Shown one piece after another: positions 1 through 64,000 of a stretch of DNA of 64,000 nucleotides (position 1 is its first letter; every line of letters begins with the position of its first letter). Origin of the DNA: Hyphomicrobiales bacterium (lineage in GTDB: Bacteria > Pseudomonadota > Alphaproteobacteria > Rhizobiales > Rhizobiaceae); NCBI GenBank assembly GCA_900466575.1, contig UBMP01000009.1:186001-250000 (forward strand), given 5' to 3'. The notes beneath the pieces are model-generated. The model ran no database searches. It was not told the origin of the DNA and saw nothing but the letters and a program-made list of their open reading frames with translations. A program made the translations under genes and the position numbers.

Positions 1-39
1 ACGAAAGCACAAGCCAGAGAAAAAATTCGGGAGGAATTC

Positions 40-1212
40 ATGGTACATGCGAGCCTGGCGCTGACAGCAGCCACCATTTTGCCGGAAGATTCTAACGACG
101 CGGTGCTCGTTGGCCGTATCTGGTCGAAGGCTGCCGGCGGGCCGTCGCCCATGATTTTGCGGGAAGGACATGTCCGCGATCTCTCCGGCCACGTCGCGAC
201 AATTGCCTCGCTTCTGGAGAAGCCGGATGTTGCCTCATGGCTTTCGACCCTGACGGATCTGCCCAACCTCGGCCCGCTGGATGCCTTCCTGAACGGAGAG
301 GCTGGCGAGCTGCTGGCCCCCGTCGATCTGCAGGCGATCAAGGCGGCGGGCGTGACCTTCGCCGGCAGCATGCTGGAACGCGTCATCGAGGAGCAGGCCA
401 AGGGCGACAGCGGCCGTGCTGAGGAAATACGCAAGCGGCTTGCGCCAGTGCTCGGCGAAAGCCTGAAGGGTGTGGTTGCCGGATCGCCGGAGGCGGCCAA
501 GGTCAAGGCGCTGCTGCAGGACATGGGCCTCTGGTCACAATATCTCGAAGTCGGCATCGGCCCGGACGCGGAGATTTTCACCAAGGCACAAGTCATGTCC
601 GCTGTCGGTTGCGGCGCCAAGGTGGGAATCCATCCGATCTCCGAATGGAACAACCCGGAGCCGGAAGTCGTGCTGGCCGTACGCTCCGACGGGACGATTG
701 TCGGCGCGACGCTCGGCAATGACGTCAATCTCCGCGATGTCGAGGGCCGCTCGGCCCTGCTGCTCGGCAAGGCCAAGGACAACAATGCCTCCTGTGCCAT
801 CGGGCCGTTCATCCGCCTGTTCGACACGGGCTTCACGCTGGGCGATGTCGGCGGTTTGAGTGTCTCTTTGAGCGTGACTGGCGAGGACGGGTTCGAGATG
901 ACGGGCGTCAGCCATATGTCCGCCATCAGCCGTTCCCCGACCGACCTTGCCAGCCAGATGCTCAACCGCAACCATCAATATCCCGATGGGGCTGTCCTCT
1001 TCCTCGGCACGATGTTCGCGCCGGTCAAGGACCGTCGCGGTCCCGGCCTCGGCTTCACGCATGAGATCGGCGATCGGGTGGAAATTGCATCGCCCCGGCT
1101 TGGCCGCCTCGTCAACATTGTGGACCGCACCGATGCCTGCCGGGAATGGACCTTCGGCGTCCGGGCGCTGATGCAGAACTTGGCCGCGCGCGGGCTCATC
1201 GACCGGCTGTAA
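40..1212 (+). CDS. Fumarylacetoacetate hydrolase family protein
   Basis: 390-residue cytosolic enzyme whose C-terminal half looks like the FAH fold, which uses a divalent metal to hydrolyse or isomerise C-C bonds of 2-oxo acids or to dehydrate sugar acids. An E-x-E pair (E207, E209) and a following Asp (D228, in GNDVNLRD) fit the acidic metal ligands of the family. The N-terminal ~170 residues are not recognisable by eye. The ATG has a strong ribosome-binding site (GGGAGG at 29-34, 5-nt spacer). A 329-bp gap with a repeat separates it from pxpB, so it may end an operon that begins left of the window. The substrate is unknown; the FAH family call is fairly secure. Confidence 0.8.
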   Translation: MVHASLALTAATILPEDSNDAVLVGRIWSKAAGGPSPMILREGHVRDLSGHVATIASLLEKPDVASWLSTLTDLPNLGPLDAFLNGEAGELLAPVDLQAIKAAGVTFAGSMLERVIEEQAKGDSGRAEEIRKRLAPVLGESLKGVVAGSPEAAKVKALLQDMGLWSQYLEVGIGPDAEIFTKAQVMSAVGCGAKVGIHPISEWNNPEPEVVLAVRSDGTIVGATLGNDVNLRDVEGRSALLLGKAKDNNASCAIGPFIRLFDTGFTLGDVGGLSVSLSVTGEDGFEMTGVSHMSAISRSPTDLASQMLNRNHQYPDGAVLFLGTMFAPVKDRRGPGLGFTHEIGDRVEIASPRLGRLVNIVDRTDACREWTFGVRALMQNLAARGLIDRL

Positions 1213-1541
1213 GCGCGCAGCATAAAGAACGCGGGCGTTTCCGGGTTTGGCACCCCCTCATCCGACCCTTCGGGCCACCTTCTCCCCGGTGGGGAGAAGA
1301 GGGAGCGAGCCGCAGCCTCCCGGTCTTCCTCGCCCCTTCGGGGAGAGGTCCGCCGAGCGATAGCGGAGGCGGGGTCAGGGGGTGGCCGCGCGCAAACGGA
1401 AACTTGCGAATGCTTTGGCAGGGCAGGGGATAAACTCCCTGCTTCCTTGTTTTCGTTTGCTGAAAGGGCCATCCTGACGCAACGGAAGGGCGGCTTCGAG
1501 TCTCACGCGCCCGATCCGCCAGAGGGGAGCCCCAAACCGCC
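1213..1541. other. Intergenic region with a repeat, no gene seen
   Basis: The 329-bp gap between the FAH gene and pxpB. About 134 bp of it is a palindromic mosaic repeat (listed separately). The rest shows no convincing reading frame with a ribosome-binding site. The promoter of the pxpB operon would be expected between about 1385 and 1540, but no clear -35/-10 pair was recognised. Confidence 0.6.
1251..1384. repeat. Rhizobial palindromic mosaic repeat (RIME-like)
   Basis: The element is bounded by an 8-bp inverted repeat (CACCCCCT at 1251-1258 and AGGGGGTG at 1377-1384). Inside are a perfect stem (TTCTCCCC 1280-1287, loop GGT, GGGGAGAA 1291-1298) and a second CCCC-TTC-GGGG stem near 1333-1345. 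Two internal hairpins with conserved ends are the general layout of the Rhizobium-specific intergenic mosaic elements. Only one copy was noticed in this window, so the repeat assignment rests on resemblance, not on copies compared. Confidence 0.55.
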
Positions 1542-2201
1542 ATGCGAGAGCCGATCACGATCAGTTTTTCGGGCGGAAGTGCATTGCTCCTGCAATCCAA
1601 TTCGAGCCGTTTCGACGAGCAGTTCCAGAAGCGCATCTGGTCGCTGGCAAGCGACCTGCAGGCGGCCCCCGGCTTTACCGAAACCGTGCCGGGCATGAAC
1701 AATATTCTTGCCCTGTTCAACCCGGATGAGATCGCGCCGGAACAGGCGCGAAAGGAACTGACCGAGCGCTGGGCCAAGGCGCAGCCGTTGCCGCGCCGGG
1801 GCAAGACGGTGGAAATTCCGGTCGTTTATGGCGGCCAGAATGGCGAGGACTTCAAGCCTTGGGCGCGCCATTGCGGGCTGGCTCCGCTGGAGGCCGCACA
1901 GCGCCATGCGGCGGGCACCTATCAGGTGGCGGCCATCGGCGCGATGCCGGGCTTTCCCTATCTCTCCGGTCTCGACCCGGCGCTTGCCATTGCAAGGCGC
2001 TCGACGCCGCGGCTGGCCGTCCCCGTAGGTTCGGTCATCGTCGGCGGCGCGCAGGCCGCCGTGATGCCTCAGACCTCTCCTTCCGGCTGGCACATCATCG
2101 GCCGCACGAATATTGCGCTCTTCGATCCGCATCGCGACGAACCGTCGACACTGGCACCGGGCGATATCGTCCGCTTCACCATCGAGGATGTCTGGCTATG
2201 A
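1542..2201 (+). CDS. pxpB: 5-oxoprolinase subunit PxpB (KipI / AHS1 family)
   Basis: 219-residue protein of the KipI/allophanate-hydrolase-subunit-1 family, with the conserved GAMPGFPYLSGLDPAL block and a TPR-x-VPVGSV segment in the C-terminal half. PxpB works with PxpC and PxpA to open 5-oxoproline to glutamate with ATP; the same domain is part of urea carboxylase. The stop overlaps the pxpC start as ATGA. With accB, accC and pxpA in the same operon it could belong either to a 5-oxoprolinase or to a biotin-dependent lactam/amide carboxylase. The ATG is preceded by a GAGGGGAG ribosome-binding site about 12 nt upstream. Confidence 0.9.
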   Translation: MREPITISFSGGSALLLQSNSSRFDEQFQKRIWSLASDLQAAPGFTETVPGMNNILALFNPDEIAPEQARKELTERWAKAQPLPRRGKTVEIPVVYGGQNGEDFKPWARHCGLAPLEAAQRHAAGTYQVAAIGAMPGFPYLSGLDPALAIARRSTPRLAVPVGSVIVGGAQAAVMPQTSPSGWHIIGRTNIALFDPHRDEPSTLAPGDIVRFTIEDVWL

Positions 2202-3157
2202 TCGAGGTGCTGACCACGGGGGCCGCCAATTCGATCCAGGATCTCGGCCGCAACGGACGCTTCGACATCGGCGTCAGCCGCAGCGGCGCGATGGATCGGC
2301 TGTCGCTGATGATCGGCAATGCCCTGCTCGGCAATGAGCTCAACGCGGCCGGGCTGGAAATCGCCATCTTCCCCTTCCGCCTGCGTTTCGACCAACCCGC
2401 GCGTTTCGCCGTGACGGGTGCGGAAGGCGCGGTGACGTTGGCCGGGCGACCGCTGCCGCCGCGCTGGGCGGCGAGTGCGGCTGAAGGTGAAACGCTGGTG
2501 ATCGCGCCACCGGATAAGGGCGCGCGGGTTTACATCACCTTCGCCGGTGGCATCGATGTCGAGCCGGTGCTCGGCTCGCGCGCCACCGATCTGAAATCCG
2601 GTTATGGCGGTCTTGAGGGGCGAGGCCTGAAGCGCGGCGACCGGCTGGCTGTGTCGCCGAAGCCGCCGATGCGCGCCTTTGGTGCGGCGCTCGATCCCCT
2701 CGCCGCGCTGGATTTTGCCAATCCACTGCCCATTCGCGCGGTGCCTGCGGCGGAACATTCCGTGTTCAGCGCGGATGCCCGCAAGCTTTTCTCGCGCTGG
2801 TCGTGGCGGGTGACGCAGGAGGCCGACCGCATGGGCTATCGGCTCGAAGGCCCGGAACTGAAGCTGGAGCGGCGGCTGGAATTGATGTCACATGGCATCC
2901 TGCCCGGCACGATCCAGGTTCCGCCGTCCGGCAAGCCGATCATCCAGCTTGCGGACGCCAACACATGCGGCGGCTATCCGAAGATCGCCACCATTATCGA
3001 AGCCGACCTCTGGATCGTCGGGCAAGCGGGACCGGAGAGCCGCTTTCTCTTCACCGAAGTTACGCCCGACGAAGCCAATGCCGCGCTTCGCAGGCAGCGC
3101 CTTGAGATCGACGCACTTGCCCGTACGGTCGAAGTTGCACGGTCGCTGGCGGGATAG
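2198..3157 (+). CDS. pxpC: 5-oxoprolinase subunit PxpC (KipA / AHS2 family)
   Basis: 319-residue biotin-dependent-carboxyltransferase-domain (AHS2) protein. It begins MIEVLTTGAANSIQDLGR, the hallmark N-terminus with Q-D-x-G-R, and carries the GRFDIGVSRSGAMD block and a C-terminal PSGKPIIQLADANTCGGYP block. The start is the ATG inside the ATGA overlap with pxpB; the frame stays open upstream, but that part does not look like the family. It forms the active complex with PxpB. In urea carboxylase the equivalent domain accepts the carboxyl group from biotin, so the adjoining accB/accC genes are noteworthy. Confidence 0.9.
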   Translation: MIEVLTTGAANSIQDLGRNGRFDIGVSRSGAMDRLSLMIGNALLGNELNAAGLEIAIFPFRLRFDQPARFAVTGAEGAVTLAGRPLPPRWAASAAEGETLVIAPPDKGARVYITFAGGIDVEPVLGSRATDLKSGYGGLEGRGLKRGDRLAVSPKPPMRAFGAALDPLAALDFANPLPIRAVPAAEHSVFSADARKLFSRWSWRVTQEADRMGYRLEGPELKLERRLELMSHGILPGTIQVPPSGKPIIQLADANTCGGYPKIATIIEADLWIVGQAGPESRFLFTEVTPDEANAALRRQRLEIDALARTVEVARSLAG

Positions 3158-3164
3158 GAAACCC

Positions 3165-3593
3165 ATGGATATCGACTTCATCGAACGCCTGATCGAACTG
3201 GCGAAGAAGAGCGGGATCGCCGGCCTCGAATATGAGGCGAATGGCGAGACCGTCCGCATCACGCTGGGCGACGAGGAGACGGTGGGATCTGCCGAGCGCG
3301 TGGCGCATGTCGAGACGAAGTCTGTCGGTGAAGCGAGCGAGCCCCCGCCGCCAACGCTCCATCGCCTGACCTCCGGCATGGCCGGCACGTTCTATCGCTC
3401 GCCCGCGCCGGGTGCGGAGCCCTATGTGAAACCGGGTGACACGATCGAGGAAGGACAGGTTCTCGGGCTCATCGAGGCGATGAAGATGCTGACGCCGATC
3501 GAGGCGGACCGCGCGGGCCGCATCCAGTCCATCATGGTCGAGGACGGCGCGCCGGTGGTACGCGGCATGCTGCTTTTCGAGATCGGTGATTGA
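3165..3593 (+). CDS. accB: Biotin carboxyl carrier protein AccB-type
   Basis: 142-residue carrier with a helical N-terminus (about 1-20), a Pro-rich linker near 59-63 and a C-terminal biotinyl domain. The biotinylation motif is EAMKM with the acceptor lysine at K107, preceded by an intact [13 protein letters not shown] strand. It follows pxpC by 7 bp and overlaps the accC region, so it is translated within the pxp operon. It probably carries CO2-biotin for the neighbouring biotin carboxylase. This is likely a dedicated second copy and not the housekeeping acetyl-CoA carboxylase subunit, because no carboxyltransferase accA/accD is nearby. Confidence 0.92.
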
Positions 3594-3595
3594 GA

Positions 3596-4963
3596 ATGTT
3601 CGATACGGTTCTCATCGCCAACCGGGGAGAGATCGCGCTGCGCATCCTGCGCGCCTGCCGGTCGCTGGGGCTGAAGACGGTCGCCATCCATTCCGAGGCC
3701 GATCGTGATCTGCGCCATGTGCAACTGGCCGACAAGAGCCTCTGCATCGGCCCCGCACCGGCCCGCGACAGCTATCTCAACATCGCGTCCATCCTTCTTG
3801 CGGCCAAGGCGACCGGGGCAGGGGCGATCCATCCTGGCTATGGCTTCCTGTCGGAGAACGCCGGCTTTGTCGAGGCGGTGGAAAAGGCCGGCCTCATCTT
3901 CATCGGCCCACCGGCGGAGGCCATCCGCACCATGGGCGACAAAATCGCCGCCAAGGAAGCCATGCGCGCCGCAGGCGTGCCTTGCGTTCCCGGCTCCGGC
4001 GGTGCGCTGCCCGACGAAGAATGGCGTGTCCGCCATATCGCAGCCGAAACCGGCTATCCGGTGATCGTCAAGGCCTCAGGCGGCGGCGGCGGGCGCGGCA
4101 TGCGCATCGTGCGCCGCGAGGAGGATCTGGCGGATGCGGTGGCGCTGACGCGCGAGGAGGCCGGCCGCGCCTTCAACAACCCGGACGTCTATATCGAGAT
4201 GTTCCTCGAACATCCGCGCCATGTCGAAATCCAGATCCTCGCCGACAATCACGGCAACGCGGTCATGCTCGGCGAGCGCGATTGCTCCATGCAGCGCCGG
4301 CACCAGAAGGTGATCGAGGAAGCGCCCGCGCCCGGCATTCCCCGCGAGGCGATCGAGCGCGTCGGCGCGCGCTGCGTCGCGGCCTGCAAGCAGATGGGCT
4401 ATCGCGGTGCTGGCACGTTTGAATTCCTCTATGAGAACGGCGAGTTCTTCTTCATCGAGATGAACACCCGCGTGCAGGTCGAGCATCCGGTGACGGAAAT
4501 GGTGACGGGCATCGACATCGTGCGCGAGCAGATCCGCATTGCCATGGGCGAGCCGCTGTCTTTCACGCAGGCCGATATTGCGATGCGCGGCCATGCCATC
4601 GAATGCCGCATCAATGCCGAAGACCCCTTCGCCTTCACGCCGTCGCCGGGCGTGGTCGAGACGCATCGCCCGCCGGGTGGTCCGGGCATCCGGCTCGATA
4701 CGCATCTCTATGACGGCTATGAGGTGCCCCCGCATTACGATTCGCTCGTCGCCAAGCTCATCGCCTATGGCGATACGCGCGAGGAGGCCATAAGCCGGAT
4801 GAAGGTGGCGCTGGCCGAATACGAGATCGGTGGGCTGACGACGAACATTCCGCTGCAGCGGCGGCTGATGAACGACCCGGGCTTCCGCCAGGGCGGGTTC
4901 GACATTCATCATCTGGAGGCGCTGATCGCCTCCGGGGCGATCAAGCCGGAGGGCGGACAATGA
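3596..4963 (+). CDS. accC: Biotin carboxylase AccC-type
   Basis: 455-residue ATP-grasp biotin carboxylase. It has the classic N-terminus [19 protein letters not shown], a [11 protein letters not shown] block, the glycine-rich ATP loop ([12 protein letters not shown]), [18 protein letters not shown] and the catalytic [13 protein letters not shown] segment. It carboxylates biotin on the carrier protein with bicarbonate and ATP. The ATG at 3596 lies 2 nt after the accB stop; a TTG six bases upstream is possible but less likely. The length is normal. Association with pxpABC suggests a dedicated lactam or amide carboxylase in place of fatty-acid synthesis. Confidence 0.93.
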
Positions 4964-5340
4964 CGCTCGACGAAATCGAACGTGCTATCGCGCTTGCCAA
5001 GTCGCGTGGCCTTGCCGAACTGGAATGCGCCATCGGCCAAGGTGGCCGGTTGAAGGTTATCGTCAACCGCCCGCACAAGCCTGTTGCGCCGATAACAGCG
5101 GCGGCCCGGCCGGTGAAGGCGAAGAACGCAATCCGCACCCGTTATTTTGGTGTCTTCGCCGATGCCTCCCCGGCGATCCGCGTCGGCGACACGGTCACGG
5201 AACACCAGATCGTCGGCTTTCTGGAACTCGGCGAAATCCGCTTCGCCATCCAGGCGGACAGGGCCGGGCGCGTGGCCGCAAAGCCCGTGAAGACAGGCGA
5301 TCTCGTCGGCTATGGCGAGACGGTTTTCGGATTCGAATAG
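4960..5340 (+). CDS. Biotin-carrier-like protein lacking the biotinyl lysine
   Basis: 126-residue protein that parallels the AccB of this operon: a helical N-terminus ([20 protein letters not shown] against [18 protein letters not shown]), a short linker and a C-terminal barrel with the [19 protein letters not shown] strand. Where AccB has EAMKM, this protein reads ELGEI (residues 89-93), so the acceptor lysine is Glu92 and biotin cannot attach there. It overlaps accC by 4 bp and is followed by pxpA. A structural, docking or regulatory subunit is inferred. It has no obvious frameshift or decay and uses the same codons as its neighbours, so it looks functional. Confidence 0.8.
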
Positions 5341-5351
5341 GACATCCAGAC

Positions 5352-6119
5352 ATGCGTATCGATCTCAATTCCGATCTCGGCGAAAGTTACGGTCCCTGGA
5401 AGATGGGCGACGACGAGGCGATCCTGCAGGTCGTCACCAGCGCCAATGTCGCCTGTGGCGGCCATGCCAGCGATCCCGAAACGATGTTCCGCACCCTGGA
5501 AATCGCGCGTGACCGGGGTGTGGTCGTTGGCGCGCATCCCGGCTTTGCCGATCGCGAAGGCTTTGGCCGCCGCCTGATCCCGATGACGCCCGGCGAGATT
5601 GAACGGCTGGTCGCCACGCAGACCGGCGCGCTGATGGGCGCGGCAGCACTCGCCGGCGTTCCGGTGCGCTACATCAAGGCCCACGGCGCGCTTGCCAACC
5701 ATTGCGCCGATGATCGCGCGGCAGCGTCCGCCGTCGCCCGCGCTGCCCGCGCCTTCGGACCCGAGATGGCAGTTCTTGCGATTTCCGGCACGGAACTGGA
5801 GCTTGCGGCGCGCGAAGTCGGGGTTCCCGTCTACAGCGAAATCTTCGCTGATCGCGGTTATCTGTCGACCGGTCGGCTCGTTCCACGGTCGCGCCCCGAT
5901 GCGATGATCCATGATCCGCAGGAAGCGGCCGACCGGCTGGTTTCCTATCTGGAAACCGGATTGATGCCGGTGGTCGATGGCGCGCCGATCAGGCTGGAGG
6001 CACATTCCATCTGCGTGCATGGCGATGGCCCGAGCGCGATTGCCATGGCAGGTCATATTCGTAAGACGCTGGCCGCCCGCGGCGTTATCCTAAAGTCGTT
6101 CCTCGATCCACAGGTGTAG
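5352..6119 (+). CDS. pxpA: 5-oxoprolinase subunit PxpA (LamB/YcsF family)
   Basis: 255-residue LamB/YcsF protein starting MRIDLNSDLGESYGPW, with the family blocks SANVACGGHASDP, GAHPGFADREGFGRR and KAHGALANHC. The Asp, Glu and His residues in these blocks form the likely metal/active site. With PxpB and PxpC it makes ATP-dependent 5-oxoprolinase. The start is set by the family N-terminus; the frame is open further upstream inside the preceding gene. It sits 11 bp after the biotin-carrier-like gene and before the TRAP genes, so uptake and ring opening seem coupled. Confidence 0.93.
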   Translation: MRIDLNSDLGESYGPWKMGDDEAILQVVTSANVACGGHASDPETMFRTLEIARDRGVVVGAHPGFADREGFGRRLIPMTPGEIERLVATQTGALMGAAALAGVPVRYIKAHGALANHCADDRAAASAVARAARAFGPEMAVLAISGTELELAAREVGVPVYSEIFADRGYLSTGRLVPRSRPDAMIHDPQEAADRLVSYLETGLMPVVDGAPIRLEAHSICVHGDGPSAIAMAGHIRKTLAARGVILKSFLDPQV

Positions 6120-6183
6120 CAAACGCCGCTCTCTTGCCTTCTCCCCCGGCACAGGTCAGAAATGTGGAAAAGAGGGGGAAAGA

Positions 6184-6723
6184 ATGGCCGCATTGTTATC
6201 GATCAGTCGTGTCATCGACAAAGTCAGCGAAGTCATAGGCAAGTTTTCCGGTTATCTCGTACTCGCCTGTTGCCTGATCAGCGCAGCGAACGCGGCGATC
6301 CGTTACACGTTCAACTACAGTTCCAACGCCTGGCTGGAGATTCAATGGTATCTCTTCGGCTTCATCGTTCTTTTGGGTGCCGCGCATACATTGCGCAACA
6401 ATGAGCATGTCCGCGTCGATCTGATCTATGGGTCGGTCTCGCCGCGTGCGAGGCTGTGGATCGACGTTGTCGGCATCATCTGCTTTCTTCTTCCGGCCTG
6501 CCTCTACCTTGCCTGGCTCTCCTGGCCCTTCTTCCTCCAGTCCTTCAAGGAAGGCGAGATTTCCGCGAACGCTGGCGGTCTCATCCGCTGGCCGGCCAAG
6601 CTGATCATCGTGTCCGGCTTTGCCCTGATTTCGCTGCAAGGCGTATCCGAGCTGATCAAGCGCATCGCCGCCCTGTCCGGCACGCTCGATCTCGACACGA
6701 CTTACGAAAAGCCGTTGCAATAA
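6184..6723 (+). CDS. dctQ: TRAP transporter small permease (DctQ)
   Basis: 179-residue membrane protein with four predicted hydrophobic segments (about 23-43, 55-75, 95-118 and 136-156) and the DctQ-like W-x-E-I-Q-W-Y-L-F-G-F block. It forms the membrane complex with DctM and takes substrate from a periplasmic DctP-type protein. GAGGGGGAAAG lies just before the ATG at 6184. It follows pxpA by 64 bp, which links the transporter to the pxp/acc enzymes. No dctP gene is visible in the window; it may lie upstream of position 1. Confidence 0.88.
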   Translation: MAALLSISRVIDKVSEVIGKFSGYLVLACCLISAANAAIRYTFNYSSNAWLEIQWYLFGFIVLLGAAHTLRNNEHVRVDLIYGSVSPRARLWIDVVGIICFLLPACLYLAWLSWPFFLQSFKEGEISANAGGLIRWPAKLIIVSGFALISLQGVSELIKRIAALSGTLDLDTTYEKPLQ

Positions 6724-6744
6724 CGAAGTCCGGGGGGACAAAAC

Positions 6745-8220
6745 ATGTTTGACTACGGCGTACTTCCGCCCCTGATGTTCCTCGGCATGATCCTGTTCAT
6801 GTTGTATGGATTTCCGGTGGCCTTTTCGCTCGCAGCCGTCGGCCTGTTCTTTGGGGCCATCGGCATTTTCACTGGCCATTTCGATCCGGTCTTCCTGCAG
6901 GCCCTGCCTCTGCGCATCTTCGGCATCATCTCCAACGACCTGCTGCTTGCGATTCCCTTCTTCACGCTGATGGGTGCGATCCTCGAGCGTTGCGGTCTGG
7001 CGGAAGATCTTCTCGAAGGGATGGGTAAACTCTTTGGCCGCATCCCGGGGGGATTGGCCTATGCGGTCATTCTCGTCGGCGCGGTTCTCGGCGCGATCAC
7101 CGGCACGGTGGCAGCCTCGGTCATCACCATGGGCGTGATCTCGCTGCCGATCATGCTGAAATACGGCTACAACCCGCGTGTGGCGACCGGCGTGATCGCA
7201 GCCTCCGGCACGATCACGCAGGTCATCCCGCCCTCGCTCGTGCTTGTCGTTCTCGCCGACCAGCTCGGTCGCTCCGTGGGTGACATGTATCTCGGCGCCA
7301 TCGGTCCCTCGATCCTACAGGTCGCGATCTTCCTTCTGTTCATCCTCGTCCTGTCCTTTGTCCGACCGAAGGATATTCCGGCGCTGCCGCTCGAGGCACG
7401 CGGCGAACTGAATGCCGCGCTGATCATCAAGGTGCTGGCCGGCATGGTGCCGTCCATCGTGCTCATCTTCCTGGTACTCGGCACGATCTTCATGGGTCTG
7501 GCGACACCGACGGAAGCCGGCGCGCTGGGTGTCGTCGGCGCGATGGCGCTGGCAGCCATGCATCGGCGGCTCACCTGGGATCTTGTGCGCCAGGGCATGC
7601 ACACGACGATGCAAATCACCTCCATGGTGGTCTTCATCCTCGTCGGTGCGACCTGCTTCAGTCTGGTCTTTCAGGGCATGAATGGCGGTGTGTGGATCGA
7701 ACATCTGCTGAGCCACGTTCCGGGCGGGGCGGTCGGCTTCCTGATCTTCGTCAACATCTTCATTTTCTTCCTGGCCTTCTTTCTCGATTTCTTCGAGATC
7801 GCCTTCATCGTCATTCCGATGCTGGCGCCGGTCGCACAGTCGCTCGGCATCGACCTGATCTGGTTCGGCGTGCTCATCTGCATCAACATGCAGACGAGTT
7901 TCATGCACCCGCCCTTCGGCTTCGCGCTCTTCTACCTGCGCTCGATTGCACCGAGATCCGTGAAGACGTCGGATATCTACATGGGTGCCCTGCCATGGGT
8001 TGGCATGCAGCTGATCCTCGTAGCGATCACGATCTTCTGGCCGGAAACGGTCACCTACTGGCTCGACAAGACGCCGCCGCCGGATCTCGACAAGGTGAAG
8101 ATCGAGGTGCCGGGTTTTGGCGGGGCGAATGGCGGCATGAGCCTGCCACCGCTAGGTGGTGGCAACCAGCCAGGCCTGCCGCAGCTGAACTTTAATGAGC
8201 CGCCGAAGGTGAACCCCTGA
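6745..8220 (+). CDS. dctM: TRAP transporter large permease (DctM) with a long C-terminal tail
   Basis: 491-residue polytopic permease with about a dozen hydrophobic segments and the DctM family blocks AIPFFTLMGAILERCG, GAITGTVAASVITMG and PTEAGALG. It drives Na+-coupled solute import together with DctQ. The usual length is about 425-430 residues. Here the membrane part is followed by a soluble tail of some 50 residues rich in Pro, Gly and Asn (from about residue 443), absent from most family members. A perfect 8-bp stem-loop spans the stop codon. The substrate is probably a small carboxylate or lactam handled by the upstream enzymes. Confidence 0.88.
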   Translation: MFDYGVLPPLMFLGMILFMLYGFPVAFSLAAVGLFFGAIGIFTGHFDPVFLQALPLRIFGIISNDLLLAIPFFTLMGAILERCGLAEDLLEGMGKLFGRIPGGLAYAVILVGAVLGAITGTVAASVITMGVISLPIMLKYGYNPRVATGVIAASGTITQVIPPSLVLVVLADQLGRSVGDMYLGAIGPSILQVAIFLLFILVLSFVRPKDIPALPLEARGELNAALIIKVLAGMVPSIVLIFLVLGTIFMGLATPTEAGALGVVGAMALAAMHRRLTWDLVRQGMHTTMQITSMVVFILVGATCFSLVFQGMNGGVWIEHLLSHVPGGAVGFLIFVNIFIFFLAFFLDFFEIAFIVIPMLAPVAQSLGIDLIWFGVLICINMQTSFMHPPFGFALFYLRSIAPRSVKTSDIYMGALPWVGMQLILVAITIFWPETVTYWLDKTPPPDLDKVKIEVPGFGGANGGMSLPPLGGGNQPGLPQLNFNEPPKVNP

Positions 8221-8229
8221 CGGGGTTCA
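8210..8229 (+). terminator. Stem-loop at the end of dctM
   Basis: TGAACCCC (8210-8217) pairs perfectly with GGGGTTCA (8222-8229) across the 4-nt loop TGAC, which contains the dctM stop. No U-run follows, so this is either a weak bidirectional terminator for the convergent dctM and crcB transcripts or a 3'-end stabiliser. Confidence 0.45.
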
Positions 8230-8255
8230 ATGAGGAAGGATCTTTATGCGGGCAT

Positions 8256-8642
8256 TCAGCTTTGAAAGCCGACGACATGTCGGATGATGGCGAGGCCGCC
8301 GAACAATGCCGCGATGGACAGCACGACTGAACCGATCGCGTAGCCGGCGGCCGCGAGGGCTTCGCCGCGCTCATAGAGCAGCGCCGTATCGAGAGAGAAG
8401 GCCGAGAAGGTGGTGAAGCCGCCGAGGACGCCGGTGGTGAGGAACAGTCGGGTCGTCTGCGGCAACCCCGATTTCAGAGCCCAGTATTCCGCAACCAGCC
8501 CCATGAAAAAACTGCCGAGGATGTTGATGACGAGCGTGCCCCAGGGAAAGCCGTTGCCGGCCCACTTTAGCGCGGCGACGTTGATGCCCTGCCGGAGCAT
8601 GCCGCCGATGCCGGCGCCGATGAAGACGATCAGATAGTTCAT
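8256..8642 (-). CDS. crcB: Fluoride channel CrcB/Fluc
   Basis: 128-residue inner-membrane protein with four hydrophobic segments. It has the family signatures GGMLRQ near the N-terminus, GTLVINILGSFFMG in segment 2 and GGFTTFSAFSLD at the segment 3 break, which contains the Phe-box and central Na+ site. Dual-topology dimers export fluoride and give fluoride resistance. The ATG at 8642 has AAAGGA 10 nt upstream, partly inside a perfect hairpin. No fluoride-riboswitch core was recognised. It is transcribed against dctM and appears to be a stand-alone gene. Confidence 0.93.
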   Translation of the reverse strand: MNYLIVFIGAGIGGMLRQGINVAALKWAGNGFPWGTLVINILGSFFMGLVAEYWALKSGLPQTTRLFLTTGVLGGFTTFSAFSLDTALLYERGEALAAAGYAIGSVVLSIAALFGGLAIIRHVVGFQS

Positions 8643-8654
8643 GGATCAAGAGTC

Positions 8655-8675
8655 CTTTCGTTGTTGCAACGAAAG
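8655..8675 (-). promoter_or_regulatory. Hairpin covering the crcB ribosome-binding site
   Basis: A perfect 9-bp inverted repeat with a 3-nt loop. In the crcB mRNA it reads CTTTCGTTG, CAA, CAACGAAAG. The downstream arm contains most of the AAAGGA Shine-Dalgarno (8653-8658), so folding would hide it. This could be a translational control element; the loop is too small and the sequence too simple for the known fluoride aptamer. Confidence 0.5.
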
Positions 8676-8873
8676 CCTCACGAGGGTCGGAAGGTCAAGC
8701 CACGCTCCCGCCTTCGCGGAGGGCTTTCGACTGTTCCGCATGTGGCAGGGGCTATCAGCCACGTCTTTCGAAGACCGGCGGTTATCGGGAAGCTCCATTC
8801 CCATCGAGGGATTATCTAGGAGACGCCCAAGCGGTTTGCAATCCGTCTGGTGTGGCCGGACGTATCAGATTTC

Positions 8874-9584
8874 ATGACGCACATGGCTTCCCTCAGAGAG
8901 AATTATGGCGCGCTCGTCATCGGGGCATCCGGCGGCATTGGCGGCGCGGTAGCGCACGCGCTGGAGAGTGATCCGCGCTGCGGCCGCGTGGTTTGCCTGT
9001 CGCGCCGCGACAATCCGGGTTTCGACATGACGGATGAGGCATCGGTGGCCGACGCGGCGCAGCGGATCGCCTCGCAAGCCGACGGGCTCGATCTGATCTT
9101 CAATGCGACTGGTGCGCTGACCATTGAAGGGGTCGGACCTGAAAAGGCGCTCAAGGCCGTCGATCCTCAAGCGATGCTGAGGCAATTCGCGCTCAACGCC
9201 GTGGGCCCGGCCCTCCTGTTGAAGCATTTCGCACCCTTGCTGCCGCGCGACCGCAGGGGAGTTTTCGCCTCGCTCTCAGCCCGTGTCGGCTCCATCGGCG
9301 ACAATCATCTCGGCGGCTGGATTTCCTACCGGGCTGCCAAGGCTGCGCAAAACCAGATCGTCCGGACGGCGGCCATCGAGATTGCGCGGACGCGACCGCT
9401 TGCGGTCGTCGTGGTGCTGCATCCGGGAACGGTCGAGACGGGACTGTCGGCTGGCTATCGCGGCAATCACGCGGCCGTATCGCCGTCGGAAGCCGCTGCA
9501 AATCTTCTCGCAGTCCTGGACGAACTGCCGCCGGAAAGGACCGGCGGCTTCTTCGCGTACGACGGTACCGCCGTCGAGTGGTGA
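8874..9584 (+). CDS. Short-chain dehydrogenase/reductase (CsgA-like)
   Basis: 236-residue classical SDR. The nucleotide-binding motif GASGGIGG is near residue 20, NATG follows the fourth strand, the catalytic Ser is in ASLSARVGS, and the Y-x-x-x-K pair is in SYRAAKAAQ. It probably reduces or oxidises a small alcohol or carbonyl with NAD(P)H. Possible starts are GTG 8850, ATG 8874 and ATG 8883; none has a strong ribosome-binding site, and 8874 is a compromise. It converges on the lipocalin gene 13 bp downstream. Its substrate is unknown. Confidence 0.82.
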   Translation: MTHMASLRENYGALVIGASGGIGGAVAHALESDPRCGRVVCLSRRDNPGFDMTDEASVADAAQRIASQADGLDLIFNATGALTIEGVGPEKALKAVDPQAMLRQFALNAVGPALLLKHFAPLLPRDRRGVFASLSARVGSIGDNHLGGWISYRAAKAAQNQIVRTAAIEIARTRPLAVVVVLHPGTVETGLSAGYRGNHAAVSPSEAAANLLAVLDELPPERTGGFFAYDGTAVEW

Positions 9585-9597
9585 GCGTCCCCGTGCC

Positions 9598-10131
9598 TCA
9601 GGGCTCGGGATATTCCAGCTTGCGCGTGTCATAGCCCAGCGATTTCGCCTTGGCGACCATGACAGAGAGTGCCTTCTTCGACGGCGCCTTGCGGGCATAG
9701 ATCCAGAGATTCTGCATCTGAGGATCGGCGCTGATGAACCAGCTTTTGTCCGGTGACGTGTAGAGCACCCAGTATTTGAATGTCACAAGACCACCCAGAT
9801 AGCGCACGGTCAGCTTGGCATTCGTCGTGCCCGAATCTTCGAGCTTGCCGATGCCGCTGATCGTGCGCAGCTCGCCCTTCGGCGAGCCGGTGCGGCAGCC
9901 GTCTTCGATGCGATAGATGTCGCTGCTGGCTGACGGCATGTAGGTCGTGTAGCCGGCAACACAGCCGTCGGTGAGCCGCATCGGCGTGCGGGCTATTTCC
10001 AGCCACGTGCCGGTGTAGTGATCGCGGCCGACCTTGGCGACCCTGGGTTCTGCGTGCGCCGGTGAGAATGCGACCGCCAGACCGGCGGTCACCAGCAGGG
10101 CTGCCAAAGGCAGACGGTTGAAAAGGGACAT
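9598..10131 (-). CDS. Secreted lipocalin family protein (Blc-like)
   Basis: 177-residue protein with a cleavable signal peptide (RLPLAALLVTAGLAVAFSPAHA, cleavage after AHA). The lipocalin G-x-W motif (YTGTWLEIAR) follows, with a beta-rich body containing YWVLYTSPDKSWFI. Bacterial lipocalins bind lipids or other hydrophobic ligands in the envelope. No lipobox cysteine is seen, so it is probably soluble in the periplasm. The ATG at 10131 is supported by GGAGGA 7 nt upstream; the frame is open further upstream but that part is unlikely to be translated. Confidence 0.85.
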   Translation of the reverse strand: MSLFNRLPLAALLVTAGLAVAFSPAHAEPRVAKVGRDHYTGTWLEIARTPMRLTDGCVAGYTTYMPSASSDIYRIEDGCRTGSPKGELRTISGIGKLEDSGTTNAKLTVRYLGGLVTFKYWVLYTSPDKSWFISADPQMQNLWIYARKAPSKKALSVMVAKAKSLGYDTRKLEYPEP

Positions 10132-10230
10132 CGTTTGATCCTCCGTTCTGAAAGTTCTACGACGTTCGGGAGAGACTGGATCATCTTTCAACCCGTGCGG
10201 CGGACCGCTCGCAATGGCTCAAGGTGCGTG

Positions 10231-10264
10231 GCCATTGCGCCGCCGTTAGTGATGGCGCAATGGC
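10231..10264 (-). terminator. Stem-loop after the glutamine synthetase gene
   Basis: GCCATTGCGCC (10231-10241) pairs perfectly over 11 bp with GGCGCAATGGC (10254-10264), loop 12 nt. It lies just beyond the stop of the leftward glutamine synthetase gene. A third arm, GCAATGGC at 10211-10218, could pair with the 10231 arm instead, giving two competing hairpins. No U-run follows. Factor-independent termination or 3'-end protection is possible. Confidence 0.5.
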
Positions 10265-10279
10265 GCTGGACCGGAAGGC

Positions 10280-11683
10280 TCAAACCGTATCGAGATAGAG
10301 CTGATAGTCGAGCGGCGAGACATAGGCGTCGAAGCGGGCGGCCTCGGCGCGCTTGATGGCAACCAGGACCCGATGCATCGTGTCGCCCAGCACGTCCTTG
10401 AGGAAGGCTGAAGCTTCCGCCGCGTGGATTGCATCAGTCCAGGACCGGGGAAGCGCCGGTGCATCGCCTGCGGCCGAACCGTTTCCCTCGGCCGGCGGGC
10501 CGGGATCGCGCTTGGCGTCGACTCCGCGCATCATCGCTGCCAGGGTAACGGCCGCAACGAGGAACGGGTTGGCATCGACGCCGGCGAGACGCTGCTCCAG
10601 ATGCCGCCCCCCCGGCGAGCCTGCGGGCACGCGCACCGCAACGCCGCGATTGTTGATGCCCCAGTTGGGTGTGGTCGGCGCATAGCTTTCCGCCGAGAAG
10701 CGCCGCCAGGAATTGTTATGCGGCGCCATGACCAGCATGCTTTCCGAGACCGTATCGAGCAGCCCGCCGATGGCTGCCAGCAGGTCGGGTGACAGGTGAC
10801 CGTCGCGATCGGCGAAGAGATTGCGGCCTTCACGGTCGCAGAGGCTGGCATGAAGATGCATGCCGGAGCCGGCGCGGGTCGCAAAGGGCTTGGCCATGAA
10901 GCAGGCCTGCATGCCGTGGCGGCGGGCGACGCCGCGCAACAGATGCTTCAGCGCCAGCAGGTTCTCCGCCGCCTGCATGACCTCGCCGTGATGCAGCGTC
11001 AGCTCGAATTGTCCCGGCGCATATTCCGAGATCAGCGTCTCGACGGGCAGGCCTTGGGCTTCCGCCGCCCGATAGAGATCGCGGCTGAAGGGTTCGAGCC
11101 GGTCCAGCTCCTCGACGCAGTAGACATTGGTGCCGAAGGGGCGGCGACCGGTGAGCGGCAAACGCAGCGGTTCAGGCTCGAGCGTGTCTCGCTCCGCGTC
11201 GATCAGGTAGAATTCCAGTTCGAAGGCGGCGATTGCGCTCAGGCCGCGCGCGGCCAGTGCATCGATCTGGCGCTGCAGGACATGGCGTGGATCGGCGCCG
11301 ACGGGCCGGCCGTCCATTTCGTGCAGAGTGACGCGGAACTGGCCGCGTGGCGGATCTGTCCAGAGCGAAGGCGCAAGTGACCCCGCAACAGGCCATGCGC
11401 AACGGTCGGCATCTCCGTCGGACCAGACGAGGCCCGTCTCGACCACATCCTCGCCGGTCACGTCCAGACCGAGGATCGACCCGGGCAGGTTGCGGCCGTT
11501 TTCCCAGATGCCTTCGATTTCCTGGCGGCGGACGATCTTGCCGCGCGCGATTCCATGGGGATCGATGAGCATGAGATCGAAGGCTTCGATTTCCGGATGG
11601 GCATGCAAGAAATCCCTGAACTCCTGCGCTGAGGCGCGCTGGTCTGGGGCTTTCGGCCGCTCGGGCGCGTCAATCTTTCTCAT
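10280..11683 (-). CDS. Glutamine synthetase family protein (PuuA / gamma-glutamylamide synthetase type)
   Basis: 467-residue GS-fold ligase. It has the metal-binding FELEFYL, ISEYAPGQFELTLHH, the SGMHLHASL active-site block, PHNNSWRRFSAESYAP and EQRLAGVDANPFL, in the normal order for type I GS-like enzymes. Members next to amine-catabolic genes join glutamate to an amine or amino acid with ATP (gamma-glutamylputrescine synthetase is the model). It overlaps the aminotransferase gene by 4 bp, so the two are one operon with the GntR gene upstream. The amine substrate cannot be read from the sequence. Confidence 0.88.
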   Translation of the reverse strand: MRKIDAPERPKAPDQRASAQEFRDFLHAHPEIEAFDLMLIDPHGIARGKIVRRQEIEGIWENGRNLPGSILGLDVTGEDVVETGLVWSDGDADRCAWPVAGSLAPSLWTDPPRGQFRVTLHEMDGRPVGADPRHVLQRQIDALAARGLSAIAAFELEFYLIDAERDTLEPEPLRLPLTGRRPFGTNVYCVEELDRLEPFSRDLYRAAEAQGLPVETLISEYAPGQFELTLHHGEVMQAAENLLALKHLLRGVARRHGMQACFMAKPFATRAGSGMHLHASLCDREGRNLFADRDGHLSPDLLAAIGGLLDTVSESMLVMAPHNNSWRRFSAESYAPTTPNWGINNRGVAVRVPAGSPGGRHLEQRLAGVDANPFLVAAVTLAAMMRGVDAKRDPGPPAEGNGSAAGDAPALPRSWTDAIHAAEASAFLKDVLGDTMHRVLVAIKRAEAARFDAYVSPLDYQLYLDTV

Positions 11684-13065
11684 CGTTTGGCCTCCAGCGG
11701 CAGAAGGTTCAGTACCTCGCCGAAGGCGGCGAGGAAGGCAACAATGTCGGCCTCGGTTGTATCCGGGCTGACCAGCATCATGTTGTGGAACGGGGTGAGC
11801 AGGAAGCCGCGGTTGAGCAGGGCGACATGCAGAAAACTCTCGAGCGTCGCATCCGCCGCAGCGCGGGCGCCTGCTGCATCGGTAACCGGCTTGGGGCTGA
11901 AGACAATTTCAAGCCGGGCGCCAACGCGGGCCGTGTGCCAGGGCAGCGTGTGCTCGGTGATCAGGGCTTTGATGCCGGTCTCCAGCGCTTCGGCGCCGGC
12001 CAGCATCCGCGCATAGTTTTCCGGTGTCATCAGCTCTTCGAGCGTGGCGCGCATGCAGGCGAGTTGCAGCGCGTTGCCGGCGAGCGTCGTGCCGATGCCG
12101 GAATGACCGTGCTCGGAGTCGGGCCGTGCGGCAAAGAGCTTATCGTTGACGGTCTGGCTCATGCCCCAGACGGCGGCGGGAAGGCCGCCCGCCACCGGCT
12201 TGCCGAGAACGAAGAGGTCGGCCTCGATGCCATGCGCGCGGCCATAGCCGCCTGGGCCGGTCGAGATCGTATGGGTTTCGTCCAGCAGCAGCAGCGTGCC
12301 GACCTTGCGCGTCTCTGCGCGCAGGAATTCCCAGAAGCCCTCTTCCGGCAGGATCATGCCGCAATTGGTCATGACTGGCTCGGCGATGACGCAGGCAATG
12401 TCGTTCTTCGACAGTTCCGCTATCAGTGCGGCGCGGTCGTTGAAGGGGATCATCACGGTCGTCAGGCTCGGGTCCTGCACCTGGCCGAGCAGGCTGCGGC
12501 GGGCGACCGTCTTGCCGTCAACAAGGTCAACGAGCGTGTCTTCTGCGGTGCCGTGGTAGCAACCGTCGAAAACCAGAATGCGCTTGCGGCCCGTCGCGGT
12601 GCGGGCGGCGCGCAGCGCAAAACGGTTGGCGTCGCTTGCCGTAACGGCCATCTGCCAGCAGGGCAGGCCGAAGTGCTCCTGCAGAAGCTCTCCCACCCGC
12701 TCGGCATCGTCGGAGGGAAGCATGTAGGTCAGGCCGCGAGTTTCCTGTCGACGCATGGCCTGCATAACCGGCGCCGGCGCGTGGCCGAACATTGCTCCAG
12801 TGTCCCCCAGGCAGAAATCGACGATCTCGTTGCCGTCGATGTCGCGCAGCCGGTTGCCCCGGGCGGCCTCGATGATCATGGGGAAAGGCTGCGGCCAGTC
12901 GCGCATCCAGTGCATCGGCACGCCGCTGGAAAAACCGCCTTTGGAATTGCGGGAGGCGCGGGCCGATGACAGCGGACGCTGTGCGCCATATTTCGCGTTT
13001 TCGTCTGCCAGACGCTGTTCGAGTGCGGGTCGCACGACAACGTTGCCCGAGATTGGGGGTGCCAT
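11680..13065 (-). CDS. Class III aminotransferase (glutamate-1-semialdehyde aminomutase-like)
   Basis: 461-residue PLP enzyme of fold type I. It shows FCLGDTGAMFGHAPAPV, the LLLLDETHTISTGPGGYGRAHG block with the cofactor-binding Asp, and the Schiff-base lysine K289 in LGKPVAGGLPAAVWG. The DxGAMFGH pattern is close to glutamate-1-semialdehyde aminomutase-like transaminases. It probably transfers the amino group of an amine or omega-amino acid. It is 20 bp downstream of the GntR gene and overlaps the glutamine synthetase gene, so a gamma-glutamylation/transamination route for one amine is inferred. Confidence 0.88.
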   Translation of the reverse strand: MAPPISGNVVVRPALEQRLADENAKYGAQRPLSSARASRNSKGGFSSGVPMHWMRDWPQPFPMIIEAARGNRLRDIDGNEIVDFCLGDTGAMFGHAPAPVMQAMRRQETRGLTYMLPSDDAERVGELLQEHFGLPCWQMAVTASDANRFALRAARTATGRKRILVFDGCYHGTAEDTLVDLVDGKTVARRSLLGQVQDPSLTTVMIPFNDRAALIAELSKNDIACVIAEPVMTNCGMILPEEGFWEFLRAETRKVGTLLLLDETHTISTGPGGYGRAHGIEADLFVLGKPVAGGLPAAVWGMSQTVNDKLFAARPDSEHGHSGIGTTLAGNALQLACMRATLEELMTPENYARMLAGAEALETGIKALITEHTLPWHTARVGARLEIVFSPKPVTDAAGARAAADATLESFLHVALLNRGFLLTPFHNMMLVSPDTTEADIVAFLAAFGEVLNLLPLEAKR

Positions 13066-13085
13066 TTCTTAGTTCTCCTTTGGGG

Positions 13086-13895
13086 TCAGGCCTGCGGGGT
13101 GCCGGATCTGCGTCCGCTTCTGCCCGCCATCGCCGGTCTTTCGCCGGCCCTTGTTTCTCGAGCCTCTGTGAAAATGGATTTTCCGAGCAGGTCCATGCCG
13201 TCCAGGATGTCGGCCTCAATGGCCAGCTTCAGCCGGGTCACGTCGCGCCGCTCGATCGCGTCGATGGCCATTTCGTGCTTGTCGGTCAGGCGGACGGTGC
13301 CGACCCTGCCGTAAACCTTGCGCATGAACGGGCCGAACTGCATCCACACGCTTTCCAGAAGCCGCGTCAGGACGTCCGATGGCCCGGCGCGGTAAATCTC
13401 GAAATGGAAGGCATAGTTGGCGGCCATGTAGAGTTCCGCATCGCCGCTGTGGTAGCTGGCGTTCATCTGGTCGTCATGGGCACGGATGCGGGCCAGCGTC
13501 GCCGCATCGATGGCGCCGAGCGCACGCATCGCGCAGATCGGCTCGAGGAGAAGGCGTGCCTGCATCAACTGGTCGAAACGGTCCGTCGTCATGTCCGGAA
13601 TGGAAACGCGGCGGTTGTCATGGACCGCAAGCGCGTCTTCCGCCGAGAGCCGGGCTATGGCGGCACGGATGGGCATGACGCCGACCCCGAGATCCTCGGC
13701 CATAGCCCGCAGGCTGATGCCCTTTCCCGGCGGCAGCTTGCCGACAATCAGCGCATGGCGCAGCGCCTGATAGGCCCGCTCCTGCATCGTCTGTTCCGGC
13801 TGTGCCCTGTCCTCCATCCCACCGGCAAGACCCGTCAGATGGGTGCTTATGACCCGGGGGCTGGAAGGATCGGTCTTCTTGTTCATCGTCACCAT
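13086..13895 (-). CDS. GntR-family regulator, FadR/FCD type
   Basis: 269-residue transcription factor. An N-terminal winged helix (about 35-105) contains LRAMAEDLGVGVMPIRAAIARL; an all-helical FCD ligand domain follows (about 115-245), with the acidic/His pattern expected for a metal-bound carboxylate site. A basic tail (GERPAMAGRSGRRSG) ends the protein. It heads the leftward operon with the aminotransferase and glutamine synthetase. Two TTGTGATCACAA-like palindromes lie 34 bp and about 243 bp upstream, good candidates for autoregulatory operators. ATG 13886 is an alternative start. Confidence 0.9.
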   Translation of the reverse strand: MVTMNKKTDPSSPRVISTHLTGLAGGMEDRAQPEQTMQERAYQALRHALIVGKLPPGKGISLRAMAEDLGVGVMPIRAAIARLSAEDALAVHDNRRVSIPDMTTDRFDQLMQARLLLEPICAMRALGAIDAATLARIRAHDDQMNASYHSGDAELYMAANYAFHFEIYRAGPSDVLTRLLESVWMQFGPFMRKVYGRVGTVRLTDKHEMAIDAIERRDVTRLKLAIEADILDGMDLLGKSIFTEARETRAGERPAMAGRSGRRSGTPQA

Positions 13896-13924
13896 CTCAA
13901 AGGCGCAAGGGCGTCGTCGCGGAA

Positions 13925-13943
13925 TGTGATCACAATTATTGTG
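13925..13943. promoter_or_regulatory. Putative proximal GntR operator
   Basis: The perfect 10-bp palindrome TGTGATCACA (13925-13934) overlaps a second one, CACAAT-T-ATTGTG (13931-13943). The centre of the first is about 34 bp upstream of the GntR ATG, where a repressor would block the leftward promoter. The core matches the second palindrome at 14131. GntR/FCD regulators typically bind short palindromes of this kind. Confidence 0.5.
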
Positions 13944-14130
13944 AAAATTTCAGAATTGCAAGTGGGTGACGGATGTCCGGACAAGGATTTCCAGAAGCGC
14001 TGGCAATACCGGAAGTGTGCGAGAAATATTCATTTCTTTGCCCAGCAAGCTGCAGGTGTGGGCCAATTTATGATCGTTTACCGGAGTAACGAGATCACAG
14101 GTGTGAAGCGAAAAAGGTGCTAAAACGGAA

Positions 14131-14146
14131 AATTGTGATCACAATT
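14131..14146. promoter_or_regulatory. Putative distal GntR operator
   Basis: The 16-bp perfect palindrome AATTGTGATCACAATT shares TGTGATCACAATT with the proximal site. The two centres are 209 bp apart, close to 20 helical turns, a spacing that would place the sites on the same face and permit looping. Binding by the adjacent GntR protein is inferred. Confidence 0.5.
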
Positions 14147-14274
14147 TTGAGAAATGACCGTGGGCCAGGCGGTCCGATAAGGCAGGTATGTGGGCGGTCT
14201 GGTCCAGCCACCGAGCCAGCTGTCTTCGAAGACTATCACGCATCGGAAAGAGGCCCCGCTTCCAGGACCGCTCA

Positions 14275-14298
14275 CCCGGCCTAGCGCGGCCGGGTTTT
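14275..14298 (+). terminator. Terminator-like hairpin
   Basis: CCCGGCC (14275-14281) pairs with GGCCGGG (14288-14294) around a 6-nt loop, followed by TTTT. It resembles an intrinsic terminator for rightward transcription, but no plus-strand gene ends here, so its role is uncertain. Confidence 0.3.
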
Positions 14299-14560
14299 GC
14301 GAGGAAAGATTCGATGCCGTGGGGGCCTCGTCGGTTCTCACGTAACATGAAGACGCGAAGCGACCCTTGCCATGCCTTCAACGCTTACTGTCTCCGGAAC
14401 CGCGGGTTTCCAAATTAGCGCCACCCGCCTCCTTTACGACGTGATCCGCGACGACCTCCGCGTCCGGCCGGCGGATTGCATCGCAGCGACGGCGGATAGC
14501 TCGGCAGGTGCCACCAACACGGACGGTCGCCGGACGGTAGTCAGCCCTTAAGTTTACGGG

Positions 14561-15277
14561 CTAGGCGAACATGCGGCCGAACCCGGATATGCGTCCCAGC
14601 TCATATCCTGTAGCAAACAACGCGCCATAGATCGCGGTGGCCACGCTGTCATGTATCGCGATGTCATGCGCTTTTTCCAGGGAGTCAACGAGTGAGGCTC
14701 CGGCGAGATTTGTGCAGAAAACGGCGATTGAGTCGGGTTTCGACAAGGCGAGTTCTTCGACCATGCCGGTGATTTCCTTGTCCGTGACCTGACTGAAGCT
14801 GAAATTGTCCCTCAAGCCCAGATGCCGTTCGCAGATGATGTCGATGCCCTCATTGGCGAACGATCTGACAATCGCGTCCTGGACGTCGCCCGTGTAGGGT
14901 GTGGCTAATCCGATCCGGCTTTCGTTCCGCTTCTTCATGATGTCAAACAGAGCGAGCACCGAGGTGGATGCCCGTACTCCCGTTACCTGTCTGATCCGTT
15001 CGCAGAGCAACCGGTCCCGATCGAGACCGAGCCAACCCGCACTTGTCCCGTTCCAGACGATGACATCGACTTTGGCGTCTGCGAGGAGTTCGGCTGCCGC
15101 CATCATGGGCCGATCGTCGAACTGATCCAGAAGATCGGCGTCCAAACCAATTGCGGTCACCCGAAAGCGCGAAAAATGCGCGGTGACATCAGGCAGATCC
15201 TTGAGCATCTGCATGGTCATGGGTTCGAGAACGGTATTCGAGGAGGGGGTCAGCATTCCGATACGAAGCGATTTCAC
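14561..15277 (-). CDS. Asp/Glu racemase superfamily protein, arylmalonate-decarboxylase-like
   Basis: 238-residue protein of the maleate isomerase / arylmalonate decarboxylase branch: IGMLTPSSNTVLEP at the N-terminus and Asn14 in place. Racemases and maleate isomerases have two catalytic cysteines. Here the first motif reads NGTSAGW (G77-T78-S79, Gly in place of Cys) and only the second cysteine is kept (C188 in VFCTNLAG). Arylmalonate decarboxylase has the same Gly-Thr-Ser plus Cys188 arrangement, so a cofactor-free decarboxylase or a lyase is more likely than a racemase. The GTG at 15277 is preferred because CAGGAA sits 7 nt upstream; an ATG at 15310 overlaps the amidase stop. It is the last gene of the leftward operon. 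Confidence 0.78.
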   Translation of the reverse strand: MKSLRIGMLTPSSNTVLEPMTMQMLKDLPDVTAHFSRFRVTAIGLDADLLDQFDDRPMMAAAELLADAKVDVIVWNGTSAGWLGLDRDRLLCERIRQVTGVRASTSVLALFDIMKKRNESRIGLATPYTGDVQDAIVRSFANEGIDIICERHLGLRDNFSFSQVTDKEITGMVEELALSKPDSIAVFCTNLAGASLVDSLEKAHDIAIHDSVATAIYGALFATGYELGRISGFGRMFA

Positions 15278-15302
15278 GGGTATTTCCTGAAGGTGAGGGT
15301 GA

Positions 15303-16733
15303 TTAGGCATGGATGGGGGGGCGACCAATTTTCGGTAAGGCGGCTTCAAAGGCCGCTGCGGCCGACAGCACCTGCGCGTCTCCGAGATGAGGTCCCACGA
15401 TCTGGAGCCCGATCGGCAAGCCGTTGACGAGACCGCATGGAACACTGGCTGCCGGTTGCCCCGTGAGATTGAAGGGGGACGTGAAGGGGCACCACTCATA
15501 CGCCGAGATGGGTGTTCCATCGATCAAAGACGGACCATCCTCCTGCTTTCCGAAGGCGGTGACGGAAAGCGTCGGAGTCAGGATGAAGTCGCATCCGCTC
15601 ATGACTTTCGCGATTTCATCCACAAAGGCCTTGCGGGCGGTAATGGCATCCGTTGCATCCTCAAACGGCCGCGATTGTGACAACAGGTCCGAGACTGCGT
15701 TGCAGACCGGAACCGGCTTTTCGGCAAGGAGACGGCGCATGCCGGTAAGGTCGGTCTCCAGCGCGACCATGGTGCTGAAGGTAGCGTGGACATCGATTTC
15801 AGGCGGTGCACCCACGACAAGGTCCAGTCCGCAGGCTTGCGCCAGGAGAGCGACCGCCCTGTCCGTTGCGTCTTTCAAGTCCTGTTCGATTGGCTGGTCG
15901 TGCCAGGTCGGCCAGTAGAGCACCCGCGCGCCACGCGGCAGCGGTGCAATCTCCGTCCAGCGAACATCGGAGCACGGGATGGACCAGCGGTCGCGCGGAT
16001 CCGGACCGGCGATGACGGACAGCATGAGAGCCGCATCCGCCACATCGCGCGCGATGGGTCCGATATGTTCGATAGATTCCCAGCCCGAAACACCCGGCAG
16101 CGTGATGTCCCGGCACCCTGGCCAGAGCGGCACACGGCCCATGGCAGCCTTGACGCCGACCAGGCCTGAAAGTGCTGCGGGCAGGCGCACCGAACCGCCG
16201 CCATCGCTGCCGATCGCAAGCGGGCAGACCCCGGCGGCAACTGCCGCGGCCGACCCGGCGCTGGACCCGCCGGGCGAGCGCTCCGGGTTCCACGGATTGC
16301 CCGTCGCCGGAAACAGCAGGTTGTTGCCATGCGCGCCGAAGCCGAATTCCGAAACGTTGGTCTTGCCGATGATGATCGCGTCGGCAGCCCTCAACCGCTC
16401 GACGACAATATCGTCAGCATCGGGAATATAATCGGCGTAGAGATGCGACCCGAAGGTCGTTCGGATTCCCTTGGTGAGCACCAGATCCTTGATGGCCACC
16501 GGAACGCCCGCGAGCGCGCCGACGGGTTCACCGCGCGCGATGCGTCTGTCGAGCGCATCGGCGGTTTCATAGGCCTCCTCGCGGGCCAGTGTCGCGAAGG
16601 CATGGATGGTCGGCTCGACCTTGTCGAGCGCTGCGAAGGCGGCCTCGATCACGTCGCGGGCCGAAACGGCACCCGATGAAACACGGTGTGCGGTCTCGCG
16701 GGCCGACAGCGTCGGATATTCGTCGATAAGCAT
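15303..16733 (-). CDS. Amidase (amidase signature family)
   Basis: 476-residue hydrolase with the full amidase-signature triad: Lys82 in VAIKDLVL, cis-Ser157 in SPGGSSAGSAAAV and nucleophile Ser181 in IGSDGGGSVRLPA. It would hydrolyse an amide or N-carbamoyl group in the cytosol. The ATG at 16733 has AAGGAGG about 6 nt upstream. It sits between two Asp/Glu-racemase-fold genes in the operon with the dipeptide-type transporter, and divergent to a dihydropyrimidinase-family gene. It is therefore a good candidate for the step after ring opening of a cyclic amide. Confidence 0.88.
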   Translation of the reverse strand: MLIDEYPTLSARETAHRVSSGAVSARDVIEAAFAALDKVEPTIHAFATLAREEAYETADALDRRIARGEPVGALAGVPVAIKDLVLTKGIRTTFGSHLYADYIPDADDIVVERLRAADAIIIGKTNVSEFGFGAHGNNLLFPATGNPWNPERSPGGSSAGSAAAVAAGVCPLAIGSDGGGSVRLPAALSGLVGVKAAMGRVPLWPGCRDITLPGVSGWESIEHIGPIARDVADAALMLSVIAGPDPRDRWSIPCSDVRWTEIAPLPRGARVLYWPTWHDQPIEQDLKDATDRAVALLAQACGLDLVVGAPPEIDVHATFSTMVALETDLTGMRRLLAEKPVPVCNAVSDLLSQSRPFEDATDAITARKAFVDEIAKVMSGCDFILTPTLSVTAFGKQEDGPSLIDGTPISAYEWCPFTSPFNLTGQPAASVPCGLVNGLPIGLQIVGPHLGDAQVLSAAAAFEAALPKIGRPPIHA

Positions 16734-16763
16734 GGAAGCCTCCTTGAGAAATGGGATTGCCCG

Positions 16764-17519
16764 TCATACGGCCGGCCCGGACAGCAGGAGCTGTTCCAGC
16801 GCCGGTGAAAGGCCGATCGAGGATTTGGGGGCAGGCCGACGATAGGTGCCGGCGGTCGCCTTTTTGGGATTGAGCGCAACGAGCAATTCGGCCTGCTTGA
16901 CGGCCGCGATCACGGATTCGACCACGGGCACGGGAATGCGGTCGCGCACGCGCGCCGCGAGGCCGGCAAGCGGCGCTCCGGCAAGAATGATGACATCGGC
17001 TTCATCGTCTTCGACAGCACGGAGGGCGAGGTCGACGAGCAGATCTTCCTTTTCGTCCTGGACCTGGGCAAGCGACGTAAACTTGCTGTCGAGCAACCTT
17101 ATGCTGGCGAGCCTGTCCAGAAGACCGTGCATCGCCACGCATTCGCGAAACCACGGGCCGAGGGCCCGCGAAAACGACACGATGGAGAACTTCAGGCCGA
17201 GCATGCAGGCGCTCAACATAGCGGCCTCCGCCAGCCCTATGACCGGCACGGTCATCAATTCGCGCGCCCCGCCGAGGCCTGGATCGCCAAAGGCGGCGAC
17301 GATGGCGACATCGAAACTTCCCTCTCTCTCGGCCAAGGTTTCCAGAACGATACCGGATGCGATCGCAGCCTCGGCCCTTGTGGCGATGTAGGGAACGCCG
17401 CGAGAGGCAGTGACGGGAATGAGCTGACTCCCCGGCGCAAGAGCGGGCCGGGCCGCATTCACTAGGCGATCCGTGACGTCCTCGGACGTGTTTGGATTGA
17501 ACAGAAGGATGCGTGTCAT
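16764..17519 (-). CDS. Hydantoin-racemase-family protein lacking both catalytic cysteines
   Basis: 251-residue Asp/Glu/hydantoin racemase-fold protein with the N-terminal LLFNPNTSEDVTDRL block and the AAFGDPGL block. In hydantoin racemases the acid/base cysteines lie in a CFGDPGL-like motif (near residue 76) and in a GCAGM-like motif (near 181). Here these positions are Ala76 (IVAAFGDPGL) and Gly181 (ILAGAPLAGL). The two cysteines that remain (C105, C127) are elsewhere. Two-base racemisation therefore looks impossible; another reaction or a binding role is inferred. It overlaps the ABC ATPase gene by 4 bp and precedes the amidase. Confidence 0.82.
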   Translation of the reverse strand: MTRILLFNPNTSEDVTDRLVNAARPALAPGSQLIPVTASRGVPYIATRAEAAIASGIVLETLAEREGSFDVAIVAAFGDPGLGGARELMTVPVIGLAEAAMLSACMLGLKFSIVSFSRALGPWFRECVAMHGLLDRLASIRLLDSKFTSLAQVQDEKEDLLVDLALRAVEDDEADVIILAGAPLAGLAARVRDRIPVPVVESVIAAVKQAELLVALNPKKATAGTYRRPAPKSSIGLSPALEQLLLSGPAV

Positions 17520-18538
17520 GATGCGACTGCCTCAGTTTTGGATCGTGTGCTTTCGGGCAGGCCTTCCGCGCGGTGGCAGGCGACCTGTCGTTGCGCGCCC
17601 AGCGCGATCAATTGCGGCATGACCTGGCTGCAAACGGGCATTTCCACGGGGCACCGTCCTGAAAGGCGGCACGCGTTCTGGTTCGGATCGATAGGGCTGG
17701 ACGCGGAACCCTCCAGCTTGGTCCTGGGGGAATTTTCGCGGGCGGGATCGGGGATCGCGTCGAGCAGTGCACGCGTGTAGGGATGCTTCGGGTCGAAGAA
17801 AACGGAGTGCGATGGGCCGAATTCGACAATCCGCCCGAGATACATGACGGCGATCTTGTCGCACAGAAGACGCACGACATTGAGATCATGCGACACGAAG
17901 AGATAGCTCATATTGCGCTGCTTCCGCAATTTCGCCAGCAGATGCAGAACCAGCGATTGAACGGAGACGTCGAGCGCCGAGGTGGGCTCGTCAAGAACGA
18001 CCAGCTTCGGATTGACGGCGATGGCACGGGCGATCCCGACACGCGCCTTCTGGCCGCCGGACAGTTGATGCGGATATCGCCCGGCATATTCGGCGGGCAA
18101 GCCGACATCCTCCAGAGCCTGCAGTGCCATTTTCCTCATGTCCCCGGCGGAACCGCCGATCAGGCGCGTCAAGGGATCGGTGATGGCCTGAAGGACGGTG
18201 AAGCCCGGATTCAGGCTCTCGGTCGGATCCTGGAAGACAACCTGGATATCCTTCCGCATGGGCGTGCCACCGAAGGCTCTTGTCGGGATATGTCCGATAT
18301 CCTGGCCGGACAAATGGATCTCTCCGGCTGAGGAATCCACTAGCCGCGCCAGAACACGCGCGAGGGTCGATTTTCCGCAGCCGGATTCTCCGACGAGCCC
18401 CACGCATTCGCCTTCGGCAATCGTCAGATCGACGTCATCGACGGCGTGCAGCATCTTCCGATGAAACGCGCCGACGGGATAGCGCTTGGAAACGCCGCGC
18501 GCCTGCAACAGGGGGGTCGTGTCGGGAGAGGACGTCAT
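17516..18538 (-). CDS. Dipeptide/oligopeptide-type ABC transporter ATPase 2 (DppF-like)
   Basis: 340-residue ATP-binding subunit with Walker A GESGCGKST, signature LSGGQKARVGIARA, Walker B LVVLDEPTSALD, and the C-terminal oligopeptide/dipeptide extension with its Cys cluster (C-x-LSGRCPVEMPVC), where DppD/F proteins may hold an iron-sulphur site. It pairs with the ATPase encoded just upstream to power import. The ATG at 18538 overlaps the preceding stop as ATGA; upstream in-frame codons do not match the family. Membership in the leftward operon links uptake to the amidase. Confidence 0.92.
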   Translation of the reverse strand: MTSSPDTTPLLQARGVSKRYPVGAFHRKMLHAVDDVDLTIAEGECVGLVGESGCGKSTLARVLARLVDSSAGEIHLSGQDIGHIPTRAFGGTPMRKDIQVVFQDPTESLNPGFTVLQAITDPLTRLIGGSAGDMRKMALQALEDVGLPAEYAGRYPHQLSGGQKARVGIARAIAVNPKLVVLDEPTSALDVSVQSLVLHLLAKLRKQRNMSYLFVSHDLNVVRLLCDKIAVMYLGRIVEFGPSHSVFFDPKHPYTRALLDAIPDPARENSPRTKLEGSASSPIDPNQNACRLSGRCPVEMPVCSQVMPQLIALGAQRQVACHRAEGLPESTRSKTEAVAS

Positions 18539-19497
18539 AGCGGATACCTGCAGCGGACAGAATGATCGGTGCCGATGGCCTGGAGGGGCACAGGGGCGGT
18601 TTCGCAATCAGCCTGCCGCCGGTCGCAGCGATGAAGGAACCGACACGGTGGCAGGTCGAGGCGCAGATCGGGAAGATTGCCGGGAATAGAGGCCAGATCG
18701 TTGAGTTCGGTATCCGCCGTGGGCGTCGCCGCAAAGAGTCCCCGCGTATAGGGATGTGCGAAATGCGAGCGCAACGTCCGGGCCGATGCGATCTCGACCA
18801 TATGGCCCGCATGCATGACCGCGATACGGTCGCAATATTCTGCGGCGAGCGCCAGGTCGTGCGTGATGAGGATCGACGACATCCGGCTCTCCCTCACCAG
18901 ATCGCGGATGAGATCCATCACGACAGCCTGCGTCGTCACGTCGAGCCCGGTGGTCGGCTCGTCCGCGATCAACAGCGATGGCGAACAGGAAAGTGCCATG
19001 GCGATCATGACCCGCTGGCACATGCCGCCGGACAATTCGAACGGATAGGCTTCATAGCGACGCTCAGGATCGGGAATCCTGACGCGGGCCAGAGCGGCAA
19101 TTGCGGCTGCCTTGGCGTTCGACCGCGAGACCGGTCCATGTCTCCGGAGCACATCCTCGATCTGCTTCCCGACCTTCATGATCGGGTTGAGTGCCGTGCG
19201 CGGGCTCTGGAAAATCATCGAGAGCTCGCGGCCGCGGATGGCTGAAAGCGCCGAGGCGGGGCCATTCAGATCGATGCCGCCAAAGGTGATCGTATCAGCC
19301 TTGATCTGCGCGTTGTCGTCGAGAAGTCCCATCAACGCGTAGGACAGAACCGATTTGCCCGAGCCGCTTTCGCCGACGATCCCGAGAATCTCGCCCTTGT
19401 CGATCGAGAAGCTCACGTCATCAAGCACCTTCACGGTTCCCGAACGGGTTCGGAAATTCACGCTGAGGCCGTCGACCTGAAGAAGAGGTACGCTCAT
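18535..19497 (-). CDS. Dipeptide/oligopeptide-type ABC transporter ATPase 1 (DppD-like)
   Basis: 320-residue ATPase with Walker A GESGSGKS, the IFQSPRTALNPIMKVG Q-loop region typical of DppD, signature [15 protein letters not shown] and Walker B LLIADEPTTGLD, then a C-terminal Cys-containing extension. The ATG at 19497 lies in a 4-bp overlap with the permease gene and fits the family N-terminus (MSVPLLQVDGLSVNF). It forms a heterodimer with the downstream ATPase at the inner membrane. Confidence 0.92.
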   Translation of the reverse strand: MSVPLLQVDGLSVNFRTRSGTVKVLDDVSFSIDKGEILGIVGESGSGKSVLSYALMGLLDDNAQIKADTITFGGIDLNGPASALSAIRGRELSMIFQSPRTALNPIMKVGKQIEDVLRRHGPVSRSNAKAAAIAALARVRIPDPERRYEAYPFELSGGMCQRVMIAMALSCSPSLLIADEPTTGLDVTTQAVVMDLIRDLVRESRMSSILITHDLALAAEYCDRIAVMHAGHMVEIASARTLRSHFAHPYTRGLFAATPTADTELNDLASIPGNLPDLRLDLPPCRFLHRCDRRQADCETAPVPLQAIGTDHSVRCRYPL

Positions 19498-20366
19498 CTG
19501 CGGCTCCTGGGATCGATCATGTCTCGGAGGCCGTCTCCGATCAGGTTGAAACAGAACACGGTGATAACCAGGGCAGCGCCCGGAAAGACGAAGGTCCACC
19601 ACTCGCCGGAAAAGATGTATGAGGCGCCTTCCGAAACCATGATCCCCCATTCGGGCGTTGGCGGACGGACCCCCAGACCGATGAACGAAAGACCGGCCGC
19701 ATTCAGGATTGCCCAACCCAGGTTGAGCGATCCCTGCACCATCATGGTTGGCAGGATGTTCGGCACGATATGAAAGGCGAGCAGGCGGAACGAACGATTG
19801 CCGCCCATCCTGGCCGCTTCCACAAAGGTCATGTCTCGACGGATATTGACCTCGCTGCGCGCGAAGCGGCTGTAGAACGGCAAATTGATGATCGCCGTTG
19901 CTAGAACGATGTTCTCAACGCTGTTGCCCAGCGCTGCCACGATCCCCATCGCCAGCACGAAGAGCGGAAATGCCATGATCGTATCCATGAACCGACCGAT
20001 GATGGCATCCGTCCACCCACCGAAATAGCCAGCGATTGCGCCAGTGGCAGTGCCAACGACGAAGGAGAGGAAGACAGCGCCGATGGCCATGCCGATATCG
20101 AGCCGCGTTGCGATGATGACGCGGCTGAAGATATCCCGCCCGAGTGCGTCGGTGCCAAAGAGATGCGCGAAGCTGGGCGGCTTCAAAGCCGCGGTCGAAT
20201 CCACCGCCAGCGGGTCATACGGGATGAGCCATGGCGCCAGAAGTGACAGGACGATGAAAAGCAACAGGATGACCGCAGCCATCAGCGTCAGCTTGTTTTC
20301 CGTCGCCAGGTGGCGGGCATCCCGCCAGAAGGACTGCGCGTGAAGGTTTGTCGTAAGGTCAGCCAT
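19494..20366 (-). CDS. Dipeptide/oligopeptide-type ABC permease 2 (DppC-like)
   Basis: 290-residue inner-membrane permease with a long N-terminal soluble segment, then HLFGTDALGRDIFSR, the DppC signature, and the EAA loop EAARMGGNRSFRLLAFHIVPN near residue 190. It ends with SFIGLGVRPPTPEWG, also characteristic. About six membrane spans are evident. The ATG at 20366 overlaps the end of the first permease gene by 8 bp. It forms the channel with the DppB-like subunit. Confidence 0.92.
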   Translation of the reverse strand: MADLTTNLHAQSFWRDARHLATENKLTLMAAVILLLFIVLSLLAPWLIPYDPLAVDSTAALKPPSFAHLFGTDALGRDIFSRVIIATRLDIGMAIGAVFLSFVVGTATGAIAGYFGGWTDAIIGRFMDTIMAFPLFVLAMGIVAALGNSVENIVLATAIINLPFYSRFARSEVNIRRDMTFVEAARMGGNRSFRLLAFHIVPNILPTMMVQGSLNLGWAILNAAGLSFIGLGVRPPTPEWGIMVSEGASYIFSGEWWTFVFPGAALVITVFCFNLIGDGLRDMIDPRSRR

Positions 20367-21381
20367 CGTATCGAACCCTCGGATCGATCGCAGCAACCGC
20401 CAGATCAACCGCCAAGTTGAGAAGAATGTAAAGGATTGCCATCATCAGCACGAAGCCTTGAACGGCGGCGTAGTCCGAAGTGATGACGGCATTGACTGCG
20501 TAGGCGCCGATGCCTGGCCACGCGAACACCTGTTCGACCAGGACATTGGCGCCGAGCAGGAAAGAGAAGACCATGCCAAGAATGTTGACGACGGGAAGCA
20601 TGGCATTGCGCAAGGCATATCCGTAAACGATGCGTGTCCGGGAAAGGCCCATGGCGCGGGCCGTCCGGCAAAAATCGCTGGACAGCGATGCCAGCATGGA
20701 GGCACGAGCGATGCGCGCGATCGGCGCGAGTGCAAACAGGCCCAGCGAAATCGAGGGCAGGACAAGCTGGGCCAGTGAAGCGTCGAACGCTGCGAGGTCG
20801 CCGGCCAGGATCGTGTCGATCAGATAGAAGCCGGTGACGGTCGGGGGCACCGTAAAATAGGTGTCGTTCAGCCGTCCGAGTGGCTCCGGTGCTATGCCGA
20901 GCCTGAAATAGAAGACATAGACAAGGCCCAGCGCCACGAAGAAGGTCGGAAATGCGGCGCCGACGGAGACGATGACACGACAGATGTGATCGATTGCCTT
21001 ACCCGGACGGGTGGCTGCGGCGATCCCCAGCGGCAATCCGATGGCCATCGCGAAGAGAAGCGCGCAAAGGGTCAATTCCATCGACGCTGGCAGCCGAGCG
21101 ACGAGGTCATGGAGAACCGGCTGGCCACTGGATAGCGACGTGCCGAGATCGCCATGCGCCAGTCGCGACGCATAGTCGCCAAACTGGAACCAGAGCGGCT
21201 TGTCCAGTCCCAATGCCTTGCGAACCTGCGCGATACTTTCCGGTGTGGCAGATGAACCGGCATAATAGACGGCTGCATCACCGGGAAGTGCTCGGGCCAG
21301 AAGAAATGTGACCACGATCACGCCAATCAGGCTCGGAACTGCGGTCGCTATCCGCGTGGCCAAGCTCAGAACTATTTTCAT
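20359..21381 (-). CDS. Dipeptide/oligopeptide-type ABC permease 1 (DppB-like)
   Basis: 340-residue polytopic permease beginning with the typical RIATAVPSLIGVIVVTFLLARALPGD segment, followed by the periplasmic DPxxxx-type LGLDKPLWFQFGDY region. The EAA loop is FCRTARAMGLSRTRIVYGYALRN and EQVFAWPGIGAYAV lies near the C-terminus, all standard DppB blocks. It is separated from the solute-binding gene by 86 bp holding a strong stem-loop, as is common where the binding protein must be made in excess. Confidence 0.92.
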   Translation of the reverse strand: MKIVLSLATRIATAVPSLIGVIVVTFLLARALPGDAAVYYAGSSATPESIAQVRKALGLDKPLWFQFGDYASRLAHGDLGTSLSSGQPVLHDLVARLPASMELTLCALLFAMAIGLPLGIAAATRPGKAIDHICRVIVSVGAAFPTFFVALGLVYVFYFRLGIAPEPLGRLNDTYFTVPPTVTGFYLIDTILAGDLAAFDASLAQLVLPSISLGLFALAPIARIARASMLASLSSDFCRTARAMGLSRTRIVYGYALRNAMLPVVNILGMVFSFLLGANVLVEQVFAWPGIGAYAVNAVITSDYAAVQGFVLMMAILYILLNLAVDLAVAAIDPRVRYDG

Positions 21382-21428
21382 GAATTCAATCTCCGCACAG
21401 CAGGGTCCGGCGTTCGATCGTTCCGATT

Positions 21429-21464
21429 TCAGGTCGGGGAGCCCGGCAAGGCCCCCCGACCTGA
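21429..21464 (-). promoter_or_regulatory. Stem-loop between solute-binding and permease genes
   Basis: TCAGGTCGGGG (21429-21439) pairs perfectly over 11 bp with CCCCGACCTGA (21454-21464), four bases beyond the binding-protein stop in the leftward transcript. No U-run follows. Such elements downstream of binding-protein genes commonly protect the 5' mRNA segment or cause partial termination, raising binding protein over permease levels. Confidence 0.55.
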
Positions 21465-21467
21465 TGC

Positions 21468-23108
21468 TTATTCCTTGGAGATCGACTTCAGGTCCAGGTG
21501 GGTGTGGAACCAGTAGACATAGCCTTTGACATTCTTCTGCATGGCGATGTCCGCATAGAGATGCGCGACCGGAACGCGCGGAACGTCGTCCATCACGATC
21601 GTGTTCATCTTGGTGATGAGCGCATCATAGGCGGCGGGATCGCTTTCAAACCGCGCTGCATCGATCATCTTGTCGAGCTCGGGGTTCGAATAGCTGGCGG
21701 TGTTGAACACGCTGTTGTTCTTGCCGTCATAGGTCCAGAAGTAGAAATACTCAGGATAATCAAGCCAGCCATAGAAATAGTTGATGTCCATGGGCATGCT
21801 CTTGGAGCCCATTTTGGCGAACCATTCCGAACCGGGCACCTTGTGGATTTCCATGTCGATGCCGATTTTCTTCAGCTGCTCCTGCATGAGAAGCGCCATC
21901 GGCTCCTGAACCGTGGTCTGGCTCATGTCTATATAGAGATCGGTCTTGAACCCGTTGGCATAACCGGCCTCCTTCAAGAGGGCCTTGGCCTTGTCGAGGT
22001 CCGTGGCGTATTTCGATGCGACGGGCCAGGTGGGCGGGAAGGGCTTTGACGGGTCTGCGCCGAAGAGCGGTTCCCCGCGATTGTAAAGCGCCTGCTTCAT
22101 GATGCTGTCGTAAGGCATCGCGTAGGCGATGGCCTGGCGCACGCGCTTGTCGTCAAAGGGCTTCATCGTCACATTGAGGTCGACGTTGAACTGTTCGTTC
22201 TGCATCAGTGTGCCGATGACATTGACCTTGCCTGCCGCGGCAAGCTCTGCGTAGTCCTTCGGGGGCAGGCCGACGGACACATCGACGTCACCCTTTTCAA
22301 GCAAGGCGCGGCGTGTTCCGGGGGAGGCGATCTCGCGCAGGATGACGCGCTTCAGCGCGGGCATTGGACCCGACTTCCAGTTGTCGAAGCGATCGAAGAC
22401 GATCCGGTCGCCGCTCTTCCAGCTCCCCACCTTGAACGGGCCGCCGCCGGCATCGTTCAGCGACGTCCATTTCAGAGCCCACGGATCATCCGCCGCCGCG
22501 TGCTGCAAGGCGAGCTTCTTGTTGACGATATAGGGAACCGGAACCGCAAGATCCGGCAAGGTCAGCTTGTCGGCGACGGGCAGGGTGATCTTGAACGTGT
22601 GTGCGTCAACCACCGAAAACTGCTTCGGATCCGTCATGGAGCCAGCCGCCATCTGAACGCTCGGGAACCCGCCGACAGAAACAGCGCGGTCGAATGACCA
22701 TTTGACGTCGTCAGCCGTCACCGGGGACCCGTCATGAAAGGTCGCATCTTCACGGAGGTGGAAGATCAGCGTCTTGCCGCCGTCGAGAATCTCCCAGCTC
22801 TTGGCCAGTTCGGGCTCGATCTTTTTCGCATCATACATCACCTTTCCGTCCGGAAGGGTCTTGGTGCCATGCGTGATCAGCCGATCGTAGATCTGCCAGG
22901 AGGTCATCTGGCTGAACTCGTTGGCCGCCGGCGCCATGGCATCGAGTGAGTTCGGGCCATGCTCTGCGACTTCGATCAAGACGTCTTTCGGGGTTTCGGC
23001 GTGAGCGGGGCCGGAGAGCAGACCCAGCGACAACGTCGCCGTGATCAGCATTGAGGTACAGGACCGGTAGGCTTTCATGCGAGCAATTGCGGGCTTGCTG
23101 TCTTCCAT
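21468..23108 (-). CDS. Dipeptide/oligopeptide-type ABC solute-binding protein (SBP family 5)
   Basis: 546-residue periplasmic binding protein. The signal peptide is near residues 10-37 (CTSMLITATLSLGLLSGPAHA, cleaved after AHA). The mature protein has the family pattern LAKSWEILDGGKTLIFHLREDATFHDGSPVTADDVKWSFDRA. It delivers substrate to the four downstream transporter subunits. The ATG at 23108 has AAGGA about 9 nt upstream. It is the first gene of the leftward operon and faces the GntR/dihydropyrimidinase pair across a palindrome. Family 5 proteins bind peptides, but also nickel, opines, cyclic amides and other small molecules. Confidence 0.9.
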   Translation of the reverse strand: MEDSKPAIARMKAYRSCTSMLITATLSLGLLSGPAHAETPKDVLIEVAEHGPNSLDAMAPAANEFSQMTSWQIYDRLITHGTKTLPDGKVMYDAKKIEPELAKSWEILDGGKTLIFHLREDATFHDGSPVTADDVKWSFDRAVSVGGFPSVQMAAGSMTDPKQFSVVDAHTFKITLPVADKLTLPDLAVPVPYIVNKKLALQHAAADDPWALKWTSLNDAGGGPFKVGSWKSGDRIVFDRFDNWKSGPMPALKRVILREIASPGTRRALLEKGDVDVSVGLPPKDYAELAAAGKVNVIGTLMQNEQFNVDLNVTMKPFDDKRVRQAIAYAMPYDSIMKQALYNRGEPLFGADPSKPFPPTWPVASKYATDLDKAKALLKEAGYANGFKTDLYIDMSQTTVQEPMALLMQEQLKKIGIDMEIHKVPGSEWFAKMGSKSMPMDINYFYGWLDYPEYFYFWTYDGKNNSVFNTASYSNPELDKMIDAARFESDPAAYDALITKMNTIVMDDVPRVPVAHLYADIAMQKNVKGYVYWFHTHLDLKSISKE

Positions 23109-23205
23109 GAGGGCGCATCCTTTTGCGGAGGTGATAGACGATGCAGACCTTGCAAGCGTCATGCCAGAATATTATGTGTCTGTTTTTAAATAATAAAAAT
23201 ATAAA

Positions 23206-23229
23206 CTGCATTATTTATGCATAATGCAG
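23206..23229. promoter_or_regulatory. Palindromic operator in the divergent promoter region
   Basis: CTGCATTAT (23206-23214) and ATAATGCAG (23221-23229) form a perfect 9-bp inverted repeat with a 6-bp spacer; TTATGCATAA at 23215-23224 is itself palindromic. The site lies in an AT-rich stretch between the leftward transporter operon (start 23108) and the rightward GntR gene (start 23319), the expected place for a shared operator of that regulator. Confidence 0.6.
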
Positions 23230-23318
23230 CTTGCGTTCAATCTAATCATAGTGCACTAATTTTAGTCATTGAACCGGCTTGCCTAATCGGCATTCAGTTC
23301 GGTATCAGGAAGTGCAAG

Positions 23319-24065
23319 ATGGCAATGGTCGAGGACGCGGCGGTGATGGACCAAGAGGACGAGACGGCAGGGGCCAAGCCCTATTCAGCCGCAATTAAGC
23401 GCGCTTCTTTGCATCACCATGTCGTGGACAAGCTGCGCGAGATGATCAGCCGCGGCGACCTGCCGGCGGGAGAGCGGTTGAACGAGGTCACACTCGCGCA
23501 GGCAATCGGCGTATCGCGTACGCCCATGCGCGAAGCCGTGAAATTGCTGGCCTCGGAGGGGCTGCTCGAGCTTTTGCCGGGCCGGGGCGCACGCGTCCGG
23601 CAATATTCGGCAGAGGAGTTGGTGGACATATTTGACGTTCTGGGCGCACTGGAAAGGCACGCCATTGAAATCGCGGTCTCCCGGATGACCCCGAATGTGC
23701 TCGGCCAGATCGAGCGCCTGCACAAGCAGCTCGGCGAAGCCCATGCATCGCGGAACCGAAAGGCATATTTCAAGGCAAATCAGAAGCTGCATGCACTGAT
23801 TGTCGAACTGGCGGGCAATCCGGCGCTCGCCAGCACCCATAAGACATTGACGAAACAGTCGGTTCACAACCGGCACGAAACCCTGATTTCCGAGCAGCGA
23901 TGGCAGGAATCTGCCGCCGAGCATCAGGCGATCTTCGACGCCATTATCGAAGGGGACGGAGCAAAGGCTGGGCTTTTGATGCTCGATCATAGCCGGAAGA
24001 CCGGTGCTGCCGTGGTGGAAGCTGCGCGCGCCGCCAATGAAATCCGAACCGGGAGCAACCGATGA
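23319..24065 (+). CDS. GntR-family regulator, FadR/FCD type
   Basis: 248-residue regulator. The winged helix at about 25-95 contains LNEVTLAQAIGVSRTPMREAVKLLASEGLL and the GRGARV wing, followed by a helical FCD domain (about 100-230) with the FKANQKLHALIVELAGN segment that supplies metal/ligand residues. The ATG at 23319 has AGGA 9 nt upstream. It overlaps the dihydropyrimidinase-family gene by 4 bp and probably controls both this pair and the divergent transporter-amidase operon through the palindrome at 23206-23229, in response to a substrate or ring-opened product. Confidence 0.9.
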   Translation: MAMVEDAAVMDQEDETAGAKPYSAAIKRASLHHHVVDKLREMISRGDLPAGERLNEVTLAQAIGVSRTPMREAVKLLASEGLLELLPGRGARVRQYSAEELVDIFDVLGALERHAIEIAVSRMTPNVLGQIERLHKQLGEAHASRNRKAYFKANQKLHALIVELAGNPALASTHKTLTKQSVHNRHETLISEQRWQESAAEHQAIFDAIIEGDGAKAGLLMLDHSRKTGAAVVEAARAANEIRTGSNR

Positions 24066-25447
24066 GTACGCTTGACCTCATTATCAGGAACGGCACCGTG
24101 GCGACGGCCTCCGATGTCTTCAAGGCCGATATCGGCGTCAGCGGCGGCAAGATCGTTCAGATCGGCCAGAGCCTCGAAGGGGCGGCTCGCGTGATCGATG
24201 CGACCGGGAAATACGTCCTGCCGGGTGGGATCGACAGCCATGTCCACATCTCGCAGCCATCGGGCGAGGGGATCGTGATGGCGGACAATTTCGAGAGCGG
24301 GACGCTGTCTGCTCTTTTCGGCGGCAATACGACGATCATGCCGTTCTGCCTTCCGGAAAAGGGCCAATCCCTGCGAGAGGCCCTCACAGCCTATCACCGT
24401 CTTGCAGACGGCAATTGTTACACCGATGTCAGTTTCCACCTGATCATCTCGGACCCTTCGCCATCGATTATTGGTCAGGAGTTGCCAGCGTTGGTTGCCG
24501 ATGGGTATCGATCGCTCAAGGTTTTCATGACCTATGAAGGCTTGCGCCTGAACGATGCTGAAATCCTGAGGGTCCTGGATGTTGCCCGCGCCACCGGCGC
24601 AACAGTCATGGTCCATTGTGAGAACGAGGATGCCATCCGGTATCTGATCGAAAAGCACGAACTGGCCGGCGAGGTTGCGCCGCGTGCGCATGCATCGACC
24701 CGACCGGTTGCCGTCGAGCGCGAAGCGACACATCGCGCCTTGTCGCTCGCCGAGATCGCCGAGGTGCCGATCGTGATCGTTCATGTCTCCAACGGACAGA
24801 CAATGGAGGAGATCGCTCGCGCGCGGGCGCGTGGGCTGAAAGTGTTTGCCGAGACATGTCCTCAATATCTGACGCTGACGGCAAGGGATCTCGACGGTAT
24901 GGACTGGGAGGGCGCCAAGATGGTCTGCTCGCCGCCACCGCGCGACGAGGCCGCACAGGCCGATTGCTGGCGCGGGATTGAAACGGGCCTTTTCGACCTG
25001 TTTTCTTCGGATCATTGCCCCTTTCGGTATGACGACCCGAAAGGCAAATTGAACCCGAAAGGCCGGGCGAACTTCCGACATATTCCAAACGGTATTCCGG
25101 GTGTCGAAACGCGATTGCCGATCCTGTTCTCCAGAGGCGTTATGACCGGCTTTATTGACCTGCCGCGTTTTGTCGCGCTGACCTCCACCAATCACGCCAA
25201 AACCTACGGTCTCTATCCGCAGAAAGGTTCTCTCGCGATCGGCAGCGATGCCGACATAACGATCTGGGATCCCGCGGTAAAACGCACGATCCGCCATTCG
25301 GACATGCACGACGGATCGGATTACTCGCCTTATGAAGGCATGGAAATCGATGGCTGGCCTACCACGGTGATTCTCGGTGGTAACGTCATGATCGAAAATG
25401 AAGTGCTGATGGGCAAAAAGGGGCAAGGGTCATACAGGTCTCGTTGA
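24062..25447 (+). CDS. Dihydropyrimidinase / hydantoinase family cyclic amidohydrolase
   Basis: 461-residue amidohydrolase with a binuclear metal site: H60-V61-H62 in DSHVHISQP, the lysine that becomes carboxylated (K153 in YRSLKVFMTYEG), histidines in MVHCEN and VIVHVSN, and the Asp in LFSSDHCPF. It opens cyclic amides such as dihydropyrimidines, hydantoins or cyclic imides. It is translated with the GntR gene (ATGA overlap). The divergent operon supplies a transporter, an amidase and two racemase-fold proteins, so the ring-opened product is probably processed there. The exact substrate is open. Confidence 0.9.
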   Translation: MSTLDLIIRNGTVATASDVFKADIGVSGGKIVQIGQSLEGAARVIDATGKYVLPGGIDSHVHISQPSGEGIVMADNFESGTLSALFGGNTTIMPFCLPEKGQSLREALTAYHRLADGNCYTDVSFHLIISDPSPSIIGQELPALVADGYRSLKVFMTYEGLRLNDAEILRVLDVARATGATVMVHCENEDAIRYLIEKHELAGEVAPRAHASTRPVAVEREATHRALSLAEIAEVPIVIVHVSNGQTMEEIARARARGLKVFAETCPQYLTLTARDLDGMDWEGAKMVCSPPPRDEAAQADCWRGIETGLFDLFSSDHCPFRYDDPKGKLNPKGRANFRHIPNGIPGVETRLPILFSRGVMTGFIDLPRFVALTSTNHAKTYGLYPQKGSLAIGSDADITIWDPAVKRTIRHSDMHDGSDYSPYEGMEIDGWPTTVILGGNVMIENEVLMGKKGQGSYRSR

Positions 25448-25596
25448 TGACAACGTGACCCGAAAAAGTCTGGAGATGAGACTGCGCTCTCGACCAAATC
25501 CCTGACCGCGTTCCTGCATGGCATCGGGCCCTCCGGTGCACAACTCATGCCAATTGCAATGTCTTGGCGCGCCAGTGTTGGAAAACGTGCCATCCC

Positions 25597-28113
25597 TCAG
25601 ACGCTTCGCAGGACCGCAAAATATCGGCCCGCAAAGCTCCGGCCCACGTTCAGGGTGGCACTTGTTTCGTAGGCATCGCCGCTGCAAATATCCTCGAAGC
25701 GCCGGTCGCTGAGGACTTCCGGCAGCACGATGTCTGTCTGCTTCCAATAGTCTGATTGCTGCTTGAAAATACCGTCCTGGAACGTCCCGAAGACGTTGCG
25801 CGCAGCTATGACAATGAGGGCATTGCCAGCGTGGATTCGAGCGAAGGCGAGGATGTTTTCGGAATGGGCGCCGGTTCCCGCCAGCGGTACATAGCAGCCG
25901 TTGCGGAAAAGAGCCGGGTTCTGTTTACGCAGGCCGAGAAGCGCGGATATGACACTTTGTTTCAGCTGTGCCGTCTCGCCTCCGTCCGCCTCCGCGCGCC
26001 CCGCCCCATGCCTTTCAGTCAGCATTGCCTGCAGGCCTTTGAAATCCGGTTCGCGCCGATTATCCGGATCGACAAGGCTGAGGTCCCACCCCTCGCTGCC
26101 CTGATAGATATCCGGAACTCCCGGAGCGGCCAGTTTGACAATCGTCTGGGTCAGACTGTTCACCTGACCGGCGGTGATGAAGGGTCGAAGGGTTTGGACG
26201 AAGTCCGACAGAAACACGCTGTTATCGGGTGCGAGTAGATGGCGGACAAAATCGGCGACGGCCTCTTCATAAGGTTGGTTGACGTCGCTCCAGTTTGTCC
26301 TGAGCTTCGCTTCGCGAAGCGCCTTCTCCGCATATGCGAGAACGCGCTGCTCCAGCGATTCCAGTTGGTCCCGATCGTCGGGTCGAAGGTCGTGAGGCCA
26401 TGCTCCGGCCAATGCCTGGTAGAGCATCCACTCCACGGCCGGCTCCGGGGCTGCGCCATCGGCCAGATGAATAATCGCGGACGCGTTCATGTCGTGCCAG
26501 CGGTTGACGGCGTCGAGCCAGAGATCCGGCGCCTCGCTCAGGACGAACAGGCGAGCGCGAGCATCTTCGCCGCGTTTGGTGTCGTGCGTGGATGTCGCCG
26601 ACAGCGCATCCGGTTGCCGTTCGAGGCGGATCCGCATTTCGTCGTGGAAGTGCTCTAGCGCAAACGTGCCCGGTAGCGGCTCGGCACCAACCTCATTCAG
26701 AGAAAGCAGAACCTGTTGCCGGAAGAAGAGCGTGTCTTCCACCGACTTGGCCATGAGCGGGCCGGTCAATTGCTGGAAGCGGATGCGGAACTCGCCCGCG
26801 AGATCTGCGGCCTGCGCCGGGATTTGGCCGAGCAGAATGTTCTCCAGGAATCCCAAATCCTCCGCCGGTGGGGCGTTCGGCCCCTGGCGCACCGTGGTCA
26901 GGACGTCGCGCAACATGGCCCCACTGTCTGACGGCATGCCGTCCATCGCGCCATAGGTCCGGTAGACCGGAAAGGCAACCAGCAATTCGCGAAGAGCTGA
27001 CCTGAGCGTTTCTTCGGAGCGTTGCGGCTCCCCGAGTGCATCCTGTTGAATGCGTAACGCAAGCCGCAGCAGGTTCTCGACCTCGCCGGCAAAATTGTGA
27101 TCGGCCATCTGGAGCTTGGCGGACCGCAATTCCGCCTCCATGTCGAGAGGCCTGCCTGTGAACGCTTCGTATCCGGCCCGCAGGATGTCAAGCTTGTCCG
27201 CCCCCACCAATGAGTTGCTTAAGGCGGCGATGAACTCGTAGCCGGTCGTGCCTGCAATCGGCCAGTCGGCGGGAATCTGTTCACCCCGCCCGACAATCTT
27301 CTCCACAAGGATGTAGCAATCGGGACCCGTGGCTTCCCGCAGACGCTCCAGATACGCTTTCGGATCAGCAAGGCCATCCACATGGTCGACGCGCAGACCG
27401 TCCACAACGCCCGCACGGACAAGTTCCAGGATCAGCCGGTGGGTTTCCTCGAACACCACCGGTTCTTCCACGCGAACCCCGACCAGCCCCGTAATCTCGA
27501 AGAAACGGCGATAGGAAAGCGCGCGATGCGCATCCTGCCAGTGCATCAGCCGGTACGGCTGCTGATCGTGCAGCCGGGCGATGTCGGCTTTGTCGGTCAT
27601 TTGCAGCGTTTCCGCCTCCCGCCCTTCATAGCTTGTTGCAACGAGGGGATAGAAGGTCTCGTAATAGGTAAGCGCCGGCTTGCCGGTCACCGGATCCGCC
27701 TTGACCGAAATTTCTCCCGCCTCAAGAGCGTTGGCGAAGGTGTCACCGAGTATTGGGAGCGTCAGCTTTTGCGACCAATCAATATCGAAATGCCGGGCAT
27801 AGCGGCTTCTTTCGCCGTTTTCGACAACGTCTCGCCACCAGGGGTTTTCAAGCGAGGCGGCCATGTGGTTCGGTACGATATCCAGAACAAGGCCGAGTTC
27901 CGCCTCTTTCAAAGCCTTGGCGAGCCTGTCGAACCCTTTCCGACCACCGATCGAGGGGTCAATCGCATTCGCGTCGGTGATGTCGTAGCCGTGCGTGGAG
28001 CTCGCAGTCGCCGAGAAAATCGGGGAGGCGTAAAGATGGCTGATGCCGAGTTGCTTGAGATAAGGAACGAGATCGACGGCTCGATCAAAGGTCATGCCGT
28101 TGCGGAACTGCAA
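25597..28113 (-). CDS. treY: Malto-oligosyltrehalose synthase TreY
   Basis: 838-residue GH13 enzyme that rearranges the reducing-end linkage of malto-oligosaccharides to a trehalose bond. Conserved regions include GISHLYASPIFSATASSTHGYD, LVLDIVPNHMA, the nucleophile in GLRVDHVDGL, the acid/base Glu in ILVEKIVGRGE and the third Asp in STHDTKRGEDARARL, so the catalytic centre is intact. There is no ATG at the expected start. TTG 28113 opens the conserved part, but the family N-terminus (PTSTYRLQFRNG) begins further upstream in the same frame, where only CTG 28140 (GAGGA 7 nt before it) can serve; a stop lies just beyond. The usual partner treZ is absent. Confidence 0.88.
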   Translation of the reverse strand: MQFRNGMTFDRAVDLVPYLKQLGISHLYASPIFSATASSTHGYDITDANAIDPSIGGRKGFDRLAKALKEAELGLVLDIVPNHMAASLENPWWRDVVENGERSRYARHFDIDWSQKLTLPILGDTFANALEAGEISVKADPVTGKPALTYYETFYPLVATSYEGREAETLQMTDKADIARLHDQQPYRLMHWQDAHRALSYRRFFEITGLVGVRVEEPVVFEETHRLILELVRAGVVDGLRVDHVDGLADPKAYLERLREATGPDCYILVEKIVGRGEQIPADWPIAGTTGYEFIAALSNSLVGADKLDILRAGYEAFTGRPLDMEAELRSAKLQMADHNFAGEVENLLRLALRIQQDALGEPQRSEETLRSALRELLVAFPVYRTYGAMDGMPSDSGAMLRDVLTTVRQGPNAPPAEDLGFLENILLGQIPAQAADLAGEFRIRFQQLTGPLMAKSVEDTLFFRQQVLLSLNEVGAEPLPGTFALEHFHDEMRIRLERQPDALSATSTHDTKRGEDARARLFVLSEAPDLWLDAVNRWHDMNASAIIHLADGAAPEPAVEWMLYQALAGAWPHDLRPDDRDQLESLEQRVLAYAEKALREAKLRTNWSDVNQPYEEAVADFVRHLLAPDNSVFLSDFVQTLRPFITAGQVNSLTQTIVKLAAPGVPDIYQGSEGWDLSLVDPDNRREPDFKGLQAMLTERHGAGRAEADGGETAQLKQSVISALLGLRKQNPALFRNGCYVPLAGTGAHSENILAFARIHAGNALIVIAARNVFGTFQDGIFKQQSDYWKQTDIVLPEVLSDRRFEDICSGDAYETSATLNVGRSFAGRYFAVLRSV

Positions 28114-28140
28114 ACGATAAGTGGAGGTCGGAGGGCTCAG

Positions 28141-28580
28141 GAAATTGTCCTCGAGAAGGAAATGAGGCCGATATTGGCCGGCTCATGACGTTGATGCGAC
28201 CTCCCAATAACCTGTGCCGTTGCTCATTGTTCCAGCGAAAGCCTTCGGTGGCCTCCCAAAACAGATCAGCGCTAATTGCGTTCTCGGCGAGGGTGTCCCG
28301 AGGCCCTAAAGGGCAGAGAGCGCCGCTATCTGTTTTTGCATGTCGCCGGGGTGCGCAGCGGCCATATCGAGCGGCTGAGTTTTGGCCGCACCTCGCCTCA
28401 GGTCGCCGCAACGTCGTGGCTATCGCCGCCGCAAGCGGTCTCCGCCAACATTTGCGCGAGAACGCAGCATCTTGTTCAGCCCCACGTCCAGCATCATGGA
28501 TCAATCACGAATTTATGACTTGCGGTTCGGGGTCAGGTGTCAACTGTTGGTCAAGGTTTCCAACGGAGAGTTTGACGAAA
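28141..28580. other. 440-bp region without a recognised gene
   Basis: Between the 5' end of treY and the SnoaL-like gene. Several frames stay open on both strands (for example minus 28085-28504 and plus 28185 onward), but none has a ribosome-binding site or a protein family that can be recognised. An eroded gene end upstream of treY, such as the missing treZ, is possible but not shown. Confidence 0.5.
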
Positions 28581-29033
28581 ATGAAAATGAAAATATCTAT
28601 GGCGCTCCTGTCGATGCTCGCTCTTGCGGGGCCGGCGTTCGCGGAGCGGGCGTATTCGCCGGAAGAGCAAAAGAACAAGGAAATCGTTCTCGATTTCTAT
28701 GAGAAAGCGTTGAACAAAAAGGATTTCGCCGCCGCTTCGAAATATCTGGGCAAATATATTCAGCACAACCCCACTGCGGAAGACGGGCCGGAAGGCCTGA
28801 AGAAATTTCTCGCGTTTCTTGCCAAGTCGTTTCCAGACTCGAAGAGCGAAATCACGAATGCCATGGTTGACGGCGACTACGTGATCCTTCGCGTACATTC
28901 CGTTCGCACGCCCGGCGAAAGAGGTAACGCGATCGTCGATATTTTCCGGCTCTCAAACGGGAAAATCGAGGAACATTGGGATTCCGTTCAGCCCATCCCC
29001 GAAAAATCCGCAAACAGCAACACGATGTTCTAA
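28581..29033 (+). CDS. Secreted SnoaL/NTF2-like protein
   Basis: 150-residue protein with a short signal peptide (MKMKISMALLSMLALAGPAFA, cleaved after AFA). A SnoaL/NTF2-like cone domain follows: NKEIVLDFYEKALNKKDF, YIQHNPTAEDGPEGLKKFL and a terminal DIFRLSNGKIEEHWDSVQ, the typical closing strand of the fold. The family includes small-molecule cyclases, isomerases and binding proteins; secreted forms are mostly uncharacterised. ATG 28581 and 28587 are both possible starts. It converges on the aldehyde dehydrogenase gene. Confidence 0.82.
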   Translation: MKMKISMALLSMLALAGPAFAERAYSPEEQKNKEIVLDFYEKALNKKDFAAASKYLGKYIQHNPTAEDGPEGLKKFLAFLAKSFPDSKSEITNAMVDGDYVILRVHSVRTPGERGNAIVDIFRLSNGKIEEHWDSVQPIPEKSANSNTMF

Positions 29034-29218
29034 AACCTTCGGGTTTAGCTCCAGACGATCCGCGATCGTTGCTGCCCCGTTAGCTCTATCATGCCGCCTC
29101 GAAGAAGGTCGCGAGCGGCCAATCCCTTCAAGAACGGTCGGGGAGATAAGAACCAGGGAAAGCAGGCCGAGCAGAGGCCTGCAGATTGGTGTTCTGCATG
29201 AGTCTCGCAGCCAAAGCG

Positions 29219-30694
29219 TTACGTGATATACCAGCCCCACCGCTCACGGTGGTTGAACGTGGTGATCTGTTTCGTTTCGAGGTAATTCGCGAGGCCCCAC
29301 CTGCCGAGCTCGCGGCCGATACCCGACTTCTTGTAGCCGCCCCAGGGCGCCTCGGTGAAAGTAGGCTGCGAGCAGTTGATCCAGACGATACCGGCCCTGA
29401 AGGCCCGCGCGATGCGCTCGCATCGGTCGAGATCGTCCGACATAACGGCAGCGGCGAGGCCGAAGGGCGAGTCATTGGCGAGGCGGATCGCCTCTGCTTC
29501 ATCCTTGAACGGGCGCACGCAGACGACCGGGCCAAAGATTTCCTCGCGCCAAACGAGGTTATCATCATCCATATCGGTCAGAATGGTCGGCTCAAGGAAA
29601 TAGCCGGCGTCCAGTCCCGCCGGACGCCTGCCGCCGTGGACGACCGTTGCGCCGGCTGCAACGCCCTTCTCGATCATGCCGAGAATCTTGGCATGTTGAG
29701 TTTCGGATATCAGCGGGCCGAGCTTGACGCCGTCCTCCATACCGTTGCCGATGCGGATCTTCGCTGCTTCCGCGACCAGCCGCTCCATCAGGCGGGGATA
29801 GAGACTTTCCTCGACCAGCACACGCGAGGTGGCCGAGCAGACCTGGCCCTGGTTCCAGAATATGCCGAACATGATCCATTCGACGGCCTTCTCGATGTCG
29901 CTGTCTGCGAACACCACGAAGGGGGACTTGCCACCGAGTTCGAGGCTGATGTTCTTGATGTCTGCCGCAGCCATCTGCATGATGCGCGAACCCGTGGGCA
30001 CGGAGCCCGTGAAGGCGAGCTTGTCGACATCGGGATGCTGTGCGAGCCGCTGGCCCGCATCGCTGCCGAAGCCGGGCACGACGTTCAGAACCCCTTCGGG
30101 AAGCCCAACCTCTTCGCAGATCGCGGCAAGCTCCAGGGCCGTCAGCGGTGTCAGTTCCGAAGGCTTGAGCACCATGGTGCAGCCGGCGGCGAGAGCTGGC
30201 GCGACCTTCCAGGCCGCCATCAGCAGCGGATAGTTCCACGGAATGATGGCACCGGCGACGCCGATCGGCTCGCGCACCACCTTGCTCTGGAAGCGGGCGT
30301 CCTGGAGCGGGATGATTTCGCCCTGATCTCCGTCCATTTCCTCAGTCAGACCGGCATAGAAGGCGAAGCAGCCGGCGGCGTCTTCCATGTCCCAGACCGC
30401 TTCGGGGAGCGGCTTGCCATTGTCCCGCACCTCGATAAGCCCGAGCCGGTCCTTGTCCGCCAGAATGCGGTCGGCAATGGCGCGGAGATAGCGGGCGCGC
30501 TCGTGCCCCGAGAGCCGAGGCCAAGGACCTTTGTCGAAGGCGCGGCGGGCTGCGGCGACGGCCTGATCGATATCGGCGGCGGTGCCAAGCGGTGCCTGTG
30601 CAAAGACCTCGCCCGTTGCGGGATCGCATACTTCGAACCGGCCCCTTGCCGCCGGGGCCGTCCACTGGCCGTTGATAAAGAGCATATCACGCAT
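29219..30694 (-). CDS. NAD(P)+-dependent aldehyde dehydrogenase (betaine-aldehyde type) 1
   Basis: 491-residue ALDH with the cofactor-binding region IIPWNYPLLMAAWKVAPALAAG, GFTGS-like AFTGSVPTGS, the general base Glu in SLELGGKSP, catalytic Cys286 in NQGQVCSATS and the closing GGYKKSGIGRELG. It would oxidise an aldehyde, possibly an aminoaldehyde, to the acid. The ATG at 30694 has GGAGGGG upstream and overlaps the glycosyltransferase stop by 8 bp. It is the last gene of a leftward operon with a GntR regulator and a glycosyltransferase, opposite the polyamine-type transporter operon that encodes a second ALDH. Confidence 0.92.
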   Translation of the reverse strand: MRDMLFINGQWTAPAARGRFEVCDPATGEVFAQAPLGTAADIDQAVAAARRAFDKGPWPRLSGHERARYLRAIADRILADKDRLGLIEVRDNGKPLPEAVWDMEDAAGCFAFYAGLTEEMDGDQGEIIPLQDARFQSKVVREPIGVAGAIIPWNYPLLMAAWKVAPALAAGCTMVLKPSELTPLTALELAAICEEVGLPEGVLNVVPGFGSDAGQRLAQHPDVDKLAFTGSVPTGSRIMQMAAADIKNISLELGGKSPFVVFADSDIEKAVEWIMFGIFWNQGQVCSATSRVLVEESLYPRLMERLVAEAAKIRIGNGMEDGVKLGPLISETQHAKILGMIEKGVAAGATVVHGGRRPAGLDAGYFLEPTILTDMDDDNLVWREEIFGPVVCVRPFKDEAEAIRLANDSPFGLAAAVMSDDLDRCERIARAFRAGIVWINCSQPTFTEAPWGGYKKSGIGRELGRWGLANYLETKQITTFNHRERWGWYIT

Positions 30695-32018
30695 TGGTTT
30701 CCCCTCCACGCCTGGATGTCGTCTTTCTCGCTGCGGCTTGGTCGGGCTTTGCCTTTGCCACCTGCAGGATCTTTTCTGCGGCAAGGTGCGCGCCCGCATG
30801 GGCCTGCATCTGTAGGGCATTGGCTTTCAGGCGCTGTTGCATGCCGGTGTCACCGAGCAGCCCTTCGATTGCGCCGGCGAGATCGGCAGGCTGCCAATCG
30901 TAGCGCGGCAGCGAGCGCCCGACGCCGGTCTCGGCGGCGCGCCGCGCATTGTCATGGCCATCCCAGCAATAGGGCATGACCAGCGACGGCACGCCAAAAT
31001 AAAGCGCCTCGCAGAAACTGTTGTTGCCGCCGTGATGGATGAACAGGCTCGCCTTCTCGACCACCGAGGATTGCGGAAACCAGCCGTCGACGAAAACATT
31101 GTCCGGCACGGCGGTGTATTCGTCGCGCCATTGGCCGACATTGACCAGGAAACGATAGGGCAGGCCGGCGAAAACGTCGATCATCTGCTTGACCAGCGAG
31201 ACGTCCATGGCGCCGAGGGAGCCGAAACTGGTGAGAACCAGCGGCCCGTCATTGTGGGCGGCGAAGACCGGGGGCTGGTATTCGCCCTCCTGCCGCACGC
31301 AGCCATTCAGATAGACGAAGCGTGCGGGATCGAGCGGTTTTCTCCTGTCGTAGCGAATGATGTCGGGCGCGAGCAGCAGGTTGAGATGCGGGGAGGGACC
31401 GAGGAAAAGCGGTGCCGGCGGCGGCTTGAGACCACATTCCGTCATCATCGCCGAGAAGCGCTTGTGCGCCGGCGCCGTCACGTGCGCGTATTCGTGCATG
31501 AAGGCGTCCCAGTCGGCGCTTTTCTCGGCGCTCAGCCCTGAGAGATAGGGTGGAACATTGGCATCGGGGATTTCGGTTTCCGCACAGGAGACGATACGCA
31601 CCCAGGGAACGCCCGCATTGGCGATGGCGGGAAACATGACCACGTTGTCGAGAACGATCGCATCGGGCTTCAGACGGTTCAGCAATTGCCGCAGGGGTTG
31701 CTCGACCGCGAGCGCCGTTTCCACGATCGCGTCCCAGGTCGGGCGCACATAGCTTTCAAGCTGTGCGTAGGGCGATTGTTTGAACGCGTCCTGGTGCCGG
31801 TTGATGAACTCGTTCCAGTCGGTCTTGCCGCCCAGTGCCTCGTCGGAGAGGTGATATTCCGGAAAGCCGTATTCTGCGAAAACGTCGCTAAAGCCGGGGT
31901 GACAGATAAACACCGGCCTTGAGCCCATCGACCTCAGTTGCTGGGCGATGCCCACGCAGTTCAGCGCGGCGCCGTAGCTGGCTTCGGGAAAGAAGGCGAT
32001 CGTCTTTTCTTGTGTCAT
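30687..32018 (-). CDS. GT1-like (UDP-glycosyltransferase fold) protein 1
   Basis: 443-residue GT-B-fold protein, clearly paralogous to the product of 37165-38451. The C-terminal domain has a PSPG-like donor site: DGWFPQSSVVEKASLFIHHGGNN, then EALYFGVPSLVMPYCWDGHDNA. The N-terminal domain starts KTIAFFPEASYGAALNCVGIAQ, where sugar-acceptor GT1 enzymes have a G-H pair holding the catalytic histidine; no His is present here. It would use a nucleotide sugar on a small acceptor, or act as a binding protein. It lies 12 bp after the GntR gene and overlaps the ALDH gene, an unusual place for a glycosyltransferase. The basic C-terminal tail is about 20 residues longer than in the paralogue. Confidence 0.82.
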   Translation of the reverse strand: MTQEKTIAFFPEASYGAALNCVGIAQQLRSMGSRPVFICHPGFSDVFAEYGFPEYHLSDEALGGKTDWNEFINRHQDAFKQSPYAQLESYVRPTWDAIVETALAVEQPLRQLLNRLKPDAIVLDNVVMFPAIANAGVPWVRIVSCAETEIPDANVPPYLSGLSAEKSADWDAFMHEYAHVTAPAHKRFSAMMTECGLKPPPAPLFLGPSPHLNLLLAPDIIRYDRRKPLDPARFVYLNGCVRQEGEYQPPVFAAHNDGPLVLTSFGSLGAMDVSLVKQMIDVFAGLPYRFLVNVGQWRDEYTAVPDNVFVDGWFPQSSVVEKASLFIHHGGNNSFCEALYFGVPSLVMPYCWDGHDNARRAAETGVGRSLPRYDWQPADLAGAIEGLLGDTGMQQRLKANALQMQAHAGAHLAAEKILQVAKAKPDQAAARKTTSRRGGETNA

Positions 32019-32030
32019 GTCGCCCCTGGC

Positions 32031-32993
32031 TCAGCGCGTTGTCATCTTGAGGGAGGGCGGAACGCCGCGACCGGCGAGACGCGGGCGCACCGCCTGCGAA
32101 AGCTGAATATGCACGCGCATCAGGTCAGCGGCCAGGGTCATCTGGCCCCGCTCGATTTGTTCGAGGATCTGGATATGTTCGGTGTTCGACTGCATCAGCC
32201 TGAACGTGCCGGGATGAACGTTGGTGGGCAGCGCGAAGCGCCTCGTGTGATGGCTGATCAGCGCCTCTGCCACGAAAGGGTTGCCGCAGCACTTGGCGAT
32301 CAGGATATGGAAATCCATATCGGTGCGCTGGAAGAGCCGGCGGTCGAAATTCGTTTCGTCCATGGCGCGGAGCGCCAGCATGGACTGGCGCAGCGACAGG
32401 ATCGCCGTCGTATCGCGCTTGAAGTCGGGCATGGTCAGCGCCAGGGGCTCCATCGCCAGGCGAAATTCGTAACTCTTGGCACCGCTGTCGGCATTGACGG
32501 TAAACTGCTTCAGGAGCCATTGCTGCCCGGCGCCGCGCTCGGCGAGGTTCTCTTCGGACAGTTTCATTAGGGAATTTTGTACCGCCAGACGCGTCACGCC
32601 ATAGCGTCGCTGCAGCGACGCGACGGTTTGTGTATCGCTGATCCGTGCCGCGGCGAGGTCGCGCAGGATTGCGGCGCGCACATCGTCCTCGGGTGTCGCA
32701 TCGCTGCTGTCATCGAGCCGGACTGCTTTGACGGGATCAATCGCGAAGCGATAGCTGCCGTCGGCGTCGCGCAGCAATATTCCCCGTTCCGCCAGCACCT
32801 GAAACGCCTTTCTGACCGGCGTTCGCGAAACATTGCAGATATTTGCGATCGCCTGTTCGGCCAGGCGTTCGCCTTCCGTCATGGCGCGCTCATTGGCCGC
32901 TTCCAGTATTTTTTGCGCCAATTCCACATGGCGGCGATTGGCTTTTTTGGGCTCTTTGAGCATGCCTGTTTCACCCTCTATGCCTTGTTTCAT
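32031..32993 (-). CDS. GntR/FCD-type regulator with two winged-helix segments
   Basis: 320-residue regulator, longer than usual. A first GntR-type winged helix (about 22-85) contains EQAIANICNVSRTPVRKAFQVLAERGIL. A second helix-turn-helix-like segment (about 95-155) contains TVASLQRRYGVTRLAVQNSLMKLSEENL and a GQQWLL wing. An FCD-like helical domain follows, with MDFHILIAKCCGN. The duplicated DNA-binding part is uncommon. It is the first gene of the leftward glycosyltransferase-ALDH operon and divergent to the polyamine-type transporter operon, so it probably controls both. ATG 32963 is an alternative start. Confidence 0.82.
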   Translation of the reverse strand: MKQGIEGETGMLKEPKKANRRHVELAQKILEAANERAMTEGERLAEQAIANICNVSRTPVRKAFQVLAERGILLRDADGSYRFAIDPVKAVRLDDSSDATPEDDVRAAILRDLAAARISDTQTVASLQRRYGVTRLAVQNSLMKLSEENLAERGAGQQWLLKQFTVNADSGAKSYEFRLAMEPLALTMPDFKRDTTAILSLRQSMLALRAMDETNFDRRLFQRTDMDFHILIAKCCGNPFVAEALISHHTRRFALPTNVHPGTFRLMQSNTEHIQILEQIERGQMTLAADLMRVHIQLSQAVRPRLAGRGVPPSLKMTTR

Positions 32994-33040
32994 AGCCTTC
33001 CCAGCCTTTGCATGGCAAGCGGCAATGGGCCGAATTTCGG

Positions 33041-33095
33041 AAAATGTACAATTTCTCTTCGAGTCTTGATTGACTTTTTTTCTGAAATAGTACCA
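33041..33095. promoter_or_regulatory. GTAC-centred sites in the divergent promoter region
   Basis: AAAATGTACAATTT (33041-33054) is nearly palindromic around TGTACA. A second GTAC (33090-33093, in GAAATAGTACCATC) follows 44 bp later, about four helical turns. TTGACT at 33070-33075 could be a -35 for the rightward operon, with the second site near its -10. The duplicated DNA-binding domain of the adjacent regulator makes paired sites plausible; binding is inferred. Confidence 0.4.
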
Positions 33096-33153
33096 TCAAT
33101 TACCAACAGACCGCAGAAGCGGCGATAGGTGGAACTGGAAAAAGGGGAGTTCA

Positions 33154-34218
33154 ATGTTTAACAGCAGGACGAATCGGCCACGTGTGGCCTCGGCAATGCA
33201 GGCTGCGGCGCTGGTCTTTGGCCTCGCCGGATCGGCATCCGCTGCCGATCTGACGATTTCGAACTGGGACGGTTACATGGCGAAGGATATCGCCGACCAG
33301 TTCAAGGCGGCGACGGGTCTGACGATCGACGTCGTCAACCACGCCACCAATGAAGAGATCATGGGCAAGCTGATGGCCAGCAAGGGCGCCGGTTATGACA
33401 TCGTCTTCGTCTCTTCGCCGTTTGCCGAGATCCTGAACAAGCAGGGACTGCTCGAACCGCTCGACCACAAGGCGATCCCGAACCTCGCCAATCTGTATCC
33501 GGAAGCGGTCAAGCTGGCCTACGATCCCGGCAATGCCTTCTCCGTTCCCTATACCTGGGGCACGACCGGCCTCTGCTATCGCACGGACCTCGTGAAGACG
33601 CCGGTCGACAGCTGGATGAACCTGTTGAAGCCAGACGAAAGCCTGCGCGGCAAGGTGACCATGCTGGCCACCGACCGCTGGCTGATGGCGGCCGGACTGC
33701 TGGCCAAGGGCTATTCGGTGAACGAGACCGATCCCGCCAAGATCGACGAAGCGAAGAAGCTGCTGATCGAGGCCAAGAAGTCGCTGCTCGCCTATGACGA
33801 CACGACTTTCTACTCCAAGCTCGTTTCCGGCGAGGCTTCGCTCGTGCATGCCTGGGATGGCTGGTGCAATTACGGCATCACCGACAACAAGAACATCACC
33901 TTCACCGTGCCGAAGGAAGGTTCCGACCTCTGGGTGGACACGATCGTCGTGTTGAAGAGCTCGGAGCACAAGGCGGATGCGATGAAGTTCATCAACTTCA
34001 TTCTCGACCCGAAGAACCACGCCTGGGCCGCGCAGAACATCCTCTACAAGGTACCCAACAAGCCTGCCATGGAAAGCCTCGATCCGGCGCTGATCAAGCA
34101 GTATCCGACCATGGGCACGCCCCCGGCTGAGCTTTCCAAGTATGAGCTTCTTCGCGACATCGGTCCCGCGATCAAGGACTACTCGCGCGCGGTCAGCGAG
34201 ATCAAGGCCGCCAACTGA
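33154..34218 (+). CDS. Polyamine-type ABC solute-binding protein (PotD/PotF-like)
   Basis: 354-residue periplasmic protein. The signal peptide (AALVFGLAGSASA) is cleaved before ADLTISNWDGYMA, the usual mature start of the spermidine/putrescine-binding family. Family blocks GYDIVFVSSPFAEILNKQGLLEPLD, VPYTWGTTGLCYRTD and LVHAWDGWC are present. The ligand is probably a cationic amine, although the family also binds opines and other organic cations. AAGGGGAG precedes the ATG. It is the first gene of a rightward operon running to 41747; stem-loops separate it from the permease genes. Confidence 0.9.
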   Translation: MFNSRTNRPRVASAMQAAALVFGLAGSASAADLTISNWDGYMAKDIADQFKAATGLTIDVVNHATNEEIMGKLMASKGAGYDIVFVSSPFAEILNKQGLLEPLDHKAIPNLANLYPEAVKLAYDPGNAFSVPYTWGTTGLCYRTDLVKTPVDSWMNLLKPDESLRGKVTMLATDRWLMAAGLLAKGYSVNETDPAKIDEAKKLLIEAKKSLLAYDDTTFYSKLVSGEASLVHAWDGWCNYGITDNKNITFTVPKEGSDLWVDTIVVLKSSEHKADAMKFINFILDPKNHAWAAQNILYKVPNKPAMESLDPALIKQYPTMGTPPAELSKYELLRDIGPAIKDYSRAVSEIKAAN

Positions 34219-34272
34219 CGGGTCCCGCCGGTCTCGAGCCTCCCAAGACGCAGCTCTCGCATACCGTCTGAA

Positions 34273-34305
34273 GCGCATCCCGCAGGTTCTGCCTGAAGGA
34301 TGCGC
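34273..34305 (+). promoter_or_regulatory. Stem-loop after the polyamine-type binding-protein gene
   Basis: GCGCATCC (34273-34280) pairs with GGATGCGC (34298-34305); an inner CAGG/CCTG pair lengthens the structure. It lies in the 194-bp gap before the permease genes and lacks a U-run. mRNA protection or partial termination behind the binding-protein gene is the likely role. Confidence 0.5.
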
Positions 34306-34357
34306 CCCGGCCCGGCTTTGCCTGCTGCAGGGACCGGCTGCTTGAGAAGAACATCAT

Positions 34358-34378
34358 CGGGGCAATCGCCTTGCCCCG
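34358..34378 (+). promoter_or_regulatory. Second stem-loop upstream of the PotB-like gene
   Basis: CGGGGCAA (34358-34365) pairs perfectly with TTGCCCCG (34371-34378) across a 5-nt loop. It sits about 35 nt before the permease ATG and may act with the preceding hairpin to set the ratio of binding protein to permease. Confidence 0.5.
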
Positions 34379-34412
34379 GTGGCGGTGTCAAACCCCTGAT
34401 GTATCGAAGCCC

Positions 34413-35282
34413 ATGTCCTACAATGCAGCCAGACCCAACCTGCTTGCCGCGCCGGCGGTGCTGTGGCTCGTCGCGTTCATGATCGTGCCCTGCGCGCTGA
34501 TCCTGCTCTTCGCCTTCTTCGAGCGCGGCGTCTTCGGCGGCATCGACTATAATCTGAACCTCGACAATTTCCGCCGGGTCGCCGACCCGCTTTATGCCGG
34601 CATCTTCCTGCGCTCGGCCCGCATCGCGCTGACGGCGGCGGGGCTTGCGATCCTCATTGCCTATCCGGCGGCCTATGCCATTACGCGCGCGCTGCCCACG
34701 CGCCAGCCCATTCTCCTGTTCTTCGCCGTCCTGCCCTTCTGGAGCAATTACCTGATCCGCACCTATGCCTGGATCGTGCTTTTGAACCGGGAGGGTCTGG
34801 TGAACAATCTCCTGCGCGGACTGGGATATCACGGCGAGCCGCTTTCGATGCTTTACACCGAGGGCGCCGTCATCACCGGCCTCGTCTACAACTATCTGCC
34901 CTTCGTGATCCTGGCGATCTATTCGACCCTTTCCAAGCTGAACCCGGAGCTGATCGAGGCCTCCCGCGATCTTGGGGCCGGACCAGTGAGGACCTTCCTC
35001 AGGGTCACGCTGCCGCTCAGCCTTTCGGGCGTTGCCGCCGGCGGGGTCTTCGTCTTCATCCTCTCGATCGGCAATTTCGTCACGCCCGCACTTCTCGGGG
35101 GCGGTCGGTTCCAGATGGTCGGCAATCTCGTCTACGACCAGTTCCTGTCCGCCAACGACTGGCCCTTCGGTGCCGCACTCGGCATGGTGCTGATCACGCT
35201 GATGATCGTGCTCCTCATGCTCCAGGCGCATATGACGGCGCGCGCCTCCGGCGAGACCAGGGGAGCAAGTGCCGATGCGTAA
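34413..35282 (+). CDS. Polyamine-type ABC permease (PotB-like)
   Basis: 289-residue inner-membrane permease with six hydrophobic segments and the family pattern RTYAWIVLLNREGLVN, then LVYNYLPFVILAIYSTLSKL. The EAA loop reads EASRDLGAGPVRTFLRVTLPLS. It makes the channel with the PotC-like subunit. The ATG at 34413 fits the family N-terminus (RPNLLAAPAVLWLVAFMIVP) better than the in-frame TTG at 34371. The end overlaps the next gene by 8 bp. Confidence 0.9.
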   Translation: MSYNAARPNLLAAPAVLWLVAFMIVPCALILLFAFFERGVFGGIDYNLNLDNFRRVADPLYAGIFLRSARIALTAAGLAILIAYPAAYAITRALPTRQPILLFFAVLPFWSNYLIRTYAWIVLLNREGLVNNLLRGLGYHGEPLSMLYTEGAVITGLVYNYLPFVILAIYSTLSKLNPELIEASRDLGAGPVRTFLRVTLPLSLSGVAAGGVFVFILSIGNFVTPALLGGGRFQMVGNLVYDQFLSANDWPFGAALGMVLITLMIVLLMLQAHMTARASGETRGASADA

Positions 35283-36054
35283 CAGCAGGATCCCCGGACG
35301 CCTCGTTCTCACCGCCGTCTTCGGCTTTCTCTATCTGCCCGTCGCAGTGCTGGTGCTGCTCTCGTTCAACGAGTCCGGCCTCCCAACCACCTGGACCGGG
35401 TTCTCGACCAAATGGTATGGCGCGCTTCTCGGTAACGGGAAGATCCTCGGCGCGGCGGGCAACACGCTCGTGGTTGCGGTTGCGGCGACAATCGTCTCCA
35501 CCATTCTCGGCACGCTGCTCGCGCTGGGCATGGAGGCGCGCGCCCGCAAATCCGGCACGCTCGAAGCGATCGCCTTCGCGCCCATGGTGATCCCGGATAT
35601 CGTTCTTGCGGTCGCCCTTCTCAGCTTCTTCTCGAAGCTCAACGTCACGCTCGGCCTGCACACGATCATCATCAGCCATGTGATCTTCGACCTGGCCTTT
35701 GTCTGCTCGGTCGTAAGGGCCCGTCTCAAGAATTTCGATTATTCCGTTGTCGAAGCCTCGCGGGATCTCGGGGCGTCGGGCTGGACGACGTTCTGGCGGA
35801 TCACGTTCCCGTCGATCATGCCCGCAGTCATCGCCGGTGCGCTGCTCGCCTTCACGCTGTCGGTGGATGAGTTCATCATCTCGTTCTTCACCGCCGGTGC
35901 GGGCCGCGGCTCCACCACCCTTCCCATGCAGATCTATTCGATGATCCGCTTCGGCATCACCCCCGAGGTCAATGCACTGGCAACCCTGATCATGGGGGTC
36001 AGTGCCACCGCCTTGCTGCTCTCCCAGTGGCTGAACCGGGAGCAACTTCCTTGA
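35275..36054 (+). CDS. Polyamine-type ABC permease (PotC-like)
   Basis: 259-residue permease with six hydrophobic segments, LPTTWTGFSTKWYGALL after the first span, and the EAA loop EASRDLGASGWTTFWRITFPS. LAFTLSVDEFIISFFTAGAG follows, a PotC hallmark. The start could be ATG 35275 or GTG 35269; AGGGGAG lies 11 or 5 nt upstream of these. It works with the PotB-like permease and the ATPase encoded next. Confidence 0.9.
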   Translation: MRNSRIPGRLVLTAVFGFLYLPVAVLVLLSFNESGLPTTWTGFSTKWYGALLGNGKILGAAGNTLVVAVAATIVSTILGTLLALGMEARARKSGTLEAIAFAPMVIPDIVLAVALLSFFSKLNVTLGLHTIIISHVIFDLAFVCSVVRARLKNFDYSVVEASRDLGASGWTTFWRITFPSIMPAVIAGALLAFTLSVDEFIISFFTAGAGRGSTTLPMQIYSMIRFGITPEVNALATLIMGVSATALLLSQWLNREQLP

Positions 36055-36062
36055 CAGGTTCC

Positions 36063-37133
36063 ATGACCAAGAAACCGCTTCTGACGATCAAGAACGTCAC
36101 CAAGAAATTCGGCCCGATCGCTGCGGTCGATGGGATTGATCTCGACATCTACGAGAACGAGTTCTTTGCGCTGCTTGGCCCGTCGGGCTGCGGCAAGACC
36201 ACGCTGCTGCGCATGATCGCGGGCTTCGAGTTTCCGACATCGGGCGCGATCCTGTTGTCCGGCCAGGATATCGCGCCGCTGCCCCCGGAAAAACGGCCGC
36301 TGAACCTGATGTTCCAGTCCTACGCGCTCTTTCCGCACATGACCGTGCGGCAGAACCTTGCCTACGGGTTGGAAGTGGAGCGGCTGGACAAGGCCGAGAT
36401 CCGCCGCCGCGTCGATGAAACGCTGGCCTCCACCGACCTTTCCGAACTCGCAGAGCGCAAGCCCGAGCAGCTTTCCGGCGGCCAGAAGCAGCGGGTGGCG
36501 CTCGCCCGGGCGTTGGTCAAGAAACCGAAGCTGCTGCTGCTCGATGAGCCGCTCGGCGCGCTCGACAAGAAGCTGCGCGAACGCATGCAGCTCGAACTCA
36601 AGCGCCTTCAGCACGAAGCCGGCATCACCTTCGTCATCGTGACGCACGATCAGGAGGAGGCGCTGGTCATGGCCGACCGCATGGCGATCCTGAAGTCGGG
36701 TCGCCTCTTGCAGGTTGGCAGTCCCGAGGAGGTCTACGAAGCACCGTCCGATCCCTTCGTGGCGAACTTCATCGGCATCATGAACTTCCTGAAGGGCAGA
36801 ATGGAGACGGATGGCGCCTTCACTGCCGAGGGTCACTCGCTGCTGCCGGGTGCGCCGGCGAAGGCCGGCCTCGCCCTGTTGGCGGTGCGCCCGGAACACG
36901 TCACGCTGTCGGCCGACGGCGAGGGACTTGCCGGCGTGATCTCCGATATCGCCTATCACGGCCTCGACCGCGTGGTGCATGTGCGCACTGCCGCGTCCGA
37001 TGGCCCCGTCCAGGTCCGAGTCAAGGCCGACGAGGGCAGGGGGCTCGATATCGGCTCCCCGGTCCGCCTCGCTTTCAATGCTGCAAAATGCCGTGTGTTT
37101 GCCGCTGAAGGCGGCCTCGCCGCCCAATCCTGA
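36063..37133 (+). CDS. Polyamine-type ABC transporter ATPase (PotA-like)
   Basis: 356-residue ATPase with Walker A GPSGCGKTT, signature LSGGQKQRVALARAL, Walker B LLLLDEPLGALD and the H-loop VTHDQEE. A C-terminal TOBE/OB regulatory domain (about 235-350) contains LLAVRPEHVTLS. It energises the importer formed with the two permeases and the binding protein. It follows the PotC-like gene by 8 bp and is followed 31 bp later by the second glycosyltransferase gene, showing that the transporter and the enzymes are co-transcribed. Confidence 0.92.
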   Translation: MTKKPLLTIKNVTKKFGPIAAVDGIDLDIYENEFFALLGPSGCGKTTLLRMIAGFEFPTSGAILLSGQDIAPLPPEKRPLNLMFQSYALFPHMTVRQNLAYGLEVERLDKAEIRRRVDETLASTDLSELAERKPEQLSGGQKQRVALARALVKKPKLLLLDEPLGALDKKLRERMQLELKRLQHEAGITFVIVTHDQEEALVMADRMAILKSGRLLQVGSPEEVYEAPSDPFVANFIGIMNFLKGRMETDGAFTAEGHSLLPGAPAKAGLALLAVRPEHVTLSADGEGLAGVISDIAYHGLDRVVHVRTAASDGPVQVRVKADEGRGLDIGSPVRLAFNAAKCRVFAAEGGLAAQS

Positions 37134-37164
37134 CAAGAACAAATCTCATCAAAAAGGGGACACC

Positions 37165-38451
37165 ATGAAAAAGACCGTCGCATTTTTCCCGGAAGCCGCC
37201 TTCGGACCTGCTCTCAACTCGGTTGGCATTGCCCAGGCCGTGAGGGCATTGGGCCACAATGTCGTCTTTCTTTCAGATCCCGGTTTCGTCTCGGTCTACG
37301 AGGGTTATGGCTTCGAGGCCCATCCCATCAATCTGTCCGAGCCCATGCCGGCGGAACAGATGGCTAAGTTCTGGGAAGACTTCATCAACGGTCACATCCC
37401 GAACTTCCGGAAGTCTCCCTATGACCAGATCGACAACTACGTGAAGGATTGCTGGCAGGCGATCGTCGAAAGCGCCAAGTGGGCCGAGAAGGATCTGCCC
37501 GGCGTGCTTGCCCGGATCAAGCCGGATCTCATCTGCGTCGACAATGTCATCCTCTTCCCGGCGATCAAGCATTTCGGCAAGCCGTGGGTACGTATCATTT
37601 CCTGCTCCGAAAACGAGATCGAGGATCCCAAGATCCCGCCGCATCTCTCCGGCTGCCGTCAGGACGACTACGAGGGCCAGCAGGCTTTCCGCGACCGTTT
37701 CAACGAAGTGATCAAGCCGATCCACGACGATTTCAACGTCTTCCTCGCCTCGACGGGCGAGGCCGCCTATCCGATCGGCCAGTTCTTCGAGGCTTCGCCC
37801 TACATGAACCTTCTGCTCTATCCGGAGCCGGTGAAGTTCAATCGTTCGCATCCGCTGCCGCCGGAACAGTTCCAGTATCTGGAAGGCTGCGTGCGCAAGG
37901 AAGCGCCTTACGAGGTGCCGACATTTGCCAAAAACAACGACAAGCCGCTCATCTACATCTCGTTCGGCTCGCTCGGCGCCGGCGATACGGATCTCCTCAA
38001 GCGGCTGATTGCCACGATCGGCGAGCTTCCCTATCGCGCGCTCGTCAATGTCGGCGATTACAAGGACACTTATCAGGATGTGCCGGGCAATGTCGTCATC
38101 GAGAGCTGGTTCCCGCAGCCTTCGGTTATCCCGCAGGTGGATGCCGTCATCCATCACGGCGGCAACAACTCGTTCACGGAATGCCTCTACTTCGGCAAGC
38201 CGGCCATCATCATGCCCTATGTTTGGGACGGTCATGACAACGCCACTCGTGTCGACGAGACCGGCCACGGCTTCAAGATGCCGCGCTACGATTGGACCAC
38301 GGAGGAACTGGCCGCCAAGCTGGACTTCATGATCAACGACCGTGCGATGCAGGAAAAGCTCGCGGCTACCTCGAGGCACATGCAGAGCCAGGATGGCCCG
38401 CAGAAGGCAGCCGGGATTCTCGATGCGTTGCTCTCCAAGAGCGGAGCCTGA
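37165..38451 (+). CDS. GT1-like (UDP-glycosyltransferase fold) protein 2
   Basis: 428-residue GT-B-fold protein paralogous to that of 30687-32018; long blocks align without gaps. The donor-site region is ESWFPQPSVIPQVDAVIHHGGNN, then ECLYFGKPAIIMPYVWDGHDNA (from about residue 314), matching the plant/bacterial GT1 signature except for the last donor-contact residues. The N-terminus KTVAFFPEAAFGPALNSVGIAQ lacks the catalytic histidine of typical GT1 enzymes. AAGGGGA precedes the ATG. Encoded between the ABC ATPase and two cupins, it probably acts on the imported compound or a derivative. Confidence 0.82.
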   Translation: MKKTVAFFPEAAFGPALNSVGIAQAVRALGHNVVFLSDPGFVSVYEGYGFEAHPINLSEPMPAEQMAKFWEDFINGHIPNFRKSPYDQIDNYVKDCWQAIVESAKWAEKDLPGVLARIKPDLICVDNVILFPAIKHFGKPWVRIISCSENEIEDPKIPPHLSGCRQDDYEGQQAFRDRFNEVIKPIHDDFNVFLASTGEAAYPIGQFFEASPYMNLLLYPEPVKFNRSHPLPPEQFQYLEGCVRKEAPYEVPTFAKNNDKPLIYISFGSLGAGDTDLLKRLIATIGELPYRALVNVGDYKDTYQDVPGNVVIESWFPQPSVIPQVDAVIHHGGNNSFTECLYFGKPAIIMPYVWDGHDNATRVDETGHGFKMPRYDWTTEELAAKLDFMINDRAMQEKLAATSRHMQSQDGPQKAAGILDALLSKSGA

Positions 38452-38460
38452 GGGCCGGCC

Positions 38461-38820
38461 ATGACCAATCTCTCGTCCTCCGCTCCGCATATCCACGGCG
38501 CCACCAGCTATGACGATCTCGTCGACTGGGGCAATCAGCCCGACATGGTGGAAGGTCAGTCGCATTCGTCGGGACGGCTGCTCCACAAGGGGCCGAACAA
38601 TCAGCCGGAAACGGGCATCTGGGTTTGCACGCCCGGCACATGGCGGCTTTCGATCCCCCGCGACGAGTTCTGCCACTTCGTGGCGGGACGCGCCGTCTAC
38701 CGCTCCGATGCGGGCGAGGAGATCGAAGTCACCCCGGGTACGGCCGTGCTCTTTCCCGCGGGCTGGACTGGCCAATGCGCCGTCCTCGAAACCATCCGCA
38801 ACATCTACATGCTTGCTTGA
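38461..38820 (+). CDS. Small cupin (DUF861-like), first of a tandem pair
   Basis: 119-residue single-domain cupin. The second half reads WRLSIPRDEFCHFVAGRAVYRS, then EIEVTPGTAVLFPAGWTGQC, the beta-barrel pattern of the DUF861/cupin_3 family, whose best-known relative is (S)-ureidoglycine aminohydrolase. The N-terminal half contains the unusual QSHSSGRLLHKGPNNQPETG segment shared with the next gene. Metal-binding His residues are fewer than in dioxygenase cupins. It starts 9 bp after the glycosyltransferase gene and is 14 bp from its sister. The activity is unknown; an isomerase, hydrolase or binding role on the pathway intermediate is inferred. Confidence 0.78.
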   Translation: MTNLSSSAPHIHGATSYDDLVDWGNQPDMVEGQSHSSGRLLHKGPNNQPETGIWVCTPGTWRLSIPRDEFCHFVAGRAVYRSDAGEEIEVTPGTAVLFPAGWTGQCAVLETIRNIYMLA

Positions 38821-38834
38821 ACAGGAATCTCGAA

Positions 38835-39182
38835 ATGACCACCACACCGCTTATGCGCAAACCGCTCGAACAGACCGATCTCGTGGACTGGGGCGTCATT
38901 CCGACCATGATCGAGGGACAGTCGCACACGTCGGGCCGTGTCATCTACAAGGGGCCGAACGGCGAGAGCGAAAGCGGCCTGTGGGTTTGCACGCCGGGCA
39001 AATGGGTCTGCCATGTGACCCGCGACGAGTTCTGCCACTTCCTCGAAGGTCGCTGCACCTATGTCCACGAAAGCGGCGAGGTGATCGAGATCACCCCCGA
39101 TACCGCAGCCTTCTTCCCCCAGGACTGGAAGGGTGTCTGCACGGTGCACGAGACCGTCAAGAAGGTCTACATGATCCGATAA
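38835..39182 (+). CDS. Small cupin (DUF861-like), second of a tandem pair
   Basis: 115-residue protein closely similar to the preceding cupin along its whole length: DLVDWG near the N-terminus, EGQSHTSGRVIYKGPNGE, SGLWVCTPGKW, RDEFCHFLEGRCTY, FFPQDWKGVCTVHETV. The pair clearly arose by tandem duplication and may form a heteromer. A GGAA element lies about 9 nt before the ATG. It lies 13 bp upstream of the kinase gene. Confidence 0.78.
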   Translation: MTTTPLMRKPLEQTDLVDWGVIPTMIEGQSHTSGRVIYKGPNGESESGLWVCTPGKWVCHVTRDEFCHFLEGRCTYVHESGEVIEITPDTAAFFPQDWKGVCTVHETVKKVYMIR

Positions 39183-39195
39183 GGGAGAGGCCATC

Positions 39196-40239
39196 ATGCC
39201 TTCAGTCATCGACGCCAGCGCGGTCATGAACCGTCATGCGTTCATTTTCCGGCAGGGGCTCGATCCGCGCGGCATCGTCGCGCTGCCCGGCGATGCCTCG
39301 GCCCGGCGCTACTACCGGCTCCGCTGGCGTGGCGTGCTTCTGATGGAGGAGAAACCGGGATCACCCGATCTCGAGCGCTTCGTCACCATAAGCCGCTATC
39401 TGACGGCCCTCGGCCTCTCGGCGCCCCGGGTGCATACGGTGGATTACGAGGCGGGTCTGGCGCTGATCGAGGATTTTGGTCAGCAGACCTTTACGCGCCT
39501 GCTTCAGGCTGGTCACGACGAAGTCCCGCTCTATGAACTCGCGGTCGATGCTCTGGTGCATCTGCACGAACGGGGCAGCGAGGAGAGACCCCATCTGCCC
39601 GGCTATGATTTCGGGCCGCTGGACGACGAGCTCTTCATGTTCACCGACTGGTATGTGCCGGAATGCGCGCCCGAGGTGGATGCCAAAGCGTTCAAGGCCG
39701 AGTTCATGGGGCTGTGGCACGAAGCGCTGCGCGAGATGGCGGCCTGCAGGGAGGTGCTGGTGCTTCGCGACTTCCATGTCGATAACCTCATGGTGATCGA
39801 AGGGCGCGAAGGCGCAGCGCGATGCGGGCTTCTCGATTTCCAGGATGGCGTCTTTGGTTCGGCCGCTTACGATCTCGTTTCGCTGACCCAGGATGCACGA
39901 CGGGACCTGACGCCGGGGCTCGAGGAGCATCTGATCGAATATTATCTCAGCCGACGCCCCGGTCTGAACAGGGAGCGTTTCATGGCGGATTACTGGCTGC
40001 TCGCCGCACACCGACACACGAAGATACTCGGCAATTTCGAGCGGCTGTCCAAGCGGGACGGCAAACATGGCTATCTCGATTTCATTCCGCGGGTGCAGGC
40101 GCAGCTTGCGCGGGCTCTTCCCAAGGCCGGCCTTGAGCAGATTACCGCGCTGATGGAGCGCGTGCTGCCCGGCTGGGCTAAGCATGTGCCTACCGTTCCC
40201 GCGACCGCAGACGAACAGAAGAAGGCGAATGTGGCATGA
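39196..40239 (+). CDS. AmgK-like phosphotransferase (APH fold small-molecule kinase)
   Basis: 347-residue kinase of the aminoglycoside-phosphotransferase fold. The nucleotide-binding N-terminal strand carries GDASARRYYR (residues 32-41), as in anomeric N-acetylmuramate/N-acetylglucosamine kinases (AmgK). The catalytic loop is LRDFHVDNLMV (base D192, N197) and the metal-binding loop is LLDFQDG (D214). AmgK phosphorylates the anomeric hydroxyl of free amino sugars; amino-alcohol kinases share the fold. Its stop overlaps the ALDH start as ATGA. With two glycosyltransferases in the locus, a role in recycling a sugar or phosphorylating an amino-alcohol is inferred. Confidence 0.8.
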   Translation: MPSVIDASAVMNRHAFIFRQGLDPRGIVALPGDASARRYYRLRWRGVLLMEEKPGSPDLERFVTISRYLTALGLSAPRVHTVDYEAGLALIEDFGQQTFTRLLQAGHDEVPLYELAVDALVHLHERGSEERPHLPGYDFGPLDDELFMFTDWYVPECAPEVDAKAFKAEFMGLWHEALREMAACREVLVLRDFHVDNLMVIEGREGAARCGLLDFQDGVFGSAAYDLVSLTQDARRDLTPGLEEHLIEYYLSRRPGLNRERFMADYWLLAAHRHTKILGNFERLSKRDGKHGYLDFIPRVQAQLARALPKAGLEQITALMERVLPGWAKHVPTVPATADEQKKANVA

Positions 40240-41747
40240 CAAGTTTCAACCTCAGCCAGCCCGTGCATTTCGTGAAAGGCGCTTTCCGGCCGCTTTCTGG
40301 CGGAAGCCAGGACGTGATCGATCCGGCGACGCTTGAAAAGGTCGGTGTCATCGGGGAGGCGAGCCCCGCCGAAATCGAAGCCGCGCTCGACATCGTGACG
40401 GCGGCGCAGCGGTCGTGGGCCCGGCTTGATGCCAAGAGCCGTTCGACCCTGCTCCACCGCGTGGCCAACAGGATCGAAGCGACCGATATGCGCGTGTGCG
40501 CTGAAATCATGTCGCGCGAAATGGGCAAGCCCTATCCGGAAGCGATTGGTGAGGTGGCGAACTGCGCCGGCGCGTTCCGCTATTTTGCCGAGCTTGCCCG
40601 CGATGATGGCGGCAAGGTCGCGGGCACGACGCAGGCCGGGTCCTTCCAGCATGCGCGTTACGCCCCGCTCGGCGTGTCCGTGCACATCATGCCCTTCAAT
40701 TTTCCGATCCTGCTGATGTGCTGGACGGTGGCCGCGTCGCTCGCTTCCGGCAATGGCTGCGTGATCAAGCCGGCGCAGGCAACAACGCTCTCCACACTGC
40801 TCTTCATGGAGGTCTTCGCCGATCTCCCGGCGGGGCTGATTGCCTGCCTGCCGGGCGGTGTCGAGGTCGCGCAGGCCCTCATCCACTCGAAAAAGACGCA
40901 TGCCATCGCCTTCACCGGCTCTGTGGCGGCTGGCAAGGCGGTGGCGATCGCCGCCGCTGCCGAAATGAAGCCGGCGGTGATCGAGGCGGGCGGGTCCGAT
41001 CCGATGATCATCTCGGCGCACGCACCGCTCGATGTTGCAGCAGCCGGCGCGGTCACGGCGGCCTTTCACATGACCGGCCAGGTCTGCACGTCGGCGGAAC
41101 GGTTCTATGTGGTCGATGCCATCCATGATGCTTTCGTCGAGAAATTCGCGGAAGAGACCAGGCGTCTGCGCGTCGGAAACGGCCTCGGCAAGCACGAGAT
41201 CGGCCCGCTCGTCTCGAAAGCCGCGCGTGACAAGGTGATCCGCCTGGTGGAGGACGCCAAGGCCAAGGGCGCCGTTGCTATCACGGGCGGGCGCATCCCA
41301 GAGAACCAGCCCGTCGGCTGGTTCTACGAGCCGACGATCCTCACCGGCTGCACGCCGGACATGGATATCCTGAAGGAAGAATGCTTCGGCCCCGTTGCCG
41401 CCATCTGCCGTGTCGCCGATTTCGAGGAGGCGATCGACCGCGCAAACGACAGCGAATTCGGCCTTGGTGCCTCGATCTTCACGACATCGCTCGAAGAGGC
41501 AATGGAGGCAGCCGAAAGGCTGGAAGCGGGCATGGTCTGGGTGAACAATCCCCTGATCGACAACGACGCCTTGCCCTTCGGCGGCTGGAAGAAGTCCGGG
41601 ATCGGCCGCGAGCTGTCGCGTCTCGGTCTCGATACGTTCCGACGCTCCAAGATGGTCATCATCGACCACAAGCCGGAGCGCCAAGGCTGGTGGTACCCCT
41701 ATCCGGACGACTGGTTCTACGAAACCGGTGGACGCAAGCACGCATAA
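40236..41747 (+). CDS. NAD(P)+-dependent aldehyde dehydrogenase 2
   Basis: 503-residue ALDH. The cofactor region is HIMPFNFPILLMCWTVAASLASG, followed by AFTGSVAAGKAV. The general base Glu is in IEAGGSDPMI (the usual ELGGKSP is altered), the catalytic Cys284 is in TGQVCTSAER, and GGWKKSGIGRELS closes the fold. The altered Glu motif places it in the succinate-semialdehyde/lactaldehyde-like branch rather than the betaine-aldehyde branch of the first ALDH. It is the last gene of the rightward operon. Confidence 0.9.
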   Translation: MTSFNLSQPVHFVKGAFRPLSGGSQDVIDPATLEKVGVIGEASPAEIEAALDIVTAAQRSWARLDAKSRSTLLHRVANRIEATDMRVCAEIMSREMGKPYPEAIGEVANCAGAFRYFAELARDDGGKVAGTTQAGSFQHARYAPLGVSVHIMPFNFPILLMCWTVAASLASGNGCVIKPAQATTLSTLLFMEVFADLPAGLIACLPGGVEVAQALIHSKKTHAIAFTGSVAAGKAVAIAAAAEMKPAVIEAGGSDPMIISAHAPLDVAAAGAVTAAFHMTGQVCTSAERFYVVDAIHDAFVEKFAEETRRLRVGNGLGKHEIGPLVSKAARDKVIRLVEDAKAKGAVAITGGRIPENQPVGWFYEPTILTGCTPDMDILKEECFGPVAAICRVADFEEAIDRANDSEFGLGASIFTTSLEEAMEAAERLEAGMVWVNNPLIDNDALPFGGWKKSGIGRELSRLGLDTFRRSKMVIIDHKPERQGWWYPYPDDWFYETGGRKHA

Positions 41748-41935
41748 CCACGGGTTGGTTGAATGCTGCCACCATAGCGACGGGATGCGACAGCGGCAGG
41801 TTCCGGACAGCATATGCAGGCGGCTGACCCGCGTTCCGTCACCAACTTTAAGGGGAGCGAACGACGATGGATATTTTGGTCTGTTTTGTCGGCTGACGCT
41901 ATCAGTCCCCTATGCAGAATCTAAGGAACAAGAGC

Positions 41936-43327
41936 ATGCCAACGACACGCCAGTCTCTCTCCGGCACGGTGCGGGCGCCATACTGGTGGGATACCGTCGG
42001 ATCACGGGAAAGCTGCCCGCCCTTATCCGGGGACGTTCGCTGTGACTTGGCCATCGTTGGCGGCGGCTTTACCGGTCTCTGGACAGCGCTTGAGGCACGC
42101 CGCAGGCGTCCCCAGGACCGTATTGTCGTCATTGAGGCCGGAAGCTGCGGCAACGCCGCGTCTGGTCGCAACGGCGGGTTCTGCGCACCTTCCATTTCAC
42201 ACGGGGTAGGAAATGCGCTGAAGCGTTGGCCCACCGAAGCAGAAAAGCTCATACGTCTTGGACGGTCGAACCTGGATATGCTGGAAACCGACCTATCCGC
42301 CTTCGGGATGGAGGTTGAGTTTGAACGAAAGGGGAAGCTTACCGTCGCTGAGCAGCCCTGGCAGGTGGAAGGACTTAGGTCGCAGGCTGAGAACTATCGA
42401 CGCTTCGGAATAGACTGCGAGCATCTCGAGGGAGAAGCGCTGAAACGCAGATTGGACTCTCCCGTTTATGTCGCGGGGCTCTACGAACCCAACTATGCGA
42501 CGCTTAACCCAGCAAAGATGGTGGCCGAGCTGCGGAGGGTTGCGTTGTCGCAGTTCGTCGTCATCTATGAAAACACGCCCGTGACGCGATTTATGAATGG
42601 CAGTGGCGGGCTTGAACTTGTAACTTCGGGCGGCGTCGTCCGGGCTGATCGAGTAGTGCTTGCTACAAATGCTGCCCCGCCACTTCTGGCACGTCTTCGA
42701 CTGGCGACGATACCCATATTCGACTACGCACTGGTGACCCGTCCGCTGACCCCGGAGGAGATGAGGTCCATCGGCTGGACCGACAGGCACAGCATTGCCG
42801 ATTGCGGCAATCAGTTCCACTATTTCAGGAAAACCGCTGATAACAGGATCCTCTGGGGCGGCTATGACGCGATCTATCACTTCGGATCACGCCGGAACGA
42901 AGAGGACCTTCGCGAGAGTTCAAGCCTGGACCGTCTGGCGATCAACTTTGCAAGAGCCTTTCCTAGCCTGGCGGACGTATCCTTCACGCATGCGTGGGGC
43001 GGCATTATCGACACATCTGCCCGAACTACTTTTTTTGCCGGAACTGCACACGCCGGCCGTACAGCCTACGCGATGGGCTTCACGGGACAGGGCGTATCGG
43101 CAAGCCGCTTTGCTGCACTGACGATGCTCGACCTTCTTGATGACGTGGAGACCGAGCGTACGAGACTTGCCATGGTTCGTACCGCCCCATTCCCCTTTCC
43201 GCCGGAACCTTTTCGTTGGCTTGGCGTCCGCTGGGCGCAGCGCGGTCTGGCCGACGAAGACCGAACCGGCCGCCGGTCGCTGCTCAACAAGACGCTGGAC
43301 GTGTTGGGCGTCGGCTTTGACTCATGA
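41936..43327 (+). CDS. FAD-dependent amine/amino-acid oxidoreductase (DadA/PuuB-like)
   Basis: 463-residue flavoprotein with the dinucleotide-binding motif VGGGFTGLWTALEA (about 45-58) and the second motif GNAASGRNGGFCAP, typical of PuuB/YgaF-like amine oxidoreductases. HAWGGIIDTSARTT and the closing AMGFTGQGVSASR that contacts FAD are also present. It would oxidise an amine or N-substituted amino acid to an aldehyde or imine. The ATG at 41936 has AAGGAA 8 nt upstream; ATG 41912 is possible. Its codon use is visibly less GC-rich than that of the preceding operon, hinting at a different origin. It overlaps the third cupin region. Confidence 0.87.
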   Translation: MPTTRQSLSGTVRAPYWWDTVGSRESCPPLSGDVRCDLAIVGGGFTGLWTALEARRRRPQDRIVVIEAGSCGNAASGRNGGFCAPSISHGVGNALKRWPTEAEKLIRLGRSNLDMLETDLSAFGMEVEFERKGKLTVAEQPWQVEGLRSQAENYRRFGIDCEHLEGEALKRRLDSPVYVAGLYEPNYATLNPAKMVAELRRVALSQFVVIYENTPVTRFMNGSGGLELVTSGGVVRADRVVLATNAAPPLLARLRLATIPIFDYALVTRPLTPEEMRSIGWTDRHSIADCGNQFHYFRKTADNRILWGGYDAIYHFGSRRNEEDLRESSSLDRLAINFARAFPSLADVSFTHAWGGIIDTSARTTFFAGTAHAGRTAYAMGFTGQGVSASRFAALTMLDLLDDVETERTRLAMVRTAPFPFPPEPFRWLGVRWAQRGLADEDRTGRRSLLNKTLDVLGVGFDS

Positions 43328-43338
43328 GAGGATTCCGG

Positions 43339-43704
43339 ATGTCCGCCTGCCCCAGTCATGTCATCGCATTCACCGCTGGCTCTATCGACGCCAAAGAGAC
43401 AATCACATCGGATCCTGCGGTCGTAGACCGACCATACAAGGCAACGAGTTGGCGCTTCTTCGAGAAGCCCGGGACAGGTCATCTGTCTGGAATATGGGAA
43501 GCCGAACCGCATTTGGAGCGGGTCCACTGCGACTATGATGAAATGTGCCATATCCTTGAGGGCGTCGTGAGACTGACCGACGCTAACGGGCAATCCCAAA
43601 CCTTTCGCGCAGGCGAAACCTTTGTCGTCGCATCCGGCTTCCGCGGAACGTGGGAAAACCTTACTGCTGTCAAGAAGGTTTTCTTCATCTTGAAGGACCG
43701 CTAA
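43339..43704 (+). CDS. Small cupin (DUF861 family)
   Basis: 121-residue cupin with VHCDYDEMCHILEGVVRLTDANG, then AGETFVVASGFRGTWEN, the DUF861 barrel with E/C/H residues at the usual metal positions. Cupins of this type are often encoded next to amine-oxidising flavoproteins. The ATG at 43339 has GAGGA 6 nt upstream. It is distinct from the tandem pair at 38461-39182, being closer to the canonical family. Confidence 0.85.
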   Translation: MSACPSHVIAFTAGSIDAKETITSDPAVVDRPYKATSWRFFEKPGTGHLSGIWEAEPHLERVHCDYDEMCHILEGVVRLTDANGQSQTFRAGETFVVASGFRGTWENLTAVKKVFFILKDR

Positions 43705-43933
43705 GTTTCGGTACGCCGCACGCCCTCATGCCAAAGGGATTCCCGGTCCGTTTACCTGGATTCGTCAGCACTGATCAGGCTCTGAGAATTCGAATTTTCG
43801 TTCCACAGACATTGCGGGTCGCTACGCAACCCTGATGGGCTCTCAGGAGCATTCAGTGTCGAAATGCGATCCGATGTGGTGGCGAAACCGTTTTCGGGCC
43901 TTGGCGCTTTCCGCCGGATGCTTTAAGCGTCGG

Positions 43934-43954
43934 CGCCACTGTGAAACAGTGGCG
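43934..43954 (+). promoter_or_regulatory. Perfect hairpin abutting the ribosome-binding site of the M20 gene
   Basis: CGCCACTGT (43934-43942), loop GAA, ACAGTGGCG (43946-43954): a perfect 9-bp stem. Its last base starts the GGAG Shine-Dalgarno (43954-43957), and the ATG is at 43967. There is no U-run. It could reduce or gate ribosome access, or mark a processing site behind the cupin gene. Confidence 0.5.
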
Positions 43955-43966
43955 GAGACTAGAGTG

Positions 43967-45130
43967 ATGCTTGAAACCATTCGTCGAGATGATGTCGCAG
44001 ACCTTCTTACCGCCATGGTTGCCATCCCAAGCATCAATCCAGCCTTCCTGAAGCCTGATCTGCCGGCGGAATGGTTCTGCGAGGACCGATTGGCTGGCTT
44101 CGTTGCCGAATGGTTGCGCAAAGCTGGCATTGAGGCAGAGATCGAGGAAGTTTTGCCAGGCCGCCCAAATGTGGTGGCGCGGATTCGGGGTCAGGCAGGC
44201 GCGCCCAGCATGATCTGGGAAGGCCATCTCGATACGGTGCAGGTTGATGGCATGGAGGCGCCGTTTACTCCGCGTATCGAAGGCAATAGGCTGTATGGAC
44301 GCGGCTCAGTCGATGACAAGGGATGCCTTGCCATGTTCATGCTGGCGATGCGCGAGGTGCGCCGGCGAGGAACCGGCTGCGACCTGACCTTCGTGGCAGC
44401 GATCGACGAGGAGGTCACCTTCGAAGGCATTCAGCACCATATCCGCAAAGGTGCATTTTACGATCTCGGCATCGCCGGCGAGCCGACGGGCCTGCAGGTT
44501 GTCAGTGCGTGCAAGGGCGTGATCCGCTTCGTCATAGAGGTGCAGGGCCGCAGTGCGCATTCGGCGCGACCGGAGGAAGGTGCGAGCGCAATTCTCGCGG
44601 CTGCCGATCTCGTTACCCATCTCACGGACTATATGGCTTCCACCGAGAGCGTCCATCCGCTCCTCGGTCGACGGACGTTGACCTGCACGCTGATGCAGGC
44701 CGGGGAAGGGGCCAATAGCGTGCCGTCACGTGCGCACCTGACCTATGACTTCCGCACCCTGCCGGACCAGACGGGACAGGATGCATGGAACGAAATCGCT
44801 GCCGTGGTGGAGGCCTTTTCGGCTGCCCGCACCGATGGCGTCCGCTTTGTGATGCATCCATCCTTCATCGATTCGATCTCGATGGAAGTGGACCATGACA
44901 GCCGGATCGTCCGGGAACTGTCGAAGATCGTCGGCGAGGCGGGCTATCAGACCGAGGTCGTCGGCGTTCCCTATGGCTCTGACGCCAGCAAGCTTACTCG
45001 TGCCGGCACGCCCTGCGTGATCTTCGGACCGGGGCGCATCGAGCAGGCACATGCGATCGACGAGCACGTCGACATGGACGAGGTTGCGCGTGGCGCCGCA
45101 ATGCTCGTGACACTGGCCGAACGGCTATAG
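43967..45130 (+). CDS. M20 family metallo-amidohydrolase (ArgE/DapE/ACY1-like)
   Basis: 387-residue zinc hydrolase with metal ligands H87 and D116 (WEGHLDTV, GRGSVDDKG) and the DEEVTFEG segment holding the catalytic Glu148 and metal-binding Glu149. A dimerisation domain follows with SACKGVIRFVIEVQGRSAHS, and the C-terminal metal His is in EQAHAIDEHVD. It would deacylate an N-acyl amino acid or cleave a dipeptide. ATG 43967 is chosen from the family N-terminus; the frame is open upstream from 43835. It converges with the hydrolase gene at 45125 with a 6-bp overlap. Confidence 0.9.
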   Translation: MLETIRRDDVADLLTAMVAIPSINPAFLKPDLPAEWFCEDRLAGFVAEWLRKAGIEAEIEEVLPGRPNVVARIRGQAGAPSMIWEGHLDTVQVDGMEAPFTPRIEGNRLYGRGSVDDKGCLAMFMLAMREVRRRGTGCDLTFVAAIDEEVTFEGIQHHIRKGAFYDLGIAGEPTGLQVVSACKGVIRFVIEVQGRSAHSARPEEGASAILAAADLVTHLTDYMASTESVHPLLGRRTLTCTLMQAGEGANSVPSRAHLTYDFRTLPDQTGQDAWNEIAAVVEAFSAARTDGVRFVMHPSFIDSISMEVDHDSRIVRELSKIVGEAGYQTEVVGVPYGSDASKLTRAGTPCVIFGPGRIEQAHAIDEHVDMDEVARGAAMLVTLAERL

Positions 45131-45862
45131 CTGCGGCGGCGGTAAGCCTGCCTCGACATGGAGCAGGGCGGCTTCCACATGCCGCTTGCCGTTTCGCAGC
45201 GAGAAGCGGCCATGTCCGGGCAGGAAGCGATCGAAGTCCAGGCCCGACAAAATACGGATCGAGGCCAGCGTCTTCGAGACGCTGCAATCCTTGATGTCCT
45301 GCAGGATTACTTTGCCATCGGCGAATAGGGCGTCGCCGGCCACAAGACTGCGAATGCCCTTCTGCTCAACGACATAGCAGCAATGGTCATCGCTGTGGCC
45401 TGGCGTTTCTTGTAGTGTCACTGAAATATCGCCGAGCGTGAAGGTCGCACCGTTCGGGAGCACCCGGTCGATTCTCGGCGCGCTCCATTGGTACTCGGTG
45501 GGGTAGAACTTTCCGCGCACCCGGTCGAGACTGATCAGCCGTTCGTCATTCGCCGTGAGAATACGCGCCGTTTCGGGGCCAGTGACCACCTCAAGCGCGG
45601 GAAAACGCGCCGTCAGTGCAGCCGCGCCGCCGGAATGATCGGCGTGGCCATGCGTCAGGAATAGCGTCCTTAAACCCGAGGGATCGAGTCCGCCTTGTTG
45701 CATCGCCGATATCAGCCCCTCGATATCGCGACCGGCGCCGGCGTCGAAAATGTGATGGTGGTTGCCATCGGTAAACAGAAAGACATTGCAGTCATATGCG
45801 TCACTGAGATCGAAGCCGCTGGCCCCGCTCAGGACAAGATGCAGCGTATCCGTGATTTTCAT
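45125..45862 (-). CDS. Metallo-beta-lactamase-fold hydrolase
   Basis: 245-residue MBL-fold protein with the metal motif THGHADHSGG (H71, H73, D75, H76), then TPGHSDDHCCYV and the C-terminal FLPGHG. This is the glyoxalase-II-like branch, which hydrolyses thioesters, lactones or other esters. It overlaps the IclR gene by 4 bp and is probably co-transcribed with it leftwards. Its substrate is unknown; a role in opening a lactone or ester formed from the divergent transporter's substrate is possible. Confidence 0.85.
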   Translation of the reverse strand: MKITDTLHLVLSGASGFDLSDAYDCNVFLFTDGNHHHIFDAGAGRDIEGLISAMQQGGLDPSGLRTLFLTHGHADHSGGAAALTARFPALEVVTGPETARILTANDERLISLDRVRGKFYPTEYQWSAPRIDRVLPNGATFTLGDISVTLQETPGHSDDHCCYVVEQKGIRSLVAGDALFADGKVILQDIKDCSVSKTLASIRILSGLDFDRFLPGHGRFSLRNGKRHVEAALLHVEAGLPPPQL

Positions 45863-46638
45863 GTGTCCGGCCCGCCCTTGGAAGTCAGTTCCGCTGCCGC
45901 ATGCTTGAGGCTATTGAGATAAGACTGCCGGTGTTTCAGGCCGTCGTCGCGAGGTGCGACAAGACAGACGGTGGCGATGACCTTGCCGTCCGCGGCCTTG
46001 ACCGGCACGGCGAAGCAATGCGTGAAACTGTCGACGATGCTGTTGAAGGTGAATTCGCCGGCGGCCACGGCGCCGCGCACCTCAGCAATGAATTGTTCAG
46101 GCGGCAGCCACTCGCCGTTCGGCAGTCGGAAATCCTCAGCGGGGATGAAATCAAGGATCTCCGCATCGCTCATATCGCCGACCAGCAGCCGCCCCGAGGC
46201 AGTCCAGGGAATCGGCACGGGGCGGCCGACATCCGAGGAAATGCGAAAGGGGCGGGCGCCCTCGCGCATCCGCACGACCGCGTATTTGTTACCGTCGAGC
46301 ATGCAGAATTGGGCCGTCTCACGCGTCTCCGAAGCGAGCTGGTCCAGCACCCGGTCGCATTCGCGCATGAAGTCGAAATGATCTTCGTAGGCGGCGCCGA
46401 GGAAATAGAGCTTGCGGCCGAGATAGATGCGGCCTTCGGCGCCGGTATATTCGACGATGCCGTTCCGCAGCAGCAGGTTGACGAGTTCGTAGACCGAAGA
46501 GCGCGGAGCGCCGATCTGCGCAGCGATCTCGTTCGGCTTGGCGGGTTCGCGCCTCACGCGCAGGAATTCGAGTATTTCGAAAGCACGGTCCAGCCCCCGC
46601 GCGCGCTTCGAGATCGTCTCGTCATTGACTGCGTCCAT
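45859..46638 (-). CDS. IclR-family regulator
   Basis: 259-residue regulator. The N-terminal winged helix (about 8-70) reads RAFEILEFLRVRREPAKPNEIAAQIGAPRSSVYELVNLLLRNGIV. A C-terminal IclR effector domain follows, with AQFCMLDGNKYAVVRM, RPVPIPWTASGRLLV and AVPVKAADGKVIATVCLVAP. The ATG at 46638 has AAGG nearby and gives the usual length; in-frame ATGs at 46656, 46728 and 46746 would add a tail. It is divergent from the ribose-type ABC operon, with a TGTCC inverted repeat between them, so it probably controls that operon. Confidence 0.85.
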   Translation of the reverse strand: MDAVNDETISKRARGLDRAFEILEFLRVRREPAKPNEIAAQIGAPRSSVYELVNLLLRNGIVEYTGAEGRIYLGRKLYFLGAAYEDHFDFMRECDRVLDQLASETRETAQFCMLDGNKYAVVRMREGARPFRISSDVGRPVPIPWTASGRLLVGDMSDAEILDFIPAEDFRLPNGEWLPPEQFIAEVRGAVAAGEFTFNSIVDSFTHCFAVPVKAADGKVIATVCLVAPRDDGLKHRQSYLNSLKHAAAELTSKGGPDT

Positions 46639-46739
46639 CCGACCTTCGTCCTTCATCCCGTGTTTGCCGCTGTTCTGGCCCACGATTAAAAATTTGGCAA
46701 CGGGCTTGCCAGCGTCGCGATTTTGCATAATAGTCTCGG

Positions 46740-46778
46740 TGTCCATTATTGTGATCAGATGTCCAATATAACGGACAT
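46740..46778. promoter_or_regulatory. Putative IclR operator
   Basis: ATGTCC (46759-46764) and GGACAT (46773-46778) form an inverted repeat with an 8-bp spacer. A third half-site, TGTCC, lies at 46740-46744. The block sits between the IclR start and the ribose-type binding-protein gene. An ATTGTGATCAGA segment (46748-46759) resembles the palindrome upstream of the first GntR gene but is imperfect. Confidence 0.5.
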
Positions 46779-46832
46779 AACGAAAATTCACGCGCTGATC
46801 AAGTCGGCGAAGTCGAAACGGGAACGAAAAAG

Positions 46833-47900
46833 ATGAAACTGGAAATAGGGAGTTTTCTGTCCAGCCGCCGCACGCTCATGGCGGGTGTCGGCATGCTCGC
46901 CCTGGCGATCACCGGATTTGCCGATCAGGCCGCCGCTGCCGCCAAATGCATCAAGGGCGACCGCAAGGCGCCTTACACAGTGGGGTGGGCCAACATCTAC
47001 TCCGTGCCGACCTGGATGAAGCAGACCGAGGGCACGATCACGGCGGAAGTCGAGGAACTGAAGAAGGCCGGTCTCGTCAAGGATCTCAAGATCACCGATG
47101 CCCAGGGCAATGCCCAGACGCAGATCCAGCAGATCCAGTCGATGATCGACGCCAATCTCGATGCGATCATCATCGAGGCCGGTTCGTCGACAGCGCTCAA
47201 CCGCGTCATCGCGGATGCCTGCGCCAAGGGTATCGCCGTCGTCAATTTCGACAGCCTTGTCGATACCGATGAGCTGACCGCCAAGATCAACACCGACTCC
47301 AACGAATGGGGCAAGGCGGCCGCCGAATGGATGGTCAAGCAGCTGAACGGCAAGGGCAAGATCATCATCATGAACGGCCCGGCCGGCATCTCCGTCAGCG
47401 ACGACCGCCGTAAGGGCGCCCAGCCGGTGCTGGACGCCAACAAGGGCCTCCAAATCATCACCGAGACGAATACCGAATACAACGTCGCCCCCGCGCAGGA
47501 AGCGATGACCAACCTGCTGTTCGCAAACCCGGAAATCGACGGCGTGCTATCGCTCGGCGGCGCGCTGTCTGCCGGTTCGATTATGGCCTTCGATCGCCAG
47601 GGCCGCGAGCAGGTGCCGATCACCGGCGAGAATGCTCGCCAGTTCCTTGAGCTTTGGAAGGAAAAGAAGATCAAGGGCTGGGCGACCATGCAGCCGAACT
47701 GGCTGGGTGCGCTGTCGGTCTATACCGCCGTCCAAGCGCTCGAGGGCAAGAACGTTCCGGCCTTCGTGAAGGTGCCGCTGCCGGTCATCGACGATTCCAA
47801 CATCGATACGTTCCTGGCCCGCGCCGACAAGTTTCCGGCAGATGGCTATATCTATTCGGAATATGACAAGGCCCTGTTCGACAAACTGCTCGCGCAGTAA
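46833..47900 (+). CDS. Ribose-type ABC solute-binding protein (peripla_BP_4)
   Basis: 355-residue periplasmic binding protein of the sugar family. The signal peptide (RRTLMAGVGMLALAITGFADQAAAAA) begins with twin arginines, but the downstream pattern is ordinary. Two Rossmann-like lobes contain QIQQIQSMIDANLDAIIIEAGS and FANPEIDGVLSLGGALSAGSI. The family binds sugars but also autoinducer-2, inositol and other polar solutes. Downstream enzymes act on D-amino-acid derivatives, so the ligand may not be a simple sugar. It is the first gene of the rightward operon. Confidence 0.9.
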   Translation: MKLEIGSFLSSRRTLMAGVGMLALAITGFADQAAAAAKCIKGDRKAPYTVGWANIYSVPTWMKQTEGTITAEVEELKKAGLVKDLKITDAQGNAQTQIQQIQSMIDANLDAIIIEAGSSTALNRVIADACAKGIAVVNFDSLVDTDELTAKINTDSNEWGKAAAEWMVKQLNGKGKIIIMNGPAGISVSDDRRKGAQPVLDANKGLQIITETNTEYNVAPAQEAMTNLLFANPEIDGVLSLGGALSAGSIMAFDRQGREQVPITGENARQFLELWKEKKIKGWATMQPNWLGALSVYTAVQALEGKNVPAFVKVPLPVIDDSNIDTFLARADKFPADGYIYSEYDKALFDKLLAQ

Positions 47901-47929
47901 GGTCGGTCTCTCCGAATGAGGAATGAAGC

Positions 47930-49438
47930 ATGACGAGCGACCGATCGCCCGTGGTGGAAGCACGCGTCCTGTCCAAGGGCTTCTTCGGCAATCCCGTCCT
48001 CAAGGGCGTCAGCATCTCGCTCCTGGCGGGGCGGGTGCATGCGCTGCTGGGCGAGAACGGCGCGGGAAAGTCGACGCTCATCAACCTGCTGTCCGGCGCG
48101 CTGGTGCCGGACGCAGGCGAGGTGCTGATCGATGGCAAGTCCACCGGCCGCTACGACCCTAAGGCGGCCCGTGCGGCGGGCATCGCAGTCGTCCAGCAGG
48201 AACTCAGCCTGACGGCGGAACTGTCGATCGCCGAGAATATCGGCCTAGGTGCCTATCCGCTGCGCCTCGGTCTCATCGACTACAAGGCCCTTCGCGAGCG
48301 CGCGGCGGAAGCCTGCGCCCTGGTCGGGCTGACCGAACCGCTCGACATGCCGGTCGGCGATCTCGCGCTCGGCCGCCGGCAGATGGTGGAAATCGCCAAG
48401 GCGCTCTATCGCAAGCCGCGCGTCTTGATCCTCGACGAACCGACCTCTTCGCTGTCTGCGCATGAGGCGGGCGTGCTGTCCGGTCTCGTCCGCAGGCTGG
48501 CGAGCGAGCGTGTGGCAATTCTCTATATTTCCCACCGGCTCGACGAAGTGCGTTCGCTCTGCGACCATGTCACGATCCTCAAGGATGGCATCGTCACGGC
48601 CGACCAGAGCCTCTCGGGCGTCGACGGGCAGAGTCTCGTGCGGCTGATGGTCGGCCGCGATCCCGGCGATCTCTTTCCCCCCCACCAGACCAACAAGGCC
48701 GGCGCACGGCGTATCGCCGTCGAGGGCTTTGCGGCAGGCATGGTTCGCGACGTGAACTTTTCGGCGAATGCGGGCGAGATCGTCGGCATCGGCGGACTTG
48801 TCGGCCAAGGGCAGGAGGATTTCCTGCTCGGCCTTTACGGTGCCATTCCCGCCAGTGCGGGCGAGGCCGAAATCAGCGGCAGGCCGGGCCTGGCCACATC
48901 TGTCGGAGCGGCCAACGCGCTCGGCCTTGCCTATGTGCCGGCCGACCGCAAGAAGGAAGGCCTGGTCCTGACCCACTCCATCGCCGCCAATCTGATCCTG
49001 CCGTCGCTCGGCCAGAAAATGAAAAATGGCATGCGCGATCGGGGTGCCGAGCGCAACCTGATTGCCAGTCTCGCCAAGCGGCTCGACATCAAGGGTGACA
49101 CGGGCCGCGCCGTCCAGGCGCTGTCCGGCGGTAACCAGCAAAAGGTGGCGCTGGCCAAATGGCTGCCAAAGACCCCGTCCATCCTGCTGCTCAACGACCC
49201 CACGCGCGGTGTCGACATCGAGACCAAAAGGGAAATCTACCTGATGCTGCAGGGCTTCGCCGCCGAGGGCAAGCTGGTGATCCTCCTGAGTTCGGACACG
49301 CCGGAACTCGTACATCTCTGTGATCGCGTGCTGGTGTTCAGCGAAGGCCGCGTGGTCCGCTCGCTGGAACGCGGCGCGATTACCGAAGAGGCGATCGTCG
49401 GTGCGGCCATGGGCCTCGAACGGAGCGAAGTGGCATGA
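47930..49438 (+). CDS. Ribose-type ABC transporter ATPase (RbsA-like, two NBDs)
   Basis: 502-residue fused ATPase. NBD1 has Walker A GENGAGKST, a signature-like LALGRRQMVEIAKAL and Walker B LILDEPTSSLS. NBD2 starts near residue 255 with a degenerate Walker A (GIGGLVGQGQ), then LSGGNQQKVALAKWL and LLLNDPTRGVDI, where Asn-Asp replaces the usual Asp-Glu, as is common in this family. It energises the two permease subunits. It overlaps the first permease gene by 4 bp. Confidence 0.93.
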   Translation: MTSDRSPVVEARVLSKGFFGNPVLKGVSISLLAGRVHALLGENGAGKSTLINLLSGALVPDAGEVLIDGKSTGRYDPKAARAAGIAVVQQELSLTAELSIAENIGLGAYPLRLGLIDYKALRERAAEACALVGLTEPLDMPVGDLALGRRQMVEIAKALYRKPRVLILDEPTSSLSAHEAGVLSGLVRRLASERVAILYISHRLDEVRSLCDHVTILKDGIVTADQSLSGVDGQSLVRLMVGRDPGDLFPPHQTNKAGARRIAVEGFAAGMVRDVNFSANAGEIVGIGGLVGQGQEDFLLGLYGAIPASAGEAEISGRPGLATSVGAANALGLAYVPADRKKEGLVLTHSIAANLILPSLGQKMKNGMRDRGAERNLIASLAKRLDIKGDTGRAVQALSGGNQQKVALAKWLPKTPSILLLNDPTRGVDIETKREIYLMLQGFAAEGKLVILLSSDTPELVHLCDRVLVFSEGRVVRSLERGAITEEAIVGAAMGLERSEVA

Positions 49439-50391
49439 GCGCGTTAACCTCCAATCTTTATATCGCCGTTCAGGGACGCCGCAATCGCGGCCTTGCCGGG
49501 ATCTATCTGCTCGTCTTCCTGCTGGTGGCACTTTATATCTTCCTGTCCCCCGGTATTCTTAGCGTCGCCGGCTTTTCCAAATTCACCCAGAACTGGTTTC
49601 CGCTGGCGCTGGTGACGCTGGCGCAGGCGCTCTTGATGCTCAACGGCGGCATATCGCTGGCTATCGGACCGATGGTCAGCCTCGGCGCGGTGATCGCAGC
49701 GACCACGATGGGCGGAGCGCTTGGCGTGCCCGGCGGAATCGTTGCCGCCGCCATCGCCGGGCTCGCGCTTGGTGCCCTGATGGGCCTCGTCGTCGCCTAT
49801 CTCCGGCTGCCGGCGATCATCGTTACGCTTGCAAGCTCCTTCATCATCGGCGGCATTGCGCTGATCGTGCTGCCCCGGCCCGGCGGGATCATTCCGCCCT
49901 GGTTCTCGGACTTGCTGGCGGGCAATGTTCCCACGGCATTCCTGCTGCTGGTGCTTGTGCTCGTCGCCTGGAAGATCTTCCTGATGACTCCGACCGGGCT
50001 TGGCATCTATGCCGCCGGCGATAATCCGGTGGGCGCCTACCGCTCCGGGGTGAGCGTCGATCGCGTCAAACTGATGGCCTTCGCCCTGTCCGGCCTGCTG
50101 ACGGCGCTGGCCGGCCTGTTCGTCGCGGCCCAGACGGGCTCCGGCGACCCGGTCATCGGCACGCCGTTCACCCTCAATTCCATCGCGGGCGCCGTGCTCG
50201 GCGGCGTCGGCTTCCTCGGCGGCAAGGGCACGATGCGTGGTGCCATCTGCGGCAGTCTCATCCTGTCGCTGATGATCAACGTCATGTTCTTCATGGGCTT
50301 TCCGCCGGTGGCGCAATATGTGGCGCAGGGGCTGATCATCGTTGGCGCGGTCGCCATTCCCAACCTTGTGGCACGATGGAGGCGAGCATGA
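49435..50391 (+). CDS. Ribose-type ABC permease 1 (RbsC-like)
   Basis: 318-residue permease with 8-10 hydrophobic segments and RbsC family blocks: MLNGGISLAIGPMVSLGAV, YLRLPAIIVTLASSFIIGG, GIYAAGDNPVGAYRSGV and GAVLGGVGFLGGKGTMRGA. It begins with an ATGA overlap with the ATPase gene and ends with one into the second permease gene. Two different permeases imply a heteromeric channel. Confidence 0.92.
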   Translation: MSALTSNLYIAVQGRRNRGLAGIYLLVFLLVALYIFLSPGILSVAGFSKFTQNWFPLALVTLAQALLMLNGGISLAIGPMVSLGAVIAATTMGGALGVPGGIVAAAIAGLALGALMGLVVAYLRLPAIIVTLASSFIIGGIALIVLPRPGGIIPPWFSDLLAGNVPTAFLLLVLVLVAWKIFLMTPTGLGIYAAGDNPVGAYRSGVSVDRVKLMAFALSGLLTALAGLFVAAQTGSGDPVIGTPFTLNSIAGAVLGGVGFLGGKGTMRGAICGSLILSLMINVMFFMGFPPVAQYVAQGLIIVGAVAIPNLVARWRRA

Positions 50392-51332
50392 ACGTCCTTG
50401 GCAAACTGATGCGCAACCCGCCGCTCCTGACGCTGATCCTTGTCGTCGCCGTGCTGGTGATTGCCAGCCTGACGCTGCGCGGCTTCGGCTCCTATGGCCA
50501 CCTGCGCTACATCATGGAACTGGCGGCCGTGATCGGCATCGTCGCGGCCGGCCAGACGCTGGTGATCCTGATGGGCGGCATCGACCTGTCGGCCGGCGCG
50601 ATCATGACGGTGACGGCGATCATGCTGCCGCTCCTGTCGCCCGCCTTCGATCCGACGGGCCTGATCGGCATCGTCGTCATCCTCGCCATCGCCACGCTGA
50701 TCGGCTTTCTCAACGGCGCGGGTGCGGCATGGCTCGGCGTGCCGCCGATCATCATGACGCTCGCCATGGCGACCTTCCTGCAGGGCCTGCTGGTCATCGT
50801 TGCCGGTGGCAGCGCGGTCTCGGTGACCAATGCGGCGGTGATCTGGCTCGGCCAGGGCCGTCTGTTCGGCATCTCCGCCAGCGTGATCCTCTGGGCGGTC
50901 GTCTCGGTCGCGGTCATCGTCCTCATTCATCGCATGCCGATCGGTGGACGTTTCCTGGCGCTCGGGGCAAATCCGGTGGCCGCACAGCTTTCCGGCGTCA
51001 GTGTCACGCGGCATACGCTGATCGTCTTCGCACTGTCCGGCTTCTTCGCGGGTGTCGCCGGCATCCTGATCCTCGGCATGAACCGGCAGGGCTATGTCGG
51101 CATCGGCGAGCCCTATGTCCTGACCTCGATCGCCGCCGTCGTGCTCGGGGGAACCTCGATCCTCGGCGGTCGCGGCACCTATGCCGGAACCATTCCCGGC
51201 GCGATCCTGCTCGTGACGACCACGGCGCTTATCACGGTGGTCAATGCCTCGGCCGGCTGGCGCAGCATCATGTTCGGAACGCTGATCCTGGGGCTGCTCC
51301 TGATTTCCGGGCGCGAAGCCCGCTCTCGATGA
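50388..51332 (+). CDS. Ribose-type ABC permease 2 (RbsC-like)
   Basis: 314-residue permease paralogous to the previous one: LVILMGGIDLSAGAIMTVTAI, GVPPIIMTLAMATFLQGL, LALGANPVAAQLSGV and AAVVLGGTSILGGRGTYAGT. ATG 50388 is chosen because GGAGG lies 6 nt upstream and it forms the ATGA overlap; ATG 50376 is in frame. Together with the first permease it forms the channel. Confidence 0.92.
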   Translation: MNVLGKLMRNPPLLTLILVVAVLVIASLTLRGFGSYGHLRYIMELAAVIGIVAAGQTLVILMGGIDLSAGAIMTVTAIMLPLLSPAFDPTGLIGIVVILAIATLIGFLNGAGAAWLGVPPIIMTLAMATFLQGLLVIVAGGSAVSVTNAAVIWLGQGRLFGISASVILWAVVSVAVIVLIHRMPIGGRFLALGANPVAAQLSGVSVTRHTLIVFALSGFFAGVAGILILGMNRQGYVGIGEPYVLTSIAAVVLGGTSILGGRGTYAGTIPGAILLVTTTALITVVNASAGWRSIMFGTLILGLLLISGREARSR

Positions 51333-51344
51333 TGGAAGGCTGAT

Positions 51345-52637
51345 ATGTCCGATCTCTCGCTCTCCCCCACGACGCTCGACGACCGCGTTCGCGGCTTTCC
51401 GACGGGGCACGCCCCTGTTGCGCTCGACGCCATTGGTACCGGGAACTGGAAGCCCTATGACGGCGCCATGTCTCTGCCGCTGATCTCGCTCGACAGGGCT
51501 GCCTTCGCCGGCAACATCGCGGCGATGATGGCCTATGTGAAAAGCCAGGGGCTCGCGATCGCGCCGCATTCGAAGACGCCGATGATCCCCGCTCTGGCCG
51601 CCCAGTTGGTTGAGGCCGGCGCCTGGGGCACGACTGTGGCCGATATCCGCCAGGCTTCGGTCATGCTGAAGGCCGGGCAAAGGCGATTGATCCTCGCCAA
51701 CGAAATCGGCGGCGCTTCGGCGGCCCGGCGGCTTGCGGCGCTGCTGGCGGGATATCCTGACGCGGAAATCCATGTCTTCGTCGATTCCCTCGGTCTCGCT
51801 GAGGCGCTTTCGGCGGCGTGGCGGGGTCGCGCAGACCTGCCCACGCTCGGCCTCCTGCCGGAGCTGGGCGTCGCCCGTGCAGGCAGCCGTACGGTCGAGG
51901 CGGCAATGGACATCGCCGACTATATCCTCGCACATGACACGCCTGGCTTCCGCCTGACAGGTATCGCTGCCTATGAAGGGTCTGCGGCGACCGCCGACCC
52001 GGCGGAAACGCTGGCGCGGATTGACGGCCTGATGGACAAGACAGTGGAACTCTATCGCCTCGTCCGCGCCAAGGTCGGCCCCGCTCGCGACCTGATCGTG
52101 ACCGCGGGCGGCTCGGTTTTCTTTGATCGTGTTGTGCGGGCGCTCAAGCCGGCGCTGGCCGGTGATGCCCATGCCAAGATCGTGCTGCGCAGTGGCGCCA
52201 TCTTCTTTCATGACCACGGCGTCTACGAACGCGGCCTTGCCGCGCTCGACGGACGTCGCGGATTTGCTCCTGACGAAGCATCCGTGACCTTCAGGCCGGC
52301 CCTGAGGGTCTGGGCTGAAGTGCTGTCCCGACCGGAGCCAGATCTCGCCATCTGCGGAATGGGCCTGCGCGACGTCGCCATGGACCAGGGCCTGCCGCAA
52401 CCGCTCGCCGTCTATCGCGACGGCACGCAGATCGCCGGGTTTGCCGGTGCTTCGGTGGTGAAACTCAACGACCAGCATGCTTTCGTGGAACTAGGCGGGC
52501 ACGATGACGTGGCAATCGGCGACGTCATCGAATTCGGTATTTCGCATCCCTGCACCTGCCTGGACCGGCATGCCGTCCTCTACGGCCTTGATGCCGATCA
52601 CCGCGTCTCGGCAGTCTATCCGACCCAGTTCGGCTGA
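51345..52637 (+). CDS. PLP-dependent D-amino acid deaminase / D-threonine aldolase-like protein
   Basis: 430-residue fold-type-III PLP enzyme with an alanine-racemase-like barrel. The cofactor lysine is K77 in IAPHSKTPM. LLPELGVARAGSRTV follows, then a C-terminal beta-domain with the SHPCTCLDRH motif (His and Cys), which in D-serine dehydratase binds zinc. It would deaminate a D-hydroxy-amino acid or cleave it. RidA, encoded 33 bp downstream, removes the reactive enamine/imine formed by such deaminases. It is part of the ribose-type ABC operon. Confidence 0.85.
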   Translation: MSDLSLSPTTLDDRVRGFPTGHAPVALDAIGTGNWKPYDGAMSLPLISLDRAAFAGNIAAMMAYVKSQGLAIAPHSKTPMIPALAAQLVEAGAWGTTVADIRQASVMLKAGQRRLILANEIGGASAARRLAALLAGYPDAEIHVFVDSLGLAEALSAAWRGRADLPTLGLLPELGVARAGSRTVEAAMDIADYILAHDTPGFRLTGIAAYEGSAATADPAETLARIDGLMDKTVELYRLVRAKVGPARDLIVTAGGSVFFDRVVRALKPALAGDAHAKIVLRSGAIFFHDHGVYERGLAALDGRRGFAPDEASVTFRPALRVWAEVLSRPEPDLAICGMGLRDVAMDQGLPQPLAVYRDGTQIAGFAGASVVKLNDQHAFVELGGHDDVAIGDVIEFGISHPCTCLDRHAVLYGLDADHRVSAVYPTQFG

Positions 52638-52670
52638 AAACACCTCCTCCCAAGAAGAAAAGGAAACACC

Positions 52671-53015
52671 ATGATCTCCCGCTACCAGAAGGGCTCGCGC
52701 ATGAGCCAGGCCGTCGCCTACGCCGGTATCGTCTATGTCGCCGGCCAGGTTGCCGATAACCGCAAGGGCTCGATCGAGGAACAGACGCTGGACGTGCTCG
52801 AAAAGATAGGCGCGCTGCTCAAGGAAGCCGGCACTGACAAGTCGAAGCTTCTGGCGGTCAACGTCTTCCTGCCGGCTATTGCCGATTTCGACGCCATGAA
52901 TTCTGTCTATGACACATGGATCGATCCCGCCAATCCGCCGGCCCGCGCCTGTGTCGAGGCCCGCCTTGCCGATCCTGATCTGCGCGTTGAAATGACCGCA
53001 GTCGCTGCGATCTGA
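52671..53015 (+). CDS. ridA: RidA family reactive-intermediate deaminase
   Basis: 114-residue YjgF/YER057c/UK114-family protein with VYVAGQVADN, a DVLEKIGALLKEAG helix and the conserved C-terminal PARACVEARLADPDLRVEM, including the Arg that binds the substrate carboxylate. It hydrolyses 2-aminoacrylate-type imines to 2-oxo acids. AAGGAAA precedes the ATG. Its place behind a PLP deaminase gene is functionally consistent. Confidence 0.92.
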   Translation: MISRYQKGSRMSQAVAYAGIVYVAGQVADNRKGSIEEQTLDVLEKIGALLKEAGTDKSKLLAVNVFLPAIADFDAMNSVYDTWIDPANPPARACVEARLADPDLRVEMTAVAAI

Positions 53016-53027
53016 CCGGAGGCCGCG

Positions 53028-54617
53028 ATGCCGGAGACACTGATCCGAAATGCCCGCATCATCGACGGCACGGGCGCGCCCTGGTATCGCGGCGACCTGA
53101 TCATCTCCGGCCGCTTGATTTGCCGGATCGGCTCCGGCCTTGAGGCTGGTCCGGATGCCGAAGTGGTCGATGCCGGGGAGCGCTATCTTGCTCCCGGCTT
53201 TATCGATGCGCATTGCCATGACGATCTGATCTTCCTGCGCGAACGCGAGCGGCCGGAAAAGGCCTTCCAGGGCGTGACCAGCATTGTCGTCGGCAATTGC
53301 TCGTTTTCCCTTTATCCCTCGACACCCGATTCCGCGGAGATGCTGCGCGGGCATTTCTCCGGTCTGCTCGGCGAGACGAAGCAGGACGAGATCTTTGGCG
53401 ACCTTGCCGGCTATCGCGAGGCGCTTGAGGGCGAGGGTATCGCACTCAATGTCGTCTCGCTCGTCGGCCACGCCGCCCTCAGGCTCGCCGTGATGGGCTT
53501 CGACCGTCGCCCGGCCAATGACGCCGAGATCGAGCGCATGTGCGCGCTTCTTGCCGAACAATTGCGCCAGGGTGCCTGCGGCCTGTCCCTCGGACTGGTC
53601 TACCCGCCGAGCGCATTCGCCGATCAGGACGAACTCGTGGCGCTCGCCAGGACCTGCCAGGCTCACGGCAAGCTCCTCGCCGCCCATGTCCGCAGCTACG
53701 AGGCCGGCCTGTTCGACGCGATCGACGAATTCGGCGGGCTTCTGCGCGCGTCCGGCACGGCCGGGCTGCTGTCGCATCTGCAATCCGCTGGCCGACCGAA
53801 CTGGGGCCAGATTCCCGCGGCGATCGAGCGGCTGGAGGCAATGCGCGCCGAGGGCATCGATATCTCATTCGACATGTATCCCTATCCCGCCGGCAGTACA
53901 TGGATGCTGCAGCTTCTGCCGCCGGCCCTGATGAATGGCGGGCTCGACGGGCTCAAGGCCCGGCTCGCCGATCCTGAGCAACGCGCGGTCGTCCGCGACT
54001 GGGTCGAACATGGAGGCGACGCCTTCCCCGGGCAAAGCAAGGTTTTCCTCATCGGCTGGGAGAACGTGCGCCTCTCGGCCGTCGGCGTTCCTGGACTCAA
54101 GCACCTCGAGGGTTCCGACATGCGCGCCGCAGCAGAAAAGCTCGGCACCGTGCCTTTCGACCTGATGCTGCGCTTTATCGAGGAAGATTCCGGCCAGACG
54201 GGTATCATTCTTTTCCAACTCGATGAGACGGATCTGCACGATGCCTGCTGCAACAGGCTCTACATGGCCGGCTCCGACGGCCTGCCGCGACCGGGCTCCA
54301 AGCCGCATCCACGTGCCTTCGGCACCTTCCCGCGCATTGCCGGGACGCTTCGGCGCGACAGGAAATGGTTCAGCATCGAGGATGCCGTGCGCCGCATGAC
54401 GTCGGTGGCGGCGCAGCGCTTCCAGTTGTACGACCGGGGCCTGATTCGGCCCGGGCTCGCGGCCGATATCGTGCTGTTCGAGGATGCGATCACGGACAAT
54501 GCCACATTCGCCGATTCCACGGCGCTGCCCTCCGGCATCTCGCATGTCTGGGTTAACGGCAGCGCGGTGATCGCGAACGGCCGGCAGACGGGCAACCGGC
54601 CCGGCAAGTTGATATAG
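53028..54617 (+). CDS. N-acyl-D-amino-acid deacylase family (D-aminoacylase) protein
   Basis: 529-residue amidohydrolase. Zinc ligands lie in GFIDAHCHDDL (H62, H64), and a Cys ligand (C91) in the VGNCSFS motif that marks D-aminoacylases. LAAHVRSYEAG and FDMYPYPAGSTWM follow, and the catalytic Asp is in MAGSDGLPRPG. The family releases D-amino acids from N-acyl forms. It closes the ribose-type ABC operon, so its product would feed the PLP deaminase and RidA encoded just upstream. Confidence 0.88.
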   Translation: MPETLIRNARIIDGTGAPWYRGDLIISGRLICRIGSGLEAGPDAEVVDAGERYLAPGFIDAHCHDDLIFLRERERPEKAFQGVTSIVVGNCSFSLYPSTPDSAEMLRGHFSGLLGETKQDEIFGDLAGYREALEGEGIALNVVSLVGHAALRLAVMGFDRRPANDAEIERMCALLAEQLRQGACGLSLGLVYPPSAFADQDELVALARTCQAHGKLLAAHVRSYEAGLFDAIDEFGGLLRASGTAGLLSHLQSAGRPNWGQIPAAIERLEAMRAEGIDISFDMYPYPAGSTWMLQLLPPALMNGGLDGLKARLADPEQRAVVRDWVEHGGDAFPGQSKVFLIGWENVRLSAVGVPGLKHLEGSDMRAAAEKLGTVPFDLMLRFIEEDSGQTGIILFQLDETDLHDACCNRLYMAGSDGLPRPGSKPHPRAFGTFPRIAGTLRRDRKWFSIEDAVRRMTSVAAQRFQLYDRGLIRPGLAADIVLFEDAITDNATFADSTALPSGISHVWVNGSAVIANGRQTGNRPGKLI

Positions 54618-54799
54618 GGCCCTGAGAGAAGCTGCCGTTTACGTCGTCCGGCTTGGCCTGCAGACCTTGCGTTCCACCGGAGAGGCAAGCTGGAGCGCGG
54701 CAGAGGTCGGAGCGCCACGAGCCCGAGCCGGTCTTGGCCGTGCGGGCGCGTGGCGCAGCGGGACCTCTTGCCGCTTGAGCCTCTGAGGTGTTTCCTCGT

Positions 54800-56464
54800 T
54801 CAGATCGTGACGCCATAGACCGTGGCGGCACGTTCGGCGGTCAGATAGCCGTTTCTGACATCATCACGAACCTTCTCCGGATCGCGCTTCTTCGGATCGC
54901 CAACGCCGCCGCCGGCGCCGGTGATGATGCGGATGACGTCATCCTTGTCGACGCGGATGCCGGAGCCGAAGGCGAAGCGCTCGCTCGTCCCGTCCTTGCG
55001 CATGACCAGCGCATAGTTCTGCGAGCCTTCATGGCCGCCCGCGATCGACCAGGGCGCAATGCGCGAGCGGGTATAGCCGAGCGTCAGGAAGGAATTGTCG
55101 CGGCGGATGCGGTAGTCGAGGCGAATGCCGCGGCCACCGGTGAACTCACCTTCGCCGCCGGGATCGGTGCAGAGCTCCAGCCGGTCGATGGTGAGCCCGT
55201 TGCGCGCCTCGGAAATCTCCGCCGGGCAATTATAGGTCTCGCCATGGACGCCCGAGAAGATCGCCGAATTGCCGTCGCGCCCGAAGGCCGCCCCCCAGCC
55301 GCCGATCTGCGGCTCGATGATCGTGTATTGCCGGCCCGTATCGGGATGGATGCCGCCGATGAAGGTGCCGGCAATCGAGGCGAAATGGCCGGCCGGCAGT
55401 TTCTCCGGCATATGCGGCGCGAGGCAGCGCCAGATCAGGTCGTAAACGCGGATTCCGACTTCGTAATAGAAGCCGACGGCCGCCGGTTCCTTGGCGTGGA
55501 AGAGCGTACCTTCCTTCGTCAGCAGTTTCAGCGGCCGGAAGGAGCCGCCATTGGCCGGCGAATGCGGCGAGGTTAGCGCCTTGAAGATGACCTGCGTGGA
55601 GACCAGCGTGTCGTCGTGGCCGGCATTGAACGGGCCGTTGTCCTGATCCGGATTGTCACGAAGATCGACAGTGAACTCGGTGTCCGAGATCGTCACCTTG
55701 ACGTTGAAGAAGCGGCCATCGTCCTGTTCTTCGGTCATTTCGAACGTGCCATGCGGCAGGTCGGCAAGCGCCTTCAGCGACACCTGTTCGCCGAAATTCA
55801 TGAAGTCGCGCATGGCGGTCTCGAATGTGGCAATGCCGTATTTCGTTGCCAGTTCGACGAGACGCTTCGCGCCGATGCGCACCGAGGCAATCGCCGCCCA
55901 GAGGTCGCCCTCGATGAAATCGGGCATGCGCGAATTGACCATGATGATGTCGAAAATGCCGGGGATCGGCTCGCCCTTCGAGATCATCTTGATCGCGGGC
56001 AGGCGCAGGCCCTCCTGGAAGATTTCCGTCGCATCCGCCGAGAGCGAGCCCGGCGACTTGCCGCCGACATCCGAGTTATGCGCGATGTTCGCGGTCCAGG
56101 CGATGAGCTTGCCATCGGCAAAGACGGGCATGGCGACGACGAGGTCGTTCAAGTGCGTGACGCCGCCGTAATAAGGGTCGTTGGTGATGAAGACGTCGCC
56201 GGGCTCGATATCGCCGGGCTTGTCGAACTTCTTGACCAGAACCTTGACCGACTTGTCGAGCACGCCAATGAAGCCGGGAATGCCGGCGCCGGAACTGGCG
56301 AGCTCCCCTTCGGCATCCAGAATGCCGGTGCCCATGTCGAGCACTTCGTAGATGATCGAACTCATGGCCGTCTTGCGCATGGCCGCGAACATCTCGTCGG
56401 CGGTGGCCTGCAGTGAGTTCTGGATGATTTCGAGCGTGATGGGATCGTGTGAAACCTCAGTCAT
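54800..56464 (-). CDS. hyuB: Hydantoinase/oxoprolinase subunit B (HyuB)
   Basis: 554-residue B subunit starting with DPITLEIIQNSLQATADEMFAAMRKTAMSSIIYEV. It has the family blocks GDVFITNDPYYGGVTHLNDL, WTANIAHNSDVGGKSPGS and FGSGIRVDKDDVIRIITGAGGGVGDPKKR at the C-terminus. With HyuA it hydrolyses a lactam-type ring using ATP (N-methylhydantoin, 5-oxoproline or related rings). It starts 12 bp after hyuA, and its length is normal. Confidence 0.93.
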   Translation of the reverse strand: MTEVSHDPITLEIIQNSLQATADEMFAAMRKTAMSSIIYEVLDMGTGILDAEGELASSGAGIPGFIGVLDKSVKVLVKKFDKPGDIEPGDVFITNDPYYGGVTHLNDLVVAMPVFADGKLIAWTANIAHNSDVGGKSPGSLSADATEIFQEGLRLPAIKMISKGEPIPGIFDIIMVNSRMPDFIEGDLWAAIASVRIGAKRLVELATKYGIATFETAMRDFMNFGEQVSLKALADLPHGTFEMTEEQDDGRFFNVKVTISDTEFTVDLRDNPDQDNGPFNAGHDDTLVSTQVIFKALTSPHSPANGGSFRPLKLLTKEGTLFHAKEPAAVGFYYEVGIRVYDLIWRCLAPHMPEKLPAGHFASIAGTFIGGIHPDTGRQYTIIEPQIGGWGAAFGRDGNSAIFSGVHGETYNCPAEISEARNGLTIDRLELCTDPGGEGEFTGGRGIRLDYRIRRDNSFLTLGYTRSRIAPWSIAGGHEGSQNYALVMRKDGTSERFAFGSGIRVDKDDVIRIITGAGGGVGDPKKRDPEKVRDDVRNGYLTAERAATVYGVTI

Positions 56465-56476
56465 CGCGAACGCTCC

Positions 56477-58549
56477 TCAAGCCTTGATGTGGATGTGGAT
56501 ATTGCCGAAACCGTCGATCTCGACCCGGTTTCCGGGATGGATGACAACGGTCGTGCCGGGATCCTCGATGACGGCCGGTCCGCTGAACGCCATGCCCGGT
56601 TCGAGCTTCGTGCCATCGTAGATCGTGGCATCGTGGATGCCTTCCAGCGCATAATCGACCTTCCGCGTGCCCTTGACGGCGGCGGAGGCGGGCGTGGCGC
56701 TTTTCGGCTTTTCCTGCATGGTCAGCTTGCCGACTTCGGCGGATGCCACGACATGGATGCCGACCAGCTCGACCGGTGCCTTGAGGCGATAGGTATATTC
56801 GCGCTCGTAGGTCTCGTGGAAGGCGGCCTCGATCTCGGCAAGCTTGGCATCGGAGATGTCGCTGCCGACAAGAACCTCGGTCGTGTGCTCCTGGTTCTGG
56901 TAGCGGAACTTGCCGTAGCGCAGGAACTTGACCTTGTCCGCCCCGATACTTTCGGCGCCGAACTGCTTCAGCGCGAGCGCTTCAGTTTCGGCGAAGAGGC
57001 CTTCGATGACGGCGCCGGCACCGGTCTTGAGGTCGGCGAGCTTGGTGACGAAATAGTCGCGACGCAGGTCCGACATCATCATGCCCCAGGCGGAGAAGAC
57101 GGAGGCGCCGGCGGGGATGACGACCTTCTTGACGCCGAGTTCCTGACCGAGCGCCACCGCATGCATGGCGCCGCCGCCACCGAAGGCGACGAGGGTGAAG
57201 TCGCGCGGGTCATGGCCGCGATTGAGCGAGACGAGCTTCAGCGCATTGACCATGTTGTTGTTGGCGATGCGGACAATGCCGCGCGCCACGTCGTCGGCGC
57301 TGGTGCCGAGCTTCTCGCCCAGCTCGGTCAGAGCCGTTTCGGTCGCCTTCATGTCGGCGATCACGTCTCCGCCGCAGAAATAGTCGCGGTTGATACGGCC
57401 GAGCCACAGATTGGCATCCGTCGTCGTCGCCTTCGTGCCGCCCCGGCCATAGGCAGCCGGACCCGGCATGGCACCGGCCGATTGCGGGCCGACATGCAGT
57501 TTGCTGAAATTGTCCACCCAGGCTATGGAGCCGCCGCCATTGCCGATCTCGACGAGGTCGACCACCGGCACCATGATCGGATAGCCGGCCGAGGTCTGGT
57601 TCCGCTCGATCCAGTAGTCTGTCATGATCTTGACCTGACCGTTTTCGATCAGCGAGCACTTGGCGGTCGTGCCGCCGATGTCGAGCGCCAGCACATTCTT
57701 TTCGCCGATCAGCTTGCCGAGTTCGGCCGCACCCCAGAAGCCGGAGGCCGGGCCGGATTCGACCATGGTGATCGGGATCTTCGAGACGGAGTCGAGCGTG
57801 TCGACGCCGCAATTCGACTGCATGATGTAGAGGCTGCCGGCAAAGCCCTTGCCCGTCACCCCGTCTTTCAACCGCGTGAGATAGCGCTCTGCCGTCGGCT
57901 GGACATAGGCCGAAAGCACGGCCGTGTTGGTGCGCTCATATTCGCGCCATTCGCGGGTGATCTGGTGCGAGGCGACGGTGGCGACCTCGGGCCACAGCCG
58001 CTTCAGCTCGGCGAGCGTCCGTTCCTCATGCGACGGGTCCGCATAGGAATGGAGGAAGGAGACGGCGACGGCCTGAACGCCGTCTGCCTTGAAATCGGCG
58101 ACAATGGCAGGCAGGGCGGAGAGATCGAGCGGGCGCATCTCCTCGCCCTTGTAGCTCAGTCGGCCACCGACCTCGCGGCGCAGATAACGGGGCACGAAAG
58201 GTTCGGGCTTCACATAGTGAAGGTTGAAGAAATCGGGGCGGTTGCCGCGCGCGATCTCGATACTGTCGCGGAAGCCTTCGGTGGTGATCAGTCCGACCTT
58301 GACGCCCTTGCGTTCGGTGAGCGCATTGATGACCACCGTCGTGCCATGGGCGAGGAAATCGATGGATTTCGGATCGACGCCGCCCTTTTCGAGAACGTTG
58401 AGCACGCCCTGCTCGAAATTCGGCGGGGTCGTGTCCGACTTGGCGGTGACGATGCGCGCCTCGCCTGTCGCGTGATCGGTCTCGAAGCAGACCAGATCGG
58501 TGAATGTGCCGCCGACATCGGTGGCGACGCGAATGGTCTTGCCGCTCAT
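56477..58549 (-). CDS. hyuA: Hydantoinase/oxoprolinase subunit A (HyuA)
   Basis: 690-residue ASKHA-fold subunit with the phosphate motif ATDVGGTFTDLVCF at the N-terminus, HGTTVVINALTERKG, VESGPASGFWGAAELG, LALDIGGTTAKCSLIENG and the AFGGGGAMHAVALGQELG block. It activates the ring for hydrolysis with ATP and works with HyuB. Its ATG overlaps the GAF gene's stop by one base. Functionally it parallels PxpABC in the first cluster, a second, unrelated ATP-dependent lactamase system. Confidence 0.93.
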   Translation of the reverse strand: MSGKTIRVATDVGGTFTDLVCFETDHATGEARIVTAKSDTTPPNFEQGVLNVLEKGGVDPKSIDFLAHGTTVVINALTERKGVKVGLITTEGFRDSIEIARGNRPDFFNLHYVKPEPFVPRYLRREVGGRLSYKGEEMRPLDLSALPAIVADFKADGVQAVAVSFLHSYADPSHEERTLAELKRLWPEVATVASHQITREWREYERTNTAVLSAYVQPTAERYLTRLKDGVTGKGFAGSLYIMQSNCGVDTLDSVSKIPITMVESGPASGFWGAAELGKLIGEKNVLALDIGGTTAKCSLIENGQVKIMTDYWIERNQTSAGYPIMVPVVDLVEIGNGGGSIAWVDNFSKLHVGPQSAGAMPGPAAYGRGGTKATTTDANLWLGRINRDYFCGGDVIADMKATETALTELGEKLGTSADDVARGIVRIANNNMVNALKLVSLNRGHDPRDFTLVAFGGGGAMHAVALGQELGVKKVVIPAGASVFSAWGMMMSDLRRDYFVTKLADLKTGAGAVIEGLFAETEALALKQFGAESIGADKVKFLRYGKFRYQNQEHTTEVLVGSDISDAKLAEIEAAFHETYEREYTYRLKAPVELVGIHVVASAEVGKLTMQEKPKSATPASAAVKGTRKVDYALEGIHDATIYDGTKLEPGMAFSGPAVIEDPGTTVVIHPGNRVEIDGFGNIHIHIKA

Positions 58550-59040
58550 CAGAGGGTCCCCTTCTTCGTTTCGTGAAGCATCATGCAGATGGCGCCCGGA
58601 AGCTTCAGCGCTTCGGCGGCGGCGACGCGGTCCTGCGTGTAAAAGCCCTGGTCATGCAGGCAATTGATCGTGCCTATCACCGAACCGTCGATGATGATCG
58701 GCACGTTGATGACGGATTCGCAGCCAAGCGAACGGATGAGCTCGTGATCGTCGAAGACTTTGGCGATGTCGTCGATCGTGTTGGCGACGAAGGTCTGCTT
58801 GTCGCGCAGCGTGATGTCCGACCAGACATTGTCATGATAGGGCTTGGTGCCCGACACGGGATAGGCATCCGGCATGTTGGAATAGACGCGCTCGGAGGTC
58901 TTGGCCTTGCCGTTGCTGGTCATGACGGTGAAGAGCTTCACGCCGACAAGCTCTTTCGTCAGCGCTTCCAGCGCCTCGAAGGCCTTTGCGGGCTGGCCCT
59001 CGGAAGCCAGTGCAGTCACAAACGAACCGTAATCAGTCAT
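58549..59040 (-). CDS. GAF-domain protein
   Basis: 163-residue stand-alone GAF domain: LTKELVGVKLFTVMTSNGKAK early, then the central ELIRSLGCESVINVPIIIDGSVIGTINCLHDQGFYT segment. GAF domains bind small molecules. The three-cysteine set of free-methionine-sulphoxide reductases is not apparent. It is translated between the transporter ATPases and hyuA (4-bp overlap with the ATPase gene), so it may sense the substrate or serve as an accessory subunit. The function is unknown. Confidence 0.8.
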   Translation of the reverse strand: MTDYGSFVTALASEGQPAKAFEALEALTKELVGVKLFTVMTSNGKAKTSERVYSNMPDAYPVSGTKPYHDNVWSDITLRDKQTFVANTIDDIAKVFDDHELIRSLGCESVINVPIIIDGSVIGTINCLHDQGFYTQDRVAAAEALKLPGAICMMLHETKKGTL

Positions 59041-59840
59041 GCTTGGTCTCCCATGATGTGCTGGCGCATCGCCGCCTCCTCGTCGCTAACCACCGGCACG
59101 GCGGAAATCAGCCGCCGCGTGTAGTCCTGCGTGGGGGAGGAGAAGAGCGCTTCCGTCGTGCCGATCTCGATCAGTCGTCCGCGTTCGAAGACGGCGACCC
59201 GGTCGGCGATGTTGCGCACGACAGACAGGTCGTGCGTGATGAAAACATAGGTGAGGCCGCGTTTGGCCTTCAGTTCGGCCAGCAGCCGCAAGACGCGGGC
59301 CTGAACCAGAACATCGAGCGCCGATGTCGGCTCGTCGAGCACCACGAGCTCGCTTTCGCAGGCGAGCGCGCGGGCAATGGCGACGCGCTGGCGCTGGCCG
59401 CCCGAAAGAGCTGCGGGGGAACGGCGGGCATAATCGGGCTCCAGCCCCACCTCCTGCAGAAGGGCGCCGATGCGGGCCGCCCGCTCGGCTTTCGGGCCGA
59501 TCTCGTGAACGTCCAGCGCGAGACGCAGCGACGCGCCGACGGTGCGTCTGGGATTGAGAGAGGAGAGCGGGTTCTGCTGCACGAGTTGAATGGCGCGGCG
59601 ATGGCGCTTCTCCCGCCGTTCGGGTAGCGGTTCGCCGGCAAAGGCGATGGTGCCTGCGGTCGTGCCGTAGATGCCGAGGATCATGTTGGCGATGGTGGAC
59701 TTGCCGGAGCCGGATTCACCGACAATCGCAAGGCATTCGCCCTTTTCCACCGCGAAGGACACGTTGTCGACGGCTTTGGTGCGCCGGCCGTTGACGGCGA
59801 ATTCTTTGCTCACGCCGTTGAGTTCGAGGATCGCGCTCAT
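59037..59840 (-). CDS. Dipeptide/oligopeptide-type ABC ATPase 2 (DppF-like)
   Basis: 267-residue ATPase with Walker [10 protein letters not shown], signature LSGGQRQRVAIARALA and Walker B LVVLDEPTSALD. It is shorter than the DppF-like protein of the other operon because it lacks the Cys-containing C-terminal oligopeptide extension. It overlaps its partner ATPase gene by 4 bp. Confidence 0.92.
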   Translation of the reverse strand: MSAILELNGVSKEFAVNGRRTKAVDNVSFAVEKGECLAIVGESGSGKSTIANMILGIYGTTAGTIAFAGEPLPERREKRHRRAIQLVQQNPLSSLNPRRTVGASLRLALDVHEIGPKAERAARIGALLQEVGLEPDYARRSPAALSGGQRQRVAIARALACESELVVLDEPTSALDVLVQARVLRLLAELKAKRGLTYVFITHDLSVVRNIADRVAVFERGRLIEIGTTEALFSSPTQDYTRRLISAVPVVSDEEAAMRQHIMGDQA

Positions 59841-60727
59841 GCAAGCCGCTCCTTCTCGCTGGCGCCCGGATGGGCGATCAGAGGATCGAGGAAACCGGCC
59901 GTATCTTCCGCGATATCCGGAATGCCGCCGCCGGTGATGCGCGGCACCGCGGAGAGAAGTGCGCGCGTGTAAGGATGCTGCGGATCGGAAAACAGCTGTT
60001 TCGTCGTGGCCTGTTCGACGATGCGGCCCTTGTAGATGACATAGACGCGGTCGGCGAATTCGCGCACCACCCCGAGATTGTGCGAGATGAAGAGCACGGA
60101 GGTGCCGTGCTGTTCGACCAGATCGGACATCAGCTTCAGCGTCTGCGCCTGCACGGTGACATCGAGCGCCGTGCCCGGCTCGTCGGCCAGAAGCAGGGAC
60201 GGATTGTTGGCGAGCGCCATGGCGATCATGACGCGCTGGTTCATGCCGCCGGACAGCTGGAAGGCGTAGCTGTCAAGCACGCGTTCCGGCTCGTTGATCG
60301 ACACATCGGCGAGTGCCGCAATCGCCTTCATGCGCGCTTCCGCCTCGCCGATGGCGGGATTGGCGCGGGCCAGAACCTCGCGGAACTGGGTGAAGATCGG
60401 ATAGACCGGATTGAGCGACGAGGTCGGGTCCTGGAAGATCATCGACATGCGGGTGCCGCGCAGGTGATGGCGGTCGCGCGGCTTGAGCTTGTCGAGATCG
60501 ATGCCTTCGAAGTTCAGGCTTCCGGAAATGCGCGCCGTGCTTATCTCCTGCAGCATGCCGAGCACGATGCGGGCGGTGACCGACTTGCCGGAACCGGATT
60601 CGCCGACCAGCGCCACGCGTTCGCCCTTGCCGATATGCAGCGAGATGCCGTGGAGAACCTCCACCATGCCCGACCAGAGCTTGAAGCCGAGCTTCAGGTT
60701 TTCGATTTTCAACGTGGGGGCGCTCAT
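59837..60727 (-). CDS. Dipeptide/oligopeptide-type ABC ATPase 1 (DppD-like)
   Basis: 296-residue ATPase with Walker [29 protein letters not shown], signature [15 protein letters not shown] and Walker [16 protein letters not shown] 60727 overlaps the permease gene by 4 bp and matches the family N-terminus ([15 protein letters not shown]). Like its partner it has almost no C-terminal cysteine-rich extension. Confidence 0.92.
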
Positions 60728-61557
60728 TGGTCGCCTCCCAGGATTTCGCGCAGCGCATCGCCGATCAGGTTGAAGCCGAAGACGGCGATGAGGATCGCGA
60801 GACCGGGGAAAACGGTTAGCCACCAACTGTCGGGAAGATATTTCGCGCCGTCCGCGACCATCGAGCCAAGATCCGGCGTCGGCGGCTGCACGCCGAGGCC
60901 AAGGAAGGAGAGCGACGAGGCAATCAGGATGACGAAGCCGAAATCGAGCGTCATCTTGGTCACGATGGAGGGCACGCAGTTCGGCAGGATTTCCCGGAAC
61001 ATGATGTGCAGCTTCGAGGCCCCGATGACTTCCGCCGCCAGCACATAGCCTTCCTCACGCTCCGAACGGGTGATCGAGTAGACGAGGCGCGTGTACCAGG
61101 GCCACCACATGGCGGTGACGGCGATCATGCCATTGGTCAGCGTCGGTTCCAGCAGGCCCATGATTGACATGGCGAGCACCAGCGGCGGGATCGACAGGAA
61201 GATGTCGGTGATGCGCATCAGCACATATTCCGTCCAGCCGCCGAGATAGCCGGCCGCAAGCCCGATGGCGACGCCGATCGGCACGGCGATGATCAGCACG
61301 ACGGCGGCTAGGATCAGCGAGACGCGATAGGCGTAGACGACGCGGGTGAAGAGATCGCGGCCGACCAGATCGGTGCCGAAGATGTTCGGCCAGTGCGGCG
61401 GCTGGTTGAAATTGGTGAAATCGACGACCGCGCCGACATGTTCGGGGAAGGGCGTGATGAAATCCGCAAACACGGCCGCAAGGACGATGATCGTCACGAG
61501 GATCAGGCCCAGCAGCGACAGCGGATTGCGGGTGAGGATGAGCAGCGTCTTCTTCAT
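60724..61557 (-). CDS. Dipeptide/oligopeptide-type ABC permease 2 (DppC-like)
   Basis: 277-residue permease with the NIFGTDLVGRDLFTRVVYA signature, the EAA loop AAEVIGASKLHIMFREILPN and SFLGLGVQPPTPDLGSM near the end; six membrane spans are evident. It starts within a 4-bp overlap with the first permease gene. Confidence 0.92.
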   Translation of the reverse strand: MKKTLLILTRNPLSLLGLILVTIIVLAAVFADFITPFPEHVGAVVDFTNFNQPPHWPNIFGTDLVGRDLFTRVVYAYRVSLILAAVVLIIAVPIGVAIGLAAGYLGGWTEYVLMRITDIFLSIPPLVLAMSIMGLLEPTLTNGMIAVTAMWWPWYTRLVYSITRSEREEGYVLAAEVIGASKLHIMFREILPNCVPSIVTKMTLDFGFVILIASSLSFLGLGVQPPTPDLGSMVADGAKYLPDSWWLTVFPGLAILIAVFGFNLIGDALREILGGDQ

Positions 61558-62579
61558 GCCGGGCGCTCCGACAGGCGGATGCGCGGATTGACCACCGAGA
61601 CCAGCAGATCGACAATGATGTTCACGATCAGGAACATGGCAGAGATGATCAGCACCGTGCCGACAATGGCGTTCAGGTCTTTGCGCAGGATCACGGCGAC
61701 GCCGTATTTGGAAAGCCCCGGCCAGGCATAGACGGACTCGACCAGAAAGGCGTTGCCGAGCATGGCAGCGAAGTCGAGGCCGATAATGGTGAGCGAGGGG
61801 ATGAGCGAGGGGCGGAAGGCGTAGCGGCGAGCGATGCGCCGCGCCGAAAAGCCATAGGCTTCCGCCATTTCGATATAGGGCTTGTTATAGGTCTCGACCA
61901 TATTGGAGCGCACGAGCCGGGCGGCCTGGCCGATGCCGGACAGCGCCAGCGCAAAGGCCGGCAGGATGACGTGCCAGAGCGCATCGGCGAAAGCGTGGAG
62001 ATTGCCGCGCGCCAGCGTATCGAAGAGCAGGAAGCCGGTGATTGGCTGGAAACCGGAGCCATCGGAAAGGCGGCCGGCGACGGGGAAGAGCGGCACGAAA
62101 TAGGCCAGCAGCAGCATGAGGATGACCGCCCAGACGAAGCTCGGAGCAGAAACGCCGAGCAGCGTGACGAGGCGGATGGTGTGGTCGATCCAGGTGCCGC
62201 GATAACGCGCCGACAGGACGCCGAGCGGAATGCCGAGCAGGACCATCATCAGGCCCGACACAAAGACCAGCTCCAGCGTCGCTGGGAGAAAGTCTGCAAT
62301 GTCGCGGGTGACGGGCCGGTTCGTGTAGAGCGAGATGCCGAGATCGCCGTGGAAGAGATCGGAGACGAAATAGCCGTATTGGACGACGATGCTGTCATTC
62401 AGATGCAGCTTGTCACGCAGCACCGCCACGGCATCCGCTGTCGCGTTCGGGCCGAGCGCGATGCGGGCCGGGTCGCCGGGAATGATCCGGGCGATGGCGA
62501 AGATGAGGATCGAGACGCCGATCAGAACGACAAGCGACGTCGCGAGCCGCTTCGCGAGGATGCGGACGAGTGCGGGCAT
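61554..62579 (-). CDS. Dipeptide/oligopeptide-type ABC permease 1 (DppB-like)
   Basis: 341-residue permease with the N-terminal LVVLIGVSILIFAIARIIPGDP, the EAA loop EMAEAYGFSARRIARRYAFRP and VESVYAWPGLSKYGV near the C-terminus. It is separated from the solute-binding gene by 69 bp with a strong stem-loop, the same arrangement as in the transporter operon at 17516-23108. Confidence 0.92.
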   Translation of the reverse strand: MPALVRILAKRLATSLVVLIGVSILIFAIARIIPGDPARIALGPNATADAVAVLRDKLHLNDSIVVQYGYFVSDLFHGDLGISLYTNRPVTRDIADFLPATLELVFVSGLMMVLLGIPLGVLSARYRGTWIDHTIRLVTLLGVSAPSFVWAVILMLLLAYFVPLFPVAGRLSDGSGFQPITGFLLFDTLARGNLHAFADALWHVILPAFALALSGIGQAARLVRSNMVETYNKPYIEMAEAYGFSARRIARRYAFRPSLIPSLTIIGLDFAAMLGNAFLVESVYAWPGLSKYGVAVILRKDLNAIVGTVLIISAMFLIVNIIVDLLVSVVNPRIRLSERPA

Positions 62580-62606
62580 TTATGCTGTTTCCGGTTCAGG
62601 TTTGTG

Positions 62607-62632
62607 CCGGGCCGGCATCAGGGCCGGCCCGG
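62607..62632 (-). promoter_or_regulatory. Stem-loop between solute-binding and permease genes
   Basis: CCGGGCCGGC (62607-62616) pairs perfectly over 10 bp with GCCGGCCCGG (62623-62632) across a 6-nt loop, directly behind the binding-protein gene in the leftward transcript. No U-run follows. A role in mRNA stability or partial termination is likely. Confidence 0.55.
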
Positions 62633-62648
62633 TCGAGAATGCTGCTTG

Positions 62649-64000
62649 TCAGTCTTTCATTTCCATGAGGCGGAAGGAGAAGGCGAAGCCGGCGAGACCG
62701 AAGGCCTTCTTCGGGTCGGTCAGCGCCGGTGCGGTCACCCGCTTGCTGGCAGCAAACACGGCTGTCTGGTCCTGCGCGAAGATGGTCGGAGCGATTTCCT
62801 TCAGGCGCTTGTTCAGCTCCTGATAGATCGCGGCGCGATCCGCCTCCGGTGCTGCGCGGCCCTTGTCGAGCAGCTCGTCCACCTTGGCGTCCTTCAGATA
62901 TTCGGGCGACATCCAGGTGCCGGCGGCGCTGGAATGATACATGCCGTAAAGCAGCGTATCCGGGTCGCCGGTGACCGAGTTCACAAAGACCTGCGAGACG
63001 TTCGGGGTGTTTTCGGGCTTCGTCACCATTTCGGTAAACAGCGCCCACGGAACCTTCTTCACCTCGGCCTTGATGCCGATCTGCGAGAGATTGGCCTGAA
63101 GCAGCAGCGCGAAACGTTCCTCCAGCGGCACTTCGCCGATCCACGACAGTTCGACCTTCATGTCGGCCGGCTTGTACTTGCACTTGGCAAGATGTTCCTT
63201 GGCCTTGGCGAGGTCCTGCTTGATCACGTCGCTTTCCGGCAGCGAACCGAGCATGCCGACCGGCAGCGCGCCGGTGGAGGGGCTGCCCTGAGACACCTTG
63301 TCCTTGATCGCCACCATCTTGATGCCGGCGGAATAATCGAAGGCATAGGAGACGGCGAGGCGGCATTCCGGGTCATCAAACGGCGCCTTGGCCGTATTGA
63401 GCTTGATGTAGAATTCCGACGTGCCCTTTTCGGTGAAGAGCTGTGCGCCATCAGCGGCGAGCGCCTTCAGCACTTCCGGCGGCAGCCATTGTGAGGAAAT
63501 GTCATGCTTGCCCTGCGTGATGAGCGTGCGGACGGTTGCAGCTTCCAGGCCGTATTTGAAGTCGACCTCGTCGGGTGCTGCGGCAGGAATGCCCAGGAAA
63601 TAGGCCGGGTTCTTCTTCATCACCGTTTCAGACTGCGGGTTGTGCGAAACGACCGAATAGGCACCGCTGCCGGCGGCATGGGTGTCGAGCCAGGCCTGTC
63701 CCCAGTCCTTCATCTCGCCATCGCCCTTGTCGAGATGCTCCATGACGAGCTTCTTGTCGACGATCGGCAGGCGCACGAGTGACGCGACGAAAGGAGCGGA
63801 CGGCTTTTTCAGCGTGAACTTCACCGTGGCGGCATCGACCGCTTCGGCCTTGTCGACATCGGTAAAGAGATAGGAGAGGCCCTGGCCGATCGCCTTCATG
63901 CGGTTGAGCGAGAAGACGACATCGTCGGCCGTCATCGGATTGCCGCTCTGGAACTTCACGTCCTTGCGCAGCTTGAATGTGTAGGTGCTGCCTTCCGAGG
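62649..64000 (-). CDS. Dipeptide/oligopeptide-type ABC solute-binding protein (partial)
   Basis: The 3' part (about 450 codons) of a family 5 binding protein; the 5' end, including any signal peptide, lies beyond the window. Visible blocks are VKFQSGNPMTADDVVFSLNRMKAIGQG at the window edge, then DPECRLAVSYAFDYSAGIKMVAIKDKV and SPEYLKDAKVDELLDKGRAAPEADRAAIYQELNKRLKEIAP. It feeds the four transporter subunits downstream. With the GAF protein and HyuAB in the same operon, a lactam or cyclic amide is a plausible ligand. Confidence 0.9.
   Translation of the reverse strand, partial: SEGSTYTFKLRKDVKFQSGNPMTADDVVFSLNRMKAIGQGLSYLFTDVDKAEAVDAATVKFTLKKPSAPFVASLVRLPIVDKKLVMEHLDKGDGEMKDWGQAWLDTHAAGSGAYSVVSHNPQSETVMKKNPAYFLGIPAAAPDEVDFKYGLEAATVRTLITQGKHDISSQWLPPEVLKALAADGAQLFTEKGTSEFYIKLNTAKAPFDDPECRLAVSYAFDYSAGIKMVAIKDKVSQGSPSTGALPVGMLGSLPESDVIKQDLAKAKEHLAKCKYKPADMKVELSWIGEVPLEERFALLLQANLSQIGIKAEVKKVPWALFTEMVTKPENTPNVSQVFVNSVTGDPDTLLYGMYHSSAAGTWMSPEYLKDAKVDELLDKGRAAPEADRAAIYQELNKRLKEIAPTIFAQDQTAVFAASKRVTAPALTDPKKAFGLAGFAFSFRLMEMKD

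Follow-up and report, generated by a model that had tools for sequence, protein, structure and literature searches.

What is an importer of the polyamine-transporter family doing in one gene cluster with glycosyltransferases, cupins, a sugar-type kinase and aldehyde dehydrogenases? The question is raised by a locus in the window (the whole stretch of 64,000 nucleotides that was analyzed). Profile searches of the window recovered all genes named in an earlier note on this DNA, with family matches far above chance, and agreed with its layout of two divergent units, each carrying one of two paralogous GT1-like proteins (GTa and GTb, 47% identical) and one aldehyde dehydrogenase. The leftward unit (− strand) begins with the gene of a GntR/FCD regulator (32031–32993; FCD 5.1e-16, GntR 2.7e-12), divergent from the importer, followed by GTb (30687–32018; EryCIII-like_C 1.2e-18) and the aldehyde dehydrogenase ALDH1 (29219–30820; Aldedh 1.7e-176). 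ALDH1 probably starts at Met43, at about 30694, because its family matches begin at residues 43–53; with that start its overlap with GTb would be a few bases, not 134.

The rightward unit (+ strand) encodes a PotD-type binding protein (33154–34218; SBP_bac_8 1.1e-32), a PotB-type permease (34413–35282, in an ORF that opens at 34371; BPD_transp_1 2e-15), a PotC-type permease (35269–36054; BPD_transp_1 4.9e-17), a PotA-type ATPase (36027–37133; ABC_tran 3.3e-37), GTa (37165–38451; EryCIII-like_C 1.2e-18), two small EutQ-like cupins, CUP1 (38461–38820; Cupin_3 7.6e-15) and CUP2 (38835–39182; Cupin_3 1.2e-15), the APH-fold kinase KIN (39196–40239; APH 6.6e-21) and the aldehyde dehydrogenase ALDH2 (40236–41747; Aldedh 4.3e-141). 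Thus, the PotDBCA-type uptake system, the tandem cupins and the APH-fold kinase previously assigned to this unit were all supported by family matches. ALDH2 is followed on the same strand by a DAO-family flavoprotein gene (41912–43327; DAO 6.2e-58), a third EutQ-like cupin gene, CUP3 (43324–43704; Cupin_3 9.3e-17), and a gene for an M20 family hydrolase (43835–45130; Peptidase_M20 1.5e-29). Membership of the hydrolase is uncertain: it had one weak match (26%, 9 kb from GTa) among the 80 named loci described below.

Conservation was assessed in 107 chosen loci (the window, 80 named loci and 26 others). L104, in which no single frame had over 350 residues aligned to GTa, was omitted, and 80 of the remaining 106 GTa loci had enough flanking sequence (full-flank loci; the duplicates L064 and L109 are both counted). 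A cupin accompanied GTa in 80/80 full-flank loci, ALDH2 in 74/80, PotD in 70/80 and GTb in 66/80; an ALDH1 copy with at least 60% identity was found in 30/80, and KIN was found in 10/80. Among the named loci, which are the best 80 of 398 and under-sample distant relatives, CUP2 was present in 77, PotC in 74, PotB in 73, the GntR/FCD regulator in 69 and KIN in 6. Six full-flank loci (6/80) contained GTa and a cupin alone, without importer, GTb, ALDH2 or KIN. The minimal conserved pair is therefore GTa plus cupin. The gene order of the cluster was kept across many genera and in a second class of proteobacteria. On two haloarchaeal plasmids, the GT-cupin-ALDH set was present with a Pot-type importer nearby (GTa identity, 60–61%). 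Hence, the co-occurrence that the earlier note had proposed as a check was observed for the core genes across genera, two classes and both plasmids. Other Pot-type importers occurred near GTa in haloarchaea and in Acidocella. In the GTa tree, from which L034 and L064 (duplicates of L120 and L109) were dropped, 43 of 101 inner branches were weak.

The flavoprotein, CUP3 and ALDH1 are optional or local members. We rejected the flavoprotein as a core member: its orthologue lay beside the cluster in one of the four other genomes that have one (G107), and other clades had only distant DAO-family genes near GTa (26–30% identical). CUP3 had only weak matches at other loci (21–33%), and these were mostly the tandem cupins themselves. 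The inclusion of both genes in a conserved system was thus not upheld, and the inclusion of aldehyde dehydrogenases held for ALDH2 and failed for ALDH1. An amine or alcohol oxidase acting ahead of ALDH2 was absent from the core. Amine-type second modules were found near GTa, being either glutamine synthetase (GS)-like, in part with a DAO-family gene, or carboxyspermidine-dehydrogenase-like. SDH was present in 34/80 full-flank loci, a GS-like gene in 16/80 and both in none (Fisher test, P = 4e-5, kinship ignored). This exclusion holds for GS identity of at least 50% within 9 kb; in L088, SDH is accompanied by a different GS-like gene (37%) at a distance of about 10 kb. On the GTa tree, SDH changed 10 times and GS changed 3 times.

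Both glycosyltransferases scored above the cut-off of the UDPGT model, and the nearest solved structures to GTa were those of the spider-mite enzymes UGT203A2 and UGT202A2; mite UGTs came from bacteria. The best match of the GTa structure model (mean pLDDT, 68) was 7lvy (E = 6.6e-28, TM = 0.76), but with an rmsd of 8.4. In an alignment of 219 GT rows, in which some genes are represented several times with differing ends, no row (0/219) had a histidine in residues 8–22, where we take the N-terminal His of the GT1 His-Asp catalytic pair to be expected; UGT203A2 has FGH at this place. Glu10 and Asn18 were nearly invariant, the candidate partner Asp126 was kept in all 219 rows, and the donor motif was DG instead of DQ. 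GTa and GTb have the GT1 fold (GT-B, with a C-terminal UDP-sugar region) in common with UGT203A2, UGT202A2, OleD and YjiC, yet form a distinct subfamily that differs from these enzymes in the missing His, in Glu10 and Asn18 and in the DG motif. A His-less site with a nearly invariant Glu would fit an N-acceptor or another ready nucleophile.

The importer resembles PotABCD in gene set and family matches. Its PotD-type protein matched the spermidine/putrescine-binding chain 8y5h (7.7e-42), its ATPase exceeded the cut-off of the TIGR01187 potA model (360.8 vs. 355.6 bits), and the PotA, PotB, PotC and PotD genes occur together, as is required of a Pot importer. It differs from PotABCD in the ligand site: in 85/85 binding-protein rows, E36, D168 and E171 of E. 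coli PotD were replaced by G, T and W, whereas D257 was kept and position 35 was Asp in 68/85 rows. These rows were picked by similarity to the PotD of the window and do not include the other Pot-type importers; the E. coli residues are presumably acidic contacts of the polyamine nitrogens. Because several polyamine contacts are changed, the description "polyamine-type importer" stands as a family label and does not imply the ligand. Neither the binding-protein residues nor the recurring neighbors nor the haloarchaeal loci gave a substrate name. Histidine or histamine was considered because L215 has a HutH-like gene close to GTa and Natrialba has a hut operon. The idea was dropped, as these genes are either encoded on the opposite strand or part of another operon.

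KIN is probably a sugar kinase. It shares the APH fold with AmgK, the anomeric kinase of MurNAc and GlcNAc, but scored below the curated cut-offs (237.4 vs. 500 bits with the NCBIfam AmgK model, and 117.8 vs. 550 bits); 3csv is a solved relative. Orthologues were defined by E ≤ 1e-70 (51% identity or more) in an order sample and, in a second genus, by at least 74% identity with the copy of L172, and weaker matches, such as that of G104 at 44%, were counted as a general AmgK-like gene. In the order sample (337 genomes), KIN was present in 4/22 genomes with GTa vs. 0/315 others (Fisher test, P = 1.4e-5, kinship ignored); in the second genus, it was present in 17/17 vs. 0/8 (P = 9e-7, kinship ignored). 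No KIN orthologue was found without GTa among the genomes of these two samples, and a separate AmgK-like gene lay elsewhere in the same genomes as KIN. In all 12 distinct KIN loci that were read, KIN sat between CUP2 and ALDH2, and it changed 8 times on the weakly resolved GTa tree. Thus, the relatedness to AmgK and the link to the glycosyltransferase claimed earlier were retained, whereas KIN falls short of the AmgK cut-offs and, being absent from most loci, was rejected as a universal cluster member. Salvage of the sugar at loci without KIN would fall to unlinked genes.

On both haloarchaeal plasmids, which are related, a ROK kinase and a phosphohexomutase stood beside GT-cupin-ALDH in the place of KIN; both proteins scored below the cut-offs of their models. 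A replacement of this kind would be expected if free sugar goes back to the donor pool, and it supports the sugar-salvage reading. An aldose 1-epimerase gene was close by in two sister loci, both with KIN (a single event), and fits this reading because an anomer-specific kinase acting after an inverting transfer would need such an enzyme. The pointers to the sugar differ: AmgK suggests GlcNAc or MurNAc, the ROK kinase suggests glucose and the mutase suggests a GlmM-type sugar.

Tentatively, and with a little less than even confidence, we propose that the substrate of the cluster is a small cationic amine that is transiently glycosylated while it is catabolized, and that the sugar donor is recycled. 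PotDBCA would import a small organic cation, as its family and binding-site residues suggest. GTa, by its fold and residues, would then use a UDP-sugar to glycosylate the amine or its reaction product, and GTb perhaps acts at another stage. ALDH2, for which the family suggests the reaction but not the substrate, would oxidize an aldehyde of the glycosylated compound to the acid. In this reading, the imported cation would be the species glycosylated, and the glycoside would be the species oxidized. The cupins, as constant partners of GTa, might rearrange or release the sugar. This is the weakest step: the metal-binding HxH motif was not found in CUP1 or CUP2 and no glycosidase was seen among the cluster genes tested, so the cupins are at most candidates for deglycosylation. 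KIN, or the ROK kinase plus phosphohexomutase of haloarchaea, would convert the released sugar to sugar-1-phosphate, from which new UDP-sugar could be made, as the linkage of these genes suggests. The remaining amino acid may be opened by modules that differ between clades: one has a saccharopine-dehydrogenase-like enzyme and in most cases ALDH1, the other a gamma-glutamyl-ligase-like enzyme and in many cases a flavoprotein. Loci with GTa and a cupin only are unexplained by this pathway.

The proposed logic resembles that of the Puu pathway. In Puu catabolism of gamma-glutamylated putrescine, import is followed by protection of the amine, oxidation by a flavoprotein and an aldehyde dehydrogenase, and deprotection; here, a glycosyl group would replace the gamma-glutamyl group. 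The GS-like genes near GTa add to the likeness. The difference lies in the candidate for protection, which here is consistently a UDP-sugar glycosyltransferase. No GS-like (PuuA) or PuuD-like gene was seen among the cluster genes of the window that were tested, and the nearest GS-like gene found (10283–11683) ends 17.5 kb to the left of the cluster. A broader claim is possible, although we hold it with more doubt than the pathway itself: bacteria and haloarchaea may share a catabolic route in which an enzyme of the His-less, Glu-bearing GT1 subfamily temporarily protects an imported amine with a sugar, an HxH-less cupin removes the sugar, and a dedicated anomeric kinase, or a ROK kinase together with a mutase, regenerates the donor. 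Glycosylation would then join gamma-glutamylation and acylation as a third way of protecting the amine.

Several other explanations were weighed against transient glycosylation. The absence of a visible glycosidase and the changed polyamine contacts are also consistent with import of a ready cationic glycoside, from which the glycosyltransferases, working in reverse, would pass the sugar to UDP, while ALDH2 and other enzymes degrade the aglycone. GT1 reactions can be reversible, and two glycosyltransferases could remove two sugars. Nevertheless, a UDP-sugar product needs no free-sugar kinase, yet KIN or the ROK kinase is tied to the cluster in some genomes, and Pot-family importers as a rule carry small cations; we consider this explanation unlikely. 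Slightly less likely still is that the glycoside is the end product, either a conjugate that detoxifies a reactive amine or aldehyde, or a solute for storage or protection, with ALDH2 and the clade modules on a side branch. UGTs such as the mite enzymes nearest to GTa serve detoxification; the weak matches of GTa and GTb to macrolide glycosyltransferase models and the loci that have GTa and a cupin without importer or ALDH2 point in the same direction. The high frequency of PotD and ALDH2 in full-flank loci, together with the sugar kinases present at some loci, suggests instead that the substrate is used and the sugar released.

The two remaining explanations detach parts of the cluster from amine catabolism. 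Ordinary polyamine uptake and breakdown, with glycosyltransferases and a kinase that serve envelope polysaccharide synthesis or cell-wall recycling and are adjacent by chance, would agree with the known roles of the GT1 and AmgK families in wall and natural-product metabolism and with the presence of some AmgK-like match in 142/151 relatives. We regard it as very improbable: gene order is fixed over large distances, KIN was confined to GTa genomes in the samples, no polysaccharide-type gene was present among the cluster genes tested, and the haloarchaea that carry the core have no murein. Least credible of all is a drug-inactivation cluster of a macrolide-type glycosyltransferase and an aminoglycoside-type phosphotransferase. 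Antibiotic-inactivating members are known in both families, but the two glycosyltransferases reached only 74 and 61 bits with the macro_glyco_Mgt resistance model (cut-off, 700), the kinase is related to AmgK, and a detoxification cluster would not need a dedicated importer.

If transient glycosylation is correct, then glycosylation would join the microbial ways of shielding amines during breakdown, a GT1 subfamily would work without the usual catalytic base, and the widespread GT-cupin pair would gain a function. Literature searches aimed at this cluster or pathway found no description of either, or of the pair. Because the cluster is conserved, a few purified proteins would allow a direct test. 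A parallel is found in nicotine biosynthesis, for which a published account (PMC13184244) describes a cryptic activating glucosylation, with glucose-processing enzymes and an end product without glucose; that case is plant biosynthesis by other enzymes, whereas microbial catabolism is proposed here.

In the window, family matches resolved two divergent units. The leftward unit (minus strand) comprised a GntR/FCD regulator (32031-32993), the GT1-type glycosyltransferase GTb (30687-32018), and the aldehyde dehydrogenase ALDH1 (29219-30820). The rightward unit (plus strand) comprised PotD, PotB, PotC, and PotA of a Pot-type importer (33154-37133), GTa, the paralog of GTb (37165-38451), the small EutQ-like cupins CUP1 (38461-38820) and CUP2 (38835-39182), the APH-fold, AmgK-related kinase KIN (39196-40239), and a second aldehyde dehydrogenase, ALDH2 (40236-41747). 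Downstream of ALDH2, on the same strand, were a DAO-family flavoprotein gene (41912-43327), a third cupin, CUP3 (43324-43704), and an M20 hydrolase gene (43835-45130). The coordinates and gene names of the earlier note were confirmed. To our knowledge, no known family covers the whole cluster.

Of 151 sampled genomes, 14 carried GTa, the window's own genome among them (the remaining 13 copies at 73-89% identity), and GTb lay about 6 kb from it in 10 of these 14. Frequencies were 22 of 337 genomes in the order sample, 13 of 385 in the class sample, and 8 of 398 in the phylum sample, the window's own genome being counted in every sample. A scan of named genomes gave 398 GTa relatives. Among the best 80 of these 398 loci, the genes near GTa were CUP2 (77), PotA (75), PotC (74), ALDH2 (74), PotB (73), PotD (72), GntR (69), GTb (69), and CUP1 (68); ALDH1 (41), DAO (14), and KIN (6) were less common. 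A full-flank set held 80 of 106 loci with a GTa frame (at least 4.5 kb downstream and at least 6.5 kb upstream; one duplicate pair included). There, a cupin was present in 80, ALDH2 in 74, PotD in 70, GTb in 66, a saccharopine-dehydrogenase-like gene (SDH) in 34, ALDH1 in 30, a gamma-glutamyl-ligase-like gene (GS) in 16, DAO in 13, KIN in 10, a ROK kinase in 2, and an epimerase in 1. Given the low GTa genome counts and the steady neighborhoods, the cluster is sporadic in occurrence, yet its gene order is largely fixed. In a second genus, from another class of the same phylum, GTa was present in 17 of 25 species, and all three loci read had the whole core. Two haloarchaeal plasmids carried GTa (60-61% identity) with a cupin and ALDH. 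At locus L104, the contig matched, but no single frame gave a GTa alignment longer than 350 residues, possibly because of a frameshift or assembly error.

The GTa profile had two spider-mite enzymes as its best solved relatives, UGT203A2 at 210 bits and UGT202A2 at 117 bits; YjiC scored lower, at 78 bits. Foldseek on the GTa model (mean pLDDT 68) returned the same fold (7lvy, E 6.6e-28, TM 0.76, rmsd 8.4). In an alignment of 219 rows (126 GTa-like and 93 GTb-like, some genes entered twice), no row had His in residues 8-22. Glu10 was found in 218 rows (the remaining row being a gap), Asn18, Asp126, Asp355, and Asn359 in all 219, and Gly356 in 217; UGT203A2 has Gln at the last position. Judged from these residues, GTa and GTb are a distinct subfamily in which the positions where catalytic and donor residues are expected have changed, and the changes may affect acceptor and donor choice. 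The spider-mite UGTs were the closest solved relatives of the GTa family, ahead of every bacterial UGT structure among the matches listed. Mite UGT genes are of horizontal origin, and bacterial GTa-family genes could help to trace their donor.

For the importer, 85 cluster PotD rows were compared with E. coli PotD, using the site numbers and ligand-contact roles of the E. coli protein. W34, Y37, S83, W229, D257, and Y293 were conserved in all 85 rows and W255 in 84, and E36, D168, and E171 were replaced by G, T, and W in all 85. Y85 was replaced by Pro in 81 rows; position 35 was most often Asp (68 rows), with Ala in 15. Judged from these sites, the ligand is probably not a common polyamine. 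The predicted site fits a ligand with one amine and a neutral part, but the new Asp35 could restore one contact.

SDH adjoined ALDH2 in 42 of the best 80 of 398 loci; the nearest solved relative of its product was carboxyspermidine dehydrogenase (1.5e-15). A close GS-like gene (at least 61% to the Mesorhizobium one) was present in 17 of the same 80 loci, 13 of them with a DAO-family gene. SDH and GS occurred together within 9 kb in none of the 80 full-flank loci, and the split followed clades of the GTa tree in part; in locus L088, which had SDH, another type of GS-like gene lay at a distance of about 10 kb. The two modules look like two ways of finishing the same substrate. Neither was present in the window's own cluster. 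Its genome had no close saccharopine-type match (best 27%) and had GS-like genes on another contig (47%) and within the window (34%).

In the EutQ-like cluster cupins, the positions kept in at least 95% of about 100 rows included the motifs ExGxWxCTPG and DExC, with two Cys, and no His. At a good E-value, CUP2 had just one solved relative, the uncharacterized protein 3bcw (1e-8).

KIN is a non-universal member of the cluster. In the order sample, all 4 genomes with a KIN ortholog fell among the 22 with GTa (Fisher 1.4e-5, ignoring descent). In the second genus, the 17 of 25 species with GTa were also the 17 with KIN, the two genes being near each other by coordinates (9e-7, ignoring descent). 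KIN lay between CUP2 and ALDH2 in all 12 distinct KIN loci read, and its presence changed 8 times on the weakly resolved GTa tree. Since most of these genomes had a separate AmgK-like gene elsewhere, KIN seems to be a specialized copy. Downstream of the GT-cupin-ALDH set, both haloarchaeal loci carried genes for a ROK kinase and a phosphohexomutase. The Natrialba proteins scored 158.8 bits against a glucokinase model (below the cut-off of 500) and 287.7 bits against an archaeal GlmM model (below the cut-off of 439), and their Natronorubrum counterparts were 74% and 82% identical, respectively. An aldose 1-epimerase adjoined the cluster in the sister loci L120 and L121, both with KIN; L099 had one epimerase match (28%), 10 kb away. 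KIN linkage, the haloarchaeal ROK/mutase pair, and the epimerase are, on gene content, three signs of free-sugar handling, the latter two each perhaps a single event. Locus L074 (10001-14583) had GTa-CUP1-CUP2-KIN-ALDH2 without Pot genes or GTb, with 10 kb upstream covered; these five genes may therefore move as a block, or this metagenome contig may be chimeric.

These observations of gene presence, linkage, and sequence features bear on a mechanism in which a small amine would be imported, transiently glycosylated, and oxidized, after which the sugar would be released and salvaged. This order resembles the logic of the Puu pathway. We infer the direction of the GT reaction, the acceptor, the sugar, and the releasing enzyme. 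The strongest facts against transient glycosylation are that no glycosidase was seen in the cluster, a first oxidase ahead of ALDH2 was missing from the core, KIN was absent from most loci, and 6 of the 80 full-flank loci had GTa and a cupin without the importer, GTb, ALDH2, or KIN. If the imported compound were instead a glycoside whose sugar the GTs moved to UDP, the missing glycosidase would be explained, but the kinases would not, and we consider such reverse transfer less likely than transient glycosylation. The nearest idea to transient glycosylation found in print was cryptic glucosylation in nicotine biosynthesis (PMC13184244). Among the matches listed from open-license literature, preprints excluded, none described the cluster.

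Loci L128, L133, and L138 (two titled Hyphomicrobium, one unclassified) had GTa and a cupin around 10001-12171 without an importer, GTb, or ALDH2 ortholog; a small ORF, DUF427-looking by eye, came next in two of them, L128 and L138. Locus L219 (930-19226) combined two GTs of the GTa/GTb family with a pair of OYE-type flavoenzymes, a CUP3-like cupin (33%), and a gene resembling acyl-CoA dehydrogenases. In the window, about 15 kb left of the GT cluster, a separate amine-type cluster (10283-13895, minus strand) consists of a GS-like gene with a Gln-synt_C match (2.3e-96), an aminotransferase of class III (1.9e-37), and an ORF that was GntR-looking by eye. ORFs at 54803-58549 and 14564-23162 (both minus strand) resembled, by eye, HyuA/HyuB hydantoinase, amidase, hydantoin racemase, and peptide-type ABC genes; the window has the look of a region for the catabolism of nitrogen compounds.
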